Assembly: GCA_017644185.1 (NCBI GenBank)
Contig: JAEPMA010000016.1
Coordinates: 1-64,000, forward strand
DNA: 64,000 nucleotides
From: Rhodospirillales bacterium
GTDB taxonomy: Bacteria; Pseudomonadota; Alphaproteobacteria; Rhodospirillales; Casp-alpha2
Direction: 5' to 3'
In this document: positions 1 through 64,000 of the stretch, piece by piece
Position numbering within the stretch: the stretch's first letter is position 1
How the letters are laid out: every line of letters starts with the position of its first letter
The notes under the pieces: generated by a model
The model's input: only the letters and a program-made list of their open reading frames with translations
Told to the model about the DNA's origin: nothing
Databases searched by the model: none
Position numbers and translations under genes: made by a program

Positions 1-2
1 AA

Positions 3-77
3 GACTACAGCGTTTCCGAAGGCGGCACCGGCAACAGCGGCCATACCGCGACCATCAAACTCGCCGCGGAATATTGA
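3..77 (+). CDS. C-terminal end of a probable outer-membrane protein (partial)
   Basis: Only the last 24 codons are present before a TGA; the gene begins outside the window. The tail is Gly/Ser/Thr-rich and ends in alternating hydrophobic residues with a final tyrosine (TIKLAAEY), the usual look of the last strand of an outer-membrane beta-barrel. Only 32 bp separate it from the imelysin start, so the two are probably co-transcribed. A porin or receptor upstream of the imelysin operon would fit iron uptake, but the family cannot be named from 24 residues. Confidence 0.5.
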   Translation, partial: DYSVSEGGTGNSGHTATIKLAAEY

Positions 78-109
78 AAACCCAACTAACTCGAGAGGAC
101 CAAACGAAT

Positions 110-1375
110 ATGTTTAAGAAACTGACACTCACCGCAGCCGTCATCTTTGCGCTGCCGACGGGCGCGGCCTTCGCATCCGACACCAAGGGTGTAGTCACGA
201 CCTATGCCGACATCGCCCACGCGATGTACTCGGACTCACTCGCGACGGCGGAAACCCTCAGAGGCGCGATGAGCAACCTGACGGCCAACCCATCCGAGAC
301 CACTTTGATGGCCGCGCGCGCCGCATGGCTGGCGGCGCGTGTGCCCTATCAACAGACCGAGGGTTATCGCTTCGGCAACCCGGCCGTCGACGATTGGGAA
401 GGCAAGGTCAACGCCTGGCCGCTTGATGAAGGCCTGATCGATTACGTCGACGCGAGCTACGGCAAGTCGGCGGACGCCAACCCGTATTACACCGCCAACG
501 TGATCGCCAATCCGAATATCTCGATCGGCGGCAAGAAGATCGACGCCTCGAAGATCACGCCCGCGCTGCTGTCCGACACCCTACAGGAACTCGACGGCGT
601 CGAGGCCAACGTCGCCACAGGCTATCACGCCATCGAATTCCTGCTGTGGGGCCAGGACCTGAACGGCACCGGTCCGGGCGCCGGCGCACGCAAAGCGACC
701 GACTTCGATCCCAAGAACTGCAGCAACGGCAACTGTGATCGCCGTGCCCAGTACCTGACGGCTGCCGGGGATCTGCTGGTCAGCGATCTCAAGGACATGG
801 TCGCCATGTGGGCCGACGGCGGCGAGGCGCGTGCTTACGTCACCAAGGATCCCGCGCAAGGTGTCGGTGCGATGATCCAGGGACTTGGTTCGTTGTCCTA
901 CGGGGAACTCGCCGGCGAACGGATCAAGCTGGGCCTGATGCTGCATGACCCCGAGGAAGAGCACGATTGCTTCTCCGACAACACCCATAACTCGCACTAC
1001 TACGACCAGATCGGCATGGCGGCGATCTACAACGGCCGGTACGTGCGCGTCGACGGCAGCGTCGTCGAAGGCCCAAGCCTGGCATCGCTGGTGACCGCAA
1101 AGGACGCCGCTGTCGCGGCCGCCATCGAAGGGGCGATGCAGAATACGACGGCAAAGATGGCCGTCATGAAGGCGACCGCCGACGCCCGCATCATGGCCTA
1201 CGATCAGATGCTGGGTGAAGGCAACGACAAGGGTAATGCCATAGTCCAGGCCGTAGTCGACGGTCTGGTCGCCCAGGCCAAGGCGATCGAGAAGGCCGCG
1301 TCCGTTCTCGGCGTGAAGGCGATGGCCTTCGAAGGCTCCGACAGCCTTGATAATCCGAACGCAGTCTTTAAATAA
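110..1375 (+). CDS. irpA: Imelysin family periplasmic protein (IrpA-like, COG3487)
   Basis: Predicted secreted protein of 421 aa. The ATG at 110 is chosen over an upstream TTG because GAGAGGA lies just before it and a typical signal peptide follows (KK, hydrophobic core, AAFAS). The imelysin signature GxHxxE is present near residue 170 (GYHAIEFLLWGQD). Members of this family are periplasmic or surface proteins, often iron-regulated, and are thought to take part in iron uptake rather than proteolysis. It is the first gene of the conserved set COG3487-3488-3489-3490. A strong terminator-like hairpin follows it, so it may be made in excess over the downstream genes. Confidence 0.9.
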   Translation: MFKKLTLTAAVIFALPTGAAFASDTKGVVTTYADIAHAMYSDSLATAETLRGAMSNLTANPSETTLMAARAAWLAARVPYQQTEGYRFGNPAVDDWEGKVNAWPLDEGLIDYVDASYGKSADANPYYTANVIANPNISIGGKKIDASKITPALLSDTLQELDGVEANVATGYHAIEFLLWGQDLNGTGPGAGARKATDFDPKNCSNGNCDRRAQYLTAAGDLLVSDLKDMVAMWADGGEARAYVTKDPAQGVGAMIQGLGSLSYGELAGERIKLGLMLHDPEEEHDCFSDNTHNSHYYDQIGMAAIYNGRYVRVDGSVVEGPSLASLVTAKDAAVAAAIEGAMQNTTAKMAVMKATADARIMAYDQMLGEGNDKGNAIVQAVVDGLVAQAKAIEKAASVLGVKAMAFEGSDSLDNPNAVFK

Positions 1376-1387
1376 AGTCAGCGTCCT

Positions 1388-1428
1388 CCGGTGCGGGCAC
1401 GTTGGTCCCGCCCGCACCGGAACTTTTT
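1388..1428 (+). terminator. Intercistronic rho-independent terminator after the imelysin gene
   Basis: Eleven-base perfect arms (CCGGTGCGGGC at 1388-1398 and its complement at 1410-1420) enclose an 11-base loop and are followed by AACTTTTTG. The structure sits between gene 1 and gene 2 of the operon, 12 bp before the next start. It should cut transcription of the downstream genes, or protect the 3' end of the imelysin message. Confidence 0.8.
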
Positions 1429-1439
1429 GAAAGCTCGTT

Positions 1440-2918
1440 ATGCCGCTTTACCGTTTCGTCGGCAGCGCCCTGCTGCCGGTTTTGCTCGTCTCCGCCACCG
1501 CGCACGCCGCGGACGGGACGGAGATCGTCAAACCGACAACCGATTTCAGCGCGGCCGAAAAATACGAAGTGAACTCAGGAGGCGCCGCCACCGTGCGCCC
1601 GCGCGACAATGCGGACGCATTCTCGCAAAGCTCCGCCAATCTGTCGCTCGAAGACGAGATGCGGTTCAAGATCGGGAACGGATTCTTCAAACGCCTGTGG
1701 GTATCCGCCCCGGCATCGACGCAGGCATCCGACGGTCTTGGCCCGCTGTTCAACGCCCGCTCATGTCAGCGCTGCCACCTGAAGGACGGGCGCGGTCACC
1801 CGCCCGAGAACGAACACGATACCGCCGTCTCGATGTTCTTGCGATTGTCGATCCCACCACGCAACGCCGCCGACAAGAAGCTGCTTGACGAGCGCCGCGT
1901 CAACGTCATCGTTGAGCCGACCTACGGGGGGCAGTTCCAGGATTTCGCCATTCAGGGAATAGACCCGGAAGGCAAGATGGAGGTGACCTATTCGGAGCGG
2001 TCGATCGAGCTTGCAGGCGGCGAAACGGTAAGCCTGCGCCATCCGACGTACAGCACAACGAACTTGAAATATGGGCCGATGCATCCCGATGTGATGATAT
2101 CGCCCCGCGTCGCCCCGCAGATGATCGGTCTCGGCCTCGTCGAGATGATTCCCGCCGACGCGATCCTCGCCCACGCAGACCCTGACGATAAAGACACAGA
2201 CGGCATATCCGGGCGCGCAAATCTCGTTTGGGATAAAGAAGCGGGCAAGGTGGTTATTGGCCGGTTCGGCTGGAAGGCCGGCAACCCGACGATCCGCCAG
2301 CAATCCGGCGAAGCATTCAGCGGCGACATCGGCATCTCGAACCCGGTATCGGGACAGGCGTACGGCGACTGTACGGAGAAACAAACCGCCTGCCGAGAAG
2401 CACCGAACGGCGCCAGTGATCAGTATGACAACCTTGAGGCTCCCGAGGACGTTCTCGAACTCGTCACCCACTATTCGCGGAACCTGGCCGTCCCCGCCCG
2501 TCGTGACGTCGGCGGCAAAACGGTCCTTAAGGGAAAGCAGGTATTTTACGAAAGCGGTTGCGTGTCCTGCCACGTGCCGAAGTACATCACCCGCACCGAC
2601 CCCGGCCGCGCCGAACATTCTCATCAACTGATCTGGCCATACAGTGACTTCCTGTTGCACGATATGGGCGAAGGTCTTGCCGACCGCCGTCCCGAAGGGG
2701 CCGCCGACGGCAGAGAATGGCGGACCCCGCCCTTATGGGGCATCGGCATGACCAAGAGGGTCAGTGGGCACACCTATTTCCTGCATGACGGCCGCGCCCG
2801 CAACTTACTCGAAGCCATCATGTGGCACGGCGGCGAAGCCGAAGCCGCTAAAAACACCGTCGCCAAGCTTAGCAAGAAAGACCGCGACGCCCTGATCAAG
2901 TTCCTGGAGTCTCTCTGA
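1440..2918 (+). CDS. Di-heme thiol oxidoreductase-like protein (COG3488 / DUF1111)
   Basis: Secreted c-type cytochrome of 492 aa with a signal peptide (LLVSATAHAAD). Two CxxCH heme-binding motifs are visible: CQRCH near residue 108 and CVSCH near residue 373, the two-heme layout typical of COG3488. The family is described as a putative thiol oxidoreductase related to di-heme peroxidases; the physiological substrate is not settled. Here it lies between two imelysin-type genes, so a redox step on iron or on an iron-bound partner in the periplasm is a reasonable inference. Its stop overlaps the next start (ATGA), indicating translational coupling. Confidence 0.88.
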   Translation: MPLYRFVGSALLPVLLVSATAHAADGTEIVKPTTDFSAAEKYEVNSGGAATVRPRDNADAFSQSSANLSLEDEMRFKIGNGFFKRLWVSAPASTQASDGLGPLFNARSCQRCHLKDGRGHPPENEHDTAVSMFLRLSIPPRNAADKKLLDERRVNVIVEPTYGGQFQDFAIQGIDPEGKMEVTYSERSIELAGGETVSLRHPTYSTTNLKYGPMHPDVMISPRVAPQMIGLGLVEMIPADAILAHADPDDKDTDGISGRANLVWDKEAGKVVIGRFGWKAGNPTIRQQSGEAFSGDIGISNPVSGQAYGDCTEKQTACREAPNGASDQYDNLEAPEDVLELVTHYSRNLAVPARRDVGGKTVLKGKQVFYESGCVSCHVPKYITRTDPGRAEHSHQLIWPYSDFLLHDMGEGLADRRPEGAADGREWRTPPLWGIGMTKRVSGHTYFLHDGRARNLLEAIMWHGGEAEAAKNTVAKLSKKDRDALIKFLESL

Positions 2919-3940
2919 TGGACAAACGCATCCTGACCACCCTCGCCGTAAGCGCCCTTATCGCCCTTCCGCTGCCCGCGTATGCACAGGCGCCGGATTA
3001 CGCGGCGCTCCGTGACGCCGCTCTCTCCGACCACATCAAGCCCGGCTACGCGCACTTCGACGAGAAGGCGAAGGGGCTCGACTACAAAATCAAGGGCCAC
3101 TGCAAGAACGTTGGCGAGGCCCCGGACAAACTCGCCGCGCAGGACGCCTTTCACGGGGCCCTGGATGCGTGGCAGGCGGTCCAGCACATCCGTCACGGCG
3201 CCGTCGCCGAGAACGACCGCCATTCAAGGCTGCAGTTCTGGCCCGACCAACGCGGCATCACCGAGCGCCACATGCGTAAAATTCTGGCCGAACCTGTCGA
3301 CGCCACGATCACCGACAACTTCGCCGATGCCAGCGTTGCACTGCAGGGCTTTCCCGCGCTGGAGCGCCTGTTGTTCGATGACGCCCCGTTGTCGCAGCAT
3401 TTGATTGACGGCGAAAAGACGTCGCGCTGCGTGTTGGCCCAGGCGATCGCCCATAATATCGCCTCCATCGCCGCCGAACTTAAGAATGCAGGGCCCCGCC
3501 CCGGCGACGCCAAGACCTTCGTCACCGATACCGTCAACGACCTGGTGGTCGGGATCGAGTTCATCCAGTCCCTGAAGCTGAAGCTACCCGCCGGTGCGCG
3601 AAAGCCACGCCCGTTCCTGCTTGAGAACTGGCGCGCCAAGCGAAGCCTGCGCAACATCGAAATCAACATCCGCGCGCTGCGCGAACTCTACAAACTTCTC
3701 GCCGCCGACCTCGTGGATAGTGACGAGAAAATCGCGCAAATTCTGGATGCGTTTGAAAAAGTCGAGGACGACGTCCGTGCCCTTGGGGAGAATGCCAAGA
3801 TCGTCCTCGAGGAAGAAGACGGGCCGAAGCGGCTCCGCGCCCTTTCCGCCCGGATCGAACAGTTGCGTGACGGCATCGTTGCAACGCTGCCCAAGAGCCT
3901 GGGCGTGCGACTCGGGTTTAACAGCCTGGACGGAGACTGA
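2918..3940 (+). CDS. Second imelysin-family periplasmic protein (COG3489)
   Basis: 340 aa with an N-terminal signal peptide ending near PAYAQA. The fold is the two-domain helical imelysin type, but at the place of the family's GxHxxE motif it reads GFPALERLLF, so the histidine is replaced by proline; this is a feature of the COG3489 branch. Its start overlaps the di-heme gene stop by ATGA and the next start follows its own stop by 4 bp. It probably acts as a periplasmic partner of the di-heme protein. Confidence 0.82.
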   Translation: MDKRILTTLAVSALIALPLPAYAQAPDYAALRDAALSDHIKPGYAHFDEKAKGLDYKIKGHCKNVGEAPDKLAAQDAFHGALDAWQAVQHIRHGAVAENDRHSRLQFWPDQRGITERHMRKILAEPVDATITDNFADASVALQGFPALERLLFDDAPLSQHLIDGEKTSRCVLAQAIAHNIASIAAELKNAGPRPGDAKTFVTDTVNDLVVGIEFIQSLKLKLPAGARKPRPFLLENWRAKRSLRNIEINIRALRELYKLLAADLVDSDEKIAQILDAFEKVEDDVRALGENAKIVLEEEDGPKRLRALSARIEQLRDGIVATLPKSLGVRLGFNSLDGD

Positions 3941-3944
3941 GCCG

Positions 3945-5060
3945 ATGACCATGAACCGGCGCACCTTTAACACCTCCCTGATCGCGCTCGGTCTCGGCAT
4001 GATGCTGCCGGGCCACGTACGCGCCGCCGGCGCCAAAAGCGGATTTCTCTCCACCGGTTATGACCAGCTCCAGACCCGGCATCTGGTCAGCCGCATCGGC
4101 CCGGACCTGGATATCATCTGGGATCTGCCGCTACCCGCGCGTGGCCACGGCACGGCGGTCCGCCCTGGTAACGACGAAGGCCTGGTCGTCGCCAGACGCC
4201 CCGGTGAATTCGCGATTATCTTCGGACTCTCGGACGGCAAGGAACGTTTCCACCTCACCCCTGCCCCAGGACGGCATTTTTATGGACACGGCGTCTACAG
4301 CCTGGACGGCAAAACCCTCTGGATGACCGAGAACGCTTTCGAAAGCGGCGTCGGTGTGATCGGGGTTTATGACGTGGAGATGGGCTATAAGCGGATCGCG
4401 GAGTTTTCATCGGGCGGCATCGGCCCGCACCAACACCTTTTGATGAATGACGGCAAGACCCTTGCCGTCGCCAACGGGGGCATCCGCACCCACCCCGACA
4501 AGGGCCGCGAGAAACTGAACATCGGCACCATGCGCCCATCCCTCGCCTTCATCGACGGATTGAGCGGTAAGATCACCGGGCAGGTTTACTTCGACGACCT
4601 GCGCCAACAGAAACTTTCGATCCGTCATATGGCGGTTCTGCCGGATGGCCGTGTCGCCGTCGGCTGCCAGGATCAGGAAGACGACGGGCGGACATTACCC
4701 CTTGTCTACATCCACGACCGAAAATCCAACAACGGGCTTCAACCCGTGGAAGTACCGGAAGACATGCTCGAGCGCTTTAACGGTTATTGCGGCTCCGTCG
4801 CCTGCGACACCGAGGGTTATACCCTCGCGGTGTCGTCGCCGCGTGGCGGACTGGTTGGATTTTGGGCGTTACCGACGGGGGCGTGGGAAGGCCATATCGA
4901 GCTTGCCGACGGCTGCGGCCTGGCGCCGGGTCCGGAACACGGCATCGTCGCGTCCAGCGGAACCGGCGTGGTGGGCCGCTGGTCAGCGGGGCTTGCCCCG
5001 GCGGAAACGGCGGAACACGCGTTCCGCCGCTGGGACAATCACATGACGGCGATCGACTGA
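3945..5060 (+). CDS. DUF1513 periplasmic protein (COG3490), Tat-exported
   Basis: 371 aa. The ATG at 3945 gives a twin-arginine leader (MTMNRRTFNTS, hydrophobic stretch, GHVRAAG), so the protein is probably exported folded. The remainder looks like a beta-propeller: repeated blocks rich in Gly/Asp with GHG, HQH and similar turns, consistent with DUF1513. Function is not known; the family is the usual last member of the imelysin/di-heme operon. A longer in-frame reading upstream overlaps the previous gene and lacks a leader, so it was rejected. Confidence 0.85.
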   Translation: MTMNRRTFNTSLIALGLGMMLPGHVRAAGAKSGFLSTGYDQLQTRHLVSRIGPDLDIIWDLPLPARGHGTAVRPGNDEGLVVARRPGEFAIIFGLSDGKERFHLTPAPGRHFYGHGVYSLDGKTLWMTENAFESGVGVIGVYDVEMGYKRIAEFSSGGIGPHQHLLMNDGKTLAVANGGIRTHPDKGREKLNIGTMRPSLAFIDGLSGKITGQVYFDDLRQQKLSIRHMAVLPDGRVAVGCQDQEDDGRTLPLVYIHDRKSNNGLQPVEVPEDMLERFNGYCGSVACDTEGYTLAVSSPRGGLVGFWALPTGAWEGHIELADGCGLAPGPEHGIVASSGTGVVGRWSAGLAPAETAEHAFRRWDNHMTAID

Positions 5061-5066
5061 ACCGGC

Positions 5067-5552
5067 TTACGAGTCACCCTCTTTTTCGAACATGTGCTCC
5101 TGCAGATAGTTCTGCAGACCGGCATGCTTGATGATGTTCTGCTGGGTTTCGATCCAGTCGATGTGCTCTTCGGTGTCGTCGAGGATATCCTCGAGGATTT
5201 CCCTGGACACATAATCCTTGGCTTCTTCGCAGACCGTGATCGCCGTCTTGAGCATTTTCTGGTTGGTCATTTCCAAACCGAGGTCGCTGGCGAGGCACTC
5301 CGGCACCGTCTCCCCGATCTTGAGCTTGCCGAGATCCTGGAGGTTGGGGAGCGCATCGAGCATGAGGATACGCTCGATCAGATAATCGGCGTGTTTCATT
5401 TCGCCGATGGACTCGTGATAGACCTTGTCGGCCAATCCCAGGAAGCCCCAGTCCTTCATCATCCGCGCATGCAGGAAATACTGGTTAATCGCCGTCAGCT
5501 CGTTTTTCAGAATTCCGTTGAGCTGCTTGATGACTTTCGGATCGCCTTTCAT
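5067..5552 (-). CDS. bfr: Bacterioferritin
   Basis: 161 aa, the normal bacterioferritin length. It forms 24-subunit cages that oxidise Fe(II) and store ferric iron. The diiron ligands can be placed: E in [10 protein letters not shown], the ExxH in EMKHADYL, E in CEEAKDY, and ExxH in [10 protein letters not shown]; the heme-ligand methionine position also looks conserved. The ATG at 5552 is preceded by AAGGAGA. The gene diverges from the bacterioferritin-associated ferredoxin across a region with Fur-like palindromes and ends 6 bp from the DUF1513 stop. Confidence 0.95.
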
Positions 5553-5627
5553 GGTCGTCTCCTTCAATTTCGAACCTTTGACCCTGTTTAGCGCAGATTA
5601 GAGAAATTGTCATTTTTTCTATATGTC

Positions 5628-5714
5628 ATTGATAATCAATCGCAATTTTAAACGACACGATCTCGTGAATTTTCTGTTATTGACAATCATTCGCAACTCG
5701 AATGATAATCATTC
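5628..5714. promoter_or_regulatory. Cluster of Fur-like boxes between bfr and bfd
   Basis: Three iron-box-like palindromes lie in the 205-bp divergent region: ATTGA/TCAAT around TAA at 5628-5640, a partial site ATTGACAATCATTCGC at 5679-5694, and a perfect GAATGA/TCATTC around TAA at 5700-5714. The last matches the core of the Fur consensus (GATAAT pattern). The sites are placed to control both bfr (left) and bfd (right). Whether Fur or an Irr-type regulator binds cannot be told from sequence. Confidence 0.75.
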
Positions 5715-5757
5715 TCACAAAGGGAAAGCCCTGATTATCCAAGTTTGCGAGACTGTT

Positions 5758-5967
5758 ATGTACATCTGCAACTGCAACGGAATCACTGACAAGGAAGTCG
5801 AAACCGCGTTGAACGCCGGCGTCGAACGCTGGGACGACGTCCACGCATTTTACGGCTGCGAGCCGTGCTGCGGACAGTGCCAGTGTGAAATCGTCGAAGC
5901 GATCGTCGATCGTGACAGCAACGCGGACGATGCACTTCCCGCCGCCGCCATGGCGATGGCAGGCTGA
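5758..5967 (+). CDS. bfd: Bacterioferritin-associated ferredoxin
   Basis: 69 aa. It starts MYICNCNGITDKEV and carries the four Bfd cysteines as CxC near the N-terminus and CxxC (CCGQCQC region) near residues 37-43, which bind a [2Fe-2S] cluster. Bfd reduces ferric iron inside bacterioferritin so that it can be released. The ATG at 5758 is chosen over an upstream in-frame start because the latter would run through the Fur boxes. It is divergent from bfr. Confidence 0.93.
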   Translation: MYICNCNGITDKEVETALNAGVERWDDVHAFYGCEPCCGQCQCEIVEAIVDRDSNADDALPAAAMAMAG

Positions 5968-5968
5968 C

Positions 5969-6094
5969 ATGATGATGTGGCGCTCTTTGAAAGCGGTCTC
6001 GATCCTGGCGGCGCTCCGTCAGGCCCAGAAGCCGTCCCCGTCCAAGAAAAAGACGCAGCAGGGATCTTCCGCGCAGCCGAAACCGGCGCACTGA
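5969..6094 (+). CDS. Small basic protein downstream of bfd
   Basis: A 41-codon frame starts MMMWRSLKAV one base after the bfd stop and ends with a Lys/Ser/Pro/Gln-rich tail (KPSPSKKKTQQG). It has a short hydrophobic N-terminus and a basic tail. No family is recognised. Tight spacing to bfd supports translation, but the frame is short and could be chance. Confidence 0.35.
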   Translation: MMMWRSLKAVSILAALRQAQKPSPSKKKTQQGSSAQPKPAH

Positions 6095-6113
6095 TTCTCC
6101 GAAATTTTTGAAC

Positions 6114-7031
6114 TTAACCGGTGTGGCTATACATCGGGCGTCCCGGCACCGGCATTTTCGCGCGCGCGATCACGCCCGCATCAGAAACGGTGATGAACAG
6201 TTCCGAGTTGTTCTCGCCGCCGAACGCAAGGTTGGTGGTGGTCCGGCCGATATGGCTGCAGTCCACCGTCAATAGCTCTTCACCATGCTCGTTGAAGGCG
6301 TAGATGCGGCCCCGGCTGGCGTGGCAGACGTAGAGGTTCCCCTTCTCGTCGAGCGCCATCCCGTCCGGACCGATGACGCCCGCCGGCAGCCGCGCGAACA
6401 ACCCAACCTTGACCGTGCCGCCCGGAAACAGCGGCACGCGCCACACCTGCTGGGCGCGGGTCATGGCGACGTAGAGCACTTTATCTCCCAGGCTGGTGAC
6501 CAGACCGTTCGGGCTGGGGCCGTTGCCGATCAGTTGCTCCAGCGTCTCGGTTCCCGGCGCAACCCGGTAGACGCGGCCCGTGGGGTCGTGCAGGCCGGTC
6601 GTCCCCTGATCGGTGAAATAAAGCGTGCCGTCGGCCCCGAAGAACAGATCGTTGCAGCCTTTGAAGCCCTCGCTTCTGTTCGATGAAAACCTGTCGCGGG
6701 TCTCCCCCGTTTTCGGGTCGAGCATCACGATGCCGCGTTTATAGTCCGCGATCTGGATCGTCCCATCGGGTAAAATGCGCAACCCGTTCGGCCAGCCGTC
6801 GTATTCGGCGCCCACCGACCATTCACCCGAAGGTGTGATCTTGAAGATCCGGCCCCAGGGGATATCCACGCACCAGATATTGCCGTCCTTGTCGAACGAC
6901 GGCCCTTCAAGAAACGACGGCACGTCGCCGCCCGGCTTGTTGGCGTCGACCCACGTCGACGGCTGCCCGCTGATGTGCAGTGCGTCCGGCAGTTTCGTGA
7001 AGACCTCGGCGCGGATTTCCGTGACGGACAT
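6114..7031 (-). CDS. SMP-30/gluconolactonase family protein
   Basis: 305 aa, cytosolic, no signal peptide. It is a six-bladed beta-propeller of the SMP-30/gluconolaconase/LRE type: an early metal-ligand glutamate (SFLEGPSFD), the NDLFFGADGTLYFTD block near residue 130, the SPNGL block with the metal-binding Asn, and a late PDGMALDEKGNLYV block with the catalytic-type Asp. Likely a divalent-metal-dependent lactonase for sugar or other lactones; the substrate is unknown. GGGGGAG precedes the ATG. It diverges from the DUF7282 gene. Confidence 0.85.
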   Translation of the reverse strand: MSVTEIRAEVFTKLPDALHISGQPSTWVDANKPGGDVPSFLEGPSFDKDGNIWCVDIPWGRIFKITPSGEWSVGAEYDGWPNGLRILPDGTIQIADYKRGIVMLDPKTGETRDRFSSNRSEGFKGCNDLFFGADGTLYFTDQGTTGLHDPTGRVYRVAPGTETLEQLIGNGPSPNGLVTSLGDKVLYVAMTRAQQVWRVPLFPGGTVKVGLFARLPAGVIGPDGMALDEKGNLYVCHASRGRIYAFNEHGEELLTVDCSHIGRTTTNLAFGGENNSELFITVSDAGVIARAKMPVPGRPMYSHTG

Positions 7032-7308
7032 TTGTTTCTCCCCCGTTTTTTTTTAACCGGGTGTGCATACAACACTTTCGGCCCTGTTGGTATCCCTTCC
7101 ATGTGACCGCCCCGCGCCGACAAAAAAATCCGTCCCCGAATTGAACCGGCAGCCGGTGCATGCCGTACCTGTTATGAGAGCCCGTTAAAAAAAGCAAGGC
7201 CTCAGACAGGGCGCATTTGGTCGTTAAACATTGATTTTAATGGCTTTTTTGCGGAGCCCGTCCGCGCTATTCCGCCGGGCGGAACCGACACTGAAACGGA
7301 GATTCATC

Positions 7309-7725
7309 ATGAAACTCGGAAAAATCGCCATCAGCGCCTTTGCCATTACCCTTCTTGCCGGCAGCGTACATGCCGCGCATCACGAGCTTGCCGTGAAGGC
7401 GAGCGATCAGGATGTATCCGGCGGCACCGTGACCGCCGACGAGATTATGGCCGACGCCAACGGCTGGATGGTCGTGCACCGCACCGGTGCGGACAGCAAG
7501 CCGGGCCCCGTCGTCGGCTATGCGCCTCTGAAAAAAGGCAAGAACACCAACGTCGCCGCGATCCTGACGGAACCCGTCAAATCGGGTGACATGCTGATGC
7601 TGATGCTGCATGGGGAAAAGGGCGGCATGAAAACCGGCATCTTCGAGTACACACTCGGTGCCAAGGAAGACGGCCCCGTTAAGGTGGACGGCAAACTCGT
7701 CATGGACGTCGTCACCGCCAAATAA
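7309..7725 (+). CDS. Secreted DUF7282-like protein
   Basis: 138 aa with a signal peptide (SAFAITLLAGSVHAA). The mature part contains QDVSGGTVTADEI, a WMVVHRT strand and a PGPVVGYAPLKKG block followed by a DMLMLMLHGEKGG segment, the pattern of the periplasmic DUF7282 domain. Function is unknown. ACGGAG precedes the ATG. It is followed by a hairpin and probably forms a single-gene unit. Confidence 0.8.
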   Translation: MKLGKIAISAFAITLLAGSVHAAHHELAVKASDQDVSGGTVTADEIMADANGWMVVHRTGADSKPGPVVGYAPLKKGKNTNVAAILTEPVKSGDMLMLMLHGEKGGMKTGIFEYTLGAKEDGPVKVDGKLVMDVVTAK

Positions 7726-7763
7726 CGGGCGCGATTCCTCCCGCCCCCCTCGGGAGATCTTGA

Positions 7764-7802
7764 AACGGGGCCGTGGTGGCGGATAAGCGCCGCGGCCCCG
7801 TC
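7764..7802 (+). terminator. GC-rich hairpin after the DUF7282 gene
   Basis: Nine-base perfect arms (ACGGGGCCG at 7765-7773 and CGGCCCCGT at 7793-7801) follow the gene by 40 bp. The trailing sequence CTTCATGTCT is only weakly T-rich, so termination may be partial. Confidence 0.5.
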
Positions 7803-7862
7803 TTCATGTCTCGAAATCGGCGCATGCGCTTCCTATCTAGAAATGAAGAGGTGAGCGCGAAA

Positions 7863-8801
7863 ATGTCAGATTACACCCTCGACCGCAGACAGTTCATCGG
7901 CCAGTTCATCGCCCTGGGCGCCGCCACCGCCGCGCTCGGTCTTTCAGGCCTGCCCGCTCGCGCCGCATCGTCCGACATCCTGATGAAACCGATACCGAGA
8001 ACCGGCGCGCGTATCCCGGCGATCGGCATGGGCACGTGGATCACCTTCAACGTCGGTGAGGATCAAAAGCTCCGCGACCAGCGCACGGAAGTGCTTAAAA
8101 AGTTCTTCGAATTGGGTGGTGGTATGATCGATTCCTCGCCGATGTACGGCTCGTCGGAAGCGGTTGTCGGTTATGGGCTTCGCAAGCTCGGCAAAACGCC
8201 GGGCCTGTTCTCCGCCACCAAGGTGTGGACACCGGCAACGGCGCACGGCAAGGAGCAGATCGACGACTCATTCAGATTATGGGGGGTCGAGACGTTCGAC
8301 CTTTTTCAGGTGCACAATCTCCTGAACTGGGAAGATCATCTGGAAACCCTTCGCCGTCAGAAAGCCGCGGGACGCATCAAGCACATCGGCATCACCACAT
8401 CGCACGGCATGCGCCACGACGGGATGGAAAAGATCATGTCGTCGGAAGACATCGACTTCGTGCAACTGACCTATAACGCCGTCGACCGCGAAGCGGAAAA
8501 CCGTCTTCTCCCGCTCGCGCAAGAGCGCGGCATCGCCGTCATCTGCAATCGTCCCTATCGGCGCGGCAGCCTGATCGATAAAGTCCAAGGCCATCCCCTC
8601 CCCAAGTGGGCGGCGGACGCGGGCGCGAAGAACTGGCCGGAATTCCTGTTGAAGTTCATCGTCTCGCACCCCGCCGTCACCTGCGCCATTCCGGCGACGA
8701 GTAAGGTCGAGCACATGGCCGAGAACATGGGCGCCATGACGGGAATTTTGCCGGACGCGAAATTACGCCGACGCATGGCGGATCACGTAGGCAACTTATG
8801 A
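7863..8801 (+). CDS. Tat-exported aldo/keto reductase
   Basis: 312 aa. The start at 7863 gives a twin-arginine signal (LDRRQFIGQF, then an Ala/Leu core and GLPARAAS). The aldo/keto reductase barrel follows, with the catalytic Asp and Tyr in MIDSSPMYGSSE, Lys in SATKVW and His in FQVHN. AKRs use NADPH and are usually cytoplasmic, so an exported one is unusual; a folded, cofactor-loaded protein would suit Tat export. A longer in-frame start at 7773 overlaps the upstream hairpin and lacks a leader. Confidence 0.87.
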   Translation: MSDYTLDRRQFIGQFIALGAATAALGLSGLPARAASSDILMKPIPRTGARIPAIGMGTWITFNVGEDQKLRDQRTEVLKKFFELGGGMIDSSPMYGSSEAVVGYGLRKLGKTPGLFSATKVWTPATAHGKEQIDDSFRLWGVETFDLFQVHNLLNWEDHLETLRRQKAAGRIKHIGITTSHGMRHDGMEKIMSSEDIDFVQLTYNAVDREAENRLLPLAQERGIAVICNRPYRRGSLIDKVQGHPLPKWAADAGAKNWPEFLLKFIVSHPAVTCAIPATSKVEHMAENMGAMTGILPDAKLRRRMADHVGNL

Positions 8802-8805
8802 CATA

Positions 8806-8895
8806 CCTCATGCTTCGAGATGCTTCGCTCCTCGGCATGAGGCGCACGCTCAATCCTCATCCTGAGGAGGTGCGCAGCGCCGTCTCGAAGGATGG
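8806..8895. repeat. Inverted pair of alphaproteobacterial palindromic intergenic repeats
   Basis: Two related copies lie in opposite orientation. Copy A (8806-8842) is bounded by CCTCATGC and GCATGAGG. Copy B (8855-8895) begins CCTCATCCTGAGGAG and ends TCTCGAAGGATGG. The complement of copy A aligns with copy B (CCTCATGCCGAGGAG..., TCTCGAAGCATGAGG). The family resembles the CCTCATCCTGAGGAG...TCTCGAAGGATG elements scattered in many alphaproteobacterial genomes. Its last bases (GAAGGATGG) may serve as the ribosome binding site of the next gene. Confidence 0.8.
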
Positions 8896-8904
8896 ATCGG
8901 CGTA

Positions 8905-9543
8905 ATGGAGCGCCTGATCCCGTTCTCGCCCGATGTCTATGTCGGCATGTTCGCACGTTATAACCAGGATGCCTGGCCGGCGGCGGCGCTTGCGGTGCTT
9001 CTGGGTTTCGTCACCCTGATCTGCATCCATCGCCGCGAGGTCCGGGCCGGGCATATTCTCGCGTTCAGCGTTGCCACGTTCTGGATGTGGACGGGATGGG
9101 CCTTTCACATCAATCAGTACGCCAACCTGAATTGGGCGGCGGTGATCTTCGGTTGGCTGTTCATTTTGCAGGGCGCGTTGACCGCGTTATGGGGCGGCGT
9201 TCTGGGCAGGTTCAAGATCACGCACGACACCGTCCAGATATGGATCGGCTACACGCTCATGGCCGCCGCATTGATGCTGCACCCGTTGCTCGCCAGTGGT
9301 GCCGGCGACAGCCTCAAAACGGCACAGCTTTTCGGGACCGCCCCCGCGACGACGGCCTTGATCGGTGTCGCGGCGATCTGTTTCGTCGAAGGCAGAAAGT
9401 CTCTGTGGCTTCTGGCGTGGCCATTGATCTGGAGCGGGTGGGACCTGGCATCGGCCTACACGATGGCCCTGACGCGCGACGCCCCCCTGCCGGCCCTCAC
9501 GATCGCCGCGGCCGTCTATCTGCTTCTTCGCGCCCGGCGCTGA
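8905..9543 (+). CDS. DUF6064 family multi-pass membrane protein
   Basis: 212 aa with six or more hydrophobic segments, e.g. residues 24-45, 50-68, 78-98, 110-130, 140-160 and 185-208. The N-terminus (IPFSPDVYVGMFARYNQDAWP) and the W-x-F-H-I-N-QY block in segment 2-3 fit DUF6064. No function is assigned to the family. Its start sits directly after the intergenic repeat. Confidence 0.75.
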   Translation: MERLIPFSPDVYVGMFARYNQDAWPAAALAVLLGFVTLICIHRREVRAGHILAFSVATFWMWTGWAFHINQYANLNWAAVIFGWLFILQGALTALWGGVLGRFKITHDTVQIWIGYTLMAAALMLHPLLASGAGDSLKTAQLFGTAPATTALIGVAAICFVEGRKSLWLLAWPLIWSGWDLASAYTMALTRDAPLPALTIAAAVYLLLRARR

Positions 9544-9552
9544 ATACGATTA

Positions 9553-10806
9553 TCACCGGTCATCGGCGGCGTTGTTCAGATCGCTGATGATTTTCGCGAC
9601 CGCCTTACGGTTCGCCTCATCCGTCAACTGCTCCGAAATCGCCTCCAGGCAATCGATGGTGTGACGGGTCACCTGCCGGTTCGGCGCGATATAGGGGATC
9701 GCACTTTCGAAGATCGCCGTGACGAAATCCTTGAACATGTATGGCTTCGACTTGACCCGCTGATGGCGATTGAAGGTGTCGTTCTCGGTCTCGTGTTCGG
9801 CGAAGTGCAGGATACCGACCTTGAGCCAGTTGATACACGCGATCGCGGTATAGGGGTCGTTGACCCCGGGCGAAAGCGCCCGGGCAATGATCTCAACCAG
9901 CTGATCGGCGACGAACTCGATGTTCTGGTTGACCGTTGGTGATGCGCCGGTGGCGAAGCAGGCCTGAACGCGGGCTTCCGTCTCGCGTGAAAAGTCTTCC
10001 TTGTGCCAGACAGCGCACACCGGATCGCAGTTCGTGACGAACGCACCCGGGCGGCGCAGAATTTCGATATAGAGGCTGTTAAGGGATGCGATCTCGTCCA
10101 GCCGGTCGACGTCGAGCGCCTGGATATAGCCATCCTCGGCAAGGGTGATCTCGGTGGCGTCTTTCCGGTCCGCATCGTCCCGCCAGTCGCCATCGATACC
10201 GGGTGTCTTCACATCCACATAGTTGACGCGGAACCGGCTCTCGATCCCCGACTTCAACGCGCGGCCCAGCTTGGCGACGATCAACTCGATGTTGATGGTT
10301 TCGGGGACGTGATGGATGAAATAGATCAGCACCCCCATGCACGCGAGCGCCAACCCCATCGACGTCGCGATAGAGACATAGGGCGTGAACGCCTCTACCC
10401 CGTCCCCGCCGTCGCGCACGAAGCGGAGCGCGATGAGGGAGAACACGAACGTGCCGATGAAGCACCCGAGGCTGACCTGGCTGCCGCGATCGCGCATCAT
10501 GTTCCCGATCAGGCGCGGGCCAAAATTGCCGGACGCGAACGACACCGCGACCATGGTGATCGAAAACACGACCCCCGCCACCCCGATGATCGACCCCGCG
10601 ATGGTCGATAATATGACCCGCGCCGTATCCGGCTCGACAGCGCGCAGGTAATAGGCCGCAGGCGTGATGCTCTCTTTAAAAACGTGGTCGATCCCGGTGG
10701 TCGCCGCCGCGAGGGCGACGGATAGGAGAAGGAACGCCACCGGGATACACCAGTAGCTGGTCCAGAGGTGCCGGTAGAGTTGCAGAAGTTTCGCGCTCAG
10801 CTCCAT
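9553..10806 (-). CDS. DUF2254 family membrane protein
   Basis: About 417 aa from the ATG at 10806 (a slightly upstream ATG at 10812 is also possible). Four N-terminal membrane segments are visible (around residues 15-40, 65-90, 110-130, 145-165 of this start), including the typical IAGSIIGVAGVVFSITMV stretch, followed by a soluble C-terminal domain with ALSPGVNDPYTA. This is the DUF2254 layout; function unknown. It diverges from ettA. Confidence 0.85.
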   Translation of the reverse strand: MELSAKLLQLYRHLWTSYWCIPVAFLLLSVALAAATTGIDHVFKESITPAAYYLRAVEPDTARVILSTIAGSIIGVAGVVFSITMVAVSFASGNFGPRLIGNMMRDRGSQVSLGCFIGTFVFSLIALRFVRDGGDGVEAFTPYVSIATSMGLALACMGVLIYFIHHVPETINIELIVAKLGRALKSGIESRFRVNYVDVKTPGIDGDWRDDADRKDATEITLAEDGYIQALDVDRLDEIASLNSLYIEILRRPGAFVTNCDPVCAVWHKEDFSRETEARVQACFATGASPTVNQNIEFVADQLVEIIARALSPGVNDPYTAIACINWLKVGILHFAEHETENDTFNRHQRVKSKPYMFKDFVTAIFESAIPYIAPNRQVTRHTIDCLEAISEQLTDEANRKAVAKIISDLNNAADDR

Positions 10807-10965
10807 ACACATCAGCGTATGGGATCGCCGGCTAAAGTCCAGCCCGCAGGCACTGCACCGGGGTGCGCGGCCGTCACCCAAACCGCGCACAATGATTGCC
10901 AGAAGGCCGCTAAAGCGATATCACAACGGCCAAACTCAGACCCAATTCCAGAGGATCGAGCACCG

Positions 10966-12648
10966 ATGGCCAGCTACCAGTATTCCTATGTCATGCAGGG
11001 CGTTTCCAAGACGTTTCCGGGCGGCAAGGAAATCTTGAAGAACATCACCCTTTCGTTCATGCCCGACGCCAAGATCGGCGTGCTGGGCCCGAACGGCGCG
11101 GGTAAATCGACGCTCATGAAGATCATGGCCGGCATCGACACCGATATCTCGGGTGAGGCCTGGGCCGCCAAGGGCGTGCGTGTCGGATATCTGGAGCAGG
11201 AGCCCCAACTCGACCCCAAGAAAACGGTTGAGGAGAACGTCACCGACGGTCTCGGTGGAGTGAAGGACCTGCTCGACCGCTTCAACGAGGTGTCCGCCAA
11301 GTTCGCCGAGCCGATGGACGACGACGAGATGAACGCGACCATCGCCGAGCAGGCGGAGCTGCAGGAAAAGATCGACGCCGTCGACGGCTGGGACCTGGAC
11401 CGCACCATCGAGATCGCGATGGACGCGCTCCGCTGCCCGCCCGCCGACAGCTCAGTCGAAAAACTCTCGGGCGGTGAGCGCCGCCGCGTCGCGCTCTGCC
11501 GCCTCCTACTTCAAAAGCCGGAAGTGCTGTTGTTGGATGAGCCGACCAACCACCTGGATGCGGAATCCGTCGCCTGGCTGCAGCGCCACCTGAAAGACTA
11601 TGACGGCACGGTGGTGATGGTCACCCACGACCGCTACTTCCTAGATAACGTCACGGGCTGGATTCTCGAGATCGACCGCGGCCGCGGCATCCCGTACGAG
11701 GGGAACTATTCGTCGTGGCTGGAACAGAAACAGAAGCGCCTCGCACAGGAAGAACGCGAAGAGACCGCCCGCCAGCGCACCCTCTCCGAAGAACTGGAAT
11801 GGATCAGGCAGTCGCCGCGCGCCCGTCAGGCGAAGTCCAAGGCGCGTATCACCGCTTATGAAGACCTGCTCGCCAAGTCGCAGGACAAGGCGCCCGGTTC
11901 GGCGCAGATCGTCATCCCCGCCGCGCCGCGTTTGGGCGATCTGGTGATCGAGGCGAAAGAGCTCAGAAAAGGGTTCGGCAATCACCTTTTGATCGACGAT
12001 CTGTCGTTCAAAATCCCCCCCGGCGCCATCGTCGGGATCATCGGGCCGAACGGTGCCGGTAAAACGACACTGTTTAAAATGATCACGGATCAGGAAAAGC
12101 CCGACGCCGGCGACATCCGCATCGGGGATACGGTCAAGCTCGGCTATGTCGATCAGTCGCGTGACGCGCTCAACGACAACAAGACCGTCTGGGAGGAAAT
12201 CTCCGGCGGCCTTGACGAGATCGACCTCGGTAAACGTAAGATGCAGTCCCGTGCCTACGTCGCGCAGTTCAACTTCAAGGGCGGCGACCAGCAGAAGAAA
12301 GTCGGCCAGTTGTCGGGCGGTGAGCGCAACCGCGTGCACCTCGCCAACATGCTGAAATCCGGCGCCAACGTCCTCATGCTCGATGAACCGACCAACGATC
12401 TGGACGTCGACACGCTCCGCGCCCTCGAAGAAGCCATCGCCGATTTCGCCGGCTGCGTTTTGATCACGTCGCACGACCGCTGGTTCCTCGACCGTCTCGC
12501 GACGCACATTCTGGCTTTCGAGGGCGACAGCCACGTCGAATGGTTCGAAGGCAACTACGAGGACTATGAAGAGGACAAGAAGCGCCGCCTCGGCGACGAC
12601 GCCCTCGAGCCGCACCGGATCAAGTACAAGCCGTTGACGAGGACTTGA
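10966..12648 (+). CDS. ettA: Energy-dependent translational throttle protein EttA (ABC-F)
   Basis: 560 aa, the usual EttA length. Two ABC modules without membrane domains: Walker A GPNGAGKST and GPNGAGKTT, signatures LSGGERRR and LSGGERNR, Walker B LLLDEPTNH and LMLDEPTND. EttA binds the ribosomal E site and couples translation start to the ATP/ADP ratio. The ATG at 10966 begins MASYQYSYVMQGVSK, the conserved EttA N-terminus. A truncated second copy of its 3' end lies at 21647-21808. Confidence 0.95.
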   Translation: MASYQYSYVMQGVSKTFPGGKEILKNITLSFMPDAKIGVLGPNGAGKSTLMKIMAGIDTDISGEAWAAKGVRVGYLEQEPQLDPKKTVEENVTDGLGGVKDLLDRFNEVSAKFAEPMDDDEMNATIAEQAELQEKIDAVDGWDLDRTIEIAMDALRCPPADSSVEKLSGGERRRVALCRLLLQKPEVLLLDEPTNHLDAESVAWLQRHLKDYDGTVVMVTHDRYFLDNVTGWILEIDRGRGIPYEGNYSSWLEQKQKRLAQEEREETARQRTLSEELEWIRQSPRARQAKSKARITAYEDLLAKSQDKAPGSAQIVIPAAPRLGDLVIEAKELRKGFGNHLLIDDLSFKIPPGAIVGIIGPNGAGKTTLFKMITDQEKPDAGDIRIGDTVKLGYVDQSRDALNDNKTVWEEISGGLDEIDLGKRKMQSRAYVAQFNFKGGDQQKKVGQLSGGERNRVHLANMLKSGANVLMLDEPTNDLDVDTLRALEEAIADFAGCVLITSHDRWFLDRLATHILAFEGDSHVEWFEGNYEDYEEDKKRRLGDDALEPHRIKYKPLTRT

Positions 12649-12689
12649 GCATCAACGTTCGGCGGCTGTCCGCTTACGGTCCCAAGCCA

Positions 12690-13565
12690 TCACTTGATGT
12701 GCGCGTCGAGAAAAGCGCTGATATCGCGCTTCGATGATTCGATGGCCGGGGTATTCCTCGCGATCGTCGCGCCAAGGCCTGAACTGCTGTGAAAATTCCG
12801 GACGTTCGGCAGAAACGTATTTGCGTCCCCATCGAACCCGTGATGCGCCCCAGGGTATATTTTCAATACCGTGGGTGAATTGTTCCGCATTTTCAGGTGC
12901 CGCTCGCACAGCTTCGACGGCGTCCAGTCGTCCGCATCCCCAACCAGGATCAACATCGGAACAAGATACGGGGGCGTGTGGAACCCGCAGTCCGGATAAA
13001 CGGGGATCGATGCGACGATCTTGCCGGGCAAGTCCTCGAACCTGATCTGCTTTGCGTCGCTGACCGCGTCCATCACGGTGCCACCGCCATTCGAGAACCC
13101 CATCAGGATTATTCGTGAAGTATCGATGATTGAGAGCGTCGACAGGTATTTGACGGCGCCGTAGACGTCCTCAACCCTCGCCGTCTGCCGGACACGTTCG
13201 AAATCGGTGCAAATTTCCGAGAAACCGCGAGCATGGAACGAATTCGGTGCGAGGCTTGCGTATCCCCGCGCCGCCCACCAATCCGCCCACATCACCAAAT
13301 TCGATCTTGGCCCGCCGCACCCGTGAACGAGGATCACAACGGGAAACGGGCCGTCGCCCTCCGGCTTCCGGAATTTGGCGGTGATTTGCGGTATTTCCGG
13401 CTCTTTGTCAGGGAAGCGTTTTTTCCAGAACTTGCTGACTTTAAGGTCGCTGGGAAATTCCACGGTTTCATGGTCTTCCGGGATCTCGCTGCTGACGGCA
13501 CTGCCTATGGGCAACAGCACAAAAAATGAAACGATGACAACCGCAGTTAAATGATTGAGATACAT
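12690..13565 (-). CDS. Secreted dienelactone hydrolase-family protein (paralog 1)
   Basis: 291 aa with a signal peptide. Alpha/beta hydrolase: oxyanion-hole HGCGGPRS, nucleophile elbow GFSNGG near residue 160, acid around GDADDW, and histidine in GAHHGFDGD. Members hydrolyse esters or lactones; the real substrate is unknown. AGGGGGG precedes the ATG. It runs convergent with ettA and tandem with a second related hydrolase. Confidence 0.85.
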   Translation of the reverse strand: MYLNHLTAVVIVSFFVLLPIGSAVSSEIPEDHETVEFPSDLKVSKFWKKRFPDKEPEIPQITAKFRKPEGDGPFPVVILVHGCGGPRSNLVMWADWWAARGYASLAPNSFHARGFSEICTDFERVRQTARVEDVYGAVKYLSTLSIIDTSRIILMGFSNGGGTVMDAVSDAKQIRFEDLPGKIVASIPVYPDCGFHTPPYLVPMLILVGDADDWTPSKLCERHLKMRNNSPTVLKIYPGAHHGFDGDANTFLPNVRNFHSSSGLGATIARNTPAIESSKRDISAFLDAHIK

Positions 13566-13704
13566 CTGACCCCCCCTCGTTTTATATCATCCTATCAGAA
13601 TAGACCCTTGCGGCGGGACCGAACGGGACGTTGATTGCCGGCTTCTGACATCAATCGAAGCTGCTTCTCAAAAAAAATTCTCCCCCCTGAAGCCAGAGCA
13701 TGCG

Positions 13705-14628
13705 TTACGAGCACAAATCCGGAAAGAGCGACGCGAAAGTCGGGTCTACGCACCCGTCGGGTTTTCCTTTTCGTTTGCCCGCGCTCGCCTGCGGTTTTTT
13801 ACCGGGATCTCCCAGGATCGGCGTGTTGCGCAGAAACGTCATGACGTCTTTGCGCGATTGCGCGGTCACTTCCGTATCCGGAACCAAGCGAACTCGCCGG
13901 TTTCGATGGTCCAGCTGGTCGATATTCTTTCTGCCATCCCAGCCATGATAGGCTCCCTCATATACTATAAGCCGGACATCCTTTCCCCCGCTCTGAACGC
14001 CTTTGTTGACCATTTCCTCGCATTGCCAAACCTTGGCGACGTAGTCATTGGTGCCCAGGAAAACCGCAATCGGATAATTCGGCCCGAAAGACGGGACCGA
14101 GGTAAGCTCGCAAGGGGGATAAAAGACAACATGCGCCTTCAACGTGAGACCATCGGCCTTGCTCTCGTCGATCAAAGCTGATTCGAGCGCAACTTCCGCG
14201 CCGTTCGACCACCCCATCACGCCAATTCGGTTCTTATCCACCTTGGGATGTGTGGCGATCAACTTCATGGCATCCGCGACATCATAGTAGTCGCCCGGCG
14301 GGGACCCCCTTTTGTCATAGCCGCGCCCGGTAAAATAATCGACGTTGATGGAGGCGATCCCATTCTCGGCAAAAAACTCGGCCCAACTGTTTTGACGATA
14401 GCCTCGACCTCCGGTTCCGTGCATCAGCACCATTGCCGGGAAAGGCCCGTCGCCGGCTTCCGGGATGGTGACATCACCGTACAGGGTCACACCGGACCGG
14501 GATTCGAATGCCACGTGACCTGTTTCGCCTTCCGACAAGCTGGACTTCGTGGTGCTCCAGAAGCCGGTCAGGAAGATGGCGCTAACCGTGCAGACAAAAA
14601 CCGTCGCCAGAGTATTTTTGTTTGGCAT
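13705..14628 (-). CDS. Secreted dienelactone hydrolase-family protein (paralog 2)
   Basis: 307 aa from the ATG at 14628, which has AAGGGG upstream. Hydrophobic signal at residues 7-26. Hydrolase motifs: HGTGGRGYRQNSW, nucleophile GWSNGAE, GTNDYV and the histidine in EGAYHGWDG. It resembles the lipoprotein at 59361-60176 far more than its neighbour at 12690: both share GETGHVAFE/GETGYVAYE, the WQC segment and RLIVYEGAYHG. The C-terminal about 30 residues are a basic Gly/Lys-rich tail ending in a two-cysteine segment absent from the other copy. Confidence 0.85.
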   Translation of the reverse strand: MPNKNTLATVFVCTVSAIFLTGFWSTTKSSLSEGETGHVAFESRSGVTLYGDVTIPEAGDGPFPAMVLMHGTGGRGYRQNSWAEFFAENGIASINVDYFTGRGYDKRGSPPGDYYDVADAMKLIATHPKVDKNRIGVMGWSNGAEVALESALIDESKADGLTLKAHVVFYPPCELTSVPSFGPNYPIAVFLGTNDYVAKVWQCEEMVNKGVQSGGKDVRLIVYEGAYHGWDGRKNIDQLDHRNRRVRLVPDTEVTAQSRKDVMTFLRNTPILGDPGKKPQASAGKRKGKPDGCVDPTFASLFPDLCS

Positions 14629-14782
14629 CGCGAGCCCCTTCAAGATTCTGTTTTCATTGTTGATGTTGCCCCGGAATAGATGGAACGGGGTACGCGCTTC
14701 GCCTCCGGCACAGTCTTTTCACATGTTCGGTGGAAAACGCTTCGATGTCCTTTCTCGACGCTGCCAAGGCCGCGGCTGAAAA

Positions 14783-15271
14783 TTACTGCCATTGTTTCAA
14801 TGCCTGGATGACGTCATCAAGGCTGCTGTATTTGGGATGGCTCTTTGGGGTGATGTACCAGTTTCGATCCCCGTTAATGGCCAGCAACAGAAGCCGCTTC
14901 TTCTCAACCACCACGTCGAAACAGTATCCCGTTTTAAAACCGCGCAGAGACATGGTCCCTTTTGAAACGACATCGTCGAAGCACAGGCGATTGTCTTTGA
15001 TATGCCATTTCCCGCGATACGTCGGCCAGATCGGGTCGAGTGGATGCCGGCATTCCGTATCCGCGATGAAATCGCCGGCGGCGGAAAAAACGGCCTGGCC
15101 CGACCAGGTCTCGAAATAGTTGGCGATGCCGCATGTGGATTCAATATTCCATTCAGCACCGGAAAACAGGTGCCGAAGTTCAGCTTCGTCCTTGACCTGG
15201 GCGGCCAGCGGAACCGGCATCCAAAGCGAGAGAAAGAATAAAGACGAAAAAAAGAAAGTCCGTGTCGGCAT
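14783..15271 (-). CDS. Secreted protein of unknown function
   Basis: 162 aa with a signal peptide (FFFSSLFFLSLWMPVPLAAQ). The mature part has a lipocalin-like or META-like beta pattern (ETWSGQAVFSAAGDF, YRGKWHIKDNRLCFDD, YCFDVVVEKKRL) and four cysteines that could pair. I do not recognise a named family. The Shine-Dalgarno sequence is weak. It lies between the hydrolase pair and the formate dehydrogenase operon. Confidence 0.7.
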   Translation of the reverse strand: MPTRTFFFSSLFFLSLWMPVPLAAQVKDEAELRHLFSGAEWNIESTCGIANYFETWSGQAVFSAAGDFIADTECRHPLDPIWPTYRGKWHIKDNRLCFDDVVSKGTMSLRGFKTGYCFDVVVEKKRLLLLAINGDRNWYITPKSHPKYSSLDDVIQALKQWQ

Positions 15272-15435
15272 TGCGAGTTTGTCCCGGTTTTGCTGACCAC
15301 GATTAAACCATAGGGTTTCCGTGATTGGGAAGGCCCTGGCGGCGCATTGGGGATGCGCAATCGTTTCTATACGCGGGCATTCCGGACGCTAATCGCTTCT
15401 TCATTCCAGGCCCATCGAAGGCAAGCCGCTGCCCG

Positions 15436-15651
15436 CTAGGCGGCACCCCGGCGCACCGCCCTGATGACCAATGGACTGAGGCTGGCGTCCCCCGTGGCGA
15501 TGATCTCATCGAGCCCGGCGCGCATTGCCGGGGTCCAGAAATCATGGATGTGCCCCTTGATGCCGGCGGCCGCCTCGTCATCGGGATAGCCGGAAAAGAA
15601 GTCCGCGATCTGGTTGGCCATGCGGATCAGTTCCTGATCGTCGTTGCTCAT
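15436..15651 (-). CDS. fdsD: NAD-dependent formate dehydrogenase delta subunit
   Basis: 71 aa, the small FdsD type (LIRMANQIADFF, HIHDFWTPAMR). FdsD is needed for assembly or stability of the molybdenum formate dehydrogenase. Its ATG overlaps the fdsA stop (ATGA). In many operons fdsC (fdhD-type sulfurtransferase) sits between fdsA and fdsD; here it does not. Confidence 0.9.
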   Translation of the reverse strand: MSNDDQELIRMANQIADFFSGYPDDEAAAGIKGHIHDFWTPAMRAGLDEIIATGDASLSPLVIRAVRRGAA

Positions 15652-18503
15652 TCCGCCGCCTCGATCCCGCCGGTGCGGTAGCGGGTTTCATGCAACTCGT
15701 CCAGTTCCAGCTGCCAGTCGGACGGCCGGTTGGCGCGCGCCACCTGCACGGCGGTCACCTTGTATTCCGGGCAGTTGGTCGCCCAGTCGGAATATTCGGT
15801 GGTGATCACGTTGGCGCCCGATACCGGGTGGTGGAAGGTCGTATAGACCACGCCCTGCGGCATCCGCTCGGTGAGTTTGACGGGCAACGTGACGGCACCC
15901 ATGCGGCTCTGGATCGAGACCGTATCGCCGTCGTTGAGGCCGCGCTCCTCGGCGTCGAAGGGATGGATTTCCAGCACATCGGTTTCGTGCCACCGCACGT
16001 TTTCGGTGCGCCGCGTCTGCGCGCCGACATTGTACTGGCTGAGTATACGCCCCGTCGTCAGGATCAGCGGGAAACTCCGCGACGTGCGCTCGTCACTGGG
16101 GACAAACTCGGTGATCATGAAGCGGCCCTTACCGCGGACGAAACCCGACATGTGCATGGTCGGCGTGCCGTTCGGCGCGGCGTCGTTGACCGGCCACTGC
16201 AGCGAGCCGTCCCGATCCAGGCGTTCGAAGCTGACCCCCGCGAACGTCGGCGTCATGCGGGCGATCTCATCCATGATGCCGGCGGCGCTCGCGTAATGCA
16301 TGTCGTAACCCATCGCCCGGGCAAGGCGGCAGACGATCTCCCATTCGGAAAGCCCCGTCTTCTCCGTCATCACCGGGCGGACCCGATTGATGCGGCGTTC
16401 GGCGTTGGTGAAGGTACCGTCTTTTTCAAGGAACGAGGTGCCCGGCAGGAACACGTGCGCGTAAGCCGCGGTCTCGTTCAGGAACAGGTCCTGCACCACC
16501 AGGCATTCGAGAGAGTCCAGCGCCGCCTGCACGTGGCGGGTGTTGGGATCGGACTGGGCGATGTCCTCGCCCTGCACGAACATCCCCTTGTACGTACCAT
16601 CGACGGCGGCCGCGAACATATTGGGGATGCGGAGCCCCGGCGCATCGGAAAGCCCAATGCCCCACTCGGCTTCGAAGGACTGCCGCACCGCATCGTCGGA
16701 GACATGGCGGTAGCCCGGAAACTCGTGTGGGAAAGACCCCATGTCGCACGAACCCTGCACGTTGTTCTGGCCCCTTAGCGGATTGATCCCGACGCCCTCG
16801 CGGCCGACGTTGCCGGTCGCCATGGCAAGGTTGGCCATCGCCATAACCATGGTCGAACCCTGGCTGTGCTCGGTCACGCCGAGCCCGTAATAGATCGCGG
16901 CATTCCCCCCGGTAGCATAGAGCCGGGCCGCCGCGCGGATGTCCTGCGCGGCAACGCCGGTCGCTTCGGCGAGCGCTTCGGGGGCATTCTTCGGCTTGGC
17001 GGCGAAGCTGCGCCAGCGTTCGAACTCGGCCGTCTCGCAGCGCTCAGTGACGTATGCCTCGTCGATCAGGTTCTCCGTCACGATCACGTGCGCCATCGCA
17101 TTCATCAGCGCGACGTTGGCACCGGGGCGAAGCTGCAGGTGATGGGTGGCGGCAACGTGCGGGCTTCTGACCAGGTCAATGCGGCGCGGATCGGCGACGA
17201 TCAGTTTCGCACCCTCGCGCAGACGCTTTTTCATGCGCGACGCGAACACCGGATGCCCGTCGGTCGGGTTGGCGCCGATGACGAGGATCACGTCGGCCTG
17301 CTCGACGGATTTGAAGTTCTGTGTCCCGGCAGACGTGCCGAACGTGGTCTTGAGTCCGTAGCCCGTCGGCGAATGGCAGACGCGCGCGCAGGTATCGACA
17401 TTGTTGTTGCCGAACGCGGCGCGGATCAGGCGCTGCACCACGTAGACTTCCTCGTTGGTGCAACGCGACGACGTGATACCGCCGATGGCGTCCTTGCCGT
17501 ATTTTTCCTGGATCGCCTTGAAGCGCCCGGCGGCGAACGAGATCGCTTCGTCCCAATCGACCGGACGCCATGGATCGGTCGTCTTTTCGCGGATCATCGG
17601 TGTGGTGATGCGGTCTTTGTGAGTTGCATAGCCCCACGCGAAGCGCCCCTTGACGCAGGAATGCCCCTCGTTGGCACCGCCCGATTTCGCGGGCACCATG
17701 CGCACCACCTGGTCGCCCTGCATCTCGGCGCGGAACGAACACCCAACCCCGCAGTAGGCGCAGGTGGTGTCGACGTGGCGGCTTGGGGTGCCGTGTTCGA
17801 TCACGGATTTCTCGGACAGCGTCGCGGTCGGACATGCCTGCACGCAAGCCCCGCAGGACACGCATTCAGAATTGAAGAAATCGTCCGCCGCCGCACCTGC
17901 CGAGACCTTGGACGCGAAGCCGCGCCCCTGAATCGTCAGCGCGAAGGTGCCCTGCACTTCTTCACAGGCACGCACGCAGCGCGAACAGACGATGCACTTC
18001 GCCGGCTCGAACGCGAAGTAGGGATTGGATTGGTCGATAGCGTCGGCCCGGTCGCCGTGATGGCGTTCGCCGTCATAACCGTAGCGCACGTCGCGCAGCC
18101 CGACCTCGCCCGCCGTGTCCTGAAGTTCGCAATCGCCGTTGGCGGCACAGGTCAGGCAGTCCAGCGGATGGTCCGAGATATAAAGCTCCATGACGCCACG
18201 GCGGACTTTCTCCAACCTCGGGGTCTGGGTTCTGACTTCCATGCCGTCGCGCACGGGCGTCGTGCACGACGCAGGTGTGCCGCGCTGACCTTCGATCTCG
18301 ACCAGACAGAGCCGGCACGACCCCCACGCTTCCATGGTGTCGGTGGCGCAGAGTTTCGGGATCGACTGCCCCACTTCGCGCGCGGCGCGCATCACCGACG
18401 TGCCTTCCGGAACGGTGACGGCCTGTCCGTCAATCACCAGCGTCACGGTCTTGTCGGACTCGCGCGCCGGGGTGCCGAAATCGGGTTCTCTGGAAAAACT
18501 CAT
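15648..18503 (-). CDS. fdsA: NAD-dependent formate dehydrogenase alpha subunit
   Basis: 951 aa, full length. It oxidises formate to CO2 at a bis-MGD molybdenum centre. Domains in order: a plant-type [2Fe-2S] region (CATDTMEAWGSCRLC), a His-ligated cluster (HPLDCLTC), two four-cysteine clusters (CIVCSRCVRAC and CVSCGACVQAC), the CAYCGVGC cluster, then the molybdopterin domain with the Mo-ligand cysteine in NNVDTCARVCHSP. The ligand is encoded as cysteine, not selenocysteine. It is third in fdsG-B-A-D. Confidence 0.96.
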   Translation of the reverse strand: MSFSREPDFGTPARESDKTVTLVIDGQAVTVPEGTSVMRAAREVGQSIPKLCATDTMEAWGSCRLCLVEIEGQRGTPASCTTPVRDGMEVRTQTPRLEKVRRGVMELYISDHPLDCLTCAANGDCELQDTAGEVGLRDVRYGYDGERHHGDRADAIDQSNPYFAFEPAKCIVCSRCVRACEEVQGTFALTIQGRGFASKVSAGAAADDFFNSECVSCGACVQACPTATLSEKSVIEHGTPSRHVDTTCAYCGVGCSFRAEMQGDQVVRMVPAKSGGANEGHSCVKGRFAWGYATHKDRITTPMIREKTTDPWRPVDWDEAISFAAGRFKAIQEKYGKDAIGGITSSRCTNEEVYVVQRLIRAAFGNNNVDTCARVCHSPTGYGLKTTFGTSAGTQNFKSVEQADVILVIGANPTDGHPVFASRMKKRLREGAKLIVADPRRIDLVRSPHVAATHHLQLRPGANVALMNAMAHVIVTENLIDEAYVTERCETAEFERWRSFAAKPKNAPEALAEATGVAAQDIRAAARLYATGGNAAIYYGLGVTEHSQGSTMVMAMANLAMATGNVGREGVGINPLRGQNNVQGSCDMGSFPHEFPGYRHVSDDAVRQSFEAEWGIGLSDAPGLRIPNMFAAAVDGTYKGMFVQGEDIAQSDPNTRHVQAALDSLECLVVQDLFLNETAAYAHVFLPGTSFLEKDGTFTNAERRINRVRPVMTEKTGLSEWEIVCRLARAMGYDMHYASAAGIMDEIARMTPTFAGVSFERLDRDGSLQWPVNDAAPNGTPTMHMSGFVRGKGRFMITEFVPSDERTSRSFPLILTTGRILSQYNVGAQTRRTENVRWHETDVLEIHPFDAEERGLNDGDTVSIQSRMGAVTLPVKLTERMPQGVVYTTFHHPVSGANVITTEYSDWATNCPEYKVTAVQVARANRPSDWQLELDELHETRYRTGGIEAAE

Positions 18504-18512
18504 GATCGTCTC

Positions 18513-20066
18513 CTATTCCGCGGCGTGACGCAGCGGACGGTCGAAATCGTCCGGAAAAAGTTTGATCGCGCTGCGCACCGGCATCGGCGTCAGCCCGCCC
18601 ATGGCGCAGAGGGAGCCGTCGGTCATGACGTCGCACAGGTCTTCGACAAGCGTGACGTTGCGGGCGGCGTCCTCGCCCCGGATGATCTTCTCGACGGTTT
18701 CCCTGCCCCGGACAGCGCCGATCCGGCAGGGGGTGCATTTGCCGCAGCTTTCGATCTCGCAGAACTCGAACGCGAAGCGCGCCATCTCGGCCATATCGAC
18801 CGTGTCATCGAAGACGACGATTCCCCCATGCCCCAGCATCGCACCCGCCTCTGCCAGCGCCTCGTAATCCATCGCAAGGTCGAGCATCGCGTCATCGACA
18901 TAAGCGCCCAGCGGCCCCCCCAATTGCGCGGCGCGGAACGGGCGGCCCGACGCCGTGCCGCCGCCGAAATCCTCGATCAGTTCGCGGATGGTGACGCCGA
19001 AGGCTTTTTCGACCAGTCCACCTTGCCTGATATTCCCGGCAAGCTGGAACGGCTGCGTGCCGCGTGACCGGCCCATGCCGAAATCGCGGTAGGCTTCGGC
19101 GCCTTCCTTCATGATGTACGGTACGGTCGCGAGTGAGAGCACGTTGTTGACGACGGTCGGCTGGCCGAACAGACCGGCGACGGCCGGGATCGGCGGCTTG
19201 GCGCGGACCGTGCCGCGCTTGCCCTCCATACTTTCGAGCATCGACGATTCCTCACCGCAGATATAGGCGCCGGCCCCCTTGCGCACATGGAGGCGGAACG
19301 GTTTTCCCGATCCCGCCACGTCGTCCCCCAAGAGACCGTCCGCTTCCCAGATTCGGATCGCAGCCAGCATGGTGGCGATGGCGTGCGGGTATTCGGACCG
19401 GATGTAGACGTAACCTTCACCCGCACCGACGGCGAGCCCGGCGATGACCATCCCTTCGATCAGGGTGAACGGATCACCCTCCATGATCATGCGGTCGGCG
19501 AAGGTGCCGCTATCGCCCTCGTCGGCGTTGCAACAGACGTATTTGGTTTCACATGCCGTTTCGGCGACGGTCTTCCACTTGATGCCGGTCGGGAACCCAG
19601 CCCCGCCGCGCCCGCGCAGACCTGAATCCGTGACGTCCTGGACGATCTGTTCGGGCGTCATGCCGAGAGCGCGGCGCAACCCGGTAAGACCGCCGTGCGA
19701 CTGATAGGCAGCCATATCGAGCGGGTCGATGATGCCGACCCGCGCGAATGTCAGGCGTTCCTGGTTTTTCAGGAACGGATGATCTTCGATGGGACCGAGC
19801 GCCAGCGGGTGACTGCCGCCCGCGTGAAATGCGGCGTCGAACAGTTTGGGGACGTCCGCCGCCGTGACCGGCCCATATGCGGTGCGGTTGCCGTCCACCT
19901 CGACCTCGACCAGCGGTTCCAGCCAGAACAGGCCGCGCGAGCCGTTGCGGACGATCGTTACGTCGATGTCGCGGATGCGGGCCTCGTGCCTGATCGCATC
20001 GGCAACGGTGTCCGCACCAACCGACAGCGCGGCGGAGTCGCAGGGAATATAGACGGTAACGCTCAT
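18513..20066 (-). CDS. fdsB: NAD-dependent formate dehydrogenase beta subunit
   Basis: 517 aa from the ATG at 20066, which overlaps the fdsG stop. An N-terminal thioredoxin-like part is followed by a NuoF-type domain: NAD/FMN-binding GRGGAGFPTGIKW and the cluster motif ESCGKCTPCR. It passes electrons from FdsA to NAD+. A longer reading upstream overlaps fdsG and is not needed. Confidence 0.95.
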   Translation of the reverse strand: MSVTVYIPCDSAALSVGADTVADAIRHEARIRDIDVTIVRNGSRGLFWLEPLVEVEVDGNRTAYGPVTAADVPKLFDAAFHAGGSHPLALGPIEDHPFLKNQERLTFARVGIIDPLDMAAYQSHGGLTGLRRALGMTPEQIVQDVTDSGLRGRGGAGFPTGIKWKTVAETACETKYVCCNADEGDSGTFADRMIMEGDPFTLIEGMVIAGLAVGAGEGYVYIRSEYPHAIATMLAAIRIWEADGLLGDDVAGSGKPFRLHVRKGAGAYICGEESSMLESMEGKRGTVRAKPPIPAVAGLFGQPTVVNNVLSLATVPYIMKEGAEAYRDFGMGRSRGTQPFQLAGNIRQGGLVEKAFGVTIRELIEDFGGGTASGRPFRAAQLGGPLGAYVDDAMLDLAMDYEALAEAGAMLGHGGIVVFDDTVDMAEMARFAFEFCEIESCGKCTPCRIGAVRGRETVEKIIRGEDAARNVTLVEDLCDVMTDGSLCAMGGLTPMPVRSAIKLFPDDFDRPLRHAAE

Positions 20067-20548
20067 GCCGCAGCCTCGGCGATGGCATTTTCGAGTTTGT
20101 CGATGTCGGCGCGTCCCATGGGTCTGCCGTCGATCAGCGCGGCGGGCGCCAGCGCGCAGTTGCCCAGGCAATAGACCGGCTCGATGGTGACGCGCGCATC
20201 GTCACCGTTCCCACCAAGGGGGACCCCCATGCGTGTGCAGATATCCTCGATCAGCTTCAGTGCCCCCATAGACTGGCAGGCTTCGGCACGGCACATCTTG
20301 ACCGTGACCCGGCCCGCCGGCGACGTGCGGAAATCATGATAGAAGCTGACCACGCCATGCACTTCGGCACGCGACAGGTTGAGCGCGTCGGCGAGCATCG
20401 GCACTGCATCATCCTCGACGCAGCCCCATTCATCCTGAAGCTCGTGCAGGATTTCAAGCAAGGCCGCCGGATCGTCACCGTGCCGTCCGCAGATGGAACA
20501 GACCGCGTCACGCAAGGCGTTACCAGCCGCTGTAGAAATATCCGTCAT
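20063..20548 (-). CDS. fdsG: NAD-dependent formate dehydrogenase gamma subunit
   Basis: 161 aa, NuoE-like. The [2Fe-2S] ligands are visible as CRAEAC and CLGNC. It starts the fdsGBAD operon. The ATG at 20548 (MTDISTAAGN) is preferred to an in-frame start 69 bases further up. The 108-bp gap to the LysR stop contains the operon promoter. Confidence 0.93.
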   Translation of the reverse strand: MTDISTAAGNALRDAVCSICGRHGDDPAALLEILHELQDEWGCVEDDAVPMLADALNLSRAEVHGVVSFYHDFRTSPAGRVTVKMCRAEACQSMGALKLIEDICTRMGVPLGGNGDDARVTIEPVYCLGNCALAPAALIDGRPMGRADIDKLENAIAEAAA

Positions 20549-20656
20549 CCGATAATCGCCGCGTCGGGCGTCCCTTAAGTTCCGGACGACACTGGCGTGC
20601 ACCGCATAGGTGCGCAAATCGATATTCTCTATGGGCCGATAGGCGGACGCCGGGGT

Positions 20657-21583
20657 TCAGGCAGAAAGCGCGCCAGACAGGCGTGACGCCCGCTCCCTGT
20701 TCAGATCGAAATCGCGGGCGGCATCGATCAGGGATGTCACCACGGGCGGCGGCGGGTCGCGGTCATACGCGATCAGGCCGACTTCGTGTTCGACAGCGGG
20801 TTCGACGAGCGGCACCGCGCGGATGCGGTCCGAAAAACCGAACACCAGAAGGAAATGCTCCGGCATGATGCTGGCCAGCCCGTGCATGTGGATGTGCGCG
20901 TAAAGGGTCACCACGGAATTGGACTCGATCTCCGCGTCCGGATCGCAACCCACCGACGAGAAAATACCGTCGACGATGCGCCGGTTCTGCATGTCCGGCG
21001 TCAACAGGCCGAGTGGATAACGCGCCGCCTCGGCCCACGACACCGCCTCGCGTTCGGCGAGGGGATGGTCGTCGCGTACGAACAGGCGATAGCGTTCCAT
21101 GTACATCGGCACCGTGATGGCGCGGCCGACGGGCTCGTTGTCCAGATAGCTGATGCCCGCGTCGACGGAGAAATCGTTCACGCTCCGCAATATTTCGCGC
21201 GACGTCTGCGAAAGAATCGAGAAGGTGATCCTGGGAAACGCTTCCTGCACACTGCCGGTCAGCAAAGCCGCGGTCTGAAGCGCGGACGGGATCACACCGA
21301 TCACGGCCCGCGCCGCCAGCTCGCCCTTGAGGACGGCGAGTTCCTGTTCCAGCGAAGTGCAGTCTTCGAGGATCGCATGCGCCCATTTCAGCACACGCTC
21401 CCCTTCTGGTGTCAGGCCTTCGTAACGCTGCCCCCGCTTGACGATCGTGACGCCCAATTCCTGCTCAAGCTGGCGGATACGGCCTGAAAGCGTCGGCTGT
21501 GTGACGTGACTGGCCTCGGCGGCGCGGGTGAAATGTTTTTCCCGGGCGAGGGCAGACAGATACTGGAGCTGGCGGATATCCAT
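20657..21583 (-). CDS. LysR-type transcriptional regulator next to fds
   Basis: 308 aa. The winged helix-turn-helix is at residues 1-60 (MDIRQLQYLSAL, HFTRAAEASHVTQPTLSGRIRQLE), followed by a LysR effector-binding domain. The start at 21583 is the normal LysR start; longer readings run into a duplicated ettA fragment. It lies directly upstream of the fds operon in the same direction, as in other fds loci where the LysR protein (FdsR type) responds to formate. Regulation by formate is inference. Confidence 0.88.
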   Translation of the reverse strand: MDIRQLQYLSALAREKHFTRAAEASHVTQPTLSGRIRQLEQELGVTIVKRGQRYEGLTPEGERVLKWAHAILEDCTSLEQELAVLKGELAARAVIGVIPSALQTAALLTGSVQEAFPRITFSILSQTSREILRSVNDFSVDAGISYLDNEPVGRAITVPMYMERYRLFVRDDHPLAEREAVSWAEAARYPLGLLTPDMQNRRIVDGIFSSVGCDPDAEIESNSVVTLYAHIHMHGLASIMPEHFLLVFGFSDRIRAVPLVEPAVEHEVGLIAYDRDPPPPVVTSLIDAARDFDLNRERASRLSGALSA

Positions 21584-21646
21584 GGCGGCGCGTTCCGAAA
21601 AATTCGACATAAAATGCATTGTTTTGCATGTCGCTGCAACGCCATC

Positions 21647-21808
21647 GTCCTCATGCTCGACGAACAGACCAACGCTCTGGATGTCGATACGCGCCGCGCC
21701 CTCGAAGAAGCCATCGCCGATTTCGCGGGCTGCGTCCTGATCACGTCGCACGACTGCTGGTTCCTCGAGCTGCACCGGATCGCTTACAAACCCGTAACTA
21801 AAACCTGA
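21647..21808 (+). pseudogene. Truncated duplicate of the ettA 3' end
   Basis: The sequence from GTCCTCATGCTCGA onward matches ettA closely, giving VLMLDEQTNALDVDT, then RALEEAIADFAGCVLITSHD, then a join to the last residues HRIAYKPVTKT and the same TGA. Relative to ettA, 117 bp (39 codons) are missing between two CCTCGA repeats (12486 and 12603). The fragment has no Walker A or signature motif; Walker B is changed (DEP to DEQ). It lies 64 bp upstream of the LysR start on the other strand. The rest of the gap 21584-21896 shows nothing else. Confidence 0.88.
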
Positions 21809-21896
21809 GCGCGTGTCCGCGCCGCGTGACGGATGCACCCTTGGCTGACGGGGTCAGCGATCCCGCAAGAGGTTTCTCGGTGACATCATGCGTCGG

Positions 21897-22741
21897 TCAA
21901 GCGGGCTGAATGATTTCCACAGGCCAATAATCCGAGACCAGATCCGGTGTGCTGAAAAGCAGGTTTATGATGTGGTTGGTGCTTATTTCGGTTTTTGGCG
22001 GGATGAACCTGGGCAACGAGCCGTCGAAGGTTAGTGCGAAAGTCGAGTAACCCATACCTTCCATGAACTCGCGCAGCGACTTTGGAGAGCACCCCATTTT
22101 CTCGAGCCCGAACTGGTGCAATTCCGAAATCACGAAGGGAACCTTCACCCCTTCCAGTATCTCCTTCGCGCCTTGAAGAATGAGTTGTTCAGCGCCCTCC
22201 GTATCCACCTTGATCAATTTGATATCGCCGCCGCCGAGCGCCCTGGCTTCCTCTCTGCCAAGGTCGTGGTTTGCATGTCCAGTCTTTTGGGGTTCGCCTT
22301 GCTCTCGTCGTTGCCGGGGAAAAGCGCCGGATCCCAGAGCGCGTTACCACCGCTGTTATCGCTGTTGATGTAGAAACCGACCTGCTCGACTTTGTCGGAC
22401 GCGGGTCTCTCAATTGTCGTAACGTTGTTCAGACCGTTCAGATCGATGTTGGCCGACAGTCTTTTTATGTTTTCCGCATCCGGCTCGAAACTTACGACGG
22501 CCCCTTCCGGTCCGACGAGGGCAGCCGACAACAACGTGAAAAAACCTATGTTCGCACCCACATCAAAGACGCGATCGCCCTTTTCAAGAACGCGCACGAA
22601 AGCATGAAAGACATCAGGCTCGTAAAGTTGCCCATTCTGCAAAAAATCCAGAATCGTCTTTTCGTTGGGGAATTCCCTGTCCAGGTTGATTTCGATGCGG
22701 CCTTTATCGATCATCGGCATATTCAGATTGAACACAGGCAT
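21897..22741 (-). pseudogene. FkbM-family methyltransferase, frameshifted
   Basis: Two adjacent frames make one gene of 845 bp, one base short of 282 codons. The first part (from 22741) has the SAM motif DVGANIGFFTLLSAALVG and VSFEPDAENIKRL; after ...QTTTLAER it shifts and stops at 22214. The other frame continues GGGDIKLIKVDTEGAE, a hallmark of FkbM methyltransferases, to 21897. A single missing G around 22249-22257 explains it. It is a fresh mutation, a decaying gene or a sequencing error. FkbM enzymes O-methylate sugars and other small molecules. Confidence 0.85.
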
Positions 22742-22863
22742 GTCGGCCTCCCCGCATATGACGTGAATGCAATTCCGGTTCTTTCGGTCAGAATGATCTT
22801 ACACACAAAGTTTTTAGAAAAGAGTAACGACGGGAAATGGATGGAATCAGAGGGACGATCGGC

Positions 22864-23667
22864 ATGACGGAGATCGACGGCCAGACGAGACAAGAGTTCC
22901 TTGAAAAAGGTGCGACCGTTCTGCGCGGCGTGTTCAAGGATTGGGTCGAGACGTTACGGGACGGCGTCGACAAGAACATGACCGACCCCGATCCCAACGC
23001 GCGGATATATAACGACGAAAACGGCGGCGGCCGGTTCTTCGTCGATTACTGCAACTGGGCCCGCATCCCGGAATACACGGATTTCATCTTCAACTCTCCC
23101 GCCGCCGGGATCGGCGCGGCGTTGATGGAGAGCAAGAAAGTCCAGTTGTTCCACGAGCATGTGCTGGTGAAAGAGGCGCAGACCGGCATCCCGACCCCCT
23201 GGCATCACGACGCCCCGTATTACTGCGTCGACGGCTCGAAAACGCTGAGCTTATGGATTCCGCTGGACGAGGTCCCGCGCGAGACGACGCTTGAATTCGT
23301 CGCCGGCTCGCACTTGTGGGGGAAGTCGTTCCGCCCGCAACGCTTCGACGGGTCGGCGCTGAACGAGGGCGATGGGCTGGAAGAAATTCCAGATATCGAC
23401 GGCAACCGCGATGACTATGAGATCATCGGCTGGGCCGTCCGCCCCGGCGATGCCATCGCGTTCGACTATCGCGTCATTCACGGCGCGCCGGCGAACCACA
23501 GTAAGAACACGCAACGGCGGGCGTTCTCGCTGCGGCTTTTGGGAGACGGCGTGAAATTCGCCCGGCGCGATGGGATCACGACCTCGCCCCCCTTCAACCA
23601 CGTCACGTTGAAGGATGGGGATGAACTCGTCGGCGAGGACTTCCCCGTATTGATCGACGCCGGATAA
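22864..23667 (+). CDS. Phytanoyl-CoA dioxygenase family protein
   Basis: 267 aa from the ATG at 22864 with GAGGGA upstream; a start at 22837 is also possible. Iron ligands: HHD in TPWHHDAPYY and the distal His in RVIHGAPANHS, with an Arg nearby for 2-oxoglutarate. Non-heme Fe(II)/2OG oxygenase; the substrate is unknown. It is convergent with another Fe(II)/2OG oxygenase 6 bp away. Confidence 0.87.
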   Translation: MTEIDGQTRQEFLEKGATVLRGVFKDWVETLRDGVDKNMTDPDPNARIYNDENGGGRFFVDYCNWARIPEYTDFIFNSPAAGIGAALMESKKVQLFHEHVLVKEAQTGIPTPWHHDAPYYCVDGSKTLSLWIPLDEVPRETTLEFVAGSHLWGKSFRPQRFDGSALNEGDGLEEIPDIDGNRDDYEIIGWAVRPGDAIAFDYRVIHGAPANHSKNTQRRAFSLRLLGDGVKFARRDGITTSPPFNHVTLKDGDELVGEDFPVLIDAG

Positions 23668-23673
23668 GTTGGA

Positions 23674-24276
23674 TCACACGAAGTCCGGGCCGTGCACCCA
23701 GGCGACCAGCGAGAGCCGGTTCCCCGACACCACCGGTGCCACGCGGTGAAGGGTGTGGGCCGGGAACACCACCATCGCGCCCCGGTCGACCGGCACCTGG
23801 AAGGGGCGGCCGTCTGCGTTCAGTTCGAACTCGCCCCCCACATAATCTTTCGGGTCGGTCAGTTGGACCGACATCGTCAACTTGCGCCGCCCGGCAACCG
23901 CGCCCCGGCCACGGTCGATATGCCAGTCGTAATAGTGACCGGGACCGTATGAAGCGAGTTGCAGGCGTTCTTCGAAACCGTTGAGCGCGTATCTGAAAAC
24001 ATCCCGGTTGGCATCCGCCGCCAGACGGGTCATGCGTTGTATAACCCAGTCGAATTCTTCGCTTTCCGGCAACCAGACGAGCGCAGACTGGCGGACTTTC
24101 TGGTCGAACCTGCCGGCGACCAGGCCACCGTCTTTCGCATCCAGTTCTTTGAATGCCGCGTTCAGGCGTTCGCATTCGTCAGTCGAGAACGCGTTGTTGA
24201 TGATGGCCCAATGACGCGGCGGTTTGCCGCCCCCCGGACCGGGCGGAACGTGAGAAGCCGATGATGTGTGAGACAT
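23674..24276 (-). CDS. 2OG-Fe(II) oxygenase (prolyl 4-hydroxylase type)
   Basis: 200 aa. Iron ligands HxD in YDWHIDRG and the distal His in HTLHRVAPVVSGNR, with the 2-oxoglutarate-binding Arg in GNRLSLVAWVHG. The fold is that of small prolyl-hydroxylase-like oxygenases (PKHD group). Substrate unknown. It diverges from the amidase and converges on the phytanoyl-type oxygenase. Confidence 0.85.
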   Translation of the reverse strand: MSHTSSASHVPPGPGGGKPPRHWAIINNAFSTDECERLNAAFKELDAKDGGLVAGRFDQKVRQSALVWLPESEEFDWVIQRMTRLAADANRDVFRYALNGFEERLQLASYGPGHYYDWHIDRGRGAVAGRRKLTMSVQLTDPKDYVGGEFELNADGRPFQVPVDRGAMVVFPAHTLHRVAPVVSGNRLSLVAWVHGPDFV

Positions 24277-24448
24277 TCAAAGCGCCTGCATTGGCCTGCA
24301 ACACTCTTGCACGCGCGTCCTATAAGCTCATTCATCAGTCTTGGATAGATGGAAAATGCGGGCCGCATATCCAACTGAGATCTGGCGACTTCGGAAACGC
24401 GCGTTAATATCGACGGCAATCTAACGAAAAATGACAGGGAACAGACAG

Positions 24449-25861
24449 ATGGCCGGCCAATCGAGCGATTACGACCCCCGCACTTTCAAGGGCCTCACCT
24501 TCCATGACAAGAGAAGCGCCTTCGCCGACGGCTCGGACACCCCCAGCGATTATCTGGAGCGTTGCCTTGAAACTGTCGCCGAGAGGGAACCCACCGTCCG
24601 GGCCTTCGCCTCTCTGAACGAAGAGACGGCGCGCGCCGCAGCGGAGGCCAGCAGCAAACGTTGGAAGGCGGGGAAGCCCCTCTCCCCCATCGATGGGATG
24701 CCCATCGGCATCAAGGACCTGCTCGAAACCAGGGACATGCCGACCCAAATGGGGTGCGCCGCACTGGACGGCAATTTCCCGAAAAACGACAACGCCGCCG
24801 TATGGGCGCTGCGCCAGGCGGGCGCGGTGATCTTCGGAAAGACCGTCACCGCGGAACTGGGCGGCAATCATCCGGGACCGACGACCAACCCGTTCGATCC
24901 TGCGCGCACGCCCGGGGGGTCTTCGTCCGGCTCGGCGGCAGCCGTCGCCAGCGCGATGATGCCAGCCGCCATCGGCACCCAGGTGGGCGGTTCGATCATC
25001 CGCCCCGCGGCGTTTTGCGGCAACTTCGCTTTGAAGCCCAGTCAGGGCGGCATCCATCGCGGCGAGCGCCAGACCACATCCATGAGCACCCACGGCCCGC
25101 ACGCCGCCTGCATCGAGGACATGTGGCAGGTCGCTATCGAAATCGCAAACCGGACCGGCGGCGACCCCGGCCATCCGGGACTGACCGGCCCTTCAACGAC
25201 ACCGCATCCGGTTCGTCCGGAACGCCTGATCGTCCTCGAGACCGAGGGCTGGGCCAAGCTGGACCCGGATACCGTTTCGGCGTTCGAGCAGTTGTTGGAA
25301 GGACTTCAACGCGCCGGGGTCACGCTGCTCAGGCGCGCGGATCATCCATGGATCGAGAGCATGGAAGTCAGCATCGCGAACGCGACCGAGGTGTGCGGCA
25401 CGATCACGGCGTGGGAGAACAGGTGGTATCAGCGCAATCTCGTCGACCGCCATCCGGAGGGTGTCAGCGCCCGCACGCAAGCCACGCTTTCAAAAGCTGA
25501 AAAGATGACGCCCGACGACTACAAGCGCCTTTTGTTGGAACGCGAACACGCGCGCACCTGTTTTAAGGCGCTCGCGCCGCTCGCGGATGCGGCGATCACC
25601 CTTTCCTGCCCCGGGCCCGCACCCATCTGGGCGGGCGATAAACCGGGCGAGGCGCTCGCACCCCGGCCGACCGGCGACGCGGTCTTTAATTACGGGAGTT
25701 CGTTACTGGGCGCCCCCGTCGTCACCATCCCGGTCATGGCGGTGGGCGGCATGCCCGTCGGCCTGCAGGTCATGGGACAGCGCAACACCGATGCGCGGAT
25801 CACCGCGCTCGCCAGATGGATTTATGAGAACGTCGAGCCGGTCGCCGTGAAGGCATCCTAG
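24449..25861 (+). CDS. Amidase (amidase-signature family)
   Basis: 470 aa. Ser-cisSer-Lys triad: Lys in GMPIGIKDLLET, the Gly/Ser stretch TPGGSSSGSAAAVAS, and the nucleophile region QVGGSIIRPAAFCG. Cytosolic amidohydrolase of unknown substrate. AGGGA precedes the ATG at 24449; a start at 24431 would add six residues. It is convergent with an EamA transporter. Confidence 0.88.
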   Translation: MAGQSSDYDPRTFKGLTFHDKRSAFADGSDTPSDYLERCLETVAEREPTVRAFASLNEETARAAAEASSKRWKAGKPLSPIDGMPIGIKDLLETRDMPTQMGCAALDGNFPKNDNAAVWALRQAGAVIFGKTVTAELGGNHPGPTTNPFDPARTPGGSSSGSAAAVASAMMPAAIGTQVGGSIIRPAAFCGNFALKPSQGGIHRGERQTTSMSTHGPHAACIEDMWQVAIEIANRTGGDPGHPGLTGPSTTPHPVRPERLIVLETEGWAKLDPDTVSAFEQLLEGLQRAGVTLLRRADHPWIESMEVSIANATEVCGTITAWENRWYQRNLVDRHPEGVSARTQATLSKAEKMTPDDYKRLLLEREHARTCFKALAPLADAAITLSCPGPAPIWAGDKPGEALAPRPTGDAVFNYGSSLLGAPVVTIPVMAVGGMPVGLQVMGQRNTDARITALARWIYENVEPVAVKAS

Positions 25862-25874
25862 CTGACGCGCCGGG

Positions 25875-26765
25875 TTACTTCGGCGCACCCTTCAACGCGT
25901 TCCTGCGCATGGTGTAGAGGGTACTCGCAACGATGATCGCGGCGCCCGAGAACGTCCAGATCGTCGGAATCTCGGCGAAGAACACGACCCCGATAATCCC
26001 CGCATAGATCAGCCGCACGTACTCCATGGGGGCGATTGCCGCCGCTTCGCCGACCTTTAACGCCTTGATGAACATCCACTGCATCAGCGACATCAGGCTG
26101 CCGATCATGACGATGAAGATCATCTCGTCGAGGCTCGGCATCACCCACTGGAAATACGTCGGCACGGCCATCACGAGGGTGATGGTGACGGAGTGAAAAA
26201 CCAGTATGGTCGAGGCGTTGTCGATCTGCGAGATCTTGCGCAGCAGGATCTGCACGACCGACACGAACATCGCCGACACGACCGCCATCAGCGCGTAGAT
26301 ATTGATGTTGTCCGGATCGGGCCGGATGATCACCAACACGCCGACGAAACCGAACATGACGCTGGTCCAGCGCCGAATGCCGACGACCTCGCGAAGGAAG
26401 ATGATGGCGAGGATCGTCGTGAACAGGATGCGCGCGAAGGAGATCGCCGTCACTTCCGCGAGCGGCATATTCACCACGGCGGAAAATCCCAGATACATCG
26501 CGACGATCGAGAGGGTCGCCCTCAGGAAATGCATCCCGTAGATGCTGGATTTGAACACCGTCGCCCGGTTTTTCAGGATCACGGGGGATATGATGATCAG
26601 CACCATGATCTGGCGGAAGAACAGGATTTCGATGACCGGGATGGTCTGGCCGACGTGCTTGATCAGCGACGACATCAAGACCGAGACCAAGGACGCGATC
26701 AGGATGATGATCGACCCCCGGATATTCCCGGAGAGCGCCTCCCAGCGTCGGATGTAGTTTTGCAT
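25875..26765 (-). CDS. EamA/DMT-family transporter
   Basis: 296 aa with ten hydrophobic segments in two EamA repeats, as in drug/metabolite exporters of the inner membrane. The first repeat includes SLVSVLMSSLIKHVG and the second the SLMSLMQWMFIKAL segment. Substrate unknown. The C-terminus is short and basic. It ends 13 bp from the amidase stop. Confidence 0.87.
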   Translation of the reverse strand: MQNYIRRWEALSGNIRGSIIILIASLVSVLMSSLIKHVGQTIPVIEILFFRQIMVLIIISPVILKNRATVFKSSIYGMHFLRATLSIVAMYLGFSAVVNMPLAEVTAISFARILFTTILAIIFLREVVGIRRWTSVMFGFVGVLVIIRPDPDNINIYALMAVVSAMFVSVVQILLRKISQIDNASTILVFHSVTITLVMAVPTYFQWVMPSLDEMIFIVMIGSLMSLMQWMFIKALKVGEAAAIAPMEYVRLIYAGIIGVVFFAEIPTIWTFSGAAIIVASTLYTMRRNALKGAPK

Positions 26766-26890
26766 GTCGCGTAATTTCAGCCGGCACGCAGCCGGAAAAG
26801 AACCGAGATGCTATTTGATATGCCGGATATCAGCCGCTTAGTCAAAATACCAGCGACGATCGGGAAAGAAGGCTCTCTCCCATATGCTTC

Positions 26891-26910
26891 GGGCGGGCAT
26901 CGGCCCGCCC
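26891..26910. repeat. Perfect GC hairpin
   Basis: GGGCGGGC and GCCCGCCC flank an ATCG loop. It lies 26 bp after the small membrane protein stop on the minus strand. No T-run follows on either strand, so a full rho-independent terminator is not supported; it could stabilise the 3' end. Confidence 0.5.
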
Positions 26911-26935
26911 GTGAAGAACGCTGTCGCGCGTTCGC

Positions 26936-27055
26936 TTAAAGAACGAAGATGTGAAGCGTCAGCCACACCGCAGCGACAAGGCCGAGCGCGACAAGGCCGC
27001 CGACCACCATGATGGAAGACACTTGTTTCAAAGTGATCTGATTTTCGTTGCTCAT
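26936..27055 (-). CDS. Small single-pass membrane protein
   Basis: 39 aa: a polar N-terminus (MSNENQITLKQVSS) and one long hydrophobic helix from residue 15 to the end. AGGGGG lies 6-7 bp before the ATG, a strong ribosome binding site for so short a frame. It stands alone between the EamA transporter and a methyltransferase and is followed by a perfect hairpin. No family is recognised. Confidence 0.65.
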   Translation of the reverse strand: MSNENQITLKQVSSIMVVGGLVALGLVAAVWLTLHIFVL

Positions 27056-27223
27056 GTGATGCCCCCTATTTCAGGTCCGTTGCTTTCGTCATTTCTGTTT
27101 CGGCGCCCGGTACCGCCCCTGCGACCAATGCCCCGTCGCCTTCCGAGATAGGGTCCCTTGGCCCGGCAGGCAAGCGTATTCTTGAATATAGCAGGCTTTG
27201 ATGAAGGGTTGTATAAGCCCTTC

Positions 27224-27964
27224 ATGCACGCCCTTTACGACACCATCGGCTTGAACTACGCCGATCTGCGCCGGCCCGACCCGCGCATCCGGAAGATGAT
27301 CGACGCCGCCTTGGGTGATGCCGAAACCGTCCTCAACGTGGGGGCCGGGGCCGGGTCGTACGAACCCGACGGCCGCCGGATCACGGCCGTGGAGCCGTCC
27401 CGGGAGATGATCGCCCAACGTAAAGCCTCGGACGCGACCGTCATTCAGGGATATGCCGAGGACCTGCCGTTCGAGGATAACGCGTTCGACGCGGCCATGG
27501 CGGTCCTGACCATCCACCACTGGACAGATAAAAAGAGAGGCGTCGCCGAGATGCGCCGCGTGACGCGGAACAGGATCGTTTTCCTGACCTACGATCCGTC
27601 GTTCCGCGATCTATGGCTTTTCGACTATTTCCCCAAGCTTGCGGCATTGGATGAAGGCAAGATGCCGCCGATCGAAGATTTCGAGAGCTGGCTGGGTCCG
27701 GTCACCGTGTCGCCTGTCTTGGTGCCTTATAACTGCACGGACGGTTTCGTGGCCGCCTATTGGCGGCGCCCGGCGGCGTATCTGGATGAAAAGGTGCGTG
27801 CCGCCATGTCGCCGTTCTGGGCGATGGGCGACATCAGCGAAGAACTCGGGCGCTTGAAAAGCGACCTCGAGAGCGGCACCTGGGATGCCCGCTACGGCGG
27901 TCTTGTCGGGTTGGATGCGCTCGACTGCGGCTACCGAATTATCGAAAGCGTCTTACAGTCGTGA
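27224..27964 (+). CDS. Class I SAM-dependent methyltransferase
   Basis: 246 aa from the ATG at 27224 (MHALYDTIGLNYADLRRPDPRI, the usual start of this group); an upstream TTG at 27158 is less likely. SAM motif I is VLNVGAGAGSYEP, the acidic motif II region is TAVEPSREMI, and the post-motif is LPFEDNAFDAAMAV. UbiE/Methyltransf_11 type; substrate unknown. Confidence 0.85.
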   Translation: MHALYDTIGLNYADLRRPDPRIRKMIDAALGDAETVLNVGAGAGSYEPDGRRITAVEPSREMIAQRKASDATVIQGYAEDLPFEDNAFDAAMAVLTIHHWTDKKRGVAEMRRVTRNRIVFLTYDPSFRDLWLFDYFPKLAALDEGKMPPIEDFESWLGPVTVSPVLVPYNCTDGFVAAYWRRPAAYLDEKVRAAMSPFWAMGDISEELGRLKSDLESGTWDARYGGLVGLDALDCGYRIIESVLQS

Positions 27965-28046
27965 AAACGCCAGTGATGGGTGTGTTCACAACACGAGGTT
28001 ATGCTAGGGTTTGGCGAAACGGATTTACAGACACGGAACCCCCATC

Positions 28047-28619
28047 ATGAGCGACAAACTCGTCTCCGCCCTCGTCACCGATCTCAAGACCGCCCTTAAA
28101 GGTGTCGACGATCCCGCCGACGCGATTGCGCGCGTGACCCCGCTGGTCAAGAAGATGGCGGAGGATACGTCGTGGGTGAAACCGGAATACTATAAATCCG
28201 ACAATGAGCAGGGTTTCGGGATCAACATCCTCAACGAAGAGCCCGACAACACCCTTCTGGTCGAAGTGATCTGCTGGGCGCCGGGACGGGGCGTTGCGCC
28301 GCACGACCACCAGACGTGGGGTGTCGTCGTCGGCATCGACGGGACCGAGGTCAACGTCGACTGGCGGCGCAAGGATGACGGCGCGACACCCGGTTTCGCC
28401 GATCTTGAGATGGCAAGCGAGACCGACATCACCAACGGCGTGGTCTGTACCCTCATGCCGGATGACATTCATGGCGTCAGGAATGACGGCGACGTGCCGT
28501 CCGTCTCGCTCCATGTTTATGGGAAAGTGCTCGCCAGCCTCAACCGCTCCGAGTTCGACGCCATCAACAAGACCCAAAAGCCCTGCCCGCAGCGCAAGCG
28601 GACGATGGCCAACGCCTGA
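28047..28619 (+). CDS. Cysteine dioxygenase-like cupin protein
   Basis: 190 aa. Fe(II) ligands of a thiol dioxygenase: HxH in GVAPHDHQTWG and a distal His in MPDDIHGVRN, within a cupin. Related proteins oxidise cysteine or 3-mercaptopropionate to the sulfinate. Which thiol is used cannot be told. Fifty bases separate it from the aldo/keto reductase downstream, with which it is likely co-transcribed. Confidence 0.8.
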   Translation: MSDKLVSALVTDLKTALKGVDDPADAIARVTPLVKKMAEDTSWVKPEYYKSDNEQGFGINILNEEPDNTLLVEVICWAPGRGVAPHDHQTWGVVVGIDGTEVNVDWRRKDDGATPGFADLEMASETDITNGVVCTLMPDDIHGVRNDGDVPSVSLHVYGKVLASLNRSEFDAINKTQKPCPQRKRTMANA

Positions 28620-28668
28620 ACCGAAGTCTTCCGGCGCCTGCCCGTTTGTCGACGAAAAAGGATATCCC

Positions 28669-29511
28669 ATGCGCATGATCGAACTCCCAGGCGGCGAAAG
28701 CGTGCCCACGCTCGGCCTCGGCACCTGGTTCATGGGCGATCACAAATCCGAGTTCGAACGTGAAGTCGCCGCCGTCAGATACGCCATCGAACGCGGCATC
28801 CGCCTGATCGACACCGCCGAGATGTATGGTAGTGGTGGTGCAGAGGACGTGATCGGGGCCGCAATCAAAGACTGCGGTATCGACAGAGACGAATTGTTCA
28901 TCGTCTCGAAAGTCCTGCCCAGCAACGCCCACCATGACGATGTGATCCGCGCCTGCGAGCGCTCGCTCAAACGTATGGGGACGGATTACATCGACCTCTA
29001 TCTGTTGCACTGGCGCGGCTCGGCGCCTTTTCAAGAGACCCTCGACGCGTTCGAGGAACTCCAGAACGCAGGGAAGATCCGCTTCAACGGCGTCTCCAAC
29101 CTCGATAAAGCGGACCTGGAGGAATGGTTCTACTGCCGGGGCGGGAGCGCGCTGGCGACGGACCAGATCCTCTATAACCTGAGCCGGCGCGGTCCGGAGT
29201 GGGATATCCTCCCCTACTGTCAGGAGCGCGGCGTGCCGGTGATGGCGTATTCACCGCTCGAACAGGGGCGGCTGGACGGTGATCCGGCGTTGGACGAGAT
29301 CGCATCCAAGCACGGCGTCAGGCCGCTGCAGATCGCGTTGGCTTGGGTTCTGTCGCGACCCGGCGTGATCGCCATCCCCAAGGCCGTCGTTCACGATCAC
29401 ATCGATCAGAACATCAAGGCGTTGGAGATCACCCTCGATCAGGACGATTTCGACCTGCTCGACCGGGCGTTCCCGCCGCCGACGGGGCCGTCTTATCTGG
29501 AGATGCTTTAG
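28669..29511 (+). CDS. Aldo/keto reductase (2,5-diketo-gluconate reductase type)
   Basis: 280 aa, cytosolic. Tetrad: Asp and Tyr in LIDTAEMYGSGG, Lys in IVSKVLP and His in YLLHWRG. The C-terminal AIPKAVVHDHIDQN segment is the NADPH-binding loop. No Tat signal, unlike the other AKR in this window at 7863. AAAGGA precedes the ATG. Confidence 0.9.
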   Translation: MRMIELPGGESVPTLGLGTWFMGDHKSEFEREVAAVRYAIERGIRLIDTAEMYGSGGAEDVIGAAIKDCGIDRDELFIVSKVLPSNAHHDDVIRACERSLKRMGTDYIDLYLLHWRGSAPFQETLDAFEELQNAGKIRFNGVSNLDKADLEEWFYCRGGSALATDQILYNLSRRGPEWDILPYCQERGVPVMAYSPLEQGRLDGDPALDEIASKHGVRPLQIALAWVLSRPGVIAIPKAVVHDHIDQNIKALEITLDQDDFDLLDRAFPPPTGPSYLEML

Positions 29512-29520
29512 CGGCTGTGG

Positions 29521-30045
29521 TCAAGTGACCGTCACGCAGGTGCATGCCGCCTCCTTGGCGACTTCCTGGGACGTACTGCCATAGACCAACGATTTGAATG
29601 CGCCGATCCCGCGCGTCCCCATGACGATCATGTCGGCGTCTTCGCGCTTGGCGGCACGAAGGATGATCTCCGTCGCATCGCCCTCGCCGATCTGCTCCTT
29701 GAAATTCTCGACCCCCGCCTCTTTTAGGATGGTGCGCGCCCTCTCGATCGCGAGGTCGGCAATCACGTGGCGGAGTTGAAGCTGCTCTTCCGCCTGCGCC
29801 GCCGCATGCACCCCCTCCATCATCCATGTCGGCACGTTCGAAAGATGCGGCTCGTGCGCTTCGGACGCGCGCTCGACCAGATGTTCCGTTTCCGCGATGG
29901 CGCGGAGCGAGTCCGGGATCGGGCGGTCGTCGATGGCCGAGATAACGACAACGCCGGCGTTTCTCGATTTGGCGATATCCGCGCCCACCTGAACGGCGCG
30001 TTCGGCGCATAGCGAACCGTCTGTCGCGATAATGATGGTCGTCAT
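29521..30045 (-). CDS. Universal stress protein (UspA family)
   Basis: 174 aa, one Usp domain, slightly long because of an insertion around residues 45-85. ATP-binding motif Gx2Gx9G(S/T) is present (GTRGIGAFKSLVYGST). Usp proteins support survival in stasis or low oxygen. AAGGGGAA precedes the ATG. An FNR-like box 69 bp upstream suggests oxygen-responsive control. It converges on the aldo/keto reductase. Confidence 0.9.
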   Translation of the reverse strand: MTTIIIATDGSLCAERAVQVGADIAKSRNAGVVVISAIDDRPIPDSLRAIAETEHLVERASEAHEPHLSNVPTWMMEGVHAAAQAEEQLQLRHVIADLAIERARTILKEAGVENFKEQIGEGDATEIILRAAKREDADMIVMGTRGIGAFKSLVYGSTSQEVAKEAACTCVTVT

Positions 30046-30107
30046 CTGTCGTTCCCCTTTGAATCCCGCTGTTGCCGTGATTCAAACTTTTTCGGACGCC
30101 GGCGGCG

Positions 30108-30121
30108 TTGATCTAGGTCAA
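30108..30121 (-). promoter_or_regulatory. FNR/FixK-type box upstream of the universal stress gene
   Basis: TTGATCTAGGTCAA reads as TTGAC-CTAG-ATCAA on the coding strand, a near-perfect match to the FNR consensus TTGAT-N4-ATCAA. It is centred about 69 bp before the ATG; a start 41 bp downstream would leave a short leader, and TTTGAAT lies at about the -10 position. Confidence 0.7.
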
Positions 30122-30182
30122 GCGGGCGTGGCCAGAGCGCATGATTTCGGGGAAATTTTTATGACGGACGGATGACGCCGGC

Positions 30183-30770
30183 TCAGCGGGCGTTACGGTT
30201 CCTGACGTCGAACAGCGCCTCCCACTGCGCGTTCTGCTGCGAGGCGAAGTCGAAGTGCGTCACGATGTTGGTGACGGTCTCGCCGTCTTTCGACAATGGC
30301 AACCGGATCGACGGCACGATCAGGCGGCGCGCCAGCTCGCGGGTCGACGACGCATCCCAAAGGAACGGCATCGGGGTGCGCGTCTCTATCACGGCCTGGT
30401 AGTCCGCCAGAACCTGCTGACGCCGGTGCTCGTCCAGATATCCCATGTCCGTGGTCAACAACGACTGGCCGGTACGGTCGAAATACAGGACATCCGTCAG
30501 CCCCGTGCCCCAGAACCGGAACGTGACGTCGAAGGGATCGACCGTGATATCGACCACGTGGGAGTACCTGATCCGGTCCCCGGGGAGGCGGATCAGATCG
30601 AACGCGTTCCAGTTGGGCGCGAACCTGTCACCGCGCACGGCATTCCAGTGTTCGTAGATCCCCCGGCAGCCGCTCCCCATCACGTCCTCTAGCGGCACCT
30701 GCACCGACGTGACGGCAACACTCCCAAGCGCGCTATCGGTGCGGCCGTTATATGACAACACCGCCCCCAT
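30183..30770 (-). CDS. PAS_5-type single-domain protein (1 of 5)
   Basis: 195 aa. The core has the pattern seen in all five copies: a helical start with W(N/R)A, a LPGDRIRYSHVVDI block, FRFWGTGLTDVLYFDRTG, and a late PLSKDGETVTNIVTHF strand. No output domain is attached. PAS domains of this type are found in Rhodospirillales; ligand and partners are unknown. The ATG at 30770 lacks a clear Shine-Dalgarno sequence, so the start may be further in. Confidence 0.8.
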   Translation of the reverse strand: MGAVLSYNGRTDSALGSVAVTSVQVPLEDVMGSGCRGIYEHWNAVRGDRFAPNWNAFDLIRLPGDRIRYSHVVDITVDPFDVTFRFWGTGLTDVLYFDRTGQSLLTTDMGYLDEHRRQQVLADYQAVIETRTPMPFLWDASSTRELARRLIVPSIRLPLSKDGETVTNIVTHFDFASQQNAQWEALFDVRNRNAR

Positions 30771-31070
30771 CAACTAGGCGGCACATGGCCATAGGGCCCT
30801 GAGATCGAACCAGGACGAAAGACATTTCACAGACCCAAATTTGCCGCCGGTCTCGGCCGGCGATTATTGGATAAATCTTACGAAGAGGTCCTACATGCGT
30901 AAAGAGCAGGCGCAAACGATGGGACCAGGGCTGCATGCGAATGCGCTCGGCAGCCATGCCGGCTCGACGGCGACGGCAACGTAACCGTCAGATCAATAAA
31001 GACTCGTTTAACGTGTATTTATGTTTATAATAATTAGATAAGTAGTTAAGCGGCTAATACGGAGAACACC
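30771..31070. other. 300-bp intergenic region, AT-rich at its right end
   Basis: The left part shows no convincing gene; a 29-codon frame at 30895-30984 follows GAAGAGG but has no recognisable content. The segment 30990-31045 is strikingly AT-rich for this genome (GTATTTATGTTTATAATAAT) and probably carries the promoter of the small protein at 31071. Confidence 0.5.
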
Positions 31071-31232
31071 ATGTCGAAACCAAGCGCCCCATATTATTAC
31101 AAAGAATCCGGCAGCGACGCGTATCACTGGGAAACGTCGTGCAAAAAGAACCACTACCCGGACAGCGGGTGGAAGAAATCGAATACCTTCCCGTCGGGAC
31201 GGGAACAGTGCGACCAGTGTCAGGCTAAGTAG
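31071..31232 (+). CDS. Small cysteine/histidine-containing protein of unknown function
   Basis: 53 aa, too short for routine gene calls. It is rich in aromatic and charged residues (YYYKESGSDAYHWETSCKK) and ends with GREQCDQCQAK. One Cys near residue 24, His residues and the C-terminal CxxC could make a zinc site. GGAGA precedes the ATG at the proper distance and the upstream region is AT-rich. Codon use is coding-like. I do not recognise the family. Confidence 0.7.
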   Translation: MSKPSAPYYYKESGSDAYHWETSCKKNHYPDSGWKKSNTFPSGREQCDQCQAK

Positions 31233-31244
31233 CCATACTGACGG

Positions 31245-32081
31245 CTAGACCGGCACGTCGCCTTCCAGGCACATACGGTGCAGGATGCGGCCTTCCGACG
31301 GGTCGTAGTCCGTATGCGCGACATGAAGAAGTGCACGGTTGTCCCACACCACAAGATCGCCCGGCCGCCATTTATGGCGGTAGGTAACATCCCGCGTCAG
31401 CACCCGGTCGAGCAGCTTGTTGACGAACGCCTTGCTTTCGGCGGGCTCCCATCCCTCGAACCGCGCCAGCTTGCCCGGGTGCACGTAGATCGCCTTCTTG
31501 CCGGTTTCCGGGTGGGTGCGGATGAACGGGTGGATTTGCGCGGCACCGAACTCCTTGCGGGCCTTGTCGTCGACGTAGCCGACGTCCTGCTCGATGGAGT
31601 TTACCGTCTTCATTTTGATCAGTTCGGCCTGTTCGCTTTCATCAAGGCTGGCGTAAGCCGCCTGCATGTTGGCGAACCCGGTGTCGCCCCCCTTCGACGG
31701 GAGCTTGACGGCATAAAGCACCGTCATCTTCGGCGGTTTCGCATGATTGGTGTGATCGGTGTGCCAGTCGCGCGATCCGATCGGCATGACTTTGCCATCG
31801 TCGCGCTTGGTATTGGCGATGCGGCTGTCGAGGACCGCGATCTCAGGATGCTCGGGCATCAGCAGTTTCGACAGATGCTGGCGCATGGGATCCCCGAAGA
31901 TCCTCATGCTTTCGACATACTGTTTGGGTTCCAGATTCTGATCGCGGATGACGAGGACGAGACGGTCGCGGAGCGCGTCCCGCATGGCACTGGCGTCGTC
32001 TTCGGATACGGGCCCCGACAGATCGACGCCGGTCGCCTCGGCCCCGAACAGATCGGACAATGGTGTCAGATTGACGGTCAT
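31245..32081 (-). CDS. TauD/TfdA-family dioxygenase
   Basis: 278 aa. Fe(II) ligands HxD in DWHTDHTNH and distal His in HVAHTDYD or the HRMCLEGD segment at the end; the 2OG-binding Arg is in ILHRMCL. Taurine/2,4-D-type oxygenases release sulfite or open aryloxy ethers; here no sulfonate transporter is adjacent, so the substrate stays open. Confidence 0.88.
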   Translation of the reverse strand: MTVNLTPLSDLFGAEATGVDLSGPVSEDDASAMRDALRDRLVLVIRDQNLEPKQYVESMRIFGDPMRQHLSKLLMPEHPEIAVLDSRIANTKRDDGKVMPIGSRDWHTDHTNHAKPPKMTVLYAVKLPSKGGDTGFANMQAAYASLDESEQAELIKMKTVNSIEQDVGYVDDKARKEFGAAQIHPFIRTHPETGKKAIYVHPGKLARFEGWEPAESKAFVNKLLDRVLTRDVTYRHKWRPGDLVVWDNRALLHVAHTDYDPSEGRILHRMCLEGDVPV

Positions 32082-32190
32082 GGATGATGCTTCCCTGAAT
32101 TATGTTTTATGGGGCTAAGTCTATTTTCCCGTAAGGCGGACGAAAAGCCCCCGATTTTCATTACCGATCAAAGGCTTGAGTTCAATCACT

Positions 32191-32217
32191 CATACCTATC
32201 AATCAAATAAGATATTT
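32191..32217 (+). promoter_or_regulatory. Possible OxyR-type site upstream of katG
   Basis: ACCTATC at 32194-32200 and GATATTT at 32211-32217 resemble OxyR half sites (ATAG/CTAT pattern) in an AT-rich stretch 155-180 bp before katG. The fit is loose. The rest of 32082-32370 holds no gene. Confidence 0.3.
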
Positions 32218-32259
32218 AAATTATACTTATGAAAAAGAGTCGCGTTAACGTTGTGCTGA

Positions 32260-34542
<2,283 letters not shown>

Positions 34543-34566
34543 TCCCACGATCAGACGTAACGAAAG

Positions 34567-34600
34567 GTGCCGGCCCCATCGCGGGGCCGGTACTTTTTTG
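34567..34600 (+). terminator. Rho-independent terminator of katG
   Basis: Stem GCCGGCCCC / GGGGCCGGT around ATCGC, followed by ACTTTTTTG, 25 bp after the stop. Confidence 0.9.
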
Positions 34601-34658
34601 TCTCAAGGACAGACGAGACAGGCGTGGCCTTATCGCCCCCGGTGTGTAAAGTGCGGCC

Positions 34659-35546
34659 ATGGCCCAACCAACCGATATCGATCCCGCCCAGCACCGGCGC
34701 GGCTTTGCGCTGACGCTTTTCGGCGTCCTGGTGCTGACCCCGGACACCCTTTTGATCCGTCTCATCGATATCGATCCCTGGACCATGAATTTCTGGCGCG
34801 GCGCGATGATGGCGGCAAGTCTGCTGGTCGTTTACGCCGGCGTCCGCCGGAGCGCGTTCTTCAGCGATATCCGGGGGCTCGGCATCGCCGGGCTGAGCGT
34901 TGCCGTGATCTATGCCCTCAACGCCATCAGTTTCGTCTTCGCCGTCGAGAATACCCGGGTCGCCAACGTTCTGATCATCCTTGCCGCGACGCCCCTGATC
35001 GCCGCGCTTTTGTCGGTGATCGTGCTGCGCGAGCGGGTGGCGGGGGCCACTTGGGCGGCCATCGCCATGGGGATGGCGGGCGTCGTCATCGTCGTCGGCG
35101 ACGGGCTCAGGGCGGGGACCTCGCTGGGCGATGTCTTCGCACTGGTCACCGCGTGCGCGCTGGCCGTGACGTTCATCATCATCCGCCGCAACCGCCACGT
35201 GAACATGGTCCCGGCGGCGGCGCTGGGGGCGCTCCTGTCGGCGATCATCGTCGCACCGCTCGCCGACCCGATGGCCGTGCCGTCCGGCAACTGGGGACTG
35301 CTTCTATTGTTGGGATTCGTCGTCATGCCCGTGTCTTTCGGATTGATCACGCTCGGCCCCCGCACCCTGCCCGCACCCGAGGTTGCGTTGCTGATGCTTC
35401 TGGAGACGGTCCTCGGGCCGTTGTGGGTCTGGCTGGTGATCGGCGAAGCGCCGAGCGACACGACCTTCATCGGCGGCGTCATCGTGATTTCCGCGGTCGT
35501 GCTGCAATCGGCGTGGCGGTTGCGCCGTCGCCGCGCCGCCGCGTAA
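34659..35546 (+). CDS. EamA/DMT-family transporter (second)
   Basis: 295 aa with ten hydrophobic segments in two EamA repeats (FVFAVENTRVANVLI, MPVSFGLITLGPRTLP). Inner-membrane metabolite exporter of unknown substrate. The C-terminus is a short Arg-rich tail (RLRRRRAAA). It is distinct from the DMT protein at 25875. Confidence 0.87.
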   Translation: MAQPTDIDPAQHRRGFALTLFGVLVLTPDTLLIRLIDIDPWTMNFWRGAMMAASLLVVYAGVRRSAFFSDIRGLGIAGLSVAVIYALNAISFVFAVENTRVANVLIILAATPLIAALLSVIVLRERVAGATWAAIAMGMAGVVIVVGDGLRAGTSLGDVFALVTACALAVTFIIIRRNRHVNMVPAAALGALLSAIIVAPLADPMAVPSGNWGLLLLLGFVVMPVSFGLITLGPRTLPAPEVALLMLLETVLGPLWVWLVIGEAPSDTTFIGGVIVISAVVLQSAWRLRRRRAAA

Positions 35547-35651
35547 GTCAGCCGGCCGTTCAAGAAACCTTCATCCGGACGAAACGGATCTGAGACGGTT
35601 TCCGCGCAGGGTTTCCCGATCTACGATCCCCTTGAACGACGGAGACGCTCC

Positions 35652-36869
35652 ATGGCCATCTGCCGCCCCTTCATTCTGTCCCTCGCCGCGCTGATGCTGA
35701 GCGCGGCCGCCGCCTCTGCCGCCGAGGTCGAGATCGGACCCCGGCCCTATTTCCTGATCGAACAGATGAAGGAAGGTGCGCTGAAATCCCGGCTTCAATC
35801 GTGCGCCGACCGGCCGATGCAGCGGAAGCTGTTTTCGATCGGACACCGGGGCGCGCCGTTGATGTTCCCGGAACACACGGTCGAATCCAACCGGGCCGCC
35901 GCGCGCATGGGCGCCGGAATCCTCGAATGCGACGTAACCTTCACCAAAGACAAGGTTCTCGTCTGCCGGCACGCCCAAAACGATCTCCACACCACGACAA
36001 ATATTCTGAAGTCGCCGCTCGCCGAGAAGTGCACCACCCCGTTCAGGGCCGCCACCGCCGACGCAACGGCCAGCGCCGAGTGCCGGACCAGCGACATCAC
36101 GCTTGCGGAGTTCCGCACCCTCAAGGGGAAGATGGACGCCGCCAACAAGAAGGGCACGAGCGTCGACGAATACATGGACGGCACGGTGGGTTGGCGGACG
36201 GATTTGTATGCGGCCGCACACGGCACGCTGATGACCCACGCGGAATCGATCGCGCTTTTCCGTAGCCTCGGCGCCAAGTTCACGCCGGAACTGAAATCCC
36301 CCGCCGTCGATATGCCGTTCAACGGCTTCACCCAGGAAGACTACGCCCAGAAGATGATCGACGAGTACAAGGCGGCGGGCGTGCCGCCGTCCGACGTGTG
36401 GGCGCAGTCGTTCAACCTTGACGACGTTCTCTACTGGATCAAAAACGAGCCCGCGTTCGGCAAGCAAGCCGTCTACCTGGATGGCCGCTATAGCGAGAAG
36501 ACGTTCGATCCGATGAAGCCCGAGACCTTCAAGCCCGGCATGGAGGAACTGAAGTCGATGGGCGTGAATTACATCGCGCCACCGATGTGGATGCTCCTCA
36601 CCGTCGAGAACGGCAAGATCGCGCCCTCCGCCTACGCCCGGGAAGCCAAGGCGGCGGATCTGAAGATCATCGCCTGGACGCTGGAACGCTCCGGCCCATT
36701 GAAGGACGGCGGCGGCTGGTACTATCAGTCGATCAAGGATGTCACCGACCATGACGGCGTCACGTTCGAAGCGTTGGACGTGCTCGCGATGCAGGCTGGG
36801 GTCGTGGGTGTTTTCTCGGACTGGCCGGCGACGGTGACGTATTACGCCAACTGCATGGGTCTGAATTGA
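35652..36869 (+). CDS. Secreted glycerophosphodiester phosphodiesterase-family protein
   Basis: 405 aa with a signal peptide ([10 protein letters not shown]). GDPD barrel: catalytic HR in [17 protein letters not shown], metal ligands ExD in [11 protein letters not shown] and a later His in VCRHAQND. The periplasmic branch (GlpQ-like) hydrolyses deacylated phospholipids to glycerol 3-phosphate. There is an insertion around residues 115-185 relative to GlpQ, with cysteines. GGAGAC precedes the ATG. Confidence 0.87.
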
Positions 36870-36881
36870 AGCCTGGAAAGC

Positions 36882-37343
36882 TTATTCTGGGATGACTTCC
36901 AGATCCTTCAGGGCGCCGAAGTTCTCGGCGTGCTTGCTCATCTGCGCGACATAGACCCGCATCTTCAGGTCACTGTGCAGGATGTGGCCGACCAGCCAGT
37001 CGTGCAGAAGATGCGCGGTCTCGGCGTGCACCCGGTCGAGATGCGCGTCGTCGGTCTCTTCGAGATGTAATAGGACGTCATCCAGCGCCTTGATCAGTTC
37101 CCGGTGCTCCTGGTGGTGGTCGGCGGCATCCGGATAGTTGACCATGTTCTGTAGCTGCTCTTCGCGGCCGAAGTGCGTTTCGGTATAGAACTTGAGGGCG
37201 TACAGGACTTCCCGCGCCTCGCCCCTGCTGAGCCCGTCCGCCGCCAGCGTTTCGAAGCGATTGATGATCTCGATCAAGTGTCTGTGGTCCTGGTCGATGA
37301 TGCCCCCATCGTCGATCGACATCTTCTCTCGCCATTCGATCAT
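36882..37343 (-). CDS. Bacteriohemerythrin 1
   Basis: 153 aa, one hemerythrin four-helix domain. Diiron ligands: DQDHRHLIEIIN, THFGREEQL, HHQEH and HILHSDLKM. Bacteriohemerythrins bind O2 reversibly, as sensors, stores or carriers. Fifteen bases separate it from the second hemerythrin upstream, so the two form an operon. Confidence 0.9.
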   Translation of the reverse strand: MIEWREKMSIDDGGIIDQDHRHLIEIINRFETLAADGLSRGEAREVLYALKFYTETHFGREEQLQNMVNYPDAADHHQEHRELIKALDDVLLHLEETDDAHLDRVHAETAHLLHDWLVGHILHSDLKMRVYVAQMSKHAENFGALKDLEVIPE

Positions 37344-37358
37344 GAAAAGGTTCCCTGA

Positions 37359-37976
37359 TTATTCCTGGCAGAACAGTTTCCGCGCATCCGTCATCTCCTT
37401 CTCATCCAAGCGTTCCTCGAACGCTTCGACAAGGGAAGAAAGCTCCTTCGCCAGCGGATCGTCAGAAATCAGGATGCCGACAAAACGTTCGACGATATCG
37501 CGCTTGTTCTCCGGCACACGAACGCTGACGTCGTTGAGGCGCGCCGTCTGATCGGGGATGCGGTCGTCTTTCTCGCCCCTGAGATAGGGCACGTAGTCCA
37601 TGTCCGTCTTCATGATGTGGCCGGAAAGCCAGCGGTTCAGAAAGCGGCCGAGTTTGACCGGGTCGATCCGCTCGTCTCCTTTGCGATAGATGTCGCGCAG
37701 GCAGCGGACACGCCGCTGCATGGCGCGGTGCGTGCGGAGGTGCTCTTCGGTCCCTGGATAGCCGGCCTGGATCATGAAGGTTTCCTCGCGCTTGAAATGC
37801 TCCATCACATAAGTCTCGAGGCAGATGATCGCCTGCTCGATTTCAGCCGCGCTTTGATCGCGCACAAGCGCGTCGGTGAGATTGCCGATCTCCTCGAAGA
37901 GCGTCTTGTGGTCGCGGTCGATGACCTTGATCCCGGTCTCGAACTTGTCGGACCAGGCGGGGAGTTGCTCGGACAT
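37359..37976 (-). CDS. Bacteriohemerythrin 2 with C-terminal extension
   Basis: 205 aa from the ATG at 37976 (AAGGAAA upstream). Residues 1-135 are a hemerythrin domain (DRDHKTLFEEI, EHFKREETFM, HLRTH, HIMKTDMDYV). A charged helical extension of about 65 residues follows, ending LFCQE, which is absent from the neighbouring copy. An FNR-like box lies 79 bp upstream. Confidence 0.88.
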   Translation of the reverse strand: MSEQLPAWSDKFETGIKVIDRDHKTLFEEIGNLTDALVRDQSAAEIEQAIICLETYVMEHFKREETFMIQAGYPGTEEHLRTHRAMQRRVRCLRDIYRKGDERIDPVKLGRFLNRWLSGHIMKTDMDYVPYLRGEKDDRIPDQTARLNDVSVRVPENKRDIVERFVGILISDDPLAKELSSLVEAFEERLDEKEMTDARKLFCQE

Positions 37977-38048
37977 ATCCAATTTCCTTACGCTTCGGCG
38001 GCTGTCACCGCCATCGGAGAGAACATAGCCATCTTCCCCGAACATGCC

Positions 38049-38062
38049 GTGATCTATATCAA
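38049..38062. promoter_or_regulatory. FNR/FixK-type box between hemerythrins and the DM13 gene
   Basis: GTGATCTATATCAA, or TTGATATAGATCAC on the minus strand, fits TTGAT-N4-ATCAA except the last base. It lies about 79 bp from the hemerythrin start (minus) and about the same from the DM13 start (plus), so it could serve either; the hemerythrins are the more logical target. Confidence 0.55.
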
Positions 38063-38134
38063 TTCCCGGCAAGCAGTTGCGGGTCCGGCCCGGCGCGGGC
38101 GATACTCCCTCAACGCGTTTTACCGGAGGGTCGC

Positions 38135-38617
38135 ATGCGCCAGTTTCTGATATTCATCGTCGGTGGCATTTTTGGGGTCACCGGCGGCTTCGCCATCGGC
38201 ATCTTCGTCTACCCCTACATCTTCCTTGCCGACATCGTCGCCGACGAACAGTTACAGAACGCGGCAGAGAAACAGATTGTCGCCACCGGCACCTTTATCC
38301 ACGCCGACCCGTCCGACCCGATCCATTACGGGAAAGGGGGCGTCACGGTCTACGAGGACGCCTTGCAGACCCATGCCGATTTCGAGGTCGGGCCGGGGCC
38401 GAAGTATCACGTCTATCTGGTGCCCGACGCGAGCGTAACGCCCGATACCGCCGTCGATGCGACGATGTATGTGGATCTCGGGCGGCTCCGCGCCTTCAAG
38501 GGGTCGCAGGTGTTCAACATCCCCGCCGGGCTCGACCTCAAGACCTACAAAAGTGTCGTGATCTGGTGCGAGCAGTTCGGGGTGCTGATCACCCCGGCGG
38601 CGCTGTCGTTCAAGTAA
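38135..38617 (+). CDS. DM13-domain membrane-anchored protein
   Basis: 160 aa. An N-terminal membrane helix (residues 5-30) is followed by a DM13-like electron-transfer domain: ATGTFIHADPSDPIHYGKGGVTVYED, a PKYHVYLVPD strand, and DLGRLRAFKGSQVFNIPAG ending in VVIWCEQFGVLIT. The conserved Cys in the last motif is present. DM13 domains are suggested to be redox-active; the partner is unknown. Confidence 0.85.
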   Translation: MRQFLIFIVGGIFGVTGGFAIGIFVYPYIFLADIVADEQLQNAAEKQIVATGTFIHADPSDPIHYGKGGVTVYEDALQTHADFEVGPGPKYHVYLVPDASVTPDTAVDATMYVDLGRLRAFKGSQVFNIPAGLDLKTYKSVVIWCEQFGVLITPAALSFK

Positions 38618-38732
38618 GGGACGCCTTACACACAACATTCATCCCATTTCCCCTAGACAACAAACCAAGGAAATCCGAAGGTTTTCCCGTTTGGGGGGCA
38701 ACGAAACCGCAAAGGTTCGAGGTGAGACGAGG

Positions 38733-40136
38733 ATGAGCAGCTACGATTACGATCTGGTGGTCATCGGATCAGGGCCCGCCGGACAGCGCGCGGCGGTGCA
38801 GGCGGCGAAACTGGGCAAACGGGTTCTGATCGCCGAGCGCCAGGCCGTCGTCGGGGGTGTCTGCCTGAATACCGGCACGATCCCGTCCAAGACATTGCGC
38901 GCCGCGACCATGCATCTGTCGGGGTATCACGAGCGCAGCATCTACGGGTCTTCTTATAAAGTGAAGGAAGACATCACCATGGCCGACCTGCTGAGCCGCG
39001 CCAACCACGTGCGCCAGTTGGGTGTCGACGTCGCGCGCCACCAGATGCAGCGGAACGGCATCAAGATCATCGAAGCCGCCGCCGCCTTCGTCGATCCCCA
39101 TAAAATCCAGTTAACCCCCGTCAACGGATCGGCGCCGACCGAAGTCACCGCCGCCAACGTCGCCATCGCGGTGGGGACCGTGACGACCCGCGACCCGAAC
39201 ATCGCCTTCGACGGGGAACATATCTTCACCAGCGACGACATTCTCGAACTCGACACTCTCCCGAAAAGCCTGACCGTGATCGGTGCGGGCGTGATCGGGA
39301 TCGAGTACGCAACGATCTTCGCGACACTGGGGGTGCGGGTCACGGTCGTCGACAAGCGCACCCAGCTCCTGCCCTTCGTCGACGAGGAGATCATCGATAC
39401 GCTCGTCCACCTGATGCGTCAGGAACGGGTCACGATGCGCTTGGGCGAAGGCGTCAGCGCGGTCGAGGTCGTCGACGGCGATCAGGGAAGCAAGGTGCAT
39501 ATCGCGCTGGAAAGCGGCAAGCACATCAACACCGAAACCGCCCTCTATTCGATCGGCCGCACCGGGGCGACGGAAACCCTCAACTTGTCAGCGGCGGGCC
39601 TCAGTGCCGACGACCGTGGCCGGATCACGGTCGACGAACACTATCAGACGGAAGTACCGCATATCTACGCCGTCGGCGACGTGATCGGCTTCCCGAGCCT
39701 GGCGTCGACATCGATGGAGCAGGGCCGGCTCGCGGCGTGCCACGCCTTCGGCGTCGATGCGCACAGCTTTCCCGATCTTTTACCCTACGGGATCTACACC
39801 ATCCCCGAGATTTCCATCGTCGGCCGGAACGAACAGGAACTGACCGACGCCGGCATTTCCTACGAAGTCGGTCACGCGTCGTATCGCGAGATCGCGCGCG
39901 GTCAGATCGTCGGCGATCAGGCCGGTCTTCTGAAACTGATCTTCGACCCCGACACGCGAAAGCTTTTAGGGGTGCACATCATCGGCGACGGCGCGTGCGA
40001 ATTGATCCACATCGGCCAGGCGGTGATGTCGCTGGGCGGGACCATCGACTATCTGATCGACACGGTCTTCAACTACCCGACCTTCGCCGAATGCTACAAG
40101 ACCGCCGCGTTCGACGGCATCAACCGGCTCGGCTGA
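38733..40136 (+). CDS. sthA: Soluble pyridine nucleotide transhydrogenase (Si-specific)
   Basis: 467 aa flavoprotein of the pyridine nucleotide-disulfide reductase fold: FAD motif VVIGSGPAGQRAAVQAAK, NAD(P) motif VIGAGVIGIEYA, and YAVGDVIG. At the redox-disulfide site it reads GGVCLNTGTIPSKTL with only one cysteine, which marks SthA rather than lipoamide or glutathione reductase. It balances NADPH and NAD+. The gene downstream on the other strand ends immediately after its stop. Confidence 0.92.
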   Translation: MSSYDYDLVVIGSGPAGQRAAVQAAKLGKRVLIAERQAVVGGVCLNTGTIPSKTLRAATMHLSGYHERSIYGSSYKVKEDITMADLLSRANHVRQLGVDVARHQMQRNGIKIIEAAAAFVDPHKIQLTPVNGSAPTEVTAANVAIAVGTVTTRDPNIAFDGEHIFTSDDILELDTLPKSLTVIGAGVIGIEYATIFATLGVRVTVVDKRTQLLPFVDEEIIDTLVHLMRQERVTMRLGEGVSAVEVVDGDQGSKVHIALESGKHINTETALYSIGRTGATETLNLSAAGLSADDRGRITVDEHYQTEVPHIYAVGDVIGFPSLASTSMEQGRLAACHAFGVDAHSFPDLLPYGIYTIPEISIVGRNEQELTDAGISYEVGHASYREIARGQIVGDQAGLLKLIFDPDTRKLLGVHIIGDGACELIHIGQAVMSLGGTIDYLIDTVFNYPTFAECYKTAAFDGINRLG

Positions 40137-42302
40137 TCAGCCCATCTGGGCGGCCGCCTGCACCTCCTTCGGGTAGGCGTTTAGGGCCGCATCGACCGTC
40201 GCGCGGATATGCTTCAGGAACTCCTTGGCATAACCGTCGATAAGCTCTTCGGGCGTGCCCTTGAGAACCACCATATGCCGGGCTTCGGTGTTCAGCCGCC
40301 GGGCCGCCATGACCCTCGCCAGTTCCATCTGCAGATCGGGCCGGTCCTTGATCGCGTTCACGATCGGCCAGCGATCGAGCATGAACACCTCGCAGGCCGT
40401 GAACGCCACGACGCTGGCGATCCGGCTTTGCCCGGTCAACGCCGACATCTCACCGAATATCTCGTTCTCGGATAGTGTCGCGACCGGGCTCATCATGCCC
40501 TCGCTGTCGGTGATCCGAACCTCGACCGTGCCCGAAATGATCCCGTACACCACGTTGCCCGCATCCCCTTGCTTGATCACAGTCTCATCGGCGGCATAGT
40601 GCTCGATCCGCGCGTGGGTGAGGATGTTGGCAAGTTCGGGATGCGGGAACGTCTTGAAGATGTCGGTCTTTGACAGGATCTCAAGCGGCGTCAGCTTGGT
40701 GTTCTGCTTCTTGCGGTACCACCTGGGGACCAGGAAGCCGATACACAGACCAAGTGTCCCGTACATCGTGCAGATGCGCAGGTACGGCGCCGATTTCGCG
40801 CCCGGATCGACAACGCCCCGCAGATAGACGACGACAATACCCACGGCGATCATCGCGAGACACAGGAACAGCGCCTCGACGACGCGACGGCGCTGCCCGA
40901 GGACGGCGACCGTCTTTTCCATAGCGCCCATCTTGGATCGATCACCACGGCGCTGGGCGAACCTGCTGATCGCGCCGCCCAACCGTCCGTCCAGCAACAT
41001 CGTCAGGAGGAACGCGAACAGAACCGGCCCCAGGCCCCAATGCCATTTGGTCTCGTAATGCGTCAGCAGCGCATCCAGGTAGCCCGGTCCATCGACCCGG
41101 ATCAGCTTGAACAAACCGCTGATGACCATCCAAGCCGCAGCCGCGAACAACGCTGCCAGTACATAAGTGCCGAACGGGGGCACCCCCTCCGATTCCGGCC
41201 CGCGGCCCTTCGACACCAGATTCTCCGCCGTCATGATCGAGATCAATGTCGCCGACGTGAACAGGATCATCAGCATGACCGGCAGCCGGATCAGCCGTTG
41301 CACGCTGACGTCCTGGCTCCCCTGTGACAGCAGGATCGAGGTTGCCGCGATCACGAATACGATCAGCGCCACGGCGACGACCTCGTTCACGTTGCTGGTC
41401 CAGGTTCCCTCTTTCATATCCTTGAAACCGATATTGAAGAGCCGGTTACGGCACTTCGACATCTGAATCTCGGAATGGAGAAGACCACGCGCCAGCAGGA
41501 TCGACATTTTGTCGAACAACGCCTCGCACTCCTCGGTGATGCTTTCGCGGATGTCGTTGATGGGATTGTCGACGGCCGTTTCGAAGTCGGACTCTTCCGC
41601 TTCGAGTTTCTGTTCGTAGTTCATCAGCCGGCGGATGCGGTTACCGATCCGGTCGATCTCGCTCTTGATCGCAGCGATCTCGTCACGGTTATGTCCATAG
41701 AACTTCGAATACCCGGTTTCATTGGGCCAGCCTTCGAATTCGTTGATGACGACCAGGGTCTTCATCCACAGGTCCCTGAGCTGCGTCTTTTCCGTGCGGC
41801 GGAACGTATCCAGGTCGAAGTCCATCCGCCGCGTCAGCGGCCGAAGCCGGTTGACGACGTCTTCGGTCTCGCTGAACGTCGCACGGCGGATTTCGGCACC
41901 GATATGCCGTGCGGCATGGGGAATGGCGGCCATCGTCTGGAACAACGTCCGGAGCCAGTCATCCGGTTTCGCGAGGAAATCGAGACGGCGCAGCAGAATG
42001 GTCAGAAAGAGCGCCGCGACAAGCTCGGGCGAGAGGGAATCGATGATCTGCTTGACGTCCACCCCGGCGCCGAAGTCGGCCAACGCATTGACGCGCGTCG
42101 ACGCCAGCACCTGCAGCAGGATGGTAGATTTCGCCAGCAGCACATAAATAAAGACGACACTGATGTAATAGATGATCGAGAACGTCCAGAACCGCCACCA
42201 CGTGGTCATCGACCGGTTGGTTTTCGGCGTGTTGAACCTTTCGTAAGCGTAGACCAGAACAAAAACCGCACCGATTACGCCATCAACGGTAAGGAAATTC
42301 AT
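40137..42302 (-). CDS. Multi-pass membrane protein with C-terminal cyclic nucleotide-binding domain
   Basis: 721 aa. Two or three N-terminal membrane helices (residues about 5-70), a long helical cytoplasmic region with a coiled-coil look (80-290), six further helices (295-540), and a cyclic nucleotide-binding domain (about 550-680) with the phosphate-binding cassette FGEMSALTGQSRIASVVA, including the Arg. The architecture is not a channel I recognise: no voltage-sensor repeat or selectivity filter is seen. GGGAGAGG precedes the ATG. Confidence 0.8.
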   Translation of the reverse strand: MNFLTVDGVIGAVFVLVYAYERFNTPKTNRSMTTWWRFWTFSIIYYISVVFIYVLLAKSTILLQVLASTRVNALADFGAGVDVKQIIDSLSPELVAALFLTILLRRLDFLAKPDDWLRTLFQTMAAIPHAARHIGAEIRRATFSETEDVVNRLRPLTRRMDFDLDTFRRTEKTQLRDLWMKTLVVINEFEGWPNETGYSKFYGHNRDEIAAIKSEIDRIGNRIRRLMNYEQKLEAEESDFETAVDNPINDIRESITEECEALFDKMSILLARGLLHSEIQMSKCRNRLFNIGFKDMKEGTWTSNVNEVVAVALIVFVIAATSILLSQGSQDVSVQRLIRLPVMLMILFTSATLISIMTAENLVSKGRGPESEGVPPFGTYVLAALFAAAAWMVISGLFKLIRVDGPGYLDALLTHYETKWHWGLGPVLFAFLLTMLLDGRLGGAISRFAQRRGDRSKMGAMEKTVAVLGQRRRVVEALFLCLAMIAVGIVVVYLRGVVDPGAKSAPYLRICTMYGTLGLCIGFLVPRWYRKKQNTKLTPLEILSKTDIFKTFPHPELANILTHARIEHYAADETVIKQGDAGNVVYGIISGTVEVRITDSEGMMSPVATLSENEIFGEMSALTGQSRIASVVAFTACEVFMLDRWPIVNAIKDRPDLQMELARVMAARRLNTEARHMVVLKGTPEELIDGYAKEFLKHIRATVDAALNAYPKEVQAAAQMG

Positions 42303-42576
42303 TTCCTCTCTCCCCGGCTATAATCGTTATTTGTAGTCGGCTTTTTTATCTAATACTGGTTGTAACATGTATAAGTTGTTTTTTGTCACATAAAATTGAT
42401 TCTCGTTTGTATAGGTTGAAATGAAAGGTCGCGCCCGGCCCCGTCACCGGGCGTTGCAATGCGCTTGCGGAAGATTGGTCGGGCGTTGGTCTCGTTAACG
42501 ATTTATCGGCGCCGGCAACTGAACTAGTCTCCGTTTCACCTCGATATCGCATCGCCTCAAGCACTCAGACAGGATC

Positions 42577-43083
42577 ATGCTCGATCAGGAATCTACCCCC
42601 GTCGCCTATATCAACGGCACCGCGGAGGATTGCACCGCACCGAAGACCCTTCGCCTCATCGAATACTGGCGCGCACGCATGCCGTCTGACGGCGGGCTGC
42701 CGTCCTGGCGGGACTTCGATCTGATGGATCTTTACGACATCGCCGCCGCGCTCGCGGTCAAGGACGTGATCGACGGCGGGAACGACTACATCAACCGGTT
42801 CTGGGGCACCAGCCTGACCGTCGCACTCGGCTTCGAGGGGACCGGCAAGCTGGTCAGCACATACGAGCCCGTCAGCATGCGGAACGCGGTTTCAAAGCGG
42901 TACGGCAACGTGGTGCGGAACCGCGAAACGTCGATGGCGCGGGGATATATCTCGACCATGCCGGGGCGTGAGTTCCTGACGTTCGAGCTTGTCCACCTGC
43001 CGTTACGCGGCAAATCGGACGAGGTCGAGCACATTATCTCCGCCTATCACTTCGGCCTGGCGCTGCCCGAGGGGTTCGGCTGA
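42577..43083 (+). CDS. PAS_5-type single-domain protein (2 of 5)
   Basis: 168 aa. Core features: LIEYWRARMPSDGGLPSWRDFDL, an INRFWGTSLTVALGFEGTG block, and the final PLRGKSDEVEHIISAYHF strand. No output domain. It converges on an EAL phosphodiesterase gene 12 bp away. Confidence 0.8.
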   Translation: MLDQESTPVAYINGTAEDCTAPKTLRLIEYWRARMPSDGGLPSWRDFDLMDLYDIAAALAVKDVIDGGNDYINRFWGTSLTVALGFEGTGKLVSTYEPVSMRNAVSKRYGNVVRNRETSMARGYISTMPGREFLTFELVHLPLRGKSDEVEHIISAYHFGLALPEGFG

Positions 43084-43095
43084 GCCCGGACGCCT

Positions 43096-43872
43096 TCAGG
43101 CAAACGACAAATCCGGAAGCGGTAATTTTTCGATTTCCGGCTTGGCGAACAGGTAGCCCTGGAAGTAATCGGCGCCGATCTCGCGAAGAACCTCGTAATC
43201 CTCGACCGTTTCCACACCCTCGGCGATGACGCGGATATCAAGGGCGTGCGCCGTGTTGACCGCGCCTTCGGTAATCGTTTTCTTGATCCGGTCGCCGGCA
43301 ATGCCGTTACAGAGTTCCATATCCAGTTTGAGGATCTGCGGGCTGAACTGGTTCAAGAGATTGAGCCCCGCGTATCCCGCACCGAAATCGTCGATCGCGG
43401 TGATGAAGCCGCGGTCCCGGTATTCCTCAAAAATCCCCATGAGATGCGCCGGATCCTTGACCGGCTCCGCCTCGGTCACTTCGAAGATGATCCGATTGAC
43501 GGGAAGGTCGAATTCATCCGCCGCCTGCATGGTGGCACGAATGCAGGTTTCCGGCCTGTAAACCGCGTTGGGCAGGAAATTGATCGAAAGATTGCACTCG
43601 ATCCCGAGCGCCGACGCGATCTGGATCGCTTTCACGCGGCAGGTCTGGTCGAAGGTGTACCGGTTGTCGTCGGTCACGTGTGACAGCACCTGCCCCGCAC
43701 CGGCACCATCCTTCCCCCTGACCAGGGCTTCATAAGCGAACACCGTCTTGTCCACGGGATCGACGATCGGCTGGAACGCCATCGTGATATCGAGGTCGAG
43801 GGGCCTGGCCTCCAGACATTGCTTGCAGCCAAGCGGTTTGAAATCGGGGAGATTGTCAAATTTGGTCGTCAT
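43096..43872 (-). CDS. EAL-domain c-di-GMP phosphodiesterase
   Basis: 258 aa, essentially one EAL domain after a short CKQCLEARPL segment. Catalytic set intact: YEALVRG, NLSINFLPN, IIFEVTEAEP, AIDDFGAGYAG, LKLDMELC, VIAEGVET and YFQGYLF. It should hydrolyse c-di-GMP. It lacks its own sensor domain; the adjacent PAS protein is a candidate partner, by position only. Confidence 0.93.
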   Translation of the reverse strand: MTTKFDNLPDFKPLGCKQCLEARPLDLDITMAFQPIVDPVDKTVFAYEALVRGKDGAGAGQVLSHVTDDNRYTFDQTCRVKAIQIASALGIECNLSINFLPNAVYRPETCIRATMQAADEFDLPVNRIIFEVTEAEPVKDPAHLMGIFEEYRDRGFITAIDDFGAGYAGLNLLNQFSPQILKLDMELCNGIAGDRIKKTITEGAVNTAHALDIRVIAEGVETVEDYEVLREIGADYFQGYLFAKPEIEKLPLPDLSFA

Positions 43873-43990
43873 AACAGGGTATTAAGCACAATTCGTTTAC
43901 AGTCAGTCACGGTGATGTATGGGCGCGGCGCGCCGCCTTCAAGTCGTCACCGCCACAGATAAACCCTGTCACCCCGGCAGAGGGCAAGAC

Positions 43991-44518
43991 TTAATCGGTA
44001 TGGCGTTGGCCGTATTCGCGCAGGTGTTCCTCGCGGATTTTCTGATGATCGCGGCTCCAGTCGACATAGGTCGCGATCTGGTCGACGCGCGAGCCGTCGT
44101 CCGAGAACGGCATGCGGAGCGACGTCTGCACATACGGCAGGCCGTTTTCCCCCGCCTTGATCATGTATTCCGAGCCGACCGCCTCGTGACACTCGACCAC
44201 CTCCAAATACTGATCGCGCGTTTGCTGCGCCGTGACCGGCGAGCGGATCGCGTTGATCGAGAGATTGGTGAAATCCTTACCATGCAGATCGACGGACGCC
44301 GTCCCATAGAATCGGTAGACGAAATCGAGCGGGTCGTAATTAACATCGACCACCAGAAAGTAGGGGATCAACGTCGTCGGCAACTGAAACCAGTCCCATT
44401 CCGCCCAGCGGGGCGAGGCGCGATCGCCCTTGAGCCTGAGCCAGTATGCGTAGGCCGCCTGATAGTTCGGTTGATCGAACCGGACCGGCGACCGTCGAAG
44501 ATAGTCTTCCTGAGCCAT
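43991..44518 (-). CDS. PAS_5-type single-domain protein (3 of 5)
   Basis: 175 aa from the ATG at 44518; starts at 44557 or further up are possible. Core: AAYAYWLRLKGDRASPRWAEW, PLDFVYRFYGTASVDLHGKD (Trp replaced by Tyr in the FWGT motif), and PFSDDGSRVDQIATYVDW. A near-ideal Fur palindrome lies 107-131 bp upstream, so the gene is probably iron-regulated. Confidence 0.78.
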   Translation of the reverse strand: MAQEDYLRRSPVRFDQPNYQAAYAYWLRLKGDRASPRWAEWDWFQLPTTLIPYFLVVDVNYDPLDFVYRFYGTASVDLHGKDFTNLSINAIRSPVTAQQTRDQYLEVVECHEAVGSEYMIKAGENGLPYVQTSLRMPFSDDGSRVDQIATYVDWSRDHQKIREEHLREYGQRHTD

Positions 44519-44624
44519 GCGATATCCAGCTATGCCGCCTCGCGCGTTGTTTAGCATCAACGCCTGCGCTTCATATAATAAATAGTGCGCCGCAGCATGA
44601 ATTTCGCCTCCGCAATAATACGTA

Positions 44625-44649
44625 TTGCAAATGATTCTCATTTGCAATA
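44625..44649. promoter_or_regulatory. Near-ideal Fur box in a divergent promoter
   Basis: Perfect 11-bp arms (ATTGCAAATGA and its complement) around TTC. The core GCAAATGA/TCATTTGC with a 3-bp centre is the classic Fur box of many proteobacteria. It lies between a PAS protein gene (minus) and a small four-cysteine protein gene (plus, start 35 bp away). Confidence 0.85.
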
Positions 44650-44683
44650 TTGAGAGATAAGATTCACTTGCACGAGAGTTTCC

Positions 44684-44941
44684 ATGTCAGCCGTTGTCGC
44701 CATCATGCTGGTCGCCGCCTGCGATCCCGACCTCCTCCATTGCCTGCCCGTGTTTCACTGGGACAAAACCTGGATGACGGTGAACGAATGCCGCCAGGAC
44801 CGCCATCACGTCGCCGCCATCGTCGACACGCGCTTCGATGGGAAGAAGACCGTCATGACGGACTGCCGGCTATATCTGGATGAACATCGCGCCATGCCCC
44901 GCCCGACACCCGCCATCACCGACGGCCCGGCACTTTTCTAG
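44684..44941 (+). CDS. Small four-cysteine protein under a Fur box
   Basis: 85 aa. A short hydrophobic N-terminus (MSAVVAIMLVAACDP) may be a signal or a lipobox-like end, though it has no basic residues. Cysteines at about 13, 20, 37 and 62. No family recognised. It starts 35 bp after a near-perfect Fur palindrome, so iron limitation should raise its expression. Confidence 0.7.
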   Translation: MSAVVAIMLVAACDPDLLHCLPVFHWDKTWMTVNECRQDRHHVAAIVDTRFDGKKTVMTDCRLYLDEHRAMPRPTPAITDGPALF

Positions 44942-45048
44942 TGACGCCAAGGCCCGGATCGCCACTGGACGCGGCGGCGAACCCTCCCCATGTAACGGAT
45001 AACCGCCCGCCAACCGATGCCGGGCTTGATAGGGAAAGGGAGACGACA

Positions 45049-45909
45049 ATGGACGAGACATCCGGTTACGTACCGCCGAAGGTCTGGACCTGGGAAAAGG
45101 AAAACGGCGGCCACTTCGCATCCATCAACCGGCCGATCGCGGGCCCGACCCACGATAAGGACCTCCCCGTCGGCAAGCACCCTCTGCAGCTTTATTCGAA
45201 AGGCACGCCCAACGGGGTCAAGGTCACGATCATGCTGGAAGAGCTGTTGGCCAAGGGGATCGAGGGCGCGGAATACGACGCCTGGATGATCGAGATCGGC
45301 GACGGCGACCAGTTCGGGTCGGGCTTCGTCGACGTGAATCCGAACTCTAAGATCCCGGCGATGGTCGACCGCTCCGGCTCGGAGCCGGTCCGTGTGTTCG
45401 AGTCCGGCTCGATCCTGTTTTACCTGGCTGAGAAGTTCGGCGAATTCCTGCCGACCGCACAGCCGGCCCGCACCGAATGCATGAACTGGCTGTTCTGGCA
45501 GATGGGCAGCGCGCCCTATCTGGGCGGCGGCTTCGGCCACTTCTACAACTACGCGCCCGAGAAGTGGGAGTACCCGATCAACCGCTTCTCGATGGAAGTC
45601 AAACGCCAGCTCGACGTGCTCGACCGGCATCTGGCGGATAACAAGTTCATGGTCGGCGACGATTACACCATCGCCGACATGGCGATCTTTCCATGGTACG
45701 GCGTGCTTTGCCTGGGCCAGCAGTACGGCGACGCGGGGACCTTCCTCGACGTCAAATCCTACAAGAACATGCAACGCTGGACCGCCGAGATCGCGGCCCG
45801 CGAGCCCGTCAAACGCGGGCGCATGGTCAACCGTTCCAAGGGCGACCCGAACTCGGAACTGGCCGAACGCCACGATGCGTCGGACTTCGACGGCAAGACC
45901 CCGGTCTGA
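45049..45909 (+). CDS. yghU: Glutathione-dependent disulfide-bond oxidoreductase (YghU-type GST)
   Basis: 286 aa. N-terminal thioredoxin-like half with LYSKGTPNGVKVTIMLEEL and NPNSKIPAMVD, then an all-helical GST half with VGDDYTIADMAIFPW. YghU proteins use two glutathiones to reduce disulfides. The ATG at 45049 follows AGGGAAAGGGAG. In Escherichia coli yghU is next to gss; here gss is 7 kb away on the other strand. Confidence 0.9.
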   Translation: MDETSGYVPPKVWTWEKENGGHFASINRPIAGPTHDKDLPVGKHPLQLYSKGTPNGVKVTIMLEELLAKGIEGAEYDAWMIEIGDGDQFGSGFVDVNPNSKIPAMVDRSGSEPVRVFESGSILFYLAEKFGEFLPTAQPARTECMNWLFWQMGSAPYLGGGFGHFYNYAPEKWEYPINRFSMEVKRQLDVLDRHLADNKFMVGDDYTIADMAIFPWYGVLCLGQQYGDAGTFLDVKSYKNMQRWTAEIAAREPVKRGRMVNRSKGDPNSELAERHDASDFDGKTPV

Positions 45910-45930
45910 GCCGACACCGGAAAGCAAAAC

Positions 45931-45966
45931 GGGGGCCACCCATAAGTGGCCCCCGCTTCGGTTTTA
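45931..45966. terminator. Bidirectional terminator between yghU and the AGCS gene
   Basis: Nine-base arms GGGGGCCAC (45931-45939) and GTGGCCCCC (45946-45954). GCTTCGGTTTTA follows on the plus strand, and GTTTTGCTTT follows on the minus strand. The flanking genes converge here. Confidence 0.85.
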
Positions 45967-45984
45967 GATCGCGTCAGACAGAGA

Positions 45985-47412
45985 TCATTCGACCTTGCCG
46001 GTCCAGACCGACCGGTCAATGTTGAGATCCGCGTACTTTTCGGGATCCAGCACCGGCCGCTCGACCCCGGCTTTCAACTGCTGCCCGAAGTCGACGATCA
46101 TCCGCTTGGCGATCGGGAACAGCATGGCGAGCGCCAGCAGGTTGACGACCGCAAGGATGCCCATCATCGGATCCGAGAAGAAGAACACCGCCGTCGCGCC
46201 CGGCGCGACCGCGCCCAGGAGCACGATCGCCATCAATGCGATGCGGAAGACATGCAATGCCATCGGATTGTGCGTCATGACGGTGAGTGCGTTCTCACCC
46301 AGATAGTAGTTGTAAATGATCGAGCTGAACGCGAACAACAGCACCGCACCTGTCAGGAAGTACTGAGTCCATTCCCCCAAATGCGAGACCAGCGACTGCT
46401 GCGTCAGCGCAACGCCGTCGATGCCTTCGGCACCCGGCACATAAACATCGCCCAACAGGATCACGAACGCCGTGCACGAGCAGATCACGATGGTGTCGAT
46501 GAACACCGAAAACGACTGCGTGATGCCCTGGCTGATCGGGTGACGCACGTCCGCCGCCGCGGCGACGTTCGGCGCCGAGCCGAGACCGGCTTCGTTCGAG
46601 AACAGGCCGCGGCGCACGCCGTGCGCGATGGCCGCCCCCATGCCCCCACCGATCGCTTCGTTGAGGCCGAAGGCGCTGGAAACGATGTTGGCGATGACGC
46701 CCGGGATATCCGTGATGTTGAGGACGATGACGATCAGCGCCATACCGATGTAACCGAACGCCATGATCGGCACGATCACATCACACGCCTTGGCGATCCG
46801 GTGGATCCCCCCATAGACGATAAAGCCGGTCCCGACGGTCAGCACGATACCGGTGATGATGCGGTCGATGCCCATGCTGTCGGCCGCCGCGCCGGCAACC
46901 GTGTTGCCCTGGAACGCCGGAAAGCCGATGCCGAACGCCGCGATCAGGCAGATCGCATAAATCACCGCGAGCCATTTATAGTCCTGGCCGAGACCGTGCA
47001 GGATCGTCCTGGCCGGGCCGCCCCGGAAGGTATGCTCGTCTTCCCTTTCCTTGAACAGCTGCGCCAGCGAACATTCGACGAGGCTGGTCGCCATGCCGAC
47101 GATGGCGATCGCCCACATCCAGAACACCGCCCCCGGGCCGCCCAGCGTGATGGCGACCGCGACGCCCGCGATATTACCGCCGCCGACGCGCCCGCCGACG
47201 GAAACCAGCAACGCTTCGCGCGCCGAGATCGCGTTCGGATCGCCCGACTGGTTCCTGCCGGACAGCACCCGGAACATGCGGAAGAAATATTTGAACTGAA
47301 CGAATCCGCTGGCGACCGTGAAGAACAGCCCGAGCACGACGAGGAACGGCACAAGCGCCCAGCCCCACGTCAGATCACCGATGACACCGAATAACGATTC
47401 TAGAAACTCCAT
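45985..47412 (-). CDS. Alanine/glycine:cation symporter (AGCS family)
   Basis: 475 aa with about eleven membrane segments and the family block GGRVGGGNIAGVAVAITLGGP near residues 72-92, plus GVRRGLFSNEAGLGSAPN. It imports alanine or glycine with Na+ or H+ across the inner membrane. Confidence 0.93.
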   Translation of the reverse strand: MEFLESLFGVIGDLTWGWALVPFLVVLGLFFTVASGFVQFKYFFRMFRVLSGRNQSGDPNAISAREALLVSVGGRVGGGNIAGVAVAITLGGPGAVFWMWAIAIVGMATSLVECSLAQLFKEREDEHTFRGGPARTILHGLGQDYKWLAVIYAICLIAAFGIGFPAFQGNTVAGAAADSMGIDRIITGIVLTVGTGFIVYGGIHRIAKACDVIVPIMAFGYIGMALIVIVLNITDIPGVIANIVSSAFGLNEAIGGGMGAAIAHGVRRGLFSNEAGLGSAPNVAAAADVRHPISQGITQSFSVFIDTIVICSCTAFVILLGDVYVPGAEGIDGVALTQQSLVSHLGEWTQYFLTGAVLLFAFSSIIYNYYLGENALTVMTHNPMALHVFRIALMAIVLLGAVAPGATAVFFFSDPMMGILAVVNLLALAMLFPIAKRMIVDFGQQLKAGVERPVLDPEKYADLNIDRSVWTGKVE

Positions 47413-47587
47413 AAGATCTTACCCCCTTGTAAGAGACAGGTTGAACCCCTCGTCAAACTTGCCGATCTTCCCAAGGCGTTTCTTATGAAATCATTCTGTC
47501 GGCAACTTATCGTCGTAACGGACGAAGTATAGCCGATATTCGTGTATTCGGTGAAATTTCGACACCGGCTCTTTTCCCGGTAGCGGA

Positions 47588-49045
47588 TCAGCGGTCCCAG
47601 CACCCCCAGTTGGACAGTTCGCGGGCGCGCGCGTCCTTTCGCCGGGGGTCTTCCTCCCACGCTTTCATCAGTTCGTATTCGAACTTCATCGCCCGGCATT
47701 CATAGATTTCCATACTTTCCTGGTCCGTCTTCTTCAGCGCCGCAACGAGCTGGCGGTGTTCTTTTGTCAGCGCCTGAAGCTTGGTTGGCGGCAATTTCTC
47801 GGTGCCGCGCGCGTGCCGCCCAAGACGCGCCCCGATGTCGAGGCGCCGTTTGTGGTTGTGCGCCCTGAGACCGTTGCCGGCGAGACTGTAGGCGAAGTAA
47901 ATCGGCGCCCCCCATTTCACATCCTGATAGATGATAATCGGCGCCGGGAACCTATCGTTCCGGCCGACGGTGTAAACACCGACGATGTTGGTATAGGCGT
48001 CGTTCCGCGCGCGCTGCTTCGACGGCGGGTTGTAACGGATCTCCTTGATCAGCCGCGGATACGCGCGCAATTCCTCGGGCAGTTCCTCGGTCCGGTCGAT
48101 CGCCCATTTCATCCACTTGAAGAATTCGTCGTTGTCGGCTTCGGGATAGCTCGACCCGATCAGGAACCGGCCCTTGTATTCAACCACCCCGCCTTCATAG
48201 GGGAACCCCACGTTCAGCGTTTTGGCGGTTGGCTGCGGGGCTTCGGTCTTGGCGGCGGCCCTTGCCTTTGCAGCAGCCTCGGCCTTTGCAGCGGTCTCGG
48301 CCTTGGCGGCGTCTTTCGCGGCGTCCGGGGTCGGTGTCGTCAGCATCAGCGTGGTATCGATACGCGCCATGCCTTCCTTGGCGGCATCCACCCCTGCCTC
48401 GGCGGCGCGGGCATACATGTCACGGGCGATTTTGAGTTCCTGCGCCGACCTGGCCCCTGCCTCGAGAATTCGGGCCAACTCGTACCGCGCGCCGGCATGA
48501 CCGCGCGTCGCAGCCTGGCCGTACCAGTCGGCGGCTGCATTCAGGTCCGGTTTTCCAAGCACACCGGCGGCATGGATTCTGCCGATACGGTACTGCGGCA
48601 GATTGTAGCGCGGGTCTTTGGCAGCCGCCTTGTACAGTTCGACGGCGCGCATGAAATCCTTGGGAACACCGCGCCCTCTCTCGTACATCAGGCCAAGATT
48701 GTATTCCGCCATATGCTGGCCCAACTCGACCGCTTTTTGATACCAGGCCACGCCACCTGCCAGATCGGCCGGACCACCGACCCCGTTGACCAGAAAATAA
48801 CCCGCGATTGCCTGCCCCTTGGGGTGTCCGGCGTTCGCCGCCTTTAAGTACCAGTCCCGCGCCTTTTCAAGATCCTTGGTCGCCGGGTCACGAAAATAGA
48901 ACTCGCCCATGTCGAACAGCGCATCCGGCGCACCGGCTTCGGCGGCCGACACCAGGGCGGGCGGCGGCGTCCCGGCGGCGTTCACGCCCGCCGGCGCCGC
49001 CAGCGCGGTCAATGATACGAGAACTGCTGCGATGTACCGGCGCAT
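47588..49045 (-). CDS. Secreted Sel1-like repeat protein
   Basis: About 485 aa from the ATG at 49045 (AGGTGGG upstream; 49060 also possible). Signal peptide, then five or six Sel1 repeats (AEYNLGLMYERGRGVPKD, ARYELARILEAG) to residue 225, an Ala/Lys-rich linker at 238-270, then a domain with GFPYEGGVVEYKGRFLIGSS and no recognised family. Sel1 repeats mediate protein contacts. Confidence 0.85.
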   Translation of the reverse strand: MRRYIAAVLVSLTALAAPAGVNAAGTPPPALVSAAEAGAPDALFDMGEFYFRDPATKDLEKARDWYLKAANAGHPKGQAIAGYFLVNGVGGPADLAGGVAWYQKAVELGQHMAEYNLGLMYERGRGVPKDFMRAVELYKAAAKDPRYNLPQYRIGRIHAAGVLGKPDLNAAADWYGQAATRGHAGARYELARILEAGARSAQELKIARDMYARAAEAGVDAAKEGMARIDTTLMLTTPTPDAAKDAAKAETAAKAEAAAKARAAAKTEAPQPTAKTLNVGFPYEGGVVEYKGRFLIGSSYPEADNDEFFKWMKWAIDRTEELPEELRAYPRLIKEIRYNPPSKQRARNDAYTNIVGVYTVGRNDRFPAPIIIYQDVKWGAPIYFAYSLAGNGLRAHNHKRRLDIGARLGRHARGTEKLPPTKLQALTKEHRQLVAALKKTDQESMEIYECRAMKFEYELMKAWEEDPRRKDARARELSNWGCWDR

Positions 49046-49129
49046 TCGCCCACCTGCCATGCCTTTTCAGCAAAAGGTGAGTCCAGCCTAGCGCTGCTAT
49101 TATTGGTTGTTAAGGCCGAACTGGCTTTC

Positions 49130-50614
49130 TCAGTAAGGCAGCGTCACATAGACCGCCGTGCCGATATCGGCTTCGCTGGAAATCGTCAGCGTCCCGCCAT
49201 GCGCCTCGACCAGCGACTTGACGATGGAAAGACCGAGCCCGGTACCGCTCTCGGCGACATGCGGGTTGGACTGCCCCTTCGCGAACGGCTCGGTGATCCT
49301 GGCTAACAGCTCCCCCGAGATACCGACCCCGGTATCGGTCACGCAGACGGTCAGCTCGTCCGCTTTCACACGCACGCAGACGCCCACCGCACCCCCGGCC
49401 TTGGTGAATTTGACCGCATTGGCGAGGATGTTGAGGAAGATCTGCGCCACCGCTTTGCGGTCGGCGTGCAGTTCGGGCATGTCGTCCGGAATCTCGAGGT
49501 CGAGCGTGATGTCGCGATCCGCCGCCGACTGCTGAACGTTTCTCAAGCAATCCTTGAGCACCTCCGAGAGGGCGAAGTGCTCTTTCTGCAAAGACCGCTT
49601 GCCCGCTTCGATGGCGGCGATATCGAGGATTTCATTGACCAGGCGAAGCAGGTGCTCGCCGCTGTCGTGAATGTCGTTGGCGTACTCCCGATAACTGTCA
49701 GCACCCAGCGGGCCGAAATATTCGCCCCGCAGCATCTCGCTGAACCCCAGGATCGCGTTCAGGGGCGTGCGGAATTCGTGACTCATCGTGGCGATGAACT
49801 GCGACTTGGCGCGGTTCGCCGCTTCCGCATCCGCCAACGCCTCGCGCATCGCGTCTTCGGCCTTGATCAGATCGGTCAGATCGACGCTGATCGATCCAAC
49901 TTTCGTAATCCGGCCGTCACGGTCGTGGATTGGAAACTTGGTGATGCCGATCGTGTGGGGCTTGCCGTCGACGAAGTAGCGTTCGACCTGCCGATAAAGC
50001 GGCTTGCCGCTGGTGATCACATCGTCCTCCTGCGCATTCATGACGCGGGCGTCGTGGTCGGGCTGGAAGTTCTCGATATGATCCGAGCGATGGCCGACCA
50101 TGTTCTCGAGGTCGGCGCCGTACCATGACAGGTACGCCCGGTTGGGCCGCTCGATGACGTGGTTGCTGTCCTTGATCAGAAGCCCGAAGGGCAGGTTTTC
50201 GAAGATCGAATCGAGCATGCTCTCGTTGTCGCGGAGCGCTTCGCTGCGCGCTTCGATATCGCGCAGTTGGCGGGTGAAGTGAACGGCGATCAGAACCAGT
50301 CCCGCGAACACCAGAACGGCAAACAACAGATAGGCGTACCAGCTGTAGTGATAGTGCAGCGACACGACAACGTCGTTCGCCCGTTTCAGACCTAAGATGC
50401 CGGGCAGCGCCACGTTGGCGAACAGGTTGGCCGCGAACAACAGCGTCACGACCCAGAGACCGCCGAGCACGCAGGCCACGCCGACGAGCGCGCCGCTTCG
50501 CCTGAGGTCGTCGCGGCGGTTAACGACGACGACACTTGCTGCCAGCGCGATCGCGATCAACAGAATGTCGACGCCGATCATCGCCCCCCAAGGCGGTAGT
50601 AGGCTATACGTCAT
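49130..50614 (-). CDS. PAS-domain membrane histidine kinase
   Basis: About 494 aa from 50614 (earlier GTG/ATG starts possible). Three N-terminal membrane helices, a PAS domain (residues 120-250), HisKA with H in ATMSHEFRTPLNAILGF, and HATPase with NILANAVKF, DTGVGI and GTGLGLSIVK. No response regulator is adjacent, so it is an orphan kinase. Confidence 0.92.
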   Translation of the reverse strand: MTYSLLPPWGAMIGVDILLIAIALAASVVVVNRRDDLRRSGALVGVACVLGGLWVVTLLFAANLFANVALPGILGLKRANDVVVSLHYHYSWYAYLLFAVLVFAGLVLIAVHFTRQLRDIEARSEALRDNESMLDSIFENLPFGLLIKDSNHVIERPNRAYLSWYGADLENMVGHRSDHIENFQPDHDARVMNAQEDDVITSGKPLYRQVERYFVDGKPHTIGITKFPIHDRDGRITKVGSISVDLTDLIKAEDAMREALADAEAANRAKSQFIATMSHEFRTPLNAILGFSEMLRGEYFGPLGADSYREYANDIHDSGEHLLRLVNEILDIAAIEAGKRSLQKEHFALSEVLKDCLRNVQQSAADRDITLDLEIPDDMPELHADRKAVAQIFLNILANAVKFTKAGGAVGVCVRVKADELTVCVTDTGVGISGELLARITEPFAKGQSNPHVAESGTGLGLSIVKSLVEAHGGTLTISSEADIGTAVYVTLPY

Positions 50615-50721
50615 CCCAACTTCGTGCCGGCACATGAACGAAGACGGCACCTCTCCCCGCGAACGATTATATCGACCTTATGCGCGCGGAACAGAGGTTT
50701 TGGCGATTTTGGCGCGTGATG

Positions 50722-51621
50722 TCAGGCCTTGCCGGGACGGCGGAACTTCACACCGAGGGCTTCTTCGTAGACTTTGAGCATGGCGCTTTTCGGCTCGTCC
50801 CCGTAACCCGCCTCGATCGCCGCCTTGTAACTGCCGACCATGGCGTCGACGACAGGCAACGCCGCGCCGGTGTCTTCGGCCATGCGCTCGACGTTGACGA
50901 TGTCTTTATAAGCGGCGCTGAGGGTGAAGTCGGTGTCGAACAATCCATCCAGCATGCGCGGGACGAAATATTCCGACGCGAAGCTGCGCGACGAGCCGCT
51001 CATCACGATCTCGGCGACCTGTTCGGGGTCGAGACCGACGGCGACGGTCAACGGCAGCACCTCGGCCAACGCCGCGATGTTGACGTTGTAGATGATGTTG
51101 TTGAGGGCCTTCATCGCCTGACCGGTCCCGACAGGACCGCAATGAATGACCGACGTGCCGACCTGCTCCAGATATGGCTTCACCATCTCGAACGCGTCGT
51201 CGGCGCCACCGAACATGACCGTCAGGGTGCCGTCCTTGGCGCGGAACGGCATGCCTGAAATCGGGCAATCCCAATAAGTGATACCCAGGGCCTTGGTTTC
51301 ATCCGCGAACTTCAACGCGTCGGTCCGGTCCAGCGTTGTCGTGTCGACGACGGTCAGCCCGTCGGGTTTGGCCTGCGCGATCCCGCCGTCCCCGAAGATC
51401 GCGGTCCGGACTTCGGGGGCGTACGGAAGGCACATGAAGATCAGCTCGCACGACTTCGCCATTTCGGCGGGCGATTTACAGGCCACTGCGCCCGCTTCGA
51501 CCAACGGGCGCATCGCGCCTTCGTGCGCGTCATAGACGCTGAGCGCGCCGTTCTTTTTAAGCATGTTGAGCGCCATGCCCGCGCCCATGCGGCCAAGGCC
51601 GATAAATCCGATATTCTGCAC
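50722..51621 (-). CDS. NAD(P)-dependent 3-hydroxyisobutyrate dehydrogenase-family protein
   Basis: 299 aa with a GTG start and AGGAC upstream. Rossmann motif GFIGLGRMGAGMALNM, substrate loop DCPISGMPFRAKDGT and catalytic Lys in GTGQAMKALNN. Beta-hydroxyacid dehydrogenase; the substrate could be 3-hydroxyisobutyrate, tartronate semialdehyde or similar. Confidence 0.9.
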   Translation of the reverse strand: MQNIGFIGLGRMGAGMALNMLKKNGALSVYDAHEGAMRPLVEAGAVACKSPAEMAKSCELIFMCLPYAPEVRTAIFGDGGIAQAKPDGLTVVDTTTLDRTDALKFADETKALGITYWDCPISGMPFRAKDGTLTVMFGGADDAFEMVKPYLEQVGTSVIHCGPVGTGQAMKALNNIIYNVNIAALAEVLPLTVAVGLDPEQVAEIVMSGSSRSFASEYFVPRMLDGLFDTDFTLSAAYKDIVNVERMAEDTGAALPVVDAMVGSYKAAIEAGYGDEPKSAMLKVYEEALGVKFRRPGKA

Positions 51622-51698
51622 CGGTGTCCTCCCGAGACTTGTGATGTCGGTGCAGTTTAAGGAGCCGCCGGGGCGTCAACAATGCCGATGATCGGCTG

Positions 51699-52187
51699 TC
51701 AGCGTTCGTCCCAGGTGGCGACGGAAATCACGTGGTGAACGTCGATGCCGTCGTTGGAGAGGGGGAAGCGGACGAGCGACTGCTCGAACGGGATCAGGCG
51801 GCCGAAGTCGTTCAGATCGACCATATCGCGGGACGCGATGGGTTTTTTGTTCAGGACCACCCACTCGTACTCCCGTTCCGCCGTGGTGCCGCGAAAATCC
51901 GGCTTGGCGCCGATCAGCTTGCCGGTCTTGTCGATGCCCTTGCGCTGGGTGTGCTGGGTGCCCCAGAACCGGATAAGGAACCTGAGCGGATTGTGAAGCA
52001 CGTCGCTGACGACAATATAGGGGATGATCTTGGGGTCGAGTTCCTCAAGATAAACGTCCCGCCATGTCGGCGCGAAGCGCGCCCCCCGAAGATCGTCCCA
52101 ATAACGATAGAAAGACATGATGCCGGGCGTCGCCACCTCTTCGATGGTGAGCCATGCCAGATCGCTTTTGCCGGTGCGGCGCGACAT
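51699..52187 (-). CDS. PAS_5-type single-domain protein (4 of 5)
   Basis: 162 aa from the ATG at 52187 (GGGTGG upstream). Core: IMSFYRYWDDLRGARFAP, a RFLIRFWGTQHTQRKGID block, and PLSNDGIDVHHVISV. No output domain. An FNR-like box with a well-spaced TAAGAT -10 lies upstream. Confidence 0.8.
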   Translation of the reverse strand: MSRRTGKSDLAWLTIEEVATPGIMSFYRYWDDLRGARFAPTWRDVYLEELDPKIIPYIVVSDVLHNPLRFLIRFWGTQHTQRKGIDKTGKLIGAKPDFRGTTAEREYEWVVLNKKPIASRDMVDLNDFGRLIPFEQSLVRFPLSNDGIDVHHVISVATWDER

Positions 52188-52224
52188 GCTTGTTTCCACC
52201 CGCTCCGTTTCTTCGTGTTGGGTG

Positions 52225-52265
52225 ATCTTACCCCAAGATACGCCCTGATCGTTGATTTAGATCAG
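52225..52265 (-). promoter_or_regulatory. FNR-type promoter of PAS protein 4
   Basis: TTGATTTAGATCAG (52252-52265), read on the minus strand as CTGAT-CTAA-ATCAA, fits TTGAT-N4-ATCAA with one mismatch. TAAGAT at 52225-52230 is at the expected -10 distance for a class II site centred at -41.5. Confidence 0.6.
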
Positions 52266-52381
52266 ACCTTTGATCGCACCCATCGCCGACTAACGCCCGA
52301 TGCCCGAAAAATGCTATGATTCCCGGCATGAGATTCGCGCGGCCGCCTTGGCCGCCGATCAGGTTATTTGGGAGTTTAATC

Positions 52382-52891
52382 ATGGCCCCGAACAATAAAA
52401 ACGCCGACAAGAACACATCCAATGAAAATGACGCCGTCCTGCCCGACATCGTCCCTTCCGCGCTCGACGACAACACCCACGCCGAGATGCGGGCTTTATA
52501 TGTTGAGAGCACGGAAACGCTGCGCTTCGTCAAGACCCACCAATGGAAGACGGTCGGCGCGACCCTGCTGACATTTCTGGCGCTGATTTTCATCGCCGGC
52601 TTCATCGGCGCCGACAAGCCGCTGACCCAGAAGTTCATGGCAATCACCATCCTGATGACCACGTCGGTGATCTTCACCCTCATCATCTACCAGTTCTGGA
52701 TGCACAACGAGGCGCGCAAAATCGACGCCTTGTCCGACCACATGTCCAGCCTGTTCCAGGAAATCCGCGCCATCAAATCCAAGCGCGAGGGCAACCTGCA
52801 CCGTTACACGCTTCTGATCTTCATGATCACGTGCATCGTCTTCGGCGCCGTCGTCGTGCACCTGTCGCTCTCACAGGTCGCTGGCGGCTAG
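52382..52891 (+). CDS. Membrane protein of unknown function
   Basis: 169 aa from the ATG at 52382 (GGGAG upstream). A polar N-terminus, two membrane helices (about 60-105) and one near the C-terminus (140-162), with an amphipathic stretch between. No family recognised. Confidence 0.75.
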   Translation: MAPNNKNADKNTSNENDAVLPDIVPSALDDNTHAEMRALYVESTETLRFVKTHQWKTVGATLLTFLALIFIAGFIGADKPLTQKFMAITILMTTSVIFTLIIYQFWMHNEARKIDALSDHMSSLFQEIRAIKSKREGNLHRYTLLIFMITCIVFGAVVVHLSLSQVAGG

Positions 52892-52918
52892 ACCGGATCG
52901 GCAATAATCCTTAGTTGA

Positions 52919-54805
52919 TCAGTCCGGATCGGGGACGATCCGGAGCGGCAGGATGTCGCTGTCGACGGTGATGATGTCGTCGGCGTCGGCGCGGATACAT
53001 GCGCCCGCGTAGGTGCCCGACGCGGTAAAGGTGCAGACCTGCACGTTCTTGCCGTCGATCTTGGGGAGCGGGAACATCGCCTGGTAGATCTGGTCTCTGT
53101 CGTCGAACTTGCCCGCCGTCTCCGAGACCACGTTTTCGTCGGCGTCGATGATGGCGATGTTGTGTCCGCAGCGCCCGACGATCGGCTTCACCACGTAGCC
53201 CGTGGCGCGGAGGTCGTCGTCGAGGTCGAAGCTGGTTTTGAGGAGATACGGATGATCGGGGTAGAGCATCCATAAAACGGGAAGGATCGCCTTGTTGGAC
53301 GGGATCAGCGTCCAGAGCGGCTCGAACACCATCACTTCGGGCCTCAGCAAAACATCGACCAGGCGCGGCGCCTCGACCGCCCGGTCGATGGTCTTGTGGA
53401 GGCGCAGGTTCTCCTCGTCTTCTGAAATCTGATCGCGGATCTGGTCGAGCGCCGTTTCCCACGCCCACGTCTTCCACACCCAGTCGATGTGGCGGCCTTC
53501 CTCGTCGGCGACCTGCCCGTCGTCGCCCCATTTCAGGCTCGAAACGCCCCTGACGACGGCGCACGGAATGCCCGCCGCCTCGATCGCGGATTTCATGTAC
53601 TGGGCGTGATAGGTCTCTTCGAGATCCCTGTCCTGCATGATGTGAAGGAACGCGCCGGCGGCGGATTCCTTCCACGCGTCGACCAGCTCCCTGTGCAGCC
53701 GTGAACCGGCCGAGCGCCCGTCGTTACAACCGTAATGCTGCGCCCACAGGTCCTGCACCTTCCCCGTTTCCATATGACAGGATGCGGAATCGCAGTTGTA
53801 CTCGTAGACCTTCAGACCCCGTGACGAGAGCGAGAAATCGAACCGCCCGGTGATCATCTCGTTGCGGCGATTGTCCCAGGATTGATGAATTCTGGACCAG
53901 ATCGCGGGCGGCAGGTTGAAGCGCCTCAGGAGTTCGTCGTCCTGCAGGACGAAATTGGTGGCGTGCATGAACATCGCATGCAGCTCGTTCGTCGCGCGCT
54001 TGAGTTCCTGGTTCGCGGTCTCGGTCAGGCACAGATATTTGAAGCGGTCGTTATCATCCTCGGCGAGCTTGCAGCCCTCCATGGAAGCGATATAGGCGGC
54101 TTCGTCGGCATTGTCGGTATCGAGCCACCCCTCCGTGGACTGTCCCGTGTCCGGCACTTCGCGGGCGATCAGGTCGAACAGTTCGGGGTTCACGTCCTCG
54201 ATAATCTCGGCGTGCGTGGCATCGTCGGTCTGGATCACCCAACCCATGATCCCCGCATCCTCGAACGTGCAATCGATCCAATAGCCGCCGTCGTCGCCGA
54301 TGGTGACGCTAAGCTCGCGCGACCAGGTCTGACCGTCCGGCCAGATCTTGTCCTCGACGTTCTGTTCGACGACGCGCACGCAGTCGTCGGTCACCTCCGT
54401 CACCACCGCGACGTGGCCGGTGACGTCGAACTCGCCGCCCTCGTTCCAGATCAACAGGCAGCCGGCCTCGGGCCGACGTTTGGCGCCGTTGGCGAACGAC
54501 TTCAGGGGGAGTTTCGAATTGTCGTCGGTCCGGGTCACGAACCTGAGACGGAAGATATCGTAGGCCATGGCGATATCGTCGAAGACATACCCGCGATTGA
54601 CGTAAAGCCAACGCCTGGCGAGTTCGACGCATTGCCACTTATAGCCCATGAACTGGCCGGCGACGTAACTGCGGTATGCCTGGCGGTTAGGCAGATCGGT
54701 CTTGTCGGCGCTCGGGTAATGGCTCGAATAAACCTCGACGCCGCCCTCGGCGATACCGAGACACGTGCCGAACTTTTCGCGGTGCTGAACGTCCAGGTTA
54801 CCCAT
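52919..54805 (-). CDS. gss: Bifunctional glutathionylspermidine synthetase/amidase
   Basis: 628 aa from the ATG at 54805 (AGGAAG upstream). N-terminal CHAP amidase: with this start the catalytic cysteine in YKWQCVELARRW is Cys59 and the histidine in TGHVAVVTEV is His131, the same numbers as in Escherichia coli Gss, which supports the start. The C-terminal ATP-grasp-like synthetase half follows (WSRIHQSWDNRR, EYNCDSASCHMETG, KPIVGRCGHNI). It makes and breaks glutathionylspermidine. Confidence 0.93.
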   Translation of the reverse strand: MGNLDVQHREKFGTCLGIAEGGVEVYSSHYPSADKTDLPNRQAYRSYVAGQFMGYKWQCVELARRWLYVNRGYVFDDIAMAYDIFRLRFVTRTDDNSKLPLKSFANGAKRRPEAGCLLIWNEGGEFDVTGHVAVVTEVTDDCVRVVEQNVEDKIWPDGQTWSRELSVTIGDDGGYWIDCTFEDAGIMGWVIQTDDATHAEIIEDVNPELFDLIAREVPDTGQSTEGWLDTDNADEAAYIASMEGCKLAEDDNDRFKYLCLTETANQELKRATNELHAMFMHATNFVLQDDELLRRFNLPPAIWSRIHQSWDNRRNEMITGRFDFSLSSRGLKVYEYNCDSASCHMETGKVQDLWAQHYGCNDGRSAGSRLHRELVDAWKESAAGAFLHIMQDRDLEETYHAQYMKSAIEAAGIPCAVVRGVSSLKWGDDGQVADEEGRHIDWVWKTWAWETALDQIRDQISEDEENLRLHKTIDRAVEAPRLVDVLLRPEVMVFEPLWTLIPSNKAILPVLWMLYPDHPYLLKTSFDLDDDLRATGYVVKPIVGRCGHNIAIIDADENVVSETAGKFDDRDQIYQAMFPLPKIDGKNVQVCTFTASGTYAGACIRADADDIITVDSDILPLRIVPDPD

Positions 54806-54988
54806 GCCCACTTCCTGCGGCCGGCGTGGCCGGTCCGTTCGATCATTCGATTGTAAAAGAAAAAGAACCCGGCGCCAGCGCCGGAAACGCGCGTATAATT
54901 ACCGAAGCGGAAGTTTACACAAGTGAAAAAAATCGGGGGGTGTTGTGGCGCGTCGATGACGGCGCTTGCCCGACCCGGCCCCCTCATC

Positions 54989-55020
54989 TGTCCTCTCCCC
55001 CACACGTGTGGAGGAGAGGA
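54989..55020. repeat. Near-perfect 32-bp palindrome
   Basis: Sixteen-base arms with one mismatch meet without a spacer (GTCCTCTCC...CACAC, then GTGTG...GGAGAGGAC). It resembles the CTCTCCCC-type intergenic palindromes of alphaproteobacteria. It lies between gss and a small secreted protein gene, with no T-run. Confidence 0.65.
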
Positions 55021-55071
55021 CCCGGTGCAAACGTTATCACCGGCTTGGAGGTGAGATGTCAGAGCGTTCGC

Positions 55072-55323
55072 TTACTTGATGCCGAGGATCTTCTCGGCTT
55101 CCGAGAGCGCCTTCATCGATTCATCGTGCTTGCCGTTCTTGTGCATGGCTTCACCCTTGGCGCGAAGCCCTTTGACCTTAGCCATGTCGGCCTTGGAGAG
55201 TTCGGTCGTCTTGAGCGCCTCGTCGATCGCTTTCATGTGTTTCGGGCATGAGCTGGCGAACGCGGCGGAGGATGCGAAAAGCATAACGGCGGCGGCGATA
55301 CTTGCGAAAAGACGTGTCTTCAT
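55072..55323 (-). CDS. Small secreted helical protein
   Basis: 83 aa with a signal peptide (AAAVMLFASSAAFASS). The mature 60 residues are charged and helical (KHMKAIDEALKTTELSKAD, KHDESMKALSEAEKIL) with one cysteine. No family recognised. Confidence 0.75.
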   Translation of the reverse strand: MKTRLFASIAAAVMLFASSAAFASSCPKHMKAIDEALKTTELSKADMAKVKGLRAKGEAMHKNGKHDESMKALSEAEKILGIK

Positions 55324-55473
55324 AGTGTAGTTTCCTTTACTTCCTGCCGGCACATGCCGGACTTTGTTCCCCGCGTCGGCGGCAACCTGAAGTTGGGTTG
55401 CCCCTGGCGGACAATCTCAGCGTACGCCCAAATGTGACGTTCTTGAGGCGGGACGCTGAAAGTCACAGTTAAG

Positions 55474-56010
55474 TCACACCTGCCAGAGCGGCTTCGCGCC
55501 GGCGATGGGATTTTCGGTCTCGTCCGCGAGGGCATAGCCGGACAGCACTTGGCGGACAGAACCATCCTTTATCAGCGGCAGGTCGATCCCGTGAACGACG
55601 ATATGCCCCCTGTTGAGCGCCCTGAGATCGCCGCTGATGAAACCGATTCCGCCGACGTCGCGCAGGATTCTGAAATACGGGCCCTCGAACTTCTCCCAGT
55701 TTTCCTCCCGGTTCCGGTAAACATCCGACATCTTTTTGCGGGTGTAATCGTGCCCCCACCACTCGGTAAGTGTCGTGCCCCAGAGGGCGAACTCGATATC
55801 GAACGGATCGTCCAGGATATCGGCCAGCGACAAACGGCCCCACCATCCCGCGAAATCCTCGGCGATATCGAAGTCGCGCCAGCTCGGGTATCCTTGACCG
55901 CCGCCCTTGCCGCGCCACAACTTGACCAGTGGCGCGAACATCCCGAACATTTCTGAATCGAGGTCGTCCGCGAATATCCGATACGTCCAGCCCTTGATGT
56001 TGCGGTTCAT
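55474..56010 (-). CDS. PAS_5-type single-domain protein (5 of 5)
   Basis: 178 aa. Core: LVKLWRGKGGGQGYPSWRDF (compare copy 2), DIEFALWGTTLTEWWGHDYT (FWGT degenerates to LWGT), and LIKDGSVRQVLSGYAL. The C-terminus is slightly longer than the others. No output domain. Confidence 0.78.
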   Translation of the reverse strand: MNRNIKGWTYRIFADDLDSEMFGMFAPLVKLWRGKGGGQGYPSWRDFDIAEDFAGWWGRLSLADILDDPFDIEFALWGTTLTEWWGHDYTRKKMSDVYRNREENWEKFEGPYFRILRDVGGIGFISGDLRALNRGHIVVHGIDLPLIKDGSVRQVLSGYALADETENPIAGAKPLWQV

Positions 56011-56130
56011 TTATAGAGCTTAATCCAATTGGCGTTTCGAGTGGATCACAATCCGGTTATTCCCGTTCGACGTGGGCTGCGTCCGGTGAAGACGCTATCC
56101 ATCCGCACCTATGTAGGTTAAAAACGACCC

Positions 56131-57387
56131 ATGAGCGCAGACGACGATGCACCCGCATCCGACGATTCCGAACCCGAACCGCCGCTGCTACGAAACAGGG
56201 ATTTTCTGCTGTTCGTGCTGTGCCGCACGACGAACGTCATTGGCGTCCATGCTTTAACCGTCGCCGTCGGCTGGCACGTCTATCAGATCAGCGGCGACCC
56301 GGTCGACCTCGGATTGATCGGTCTCGCCCAATTCGCCCCCGCCCTTGTTTTGTTCCTGGTCGCGGGCATCGTCGCCGACCGCTTCGAACGGCGCGGCATC
56401 ATCATCATCTGCAACGCGGTGCACGTGATCGCGGTCGGTATGCTGATCGCCTTGTTCCACTCGAATGCCCTGGCCGTCGGACCGGTCCTGGCGATCCTGG
56501 TGGTTCATGGGGCGGCCAGGTCGTTCTTCCACACCACCACCCAGGCGATCCTGCCCAACCTGGTTTCGAAACAGGTGTTCCCACGCGCCGTCGCGTTCGC
56601 CAGTTCGGCGAACAAGGGTGCGCAACTGCTGGGCCCGGCACTGGGCGGGCTATTGATCGCGTGGCTGGATCACGGCGCCTATACCGCGATCCTGATCGCT
56701 TTCGTCGCGGCCGGCCTGGCCGCGGCGATGATCGGCCGGCGCATCAAGGTGCTGGCGCCGGAGCCGTTCAGCATCGCCACCATCGTCGGCGGTTTCAATT
56801 ACGTGTGGCACAACAAGATCGTTCTCGGCGCGATTTCCATCGATCTGATGGCGGTTTTGTTCGGCGGCGTGATGGGTCTGCTACCGGTTTTCGCTGCCGA
56901 CATCCTTCATGTCGGTCCGGACGGCCTGGGCCTGATGCGCGCGACACCGGGCGCGGGCTCACTGATCGTCGGATTGATCCTGACGCAGATGCCGGCGCCT
57001 GGTCGGATGGGACCGGCATTATTCATCTCGGTCACCATCTTTGGGCTGTCGATCGTGGTTTTCAGCCTGTCGACGTCGTTCTGGCTGTCCATCGCCGCGC
57101 TCGCTGTCTATGGGGCCGCCGACATGATCAGCGTCTACGTGCGCCAGACGCTGGTGCAGATCGCCACCCCCGACCACATGCGAGGCCGGGTCAGCGCCGT
57201 CAATTCGGTCTCGATCAACGCATCGAACGAGCTGGGTGATTTCCGCGCCGGGATCATGGCGGGCGGCATCGGCAGCGTCGGCGCGGTGCTGGTGGGGGGC
57301 GTCGTCACGGTTGGGATCGCCGGGCTGTGGGCTTATATGTTCCCGGCCATGCGCAAGGTCGACCGCCTCGACCAGTACAGGACGTAA
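56131..57387 (+). CDS. MFS transporter (enterobactin-exporter-like MFS_3)
   Basis: 418 aa with about eleven or twelve membrane helices. MFS signature ADRFERRGIII and the second-half PDHMRGRVSAVNSVS fit the MFS_3/EntS group, which exports siderophores and drugs. The substrate cannot be assigned; no siderophore biosynthesis genes are nearby. Confidence 0.88.
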   Translation: MSADDDAPASDDSEPEPPLLRNRDFLLFVLCRTTNVIGVHALTVAVGWHVYQISGDPVDLGLIGLAQFAPALVLFLVAGIVADRFERRGIIIICNAVHVIAVGMLIALFHSNALAVGPVLAILVVHGAARSFFHTTTQAILPNLVSKQVFPRAVAFASSANKGAQLLGPALGGLLIAWLDHGAYTAILIAFVAAGLAAAMIGRRIKVLAPEPFSIATIVGGFNYVWHNKIVLGAISIDLMAVLFGGVMGLLPVFAADILHVGPDGLGLMRATPGAGSLIVGLILTQMPAPGRMGPALFISVTIFGLSIVVFSLSTSFWLSIAALAVYGAADMISVYVRQTLVQIATPDHMRGRVSAVNSVSINASNELGDFRAGIMAGGIGSVGAVLVGGVVTVGIAGLWAYMFPAMRKVDRLDQYRT

Positions 57388-57393
57388 CCAGCA

Positions 57394-57750
57394 ATGGCGG
57401 GACCGAGAAACGACACCGCCCGGGAACTCGAGAAACTCAGGAAGCGCGCCGACCTGCTCGACAACTGGATTCGCATTCCCGGCACAAATATCGGCTTCGG
57501 GCTCGACGGTATTCTCGGCCTGATCCCCGTCGTCGGCGACACGGCAACTCTCATCGCCGGCCTTTCAATCGTGGCGCGCGCCCACAAGCTCGGCGTGCGC
57601 GGCCGTCCCTTGTTCGAAATGCTCCTGAACGTGGGGATTGATTACGCATTCGGTACGATGCCAATCCTCGGCGATGTGTTCGATTTCTTCTGGAAATCCA
57701 ACAAGCGCAACATGCGTATTATCGAGCGTGAAATCGACCGCCGCAGATAG
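57394..57750 (+). CDS. DUF4112 protein
   Basis: 118 aa. It contains the DUF4112 pattern: LLDNWIRIPGTNIGFGLDGI, LIPVVGDTATLIAGLSIV and GTMPILGDVFDFFWKSNKRN. Small membrane-associated protein of unknown function. It starts 6 bp after the MFS stop. Confidence 0.87.
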   Translation: MAGPRNDTARELEKLRKRADLLDNWIRIPGTNIGFGLDGILGLIPVVGDTATLIAGLSIVARAHKLGVRGRPLFEMLLNVGIDYAFGTMPILGDVFDFFWKSNKRNMRIIEREIDRRR

Positions 57751-57805
57751 CCCACCACCTCCCGTCTATAACAGGTTCACCGCTAGACCCGATTCCCAGG
57801 CGGGG

Positions 57806-57847
57806 TTGATCTAAATCATTCGGGATTCATAAGCGGCGGGCATAACT
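57806..57847 (+). promoter_or_regulatory. FNR-type promoter of the coiled-coil/CBS unit
   Basis: TTGATCTAAATCAT (57806-57819) fits TTGAT-N4-ATCAA but for the last base. CATAACT at about 57841-57847 is at the right -10 distance. The start codon at 57928 leaves a leader of about 75 bases. Confidence 0.65.
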
Positions 57848-57927
57848 TGTCGATGTTGCCCCGGACATCCGTCTTTCGACACGGATGCCGATAACGCAAC
57901 CGGACGAGAACATCGAAGGAAGTCGCA

Positions 57928-58335
57928 ATGAACGAGCGTGACCTACTCGCGCAGGCGGAAAAGAAAATCAATCATCTAAACAGGTGCGCCCGCGCCTATT
58001 CGCTCGCCTATCAGCAGCTCAAGACCGAGCACGACAAACAACAGATCGAAACGCGTGCGCTCGAAAATCGGGTCGCCGAGCTGGAGGCGTTATTGTCGGC
58101 GTCGGACGACAACGTGACGCGTGCGGTCGCAGCGCTGCAATCGTTGCGGGGACGGATGGAGGATTTCCGCAGCCGGTCCGCAACGGTCGTCGACGCGGTG
58201 CAGCGTTCCGTCTCGACATCGGATCTGATGAATAACGTCGAAAACCTGGTCCGTGCGGTCGACGTCGATCAAGAGGTCGAGGTCATCGAAGCGCACGAGC
58301 AGGCGCTGGCATCACTTGCCAGGTTCCGCAAATAA
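57928..58335 (+). CDS. Coiled-coil protein of unknown function
   Basis: 135 aa, almost entirely helical. Heptads run through residues 1-55 (LLAQAEKKINHLNRC, LKTEHDKQQIETRALENRVAELEALL). GAAGGAAG precedes the ATG. It sits upstream of a CBS-domain gene by 36 bp, and both are behind an FNR-like box. Confidence 0.78.
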   Translation: MNERDLLAQAEKKINHLNRCARAYSLAYQQLKTEHDKQQIETRALENRVAELEALLSASDDNVTRAVAALQSLRGRMEDFRSRSATVVDAVQRSVSTSDLMNNVENLVRAVDVDQEVEVIEAHEQALASLARFRK

Positions 58336-58371
58336 CGGCCGCCTGGGAAAGTTAAACCGGACACGCAACCC

Positions 58372-58809
58372 ATGCTTACGATCGGCCAAATTCTCTTCAC
58401 CAAGAAAAGCGAGATTAAAACCGTATCCATGGACACGCCGGTCGAGGATGCCTGCGACATCCTTGCCGCCAATCGCATCGGCATCCTCGTCGTGACGGAA
58501 CCGAACGGGATGGTCACGGGGGTTTTGTCCGAACGCGATATCGTCAAACACGTGGCGTCCAGGCGGAACTTCTACAAACTCATGGTCAGCGATATCTGCA
58601 CCAAGAAGCCGGTCACGTGCGTACGCTCGGACTACGTCGTCGACGTGCTTAAGGATATGAAGGCGCGCCACTTCCGCCACATGCCGGTGGTCGAATACAC
58701 GCACCTTTTAGGGGTCGTCAGCATTGGTGATCTGTACCACCATCTGCTCGAAGAATTCGGCCGCGACGTATTGACCGAGGAGTGGTCGAAACTGGACGGT
58801 TATCTCTGA
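58372..58809 (+). CDS. CBS-domain protein
   Basis: 145 aa, two CBS domains (MDTPVEDACDILAANRIGIL, VVDVLKDMKARHFRHMPVVE). CBS pairs bind adenine nucleotides. Free-standing CBS proteins often belong to dormancy or low-oxygen regulons, which fits the FNR-like box before the operon. Confidence 0.9.
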   Translation: MLTIGQILFTKKSEIKTVSMDTPVEDACDILAANRIGILVVTEPNGMVTGVLSERDIVKHVASRRNFYKLMVSDICTKKPVTCVRSDYVVDVLKDMKARHFRHMPVVEYTHLLGVVSIGDLYHHLLEEFGRDVLTEEWSKLDGYL

Positions 58810-58882
58810 ACGGCGTGGCTGAACCCGTCTCATCCTGACATACATCAATGCATCCGCCGGCTCCGCCCTCTAGACCGAGGGC

Positions 58883-59347
58883 ATGGATACGTTCAATCAA
58901 ACCGAAGCCGGCGACGGGACGGGCATGGACACCACCGACACCGTCCGGATATCCGTCTGCGGGACCTGCATCGACTGTGCAAACGCGGGTGAGGCCGGTA
59001 TCGGCGCCGGGGCGGAACTGTTCGACATCCTCGCCGAGCTGCTGGCCACCCACCCCGCCTGGGACGGGATCGCGCTTTCGAAGATCCGCTGCCTGATGGC
59101 GTGCACCGAAGGCTGCGTCCTGACCGTCGCATCAAGGGGCAAGATGAAATACTTATTGGGGCGGCTTTCCCCCGATCCGGATCTCGCCGAGCAGATACTC
59201 GATTTCGCGGCGATGTACGCGCGCTCTTCGTCCGGGGTCACCCCCAACCACGAATGGCCGCCCCTGCTGGCCCCTCACTTCATCGGACGCATCCCGCCCA
59301 CGGAACCGAACGATCCGTCATGGGACGACGACGGCGCGGATCTCTGA
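58883..59347 (+). CDS. DUF1636 metal-binding protein
   Basis: 154 aa from 58883; the ATG at 58925 has a better upstream GGGACGGG and may be the real start. Cysteines CGTCIDC near the start and CLMACTEGC further on match DUF1636, predicted to bind a [2Fe-2S] cluster or metal. A weak FNR-like site (CTGACATACATCAA, 58835-58848) lies upstream. Convergent with the hydrolase below. Confidence 0.82.
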   Translation: MDTFNQTEAGDGTGMDTTDTVRISVCGTCIDCANAGEAGIGAGAELFDILAELLATHPAWDGIALSKIRCLMACTEGCVLTVASRGKMKYLLGRLSPDPDLAEQILDFAAMYARSSSGVTPNHEWPPLLAPHFIGRIPPTEPNDPSWDDDGADL

Positions 59348-59360
59348 CGGCAAGCCAAAG

Positions 59361-60176
59361 TTACATCGCGTTTTGGATGAACCCGAGGACGTCCGCGCGC
59401 GCACGTTTCGTGATTTCAGCGTTGGGACGGATCGTCTGCTGGCCGAACGCGAGGTGGTTAAAGGTCGCGCTCTTGTTGCCGTCGAAGCCATGATAGGCAC
59501 CTTCATAGACAATTAAACGCACGTCGCGTCCGTCCTCGACGCCCTTATCGACGATCTGCTTGCACTGCCAGTCCTTTGTATAGGTGTCCTTGGTGCCGAT
59601 GACGACGAGGATCTTCGCGTCCTTCGGCCCCGCATAGGGAACGGCGTTGACCCCGCAAACCGGGTACATCGATACGTGCGCCTTGAAGGTGTGCCCCTTA
59701 CCCCGCCCTTCCGTCATCACCGCCGAACTCAACGTGATCCCGGCGCCCCACGACCAGCCCATGACCGCGACCCGGTCCGGGTCGATCCGGGGATGGGTCC
59801 TGAGCATGTTGAACGCATCGATCACGTCGTCGTAACCGCCGACGTTCTTGCCCGACATGGGGGTGAAACCGCGCGGACCGAACATGTCGATGACCATGGT
59901 CGCATAGCCGTGCGATCTGAAAAATTCGCCCCAGGTGGCTTCGCGGTACCCGATCCCGCCCGATCCGTGCACCAGGATGACGGCCGGCAACTTGGATCCA
60001 CCCGCCTCGGGAAGTTGCAGGTTGGCGGTCAGGGTTTCGCCGCCGTAACCTTCGTAAGCGACGTAGCCGGTCTCCCCCTTTGACAGATCCGTCATCTTTT
60101 GCGTGGTCTGGCAACCGGCGATTGCGGCGCACATCAATGTCAGCGCAACGACGCGCCCCGTTAAACTCTCGAACAT
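59361..60176 (-). CDS. Dienelactone hydrolase-family lipoprotein (paralog 3)
   Basis: 271 aa from the ATG at 60176. Lipobox in LMCAAIAGCQTT, so probably anchored to a membrane. HGSGGIGYREATWGE, nucleophile GWSWGAG, GTKDTYTKDWQC and the histidine in EGAYHGFDGN. Close relative of the protein at 13705-14628 (shared GETGYVAYE and RLIVYEGAYHG). Confidence 0.87.
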   Translation of the reverse strand: MFESLTGRVVALTLMCAAIAGCQTTQKMTDLSKGETGYVAYEGYGGETLTANLQLPEAGGSKLPAVILVHGSGGIGYREATWGEFFRSHGYATMVIDMFGPRGFTPMSGKNVGGYDDVIDAFNMLRTHPRIDPDRVAVMGWSWGAGITLSSAVMTEGRGKGHTFKAHVSMYPVCGVNAVPYAGPKDAKILVVIGTKDTYTKDWQCKQIVDKGVEDGRDVRLIVYEGAYHGFDGNKSATFNHLAFGQQTIRPNAEITKRARADVLGFIQNAM

Positions 60177-60230
60177 CTCAAGCCCCCCCCTGCTGGATGG
60201 TCCGTTTATCCGGTTTTGATTGGACCCCTT

Positions 60231-60270
60231 AAAAAAGAAAAAGAACGGCAAGGTATTGAACCAGCCGTTC
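60231..60270 (-). terminator. Terminator of the cold-shock gene
   Basis: On the minus strand GAACGGC (60264-60270) pairs with GCCGTTC (60243-60249), followed by TTTTTCTTTTTT. It lies about 80 bp after the csp stop. A second GC-rich hairpin at 60292-60336 has its T-run on the plus strand, where no upstream gene is visible. Confidence 0.8.
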
Positions 60271-60350
60271 GTCAAAATTGGCGTCACGCGCCACCTTGGG
60301 GCGCGCATCGCGCCACGCCCCGAGGCTTTTTTAAAGTCTTGTGGACCGAA

Positions 60351-60560
60351 CTACTCGATTATCTCGAGATTTTCGGCAGCCATCTTGCCGCCACGGCCTT
60401 CAACCAGTTCGTAGCTGACTTTCTGGCCTTCGGTCAGTCCTGCCAAGCCCGATTGTTGTACGGCACTGATATGCACAAAGGCATCCTTCGAGCCGTCTTC
60501 AGGCTCGATGAAACCGTACCCCTTCGTCGGGTTGAACCATTTGACGGTTCCGTTGGGCAT
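60351..60560 (-). CDS. Cold-shock protein (CspA family)
   Basis: 69 aa, one cold-shock domain with RNP1 KGYGFIEP and RNP2 DAFVHIS. RNA chaperone. A promoter-like TTGAGA/TATCCT pair at 60701-60728 would give a leader of about 130 bases, typical for cold-induced csp genes. Confidence 0.93.
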
Positions 60561-60700
60561 CGCATTTCCCTTTCACGACATCAATTCACCGGAGCTGCAA
60601 CCGCGCAAGACTCCTGCATAACGTTCACGTTGTCGGGAAGTAACTGGGCTCGCCGTGGAAACGGGTGGTCAGAAAAACTCACGACTGTGCACGTCGCTTG

Positions 60701-60728
60701 AGGATAGCGAATCCTCAGCGATTCTCAA
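60701..60728 (-). promoter_or_regulatory. Probable csp promoter
   Basis: Minus-strand TTGAGA (60723-60728) and TATCCT (60701-60706) with a 16-bp spacer. The rest of 60561-60805 holds the leader and no gene. Confidence 0.4.
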
Positions 60729-60805
60729 TTGAATAATTTAAGTCGTGCACGTAAGGCGATTCCGGGGGTTTTTTAATGGTTGCTGAAAACCGCTGCCACC
60801 GTGCC

Positions 60806-61423
60806 TTACGACGGATTGAGTTCGGACGTCTTCTTGCGCAGTTCGGTGATCAGGCCGGCGACGGAGCCGGTGTTCTTGACGATCGACGCGAACTCTTTCT
60901 GTAACGTGATGCTCATCGACGCGCCTTCGACGACGACGTCCAACACCTTATATATGTCGCCCTGGCGGCCGACCCGCCACAGGACGCTGATCGGCTTGCC
61001 GTCGACGCCCTCGGGCCGCTGGATTTCGGTGTGGACCGTGGCCCGGTTCTCATCGACAGGGCTCGTCTTGACGATGTTTAGCTTTTCGCCGGCGTAATTC
61101 TCGAAGCGGTCGACGTACATGACGACCATCAAATCCTCGAACAGTTCCAGGAATTCTCTCTGCTCGTCCTCGCTGGCGCGGCGCCAGTTGCGGCCCAGCA
61201 CCCAGCGGCCGATGGCCTCGACCGCGAACTTCTCCTCGAACAGCTTGCGGAACGCCTCGACCCGTTCAGGGCGCGGCTTTTCCGAATCCGTCAGCGACGC
61301 GATCGCCTCTTTCTCGAGCGCCCGAATAAAGGCGCTCGCGCCGTCTTCCAGTTCGCCGGCGTGCGCACCCGGCGCATAGGCGAAGAAGACAACGGCGATG
61401 AGGGTGCAGAACAGTCGTTTCAT
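60806..61423 (-). CDS. mlaC: Phospholipid-binding protein MlaC
   Basis: 205 aa with a signal peptide (LIAVVFFAYAPGAHAG). Ttg2 family: KFAVEAIGRWVLGRNWR, VMYVDRFENYAGEK and YKVLDVVVEGASMSITLQKEF. Periplasmic lipid carrier between MlaA and MlaFED. It follows mlaA by 33 bp. mlaFED is not in this window. Confidence 0.93.
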   Translation of the reverse strand: MKRLFCTLIAVVFFAYAPGAHAGELEDGASAFIRALEKEAIASLTDSEKPRPERVEAFRKLFEEKFAVEAIGRWVLGRNWRRASEDEQREFLELFEDLMVVMYVDRFENYAGEKLNIVKTSPVDENRATVHTEIQRPEGVDGKPISVLWRVGRQGDIYKVLDVVVEGASMSITLQKEFASIVKNTGSVAGLITELRKKTSELNPS

Positions 61424-61456
61424 ATGATTTTTAACTTCCAGTTCATGGCCTGTAGC

Positions 61457-62260
61457 TTACGGCTTGCCTGAAATTTCCTTGCTGTCGGTGAAATCGGGGA
61501 AATCGACCGGCGCAGAAGATACATCAGGTCCCGGCACGTTGCCATTGCTAATCGCATTGGCCCGGCTCTGCCGATAAATGCTTCGCAACGCAGCATACAA
61601 GTCGACGGAATTCTTTTCCAGATCATCGGTGAGGTCCAGGATGCCGGCGCGGGCGTGTAAAGCGGCGACCCCGGTACGGGCATACGTCAGCTCGTCACGC
61701 CCGGTATTGGCAGCCCAGGCGTTGAACGGGTCGACCAGAAAATCGACCACGCGCCCGACCGCATCACGAGGATTTGATGAGCCGAGGATCGGCAGAACCA
61801 GGTAGGGACCGGATTCCGAGCCCCAAATCGCGAGCGTCTGGCCGAAGTCCTCGTCGTGCTTCTCGAGGCCGAGTTCGGCGGCGAGGTCGTTCATCCCGCC
61901 GAGCCCGAACGTCGAATTGACGGTGAAGCGCACCAGCGTCGTCAGTGCGCGATCAATCTCACCCTGAAAGACGTCGTTCACGAAAATCACCGGCGCCCTT
62001 AGGTTGTCGATCGCCGAACCAATGCGCTTGCGAAACCACAAAGGGACCTGATCGCGGTAGGTTCTTGCCGCCGGCTGGAGGATGGTTTTGTCGAGAACGC
62101 TGTTGAACGCGAACACCGAACGGTTCAACGGCTCGAGCGGATCATTTTCGGCCAAATACTCGTTATATGCCTCTTTATCCGTTAATTTCGGCGGCGTCGC
62201 GCAGCCGGCAACGGAAATCATGCATAAAAACAGCAGGAATATGCAGGTCGGCTTGCGCAT
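61457..62260 (-). CDS. mlaA: MlaA/VacJ-family outer-membrane lipoprotein
   Basis: 267 aa from the ATG at 62260. Lipobox MISVAGCATP. VacJ core: NDPLEPLNRSVFAFN, DNLRAPVIFVNDVFQG and SGPYLVLPILGSSNPRD. It removes phospholipids from the outer leaflet for retrograde transport. It has a C-terminal Pro/Ser-rich tail. A small upstream frame overlaps its ATG. Confidence 0.94.
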   Translation of the reverse strand: MRKPTCIFLLFLCMISVAGCATPPKLTDKEAYNEYLAENDPLEPLNRSVFAFNSVLDKTILQPAARTYRDQVPLWFRKRIGSAIDNLRAPVIFVNDVFQGEIDRALTTLVRFTVNSTFGLGGMNDLAAELGLEKHDEDFGQTLAIWGSESGPYLVLPILGSSNPRDAVGRVVDFLVDPFNAWAANTGRDELTYARTGVAALHARAGILDLTDDLEKNSVDLYAALRSIYRQSRANAISNGNVPGPDVSSAPVDFPDFTDSKEISGKP

Positions 62261-62430
62261 CAATGGCTGCCGCGCCGGGGCTTTCTTGCCGGCATTTCAC
62301 ACGGTTTCTTCTCGATGGGTTGCGTCTCGACGCGCCCCAGCCAACGTTTGCGCCGCGCCTGTACCAAGGCCCGGCATGCCAGATCGTCCACCCGTTTTCG
62401 CTGATAAACGCGTTCCACGTCCCACCTCAT
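62260..62430 (-). CDS. Possible small basic protein coupled to mlaA
   Basis: A 56-codon frame (MRWDVERVYQRKR..., Arg/Lys-rich to the end, PARKPRRGSH) has its TGA overlapping the mlaA ATG (TGATG). The overlap suggests translational coupling or a leader peptide. The composition is Arg-rich as in many chance frames of GC-rich DNA, so support is moderate. Confidence 0.35.
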   Translation of the reverse strand: MRWDVERVYQRKRVDDLACRALVQARRKRWLGRVETQPIEKKPCEMPARKPRRGSH

Positions 62431-62665
62431 CACTTGTCCGCCCGGCCTCATGGCCGCAGATCCACATCCGGCGTCTGACCGGAAACCCGGACTGAGCCTA
62501 GCGCTCCGAGGGTTAACGAATAGTGAGCGCCACGAGCCGAACGGACATTCCCGTGTACGGTGGACGTGTACGGACAGATGACATTCAACCGGGCCGGCTT
62601 TCGGGGCGGGCTTTCGAGGGCGGCTTTCAACGACGTCCGCCTGCCCGGTCACGGCAATTTTTCAG

Positions 62666-62695
62666 TTGACATAAAGATATGTTTATATGTTTTAT
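62666..62695 (+). promoter_or_regulatory. Promoter and possible operator of the ArsR-methyltransferase gene
   Basis: TTGACA (62666-62671) and TTTTAT (62690-62695) with an 18-bp spacer. The spacer holds an imperfect palindrome (CATAAAGATATG then TTTATATG) that could be the autoregulatory operator of the ArsR-type protein. Confidence 0.55.
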
Positions 62696-62719
62696 TCATT
62701 ATCGATTTGAAGGGGCGCC

Positions 62720-63679
62720 ATGAACCAGACCGTACAACTCCTGAAAGCACTTGCCGAGCCGACCCGCTTGCGGATTGTCGCGCTCTGCCGCACCGGCGGT
62801 GATCTCGCCGTCAGTGAGTTCGTGCGCATCCTTGGTCAAAGCCAGCCCCGGGTGTCGAGGCATCTGAAACTACTCACCGAAGCCGGCGCGCTGGCCCGGA
62901 TTCCCGAAGGCAGTTGGGTGTTTTACCGGATCGACGATACCGGCCCCGTGGCCGGCATTCTGACCGCACTGATCGACAGCATTCCCGCCGACGACATCAC
63001 GTTTCAGCGTGACCGTGAACGGCTCGCCGCCGTTAAACGCGAGCGCGCCGAAGCCGCCGACGCGTTCTTCAGCGCGAACGCGCGCGAATGGGGCAAGATC
63101 CGGAGCATGCATGTCGACCAGAAAGAGGTGAACGCCTGCCTGGAACGTCTCGTCGGTGACAAACCCGCGGGCGCATTCCTCGACATCGGGACGGGGACCG
63201 GCGACATGCTGACGCTGTTCGCCGACCGCATCGAACGGGGCGAAGGCGTCGACCAGTCCCGCGATATGTTGGCGGTCGCACGCGCCACACTTGAACAAGA
63301 GGGTCTGAACCACTGTCGCGTACGCCAGGGAGACCTTTATTCGCTCCCCTATGAGAACGGTGAGTTCGACACCGTCCTGATCCATCAGGTCCTGCATTAC
63401 GTCGACGACGTCACCGGTGCCATCGCCGAGGCAACGCGCGTGCTGGCGCCCGGTGGGCGGTTGCTGATCGCCGACTTCGCACCGCACGAGGTCGAGGATC
63501 TTCGCAAAACATATCAACACCGCCGCCTGGGCTTCGCTGATTTCGAGTTCGACGCGACGTTTACCGAGGCCGGTCTCCATCTCGATCAGATCGAACATCT
63601 TTCGGGCGATCCGTTGACCGTCGTCGTCTGGTCGGCGCACAAACCCGGCATCAACGTAAGACGGAGCGTCGGCGAATGA
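62720..63679 (+). CDS. ArsR-family regulator fused to a SAM methyltransferase
   Basis: 319 aa. Residues 1-95: ArsR winged helix (LLKALAEPTRLRIVALC, QSQPRVSRHLKLLTEAG). Residues 120-310: class I methyltransferase with FLDIGTGTGDMLTLF and the GGRLLIADF block. This fusion next to metF is widespread in Alphaproteobacteria and is thought to sense SAM or SAH and control methionine synthesis. No metal-binding cysteine pair of ArsR is evident. Its stop overlaps the metF ATG. Confidence 0.92.
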   Translation: MNQTVQLLKALAEPTRLRIVALCRTGGDLAVSEFVRILGQSQPRVSRHLKLLTEAGALARIPEGSWVFYRIDDTGPVAGILTALIDSIPADDITFQRDRERLAAVKRERAEAADAFFSANAREWGKIRSMHVDQKEVNACLERLVGDKPAGAFLDIGTGTGDMLTLFADRIERGEGVDQSRDMLAVARATLEQEGLNHCRVRQGDLYSLPYENGEFDTVLIHQVLHYVDDVTGAIAEATRVLAPGGRLLIADFAPHEVEDLRKTYQHRRLGFADFEFDATFTEAGLHLDQIEHLSGDPLTVVVWSAHKPGINVRRSVGE

Positions 63680-64000
63680 TTCACCGCCCAGGCAAAGGCG
63701 CGGAACCGCGCATCATGAACGTATCGCGCGGCGGCCGTCCGCCGTCACCGGCAATGATGATCGCCGCCCCCCTGCCCGACGACGTCACGGTATCTTTCGA
63801 GTTCTTTCCCCCAAAGACCGACGCCGCCGCGGAAACGCTGTGGCAGGCGATCAAACGATTGGAGCCCCTCGATCCGTCATATGTCTCGGTGACGTACGGC
63901 GCCGGCGGCACGACGCGGGAACGTACGCATTCCACGGTCACCCGGATCGCCAACGAGACCTCGATGGCACCTGCCGCCCACCTGACCTGCGTCGGCGCGA
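63676..64000 (+). CDS. metF: Methylenetetrahydrofolate reductase, 5' part
   Basis: The first 108 codons are present; the gene runs off the window. VSFEFFPPKTDAAAE and VSVTYGAGGTTRERT are the MetF signature blocks of the FAD-binding barrel. It reduces methylene-THF to methyl-THF for methionine synthesis. The ATG at 63676 overlaps the regulator stop (ATGA); it gives an N-terminus about 30 residues longer than typical, so an internal ATG (around 63715 or 63751) could be used. Confidence 0.93.
   Translation, partial: MIHRPGKGAEPRIMNVSRGGRPPSPAMMIAAPLPDDVTVSFEFFPPKTDAAAETLWQAIKRLEPLDPSYVSVTYGAGGTTRERTHSTVTRIANETSMAPAAHLTCVGA

Follow-up and report, generated by a model that had tools for sequence, protein, structure and literature searches.

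Five stand-alone PAS_5-type genes in a Rhodospirillales genome are old paralogues of one little explored family

Five genes for small PAS_5-type proteins lie within 26 kb of the window, which here means the whole stretch of 64,000 nucleotides that was analysed, and the question is whether they form a signalling system of their own or are members of a wider family that merely meet there. A first-pass annotation had favoured a local system of sensor modules that respond to iron, oxygen or redox, and all five open reading frames that it claimed are present. W1 (30183..30770, minus strand) encodes a stand-alone PAS_5/MopJ-type protein of 195 aa, W2 (42577..43083, plus strand) a stand-alone PAS_5 protein of 168 aa, W3 (43991..44518, minus strand) another of about 175 aa, W4 (51699..52187, minus strand) a stand-alone PAS_5-type protein of 162 aa, and W5 (55474..56010, minus strand) the most divergent of the five, with 178 aa. 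No other Pfam domain scores above its cut-off in any of them, so that the earlier description of the proteins as lacking an output domain holds. Starts and neighbours were taken from a codon-usage gene caller, which gives W3 a length of 175 aa; the longest open reading frame of W3 extends to 44647, but this 218-aa reading is probably too long, because the alignments to three orthologues start at codons 42-44. An alternative GTG start is possible for W4 at 52199. The same caller found no gene at two further family loci (L043 and L053) and overlooked the second, broken copy at L045, owing to the low scores that it gives to PAS_5 genes.

That the five proteins belong to one family, as had been proposed, was confirmed with an independent profile built from 20 paralogues encoded outside the window. 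In a database of 576 stop-to-stop frames of the window and 5000 shuffles, this profile matches all five (E 2.5e-38 and 2.3e-37 for the pair W2/W3, 1.1e-34 for W4, 2.1e-33 for W1 and 1.2e-19 for W5); the top non-member is a kinase at 49130 with a PAS_4 domain (E 6e-4), and the top shuffle reaches E 0.57. Leave-one-out profiles recover 25 of 25 members at E<=6.7e-14. The motif (R/A)(F/L)(W/Y)GT is found in all five proteins, and the two other signatures that had been described are kept in part: the early tryptophan is present in every protein but the full W(R/D) in only three, and P(L/F)xxDGxxV is exact in three, but W2 lacks the DG and W5 is one residue shorter. The Pfam model gives a divided answer, as W2 (22.7 bits) and W3 (24.7 bits) pass the PF07310 gathering cut-off of 22 bits but W1, W4 and W5 give no match at E<=1. 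Among the 25 members scanned, 12 match PF07310 at E<=1 and 13 do not, four match PAS_4 at the same threshold, and the genome as a whole yields six places at E<=0.001, every one over the cut-off. The PF07310 model thus under-detects the branch that holds these proteins. The five genes are real and form one family, which is little explored.

The first-pass annotation had also stated that single PAS_5 proteins have no assigned role, which is contradicted by MopJ (CCNA_00999) of Caulobacter crescentus: this protein consists of one PAS_5 domain, is co-precipitated with the histidine kinase DivJ and regulates the cell cycle (PMC4432633). According to the portions of that study used here, the interaction was demonstrated by co-immunoprecipitation and TAP, MopJ localizes to the pole, influences DivK, DivL and CtrA and promotes CtrA accumulation, and orthologues exist in Brucella, Agrobacterium and Sinorhizobium; these portions name no ligand (PMC4432633). 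Among the matches listed for the PAS_5 domain or PF07310 from the open-licence literature, this study alone looked relevant (PMC4432633). MopJ and the window proteins are alike in having a single domain, a length of about 160-200 aa and no output or effector domain; by their likely starts the window proteins measure 162-195 aa. The NCBIfam MopJ model (NF051868) matches all 25 members scanned at E<=1, the best at 4.7e-12, yet below its equivalog cut-off of 200 bits; the top score in the genome is 45.3 bits, the cut-off is passed in none of 100 genomes of the order, this one included, and the genome holds 28 divergent matches. It further encodes proteins that score above the cut-offs of PF10090 and PF10691, the families of ChpT and PopZ.

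Structure models agree with a shared fold. AF2 was applied to two of the five proteins, W3 and W5, and gives PAS topology rather than unrelated folds for both (pLDDT 78.9 and 75.3, respectively; pTM 0.75 each), with the PAS core of W3 flanked by terminal helices. The best Foldseek matches of both models are PAS/LOV proteins, which include output-less short LOV proteins such as RsLOV and PpSB1-LOV; a sequence search of solved structures returned just two matches with E ~0.5, which resemble chance. The short LOV proteins share the single, output-less PAS fold with the window family but differ from it in their cysteine, as no conserved His or Cys column exists among the 163 columns of a 69-row alignment of the family. 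Cys reaches at most 12% in any column and His at most 23%, hence neither an adduct-forming cysteine of the LOV photoreceptor kind nor a proximal histidine of the FixL/DosP heme PAS kind is conserved, although heme binding by an individual member is still conceivable.

The five genes are part of a much larger repertoire. A five-member profile finds 26 family matches in the genome and a 25-member profile finds 28, of which one is broken and one weak, so that the five within 26 kb are genuine but less singular than had been supposed. When 26 genes are scattered at random, five fall within 26 kb in 10 of 20000 trials, a figure that overstates the surprise, since the choice of window followed from the cluster and gene order passes down by descent. 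Genomes with several copies are frequent in the class: of 241 genomes of Alphaproteobacteria, 91 have matches at E<=1e-8, among them 28, this genome included, with at least 14. The relatives at first suggested a lineage-specific expansion, a reading that was dropped because many other families in the class reach at least 14 as well.

If the cluster had arisen by recent tandem amplification, and its members had no individual functions, close packing would be expected, tandem pairs such as those that also occur elsewhere in the genome would be natural, and broken copies such as the one at C11:338459, with its in-frame TAA, would find an easy explanation. The family tree refutes this account, to which we give next to no credence. 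W1 to W5 lie on five separate branches and need five separate placements, therefore no local duplication has produced them. The tree comprises 69 rows, with the broken copy L025, the genome's own copies C3:24832 and C26:166855 and the matches in the congeners G001 and G003 beyond those listed left aside. From it, 19 orthologous groups, each in at least two of three congeners, were picked by eye, rows with no clear partner being omitted, and identity averages 70% within these groups and 22% between them. W1 has an orthologue in G003 (L055, 72% identity), W2 in G001 (70%) and G003 (64%), W3 in G001 (76%), G002 (70%) and G003 (71%), and W4 in G001 (77%); none was found for W4 at the collinear site of G003, and the corresponding sites of G001 and G003 hold neither W5 nor a remnant of it. 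Single family genes are thus gained or lost between congeners within a collinear backbone. For W1 to W4, dN/dS is 0.15-0.22 at a dS of about 1 or more, the ratio being calculable for 13 of 16 pairs; saturated dS removed the G003 comparisons of W2 and W3 and one hemerythrin pair. W1 to W4 are under purifying selection, and the five genes are old paralogues that are individually gained and lost between congeners.

A local system had been proposed on the strength of the regulatory sites and neighbours of these genes, with W1 to W5 sensing iron, oxygen or redox and working with an EAL protein (43096) and an orphan histidine kinase (49130). A Fur-box-like palindrome with 12-bp arms does lie at 44623..44649, between W3 and a divergent small ORF at 44684 and some 105 bp away from the probable start of W3, and two copies of its core AATGANNNTCATT are present in the window where 0.06 are expected; no match to the strict Fur consensus with <=3 mismatches exists in the window, and a Fur-like palindrome is absent within 300 bp upstream of all three W3 orthologues. 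An FNR-box-like site with one mismatch stands upstream of W4 (52252..52265), but neither the orthologue in G001 nor a copy in G006, whose frame seems to be broken, has it. Immediately upstream of the shorter start of W3 there is another one-mismatch FNR-like site, and one at 30108 is upstream of a universal-stress-protein gene, not of W1. Control by iron or oxygen was rejected as the sites were not found at the orthologues checked, and a response to iron, oxygen or redox finds no conserved His or Cys column to rest on.

The neighbours lead to the same result. W4, the gene at 50722 and the kinase gene are consecutive on one strand, and in G001 the genes W2, W3 and EAL remain together and the orthologous kinase is adjoined by a PAS_5 gene, all of which speaks for the local system; against it, W2 and W3 are kept in G003 with no EAL gene found in the stretches compared, W1 is kept there without the universal-stress-protein gene, and the kinase and 50722 are kept without a W4 orthologue. 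A proximity test of 72 PAS_5 genes (28 of 28 matches from this genome, 30 of 40 from G001 and 14 of 17 from G003) against 144 HisKA domains found 5, 6 and 9 genes within 1.5, 2.5 and 4 kb, where 2.6, 4.2 and 6.4 are expected, and this enrichment is not significant (P 0.13, 0.25 and 0.20); 4, 5 and 7 of the genes formed same-strand pairs. Thirty predicted proteins near copies outside the window were also scanned, namely 23 of 30 first neighbours, the seven omitted being short, and 7 others; they include two LysR regulators, one kinase, one cyclase and one SpoIIE phosphatase, the rest being metabolic, transport or housekeeping proteins, and no neighbour family of interest except LysR recurs among them. 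The kinase itself differs from the window family in that its PAS_4 domain is fused to HisKA/HATPase; DivJ is its second-best NCBIfam model, but the likeness lies in the kinase core, with a score far below cut-off and near those of the TorS, PnpS and LuxQ models. The collinear loci of two congeners and the proximity test led us to reject a local system in which the EAL protein or the kinase is the partner, and the iron, oxygen or redox account as a whole is largely refuted and very improbable. At this locus the genes make up no operon and do not look like a signalling system of their own, and no fixed neighbour accompanies them in the loci compared.

Action through partner proteins, the remaining part of the earlier proposal, is still the best guess. 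We favour, with middling confidence, soluble adaptors of the MopJ kind that work in trans, with a separate ligand or state for each. Every paralogue would be a soluble sensor-adaptor of the cytoplasm whose PAS cavity takes up a small ligand of its own or registers one cellular state, and it would signal in trans when docked onto further signalling proteins. Its targets would most likely be histidine kinases that carry a PAS domain or are of the DivJ/PleC type, and the CtrA phosphorelay, as for MopJ in Caulobacter, and the paralogues would have a common docking surface and differing ligands. Columns that vary between the orthologous groups but are kept within them occupy 10 of 29 positions in the strands and the long helix but just 4 of the 49 other positions (P 0.005, with thresholds chosen after the table had been viewed). 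Numbered on W3 from the Met at 44557, these are positions 68, 91, 92, 96, 109, 110, 112, 113, 129, 131, 144, 160, 165 and 174; counted by fold element, they are commoner in those that build a PAS cavity.

The same columns would suit proteins that bind, buffer or carry small molecules and take no part in signalling, as would the lack of an output domain and of a fixed neighbour. PAS domains are overwhelmingly sensory, and this role in ligand storage or transport is unlikely. MopJ, the one studied relative found, is moreover regulatory (PMC4432633). A further reading, conceivable but improbable, is a combinatorial network of PAS-PAS heterodimers among the paralogues, whose output would lie in which partners combine, with kinases as just part of its end points. 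The presence of 28 family matches within a single genome and the terminal helices that flank the PAS core of modelled W3 would accord with such a network, and fused frames in other genomes point the same way. Eleven of the listed long-frame loci were opened (L103 and L147-L156): L152 and L153 (genomes G338 and G411) are natural tandem PAS_5-PAS_5 frames and L150 (G453) is a GAF-PAS_5 frame, so that the domain is seen paired with sensors. In L147, L148, L149, L154 and L155 Pfam shows PAS_5 alone, and these, with L103, have the appearance of chance open frames; L151 and L156 have frames of 220 and 175 aa against the 393 and 357 listed, and no fusion to an output domain was found among the eleven. 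The single gains and losses between close species suggest instead that partners are not obligate.

An extension of the adaptor reading is that the roughly 28 one-domain PAS sensors are a plug-in layer, with one docking surface, pockets of their own and a common kinase hub, which would be the DivJ/PleC-type kinases or the CtrA phosphorelay. We regard this extension as doubtful; if it is true, cell-cycle and stress inputs would be added or dropped via single small genes, the kinases being left untouched, and a many-input receptor would be built in a manner unlike fused sensor kinases.

Output-less PAS_5 proteins are abundant in Alphaproteobacteria. Since the present paralogues are old, with many of them conserved one-to-one across species, selection acting on those tested and no tie to a neighbour found for any, counts of fused-domain receptors may miss a large share of the sensory repertoire in bacteria of this kind. 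With the orthologous groups and the group-specific positions in hand, searches for ligands and partners can be designed directly.

Five small genes lie in the window, W1 (30183-30770, minus strand), W2 (42577-43083, plus), W3 (43991-44518, minus), W4 (51699-52187, minus) and W5 (55474-56010, minus), with starts taken from a codon-usage gene caller. The motifs described in the first-pass annotation are mostly shared by their products, except that W2 has no DG in the last motif. Only W2 and W3 exceed the Pfam cut-off for PF07310 (PAS_5), while W1, W4 and W5 do not. Relatedness was tested non-circularly with a profile from 20 paralogues elsewhere in the same genome (the broken copy L025 excluded), searched against 576 window frames and 5000 shuffles of the five proteins. 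The five were ranked first (W3, E 2.5e-38; W2, 2.3e-37; W4, 1.1e-34; W1, 2.1e-33; W5, 1.2e-19), followed by a histidine kinase with a PAS_4 domain at 49130 (E 6e-4) and then by the best shuffle (E 0.57). Because this paralogue-only profile places them first and leave-one-out profiles recover 25/25 members (worst E 6.7e-14), the five proteins form one family, as had been proposed.

AlphaFold2 models of W3 (10-row alignment; pLDDT 78.9, pTM 0.75) and of W5, the most divergent of the five (pLDDT 75.3, pTM 0.75), display the strand and helix order of a PAS domain, and PAS and LOV domains are their best PDB matches in Foldseek (E 3.6e-4 and 5.9e-4), including, for both, short LOV proteins that also lack an output domain. 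In a 69-row alignment W69, P79, G115 and P180 (numbered on the longer W3 reading, 43991-44647) are invariant when gaps are ignored, whereas no column is conserved as cysteine (maximum 12%) or histidine (maximum 23%); therefore, unlike in LOV or heme-binding domains, neither a flavin-adduct residue nor a heme histidine is common to the members. In an exploratory test, with thresholds chosen after the table was viewed, columns variable between but kept within orthologous groups made up 10/29 in the strands and long helix that build a PAS cavity, assigned by structural element, versus 4/49 elsewhere (P 0.005).

When 69 members taken from three congeners (25, 30 and 14 rows) are arranged by maximum likelihood, the tree consists mostly of orthologous groups on long stems, and W1-W5 require five separate placements. 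Mean identity is 70% within and 22% between the 19 groups read off the tree by eye, each represented in two or more species. For W5, the relatives G001 and G003 contain no orthologue, their nearest row belonging to another group (L027), and a relative at 44% is present in G004 (L073). The dN/dS ratios of W1 (0.15), W2 (0.22), W3 (0.15) and W4 (0.19), for pairs where calculable, are similar to that of the 49130 kinase (0.18) and exceed most values among the neighbours tested, which run from 0.06 to 0.12, with 0.15 for one hemerythrin; all are rough given a dS of roughly 1 or above. Clustering as tight as that of the five genes arose in only 10/20000 random scatterings, which could suggest local amplification; the separate tree placements and the 22% between-group identity rule this out and, together with the selection on W1-W4, mark the clustering as inherited gene order.

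Around the five genes, G001 and G003 share a collinear backbone with this genome. W2 and W3 occur in both; W1 is present in G003, with no W1-grade match found in G001, and W4 is present in G001 and was not found in the G003 stretches fetched. Neither has W5: at its site 123 or 154 bp separate the flanking open frames, with no remnant. The G001 locus carries two extra PAS_5 genes. The EAL and histidine kinase genes had been put forward as partners. The G003 stretches retain W1, W2 and W3, yet the EAL gene and a universal-stress-protein (Usp) gene were not found there, and the kinase and a dehydrogenase gene (50722) are kept without W4; thus, the neighbours do not follow the presence and absence of the five, although in G001 W2, W3 and the EAL gene remain together. 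Elsewhere in the genome the neighbours scanned are heterogeneous, and histidine kinase (HisKA) genes within 1.5 kb of 72 PAS_5 genes are not significantly enriched (5/72 observed versus 2.6 expected, P 0.13), so that neither partnership is supported. Adjacent same-strand kinase/PAS_5 pairs at L044:5065-7113 (own genome, contig C11), G001:C4:1464351-1465698, L055:14434-15776 (G003) and L056:10764-13027 (G001), the first two probably orthologous, are a lead only.

The best NCBIfam match by far of the EAL protein (43096-43872) is RimA, a phosphodiesterase model named as a regulator of S6 modification, at 317 bits, under the cut-off of 430. At 40137-42302 a 721-aa protein combines hydrophobic N-terminal stretches, judged by eye, with a C-terminal cyclic-nucleotide-binding domain, outside which no Pfam family exceeds its cut-off. 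Two neighbouring hemerythrin-like proteins on one strand (36882-38072; the Pfam scan covered 36882) are kept in G001 and G003 at 61-81% identity.

The five genes had also been read as an undescribed local system responding to iron and oxygen. A Fur-like palindrome with 12-bp arms (44623-44649) and an FNR-like site (52252-52265) do exist, but a search of the 300 bp upstream of orthologues recovered neither the former for W3 in G001, G002 and G003 nor the latter for W4 in G001 or an apparently frame-broken copy in G006. Likewise, the orthologues do not keep an FNR-like site with one mismatch that immediately precedes the shorter W3 start, and the strict 19-base Fur consensus has no match in the window with up to three mismatches. 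Since the sites were not found at the orthologues examined, and a further FNR-like site (30108-30121, TTGATCTAGGTCAA) precedes the Usp gene (29521-30045) by 63 bp, such a role is unsupported beyond single sites. A second Fur-like core lies at 5701-5713 (AATGATAATCATT). The whole window holds nine FNR-like sites carrying no more than one mismatch versus 0.55 expected from mononucleotide shuffling, an excess that may partly reflect codon usage because several are inside coding sequence.

Each of the 25 members scanned matches the NCBIfam MopJ model (best E 4.7e-12) but stays well short of its equivalog cut-off, which is passed by 0/100 genomes of the order. The genome has a single match over the cut-off to PF10090, the ChpT family, and another to PF10691, the PopZ family, and DivJ is the second-best NCBIfam model for the 49130 kinase, although such core matches are not specific. 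According to PMC4432633, Caulobacter MopJ consists of one PAS_5 domain, co-precipitates with DivJ kinase, influences where DivK and DivL are placed and raises CtrA; its own polar position depends on PopZ and DivJ. W1-W5 share its single domain but fall under its equivalog cut-off, and are divergent PAS_5 family members rather than MopJ orthologues; by analogy, MopJ is the best model for how they may work. The PF10691 gene has a PAS_5 gene about 3.4 kb away (G000:C1:14228-18282, L042), which could be chance given 28 copies and is of interest because of the PopZ requirement in Caulobacter.

The observation of related proteins was right and extends well beyond the window, with 26 matches in the genome to a five-member profile and 28 to a 25-member profile (one, C26:166855, weak at 42.7 bits). 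Another of these 28 (C11:338459-338905; L025, L045), with an in-frame TAA immediately past its RYWGS motif and an intact copy directly before it (337858), looks like a decaying gene. The number of matches ranges from 2 to 40 in seven congeners and from 0 to 26 elsewhere in the family; matches occur in 106/225 genomes of the order (E<=1e-5) and 91/241 of the class (E<=1e-8), and 28 of these 91, including this genome, have at least 14. These counts show that multi-copy repertoires are common across the class rather than peculiar to the window. Eleven loci with unusually long frames include two PAS_5-PAS_5 fusions (L152:1802-2962, L153:1469-2533) and one GAF-PAS_5 fusion (L150:1782-3023), all natural frames from other class genomes, and none of the eleven joins an output domain to PAS_5. 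The simplest interpretation is that the paralogues are soluble sensor-adaptors, alike in fold and in how they dock, which would act in trans on their targets, each perhaps binding a different ligand. The data establish the family, the fold of two members, the descent and, for W1-W4, the selection, whereas ligand binding, docking and targets are inferred. An undescribed local system tied to iron and oxygen is not supported, and the point of interest is the PAS_5 family itself, a large sensory repertoire that has been little studied in the literature searched.
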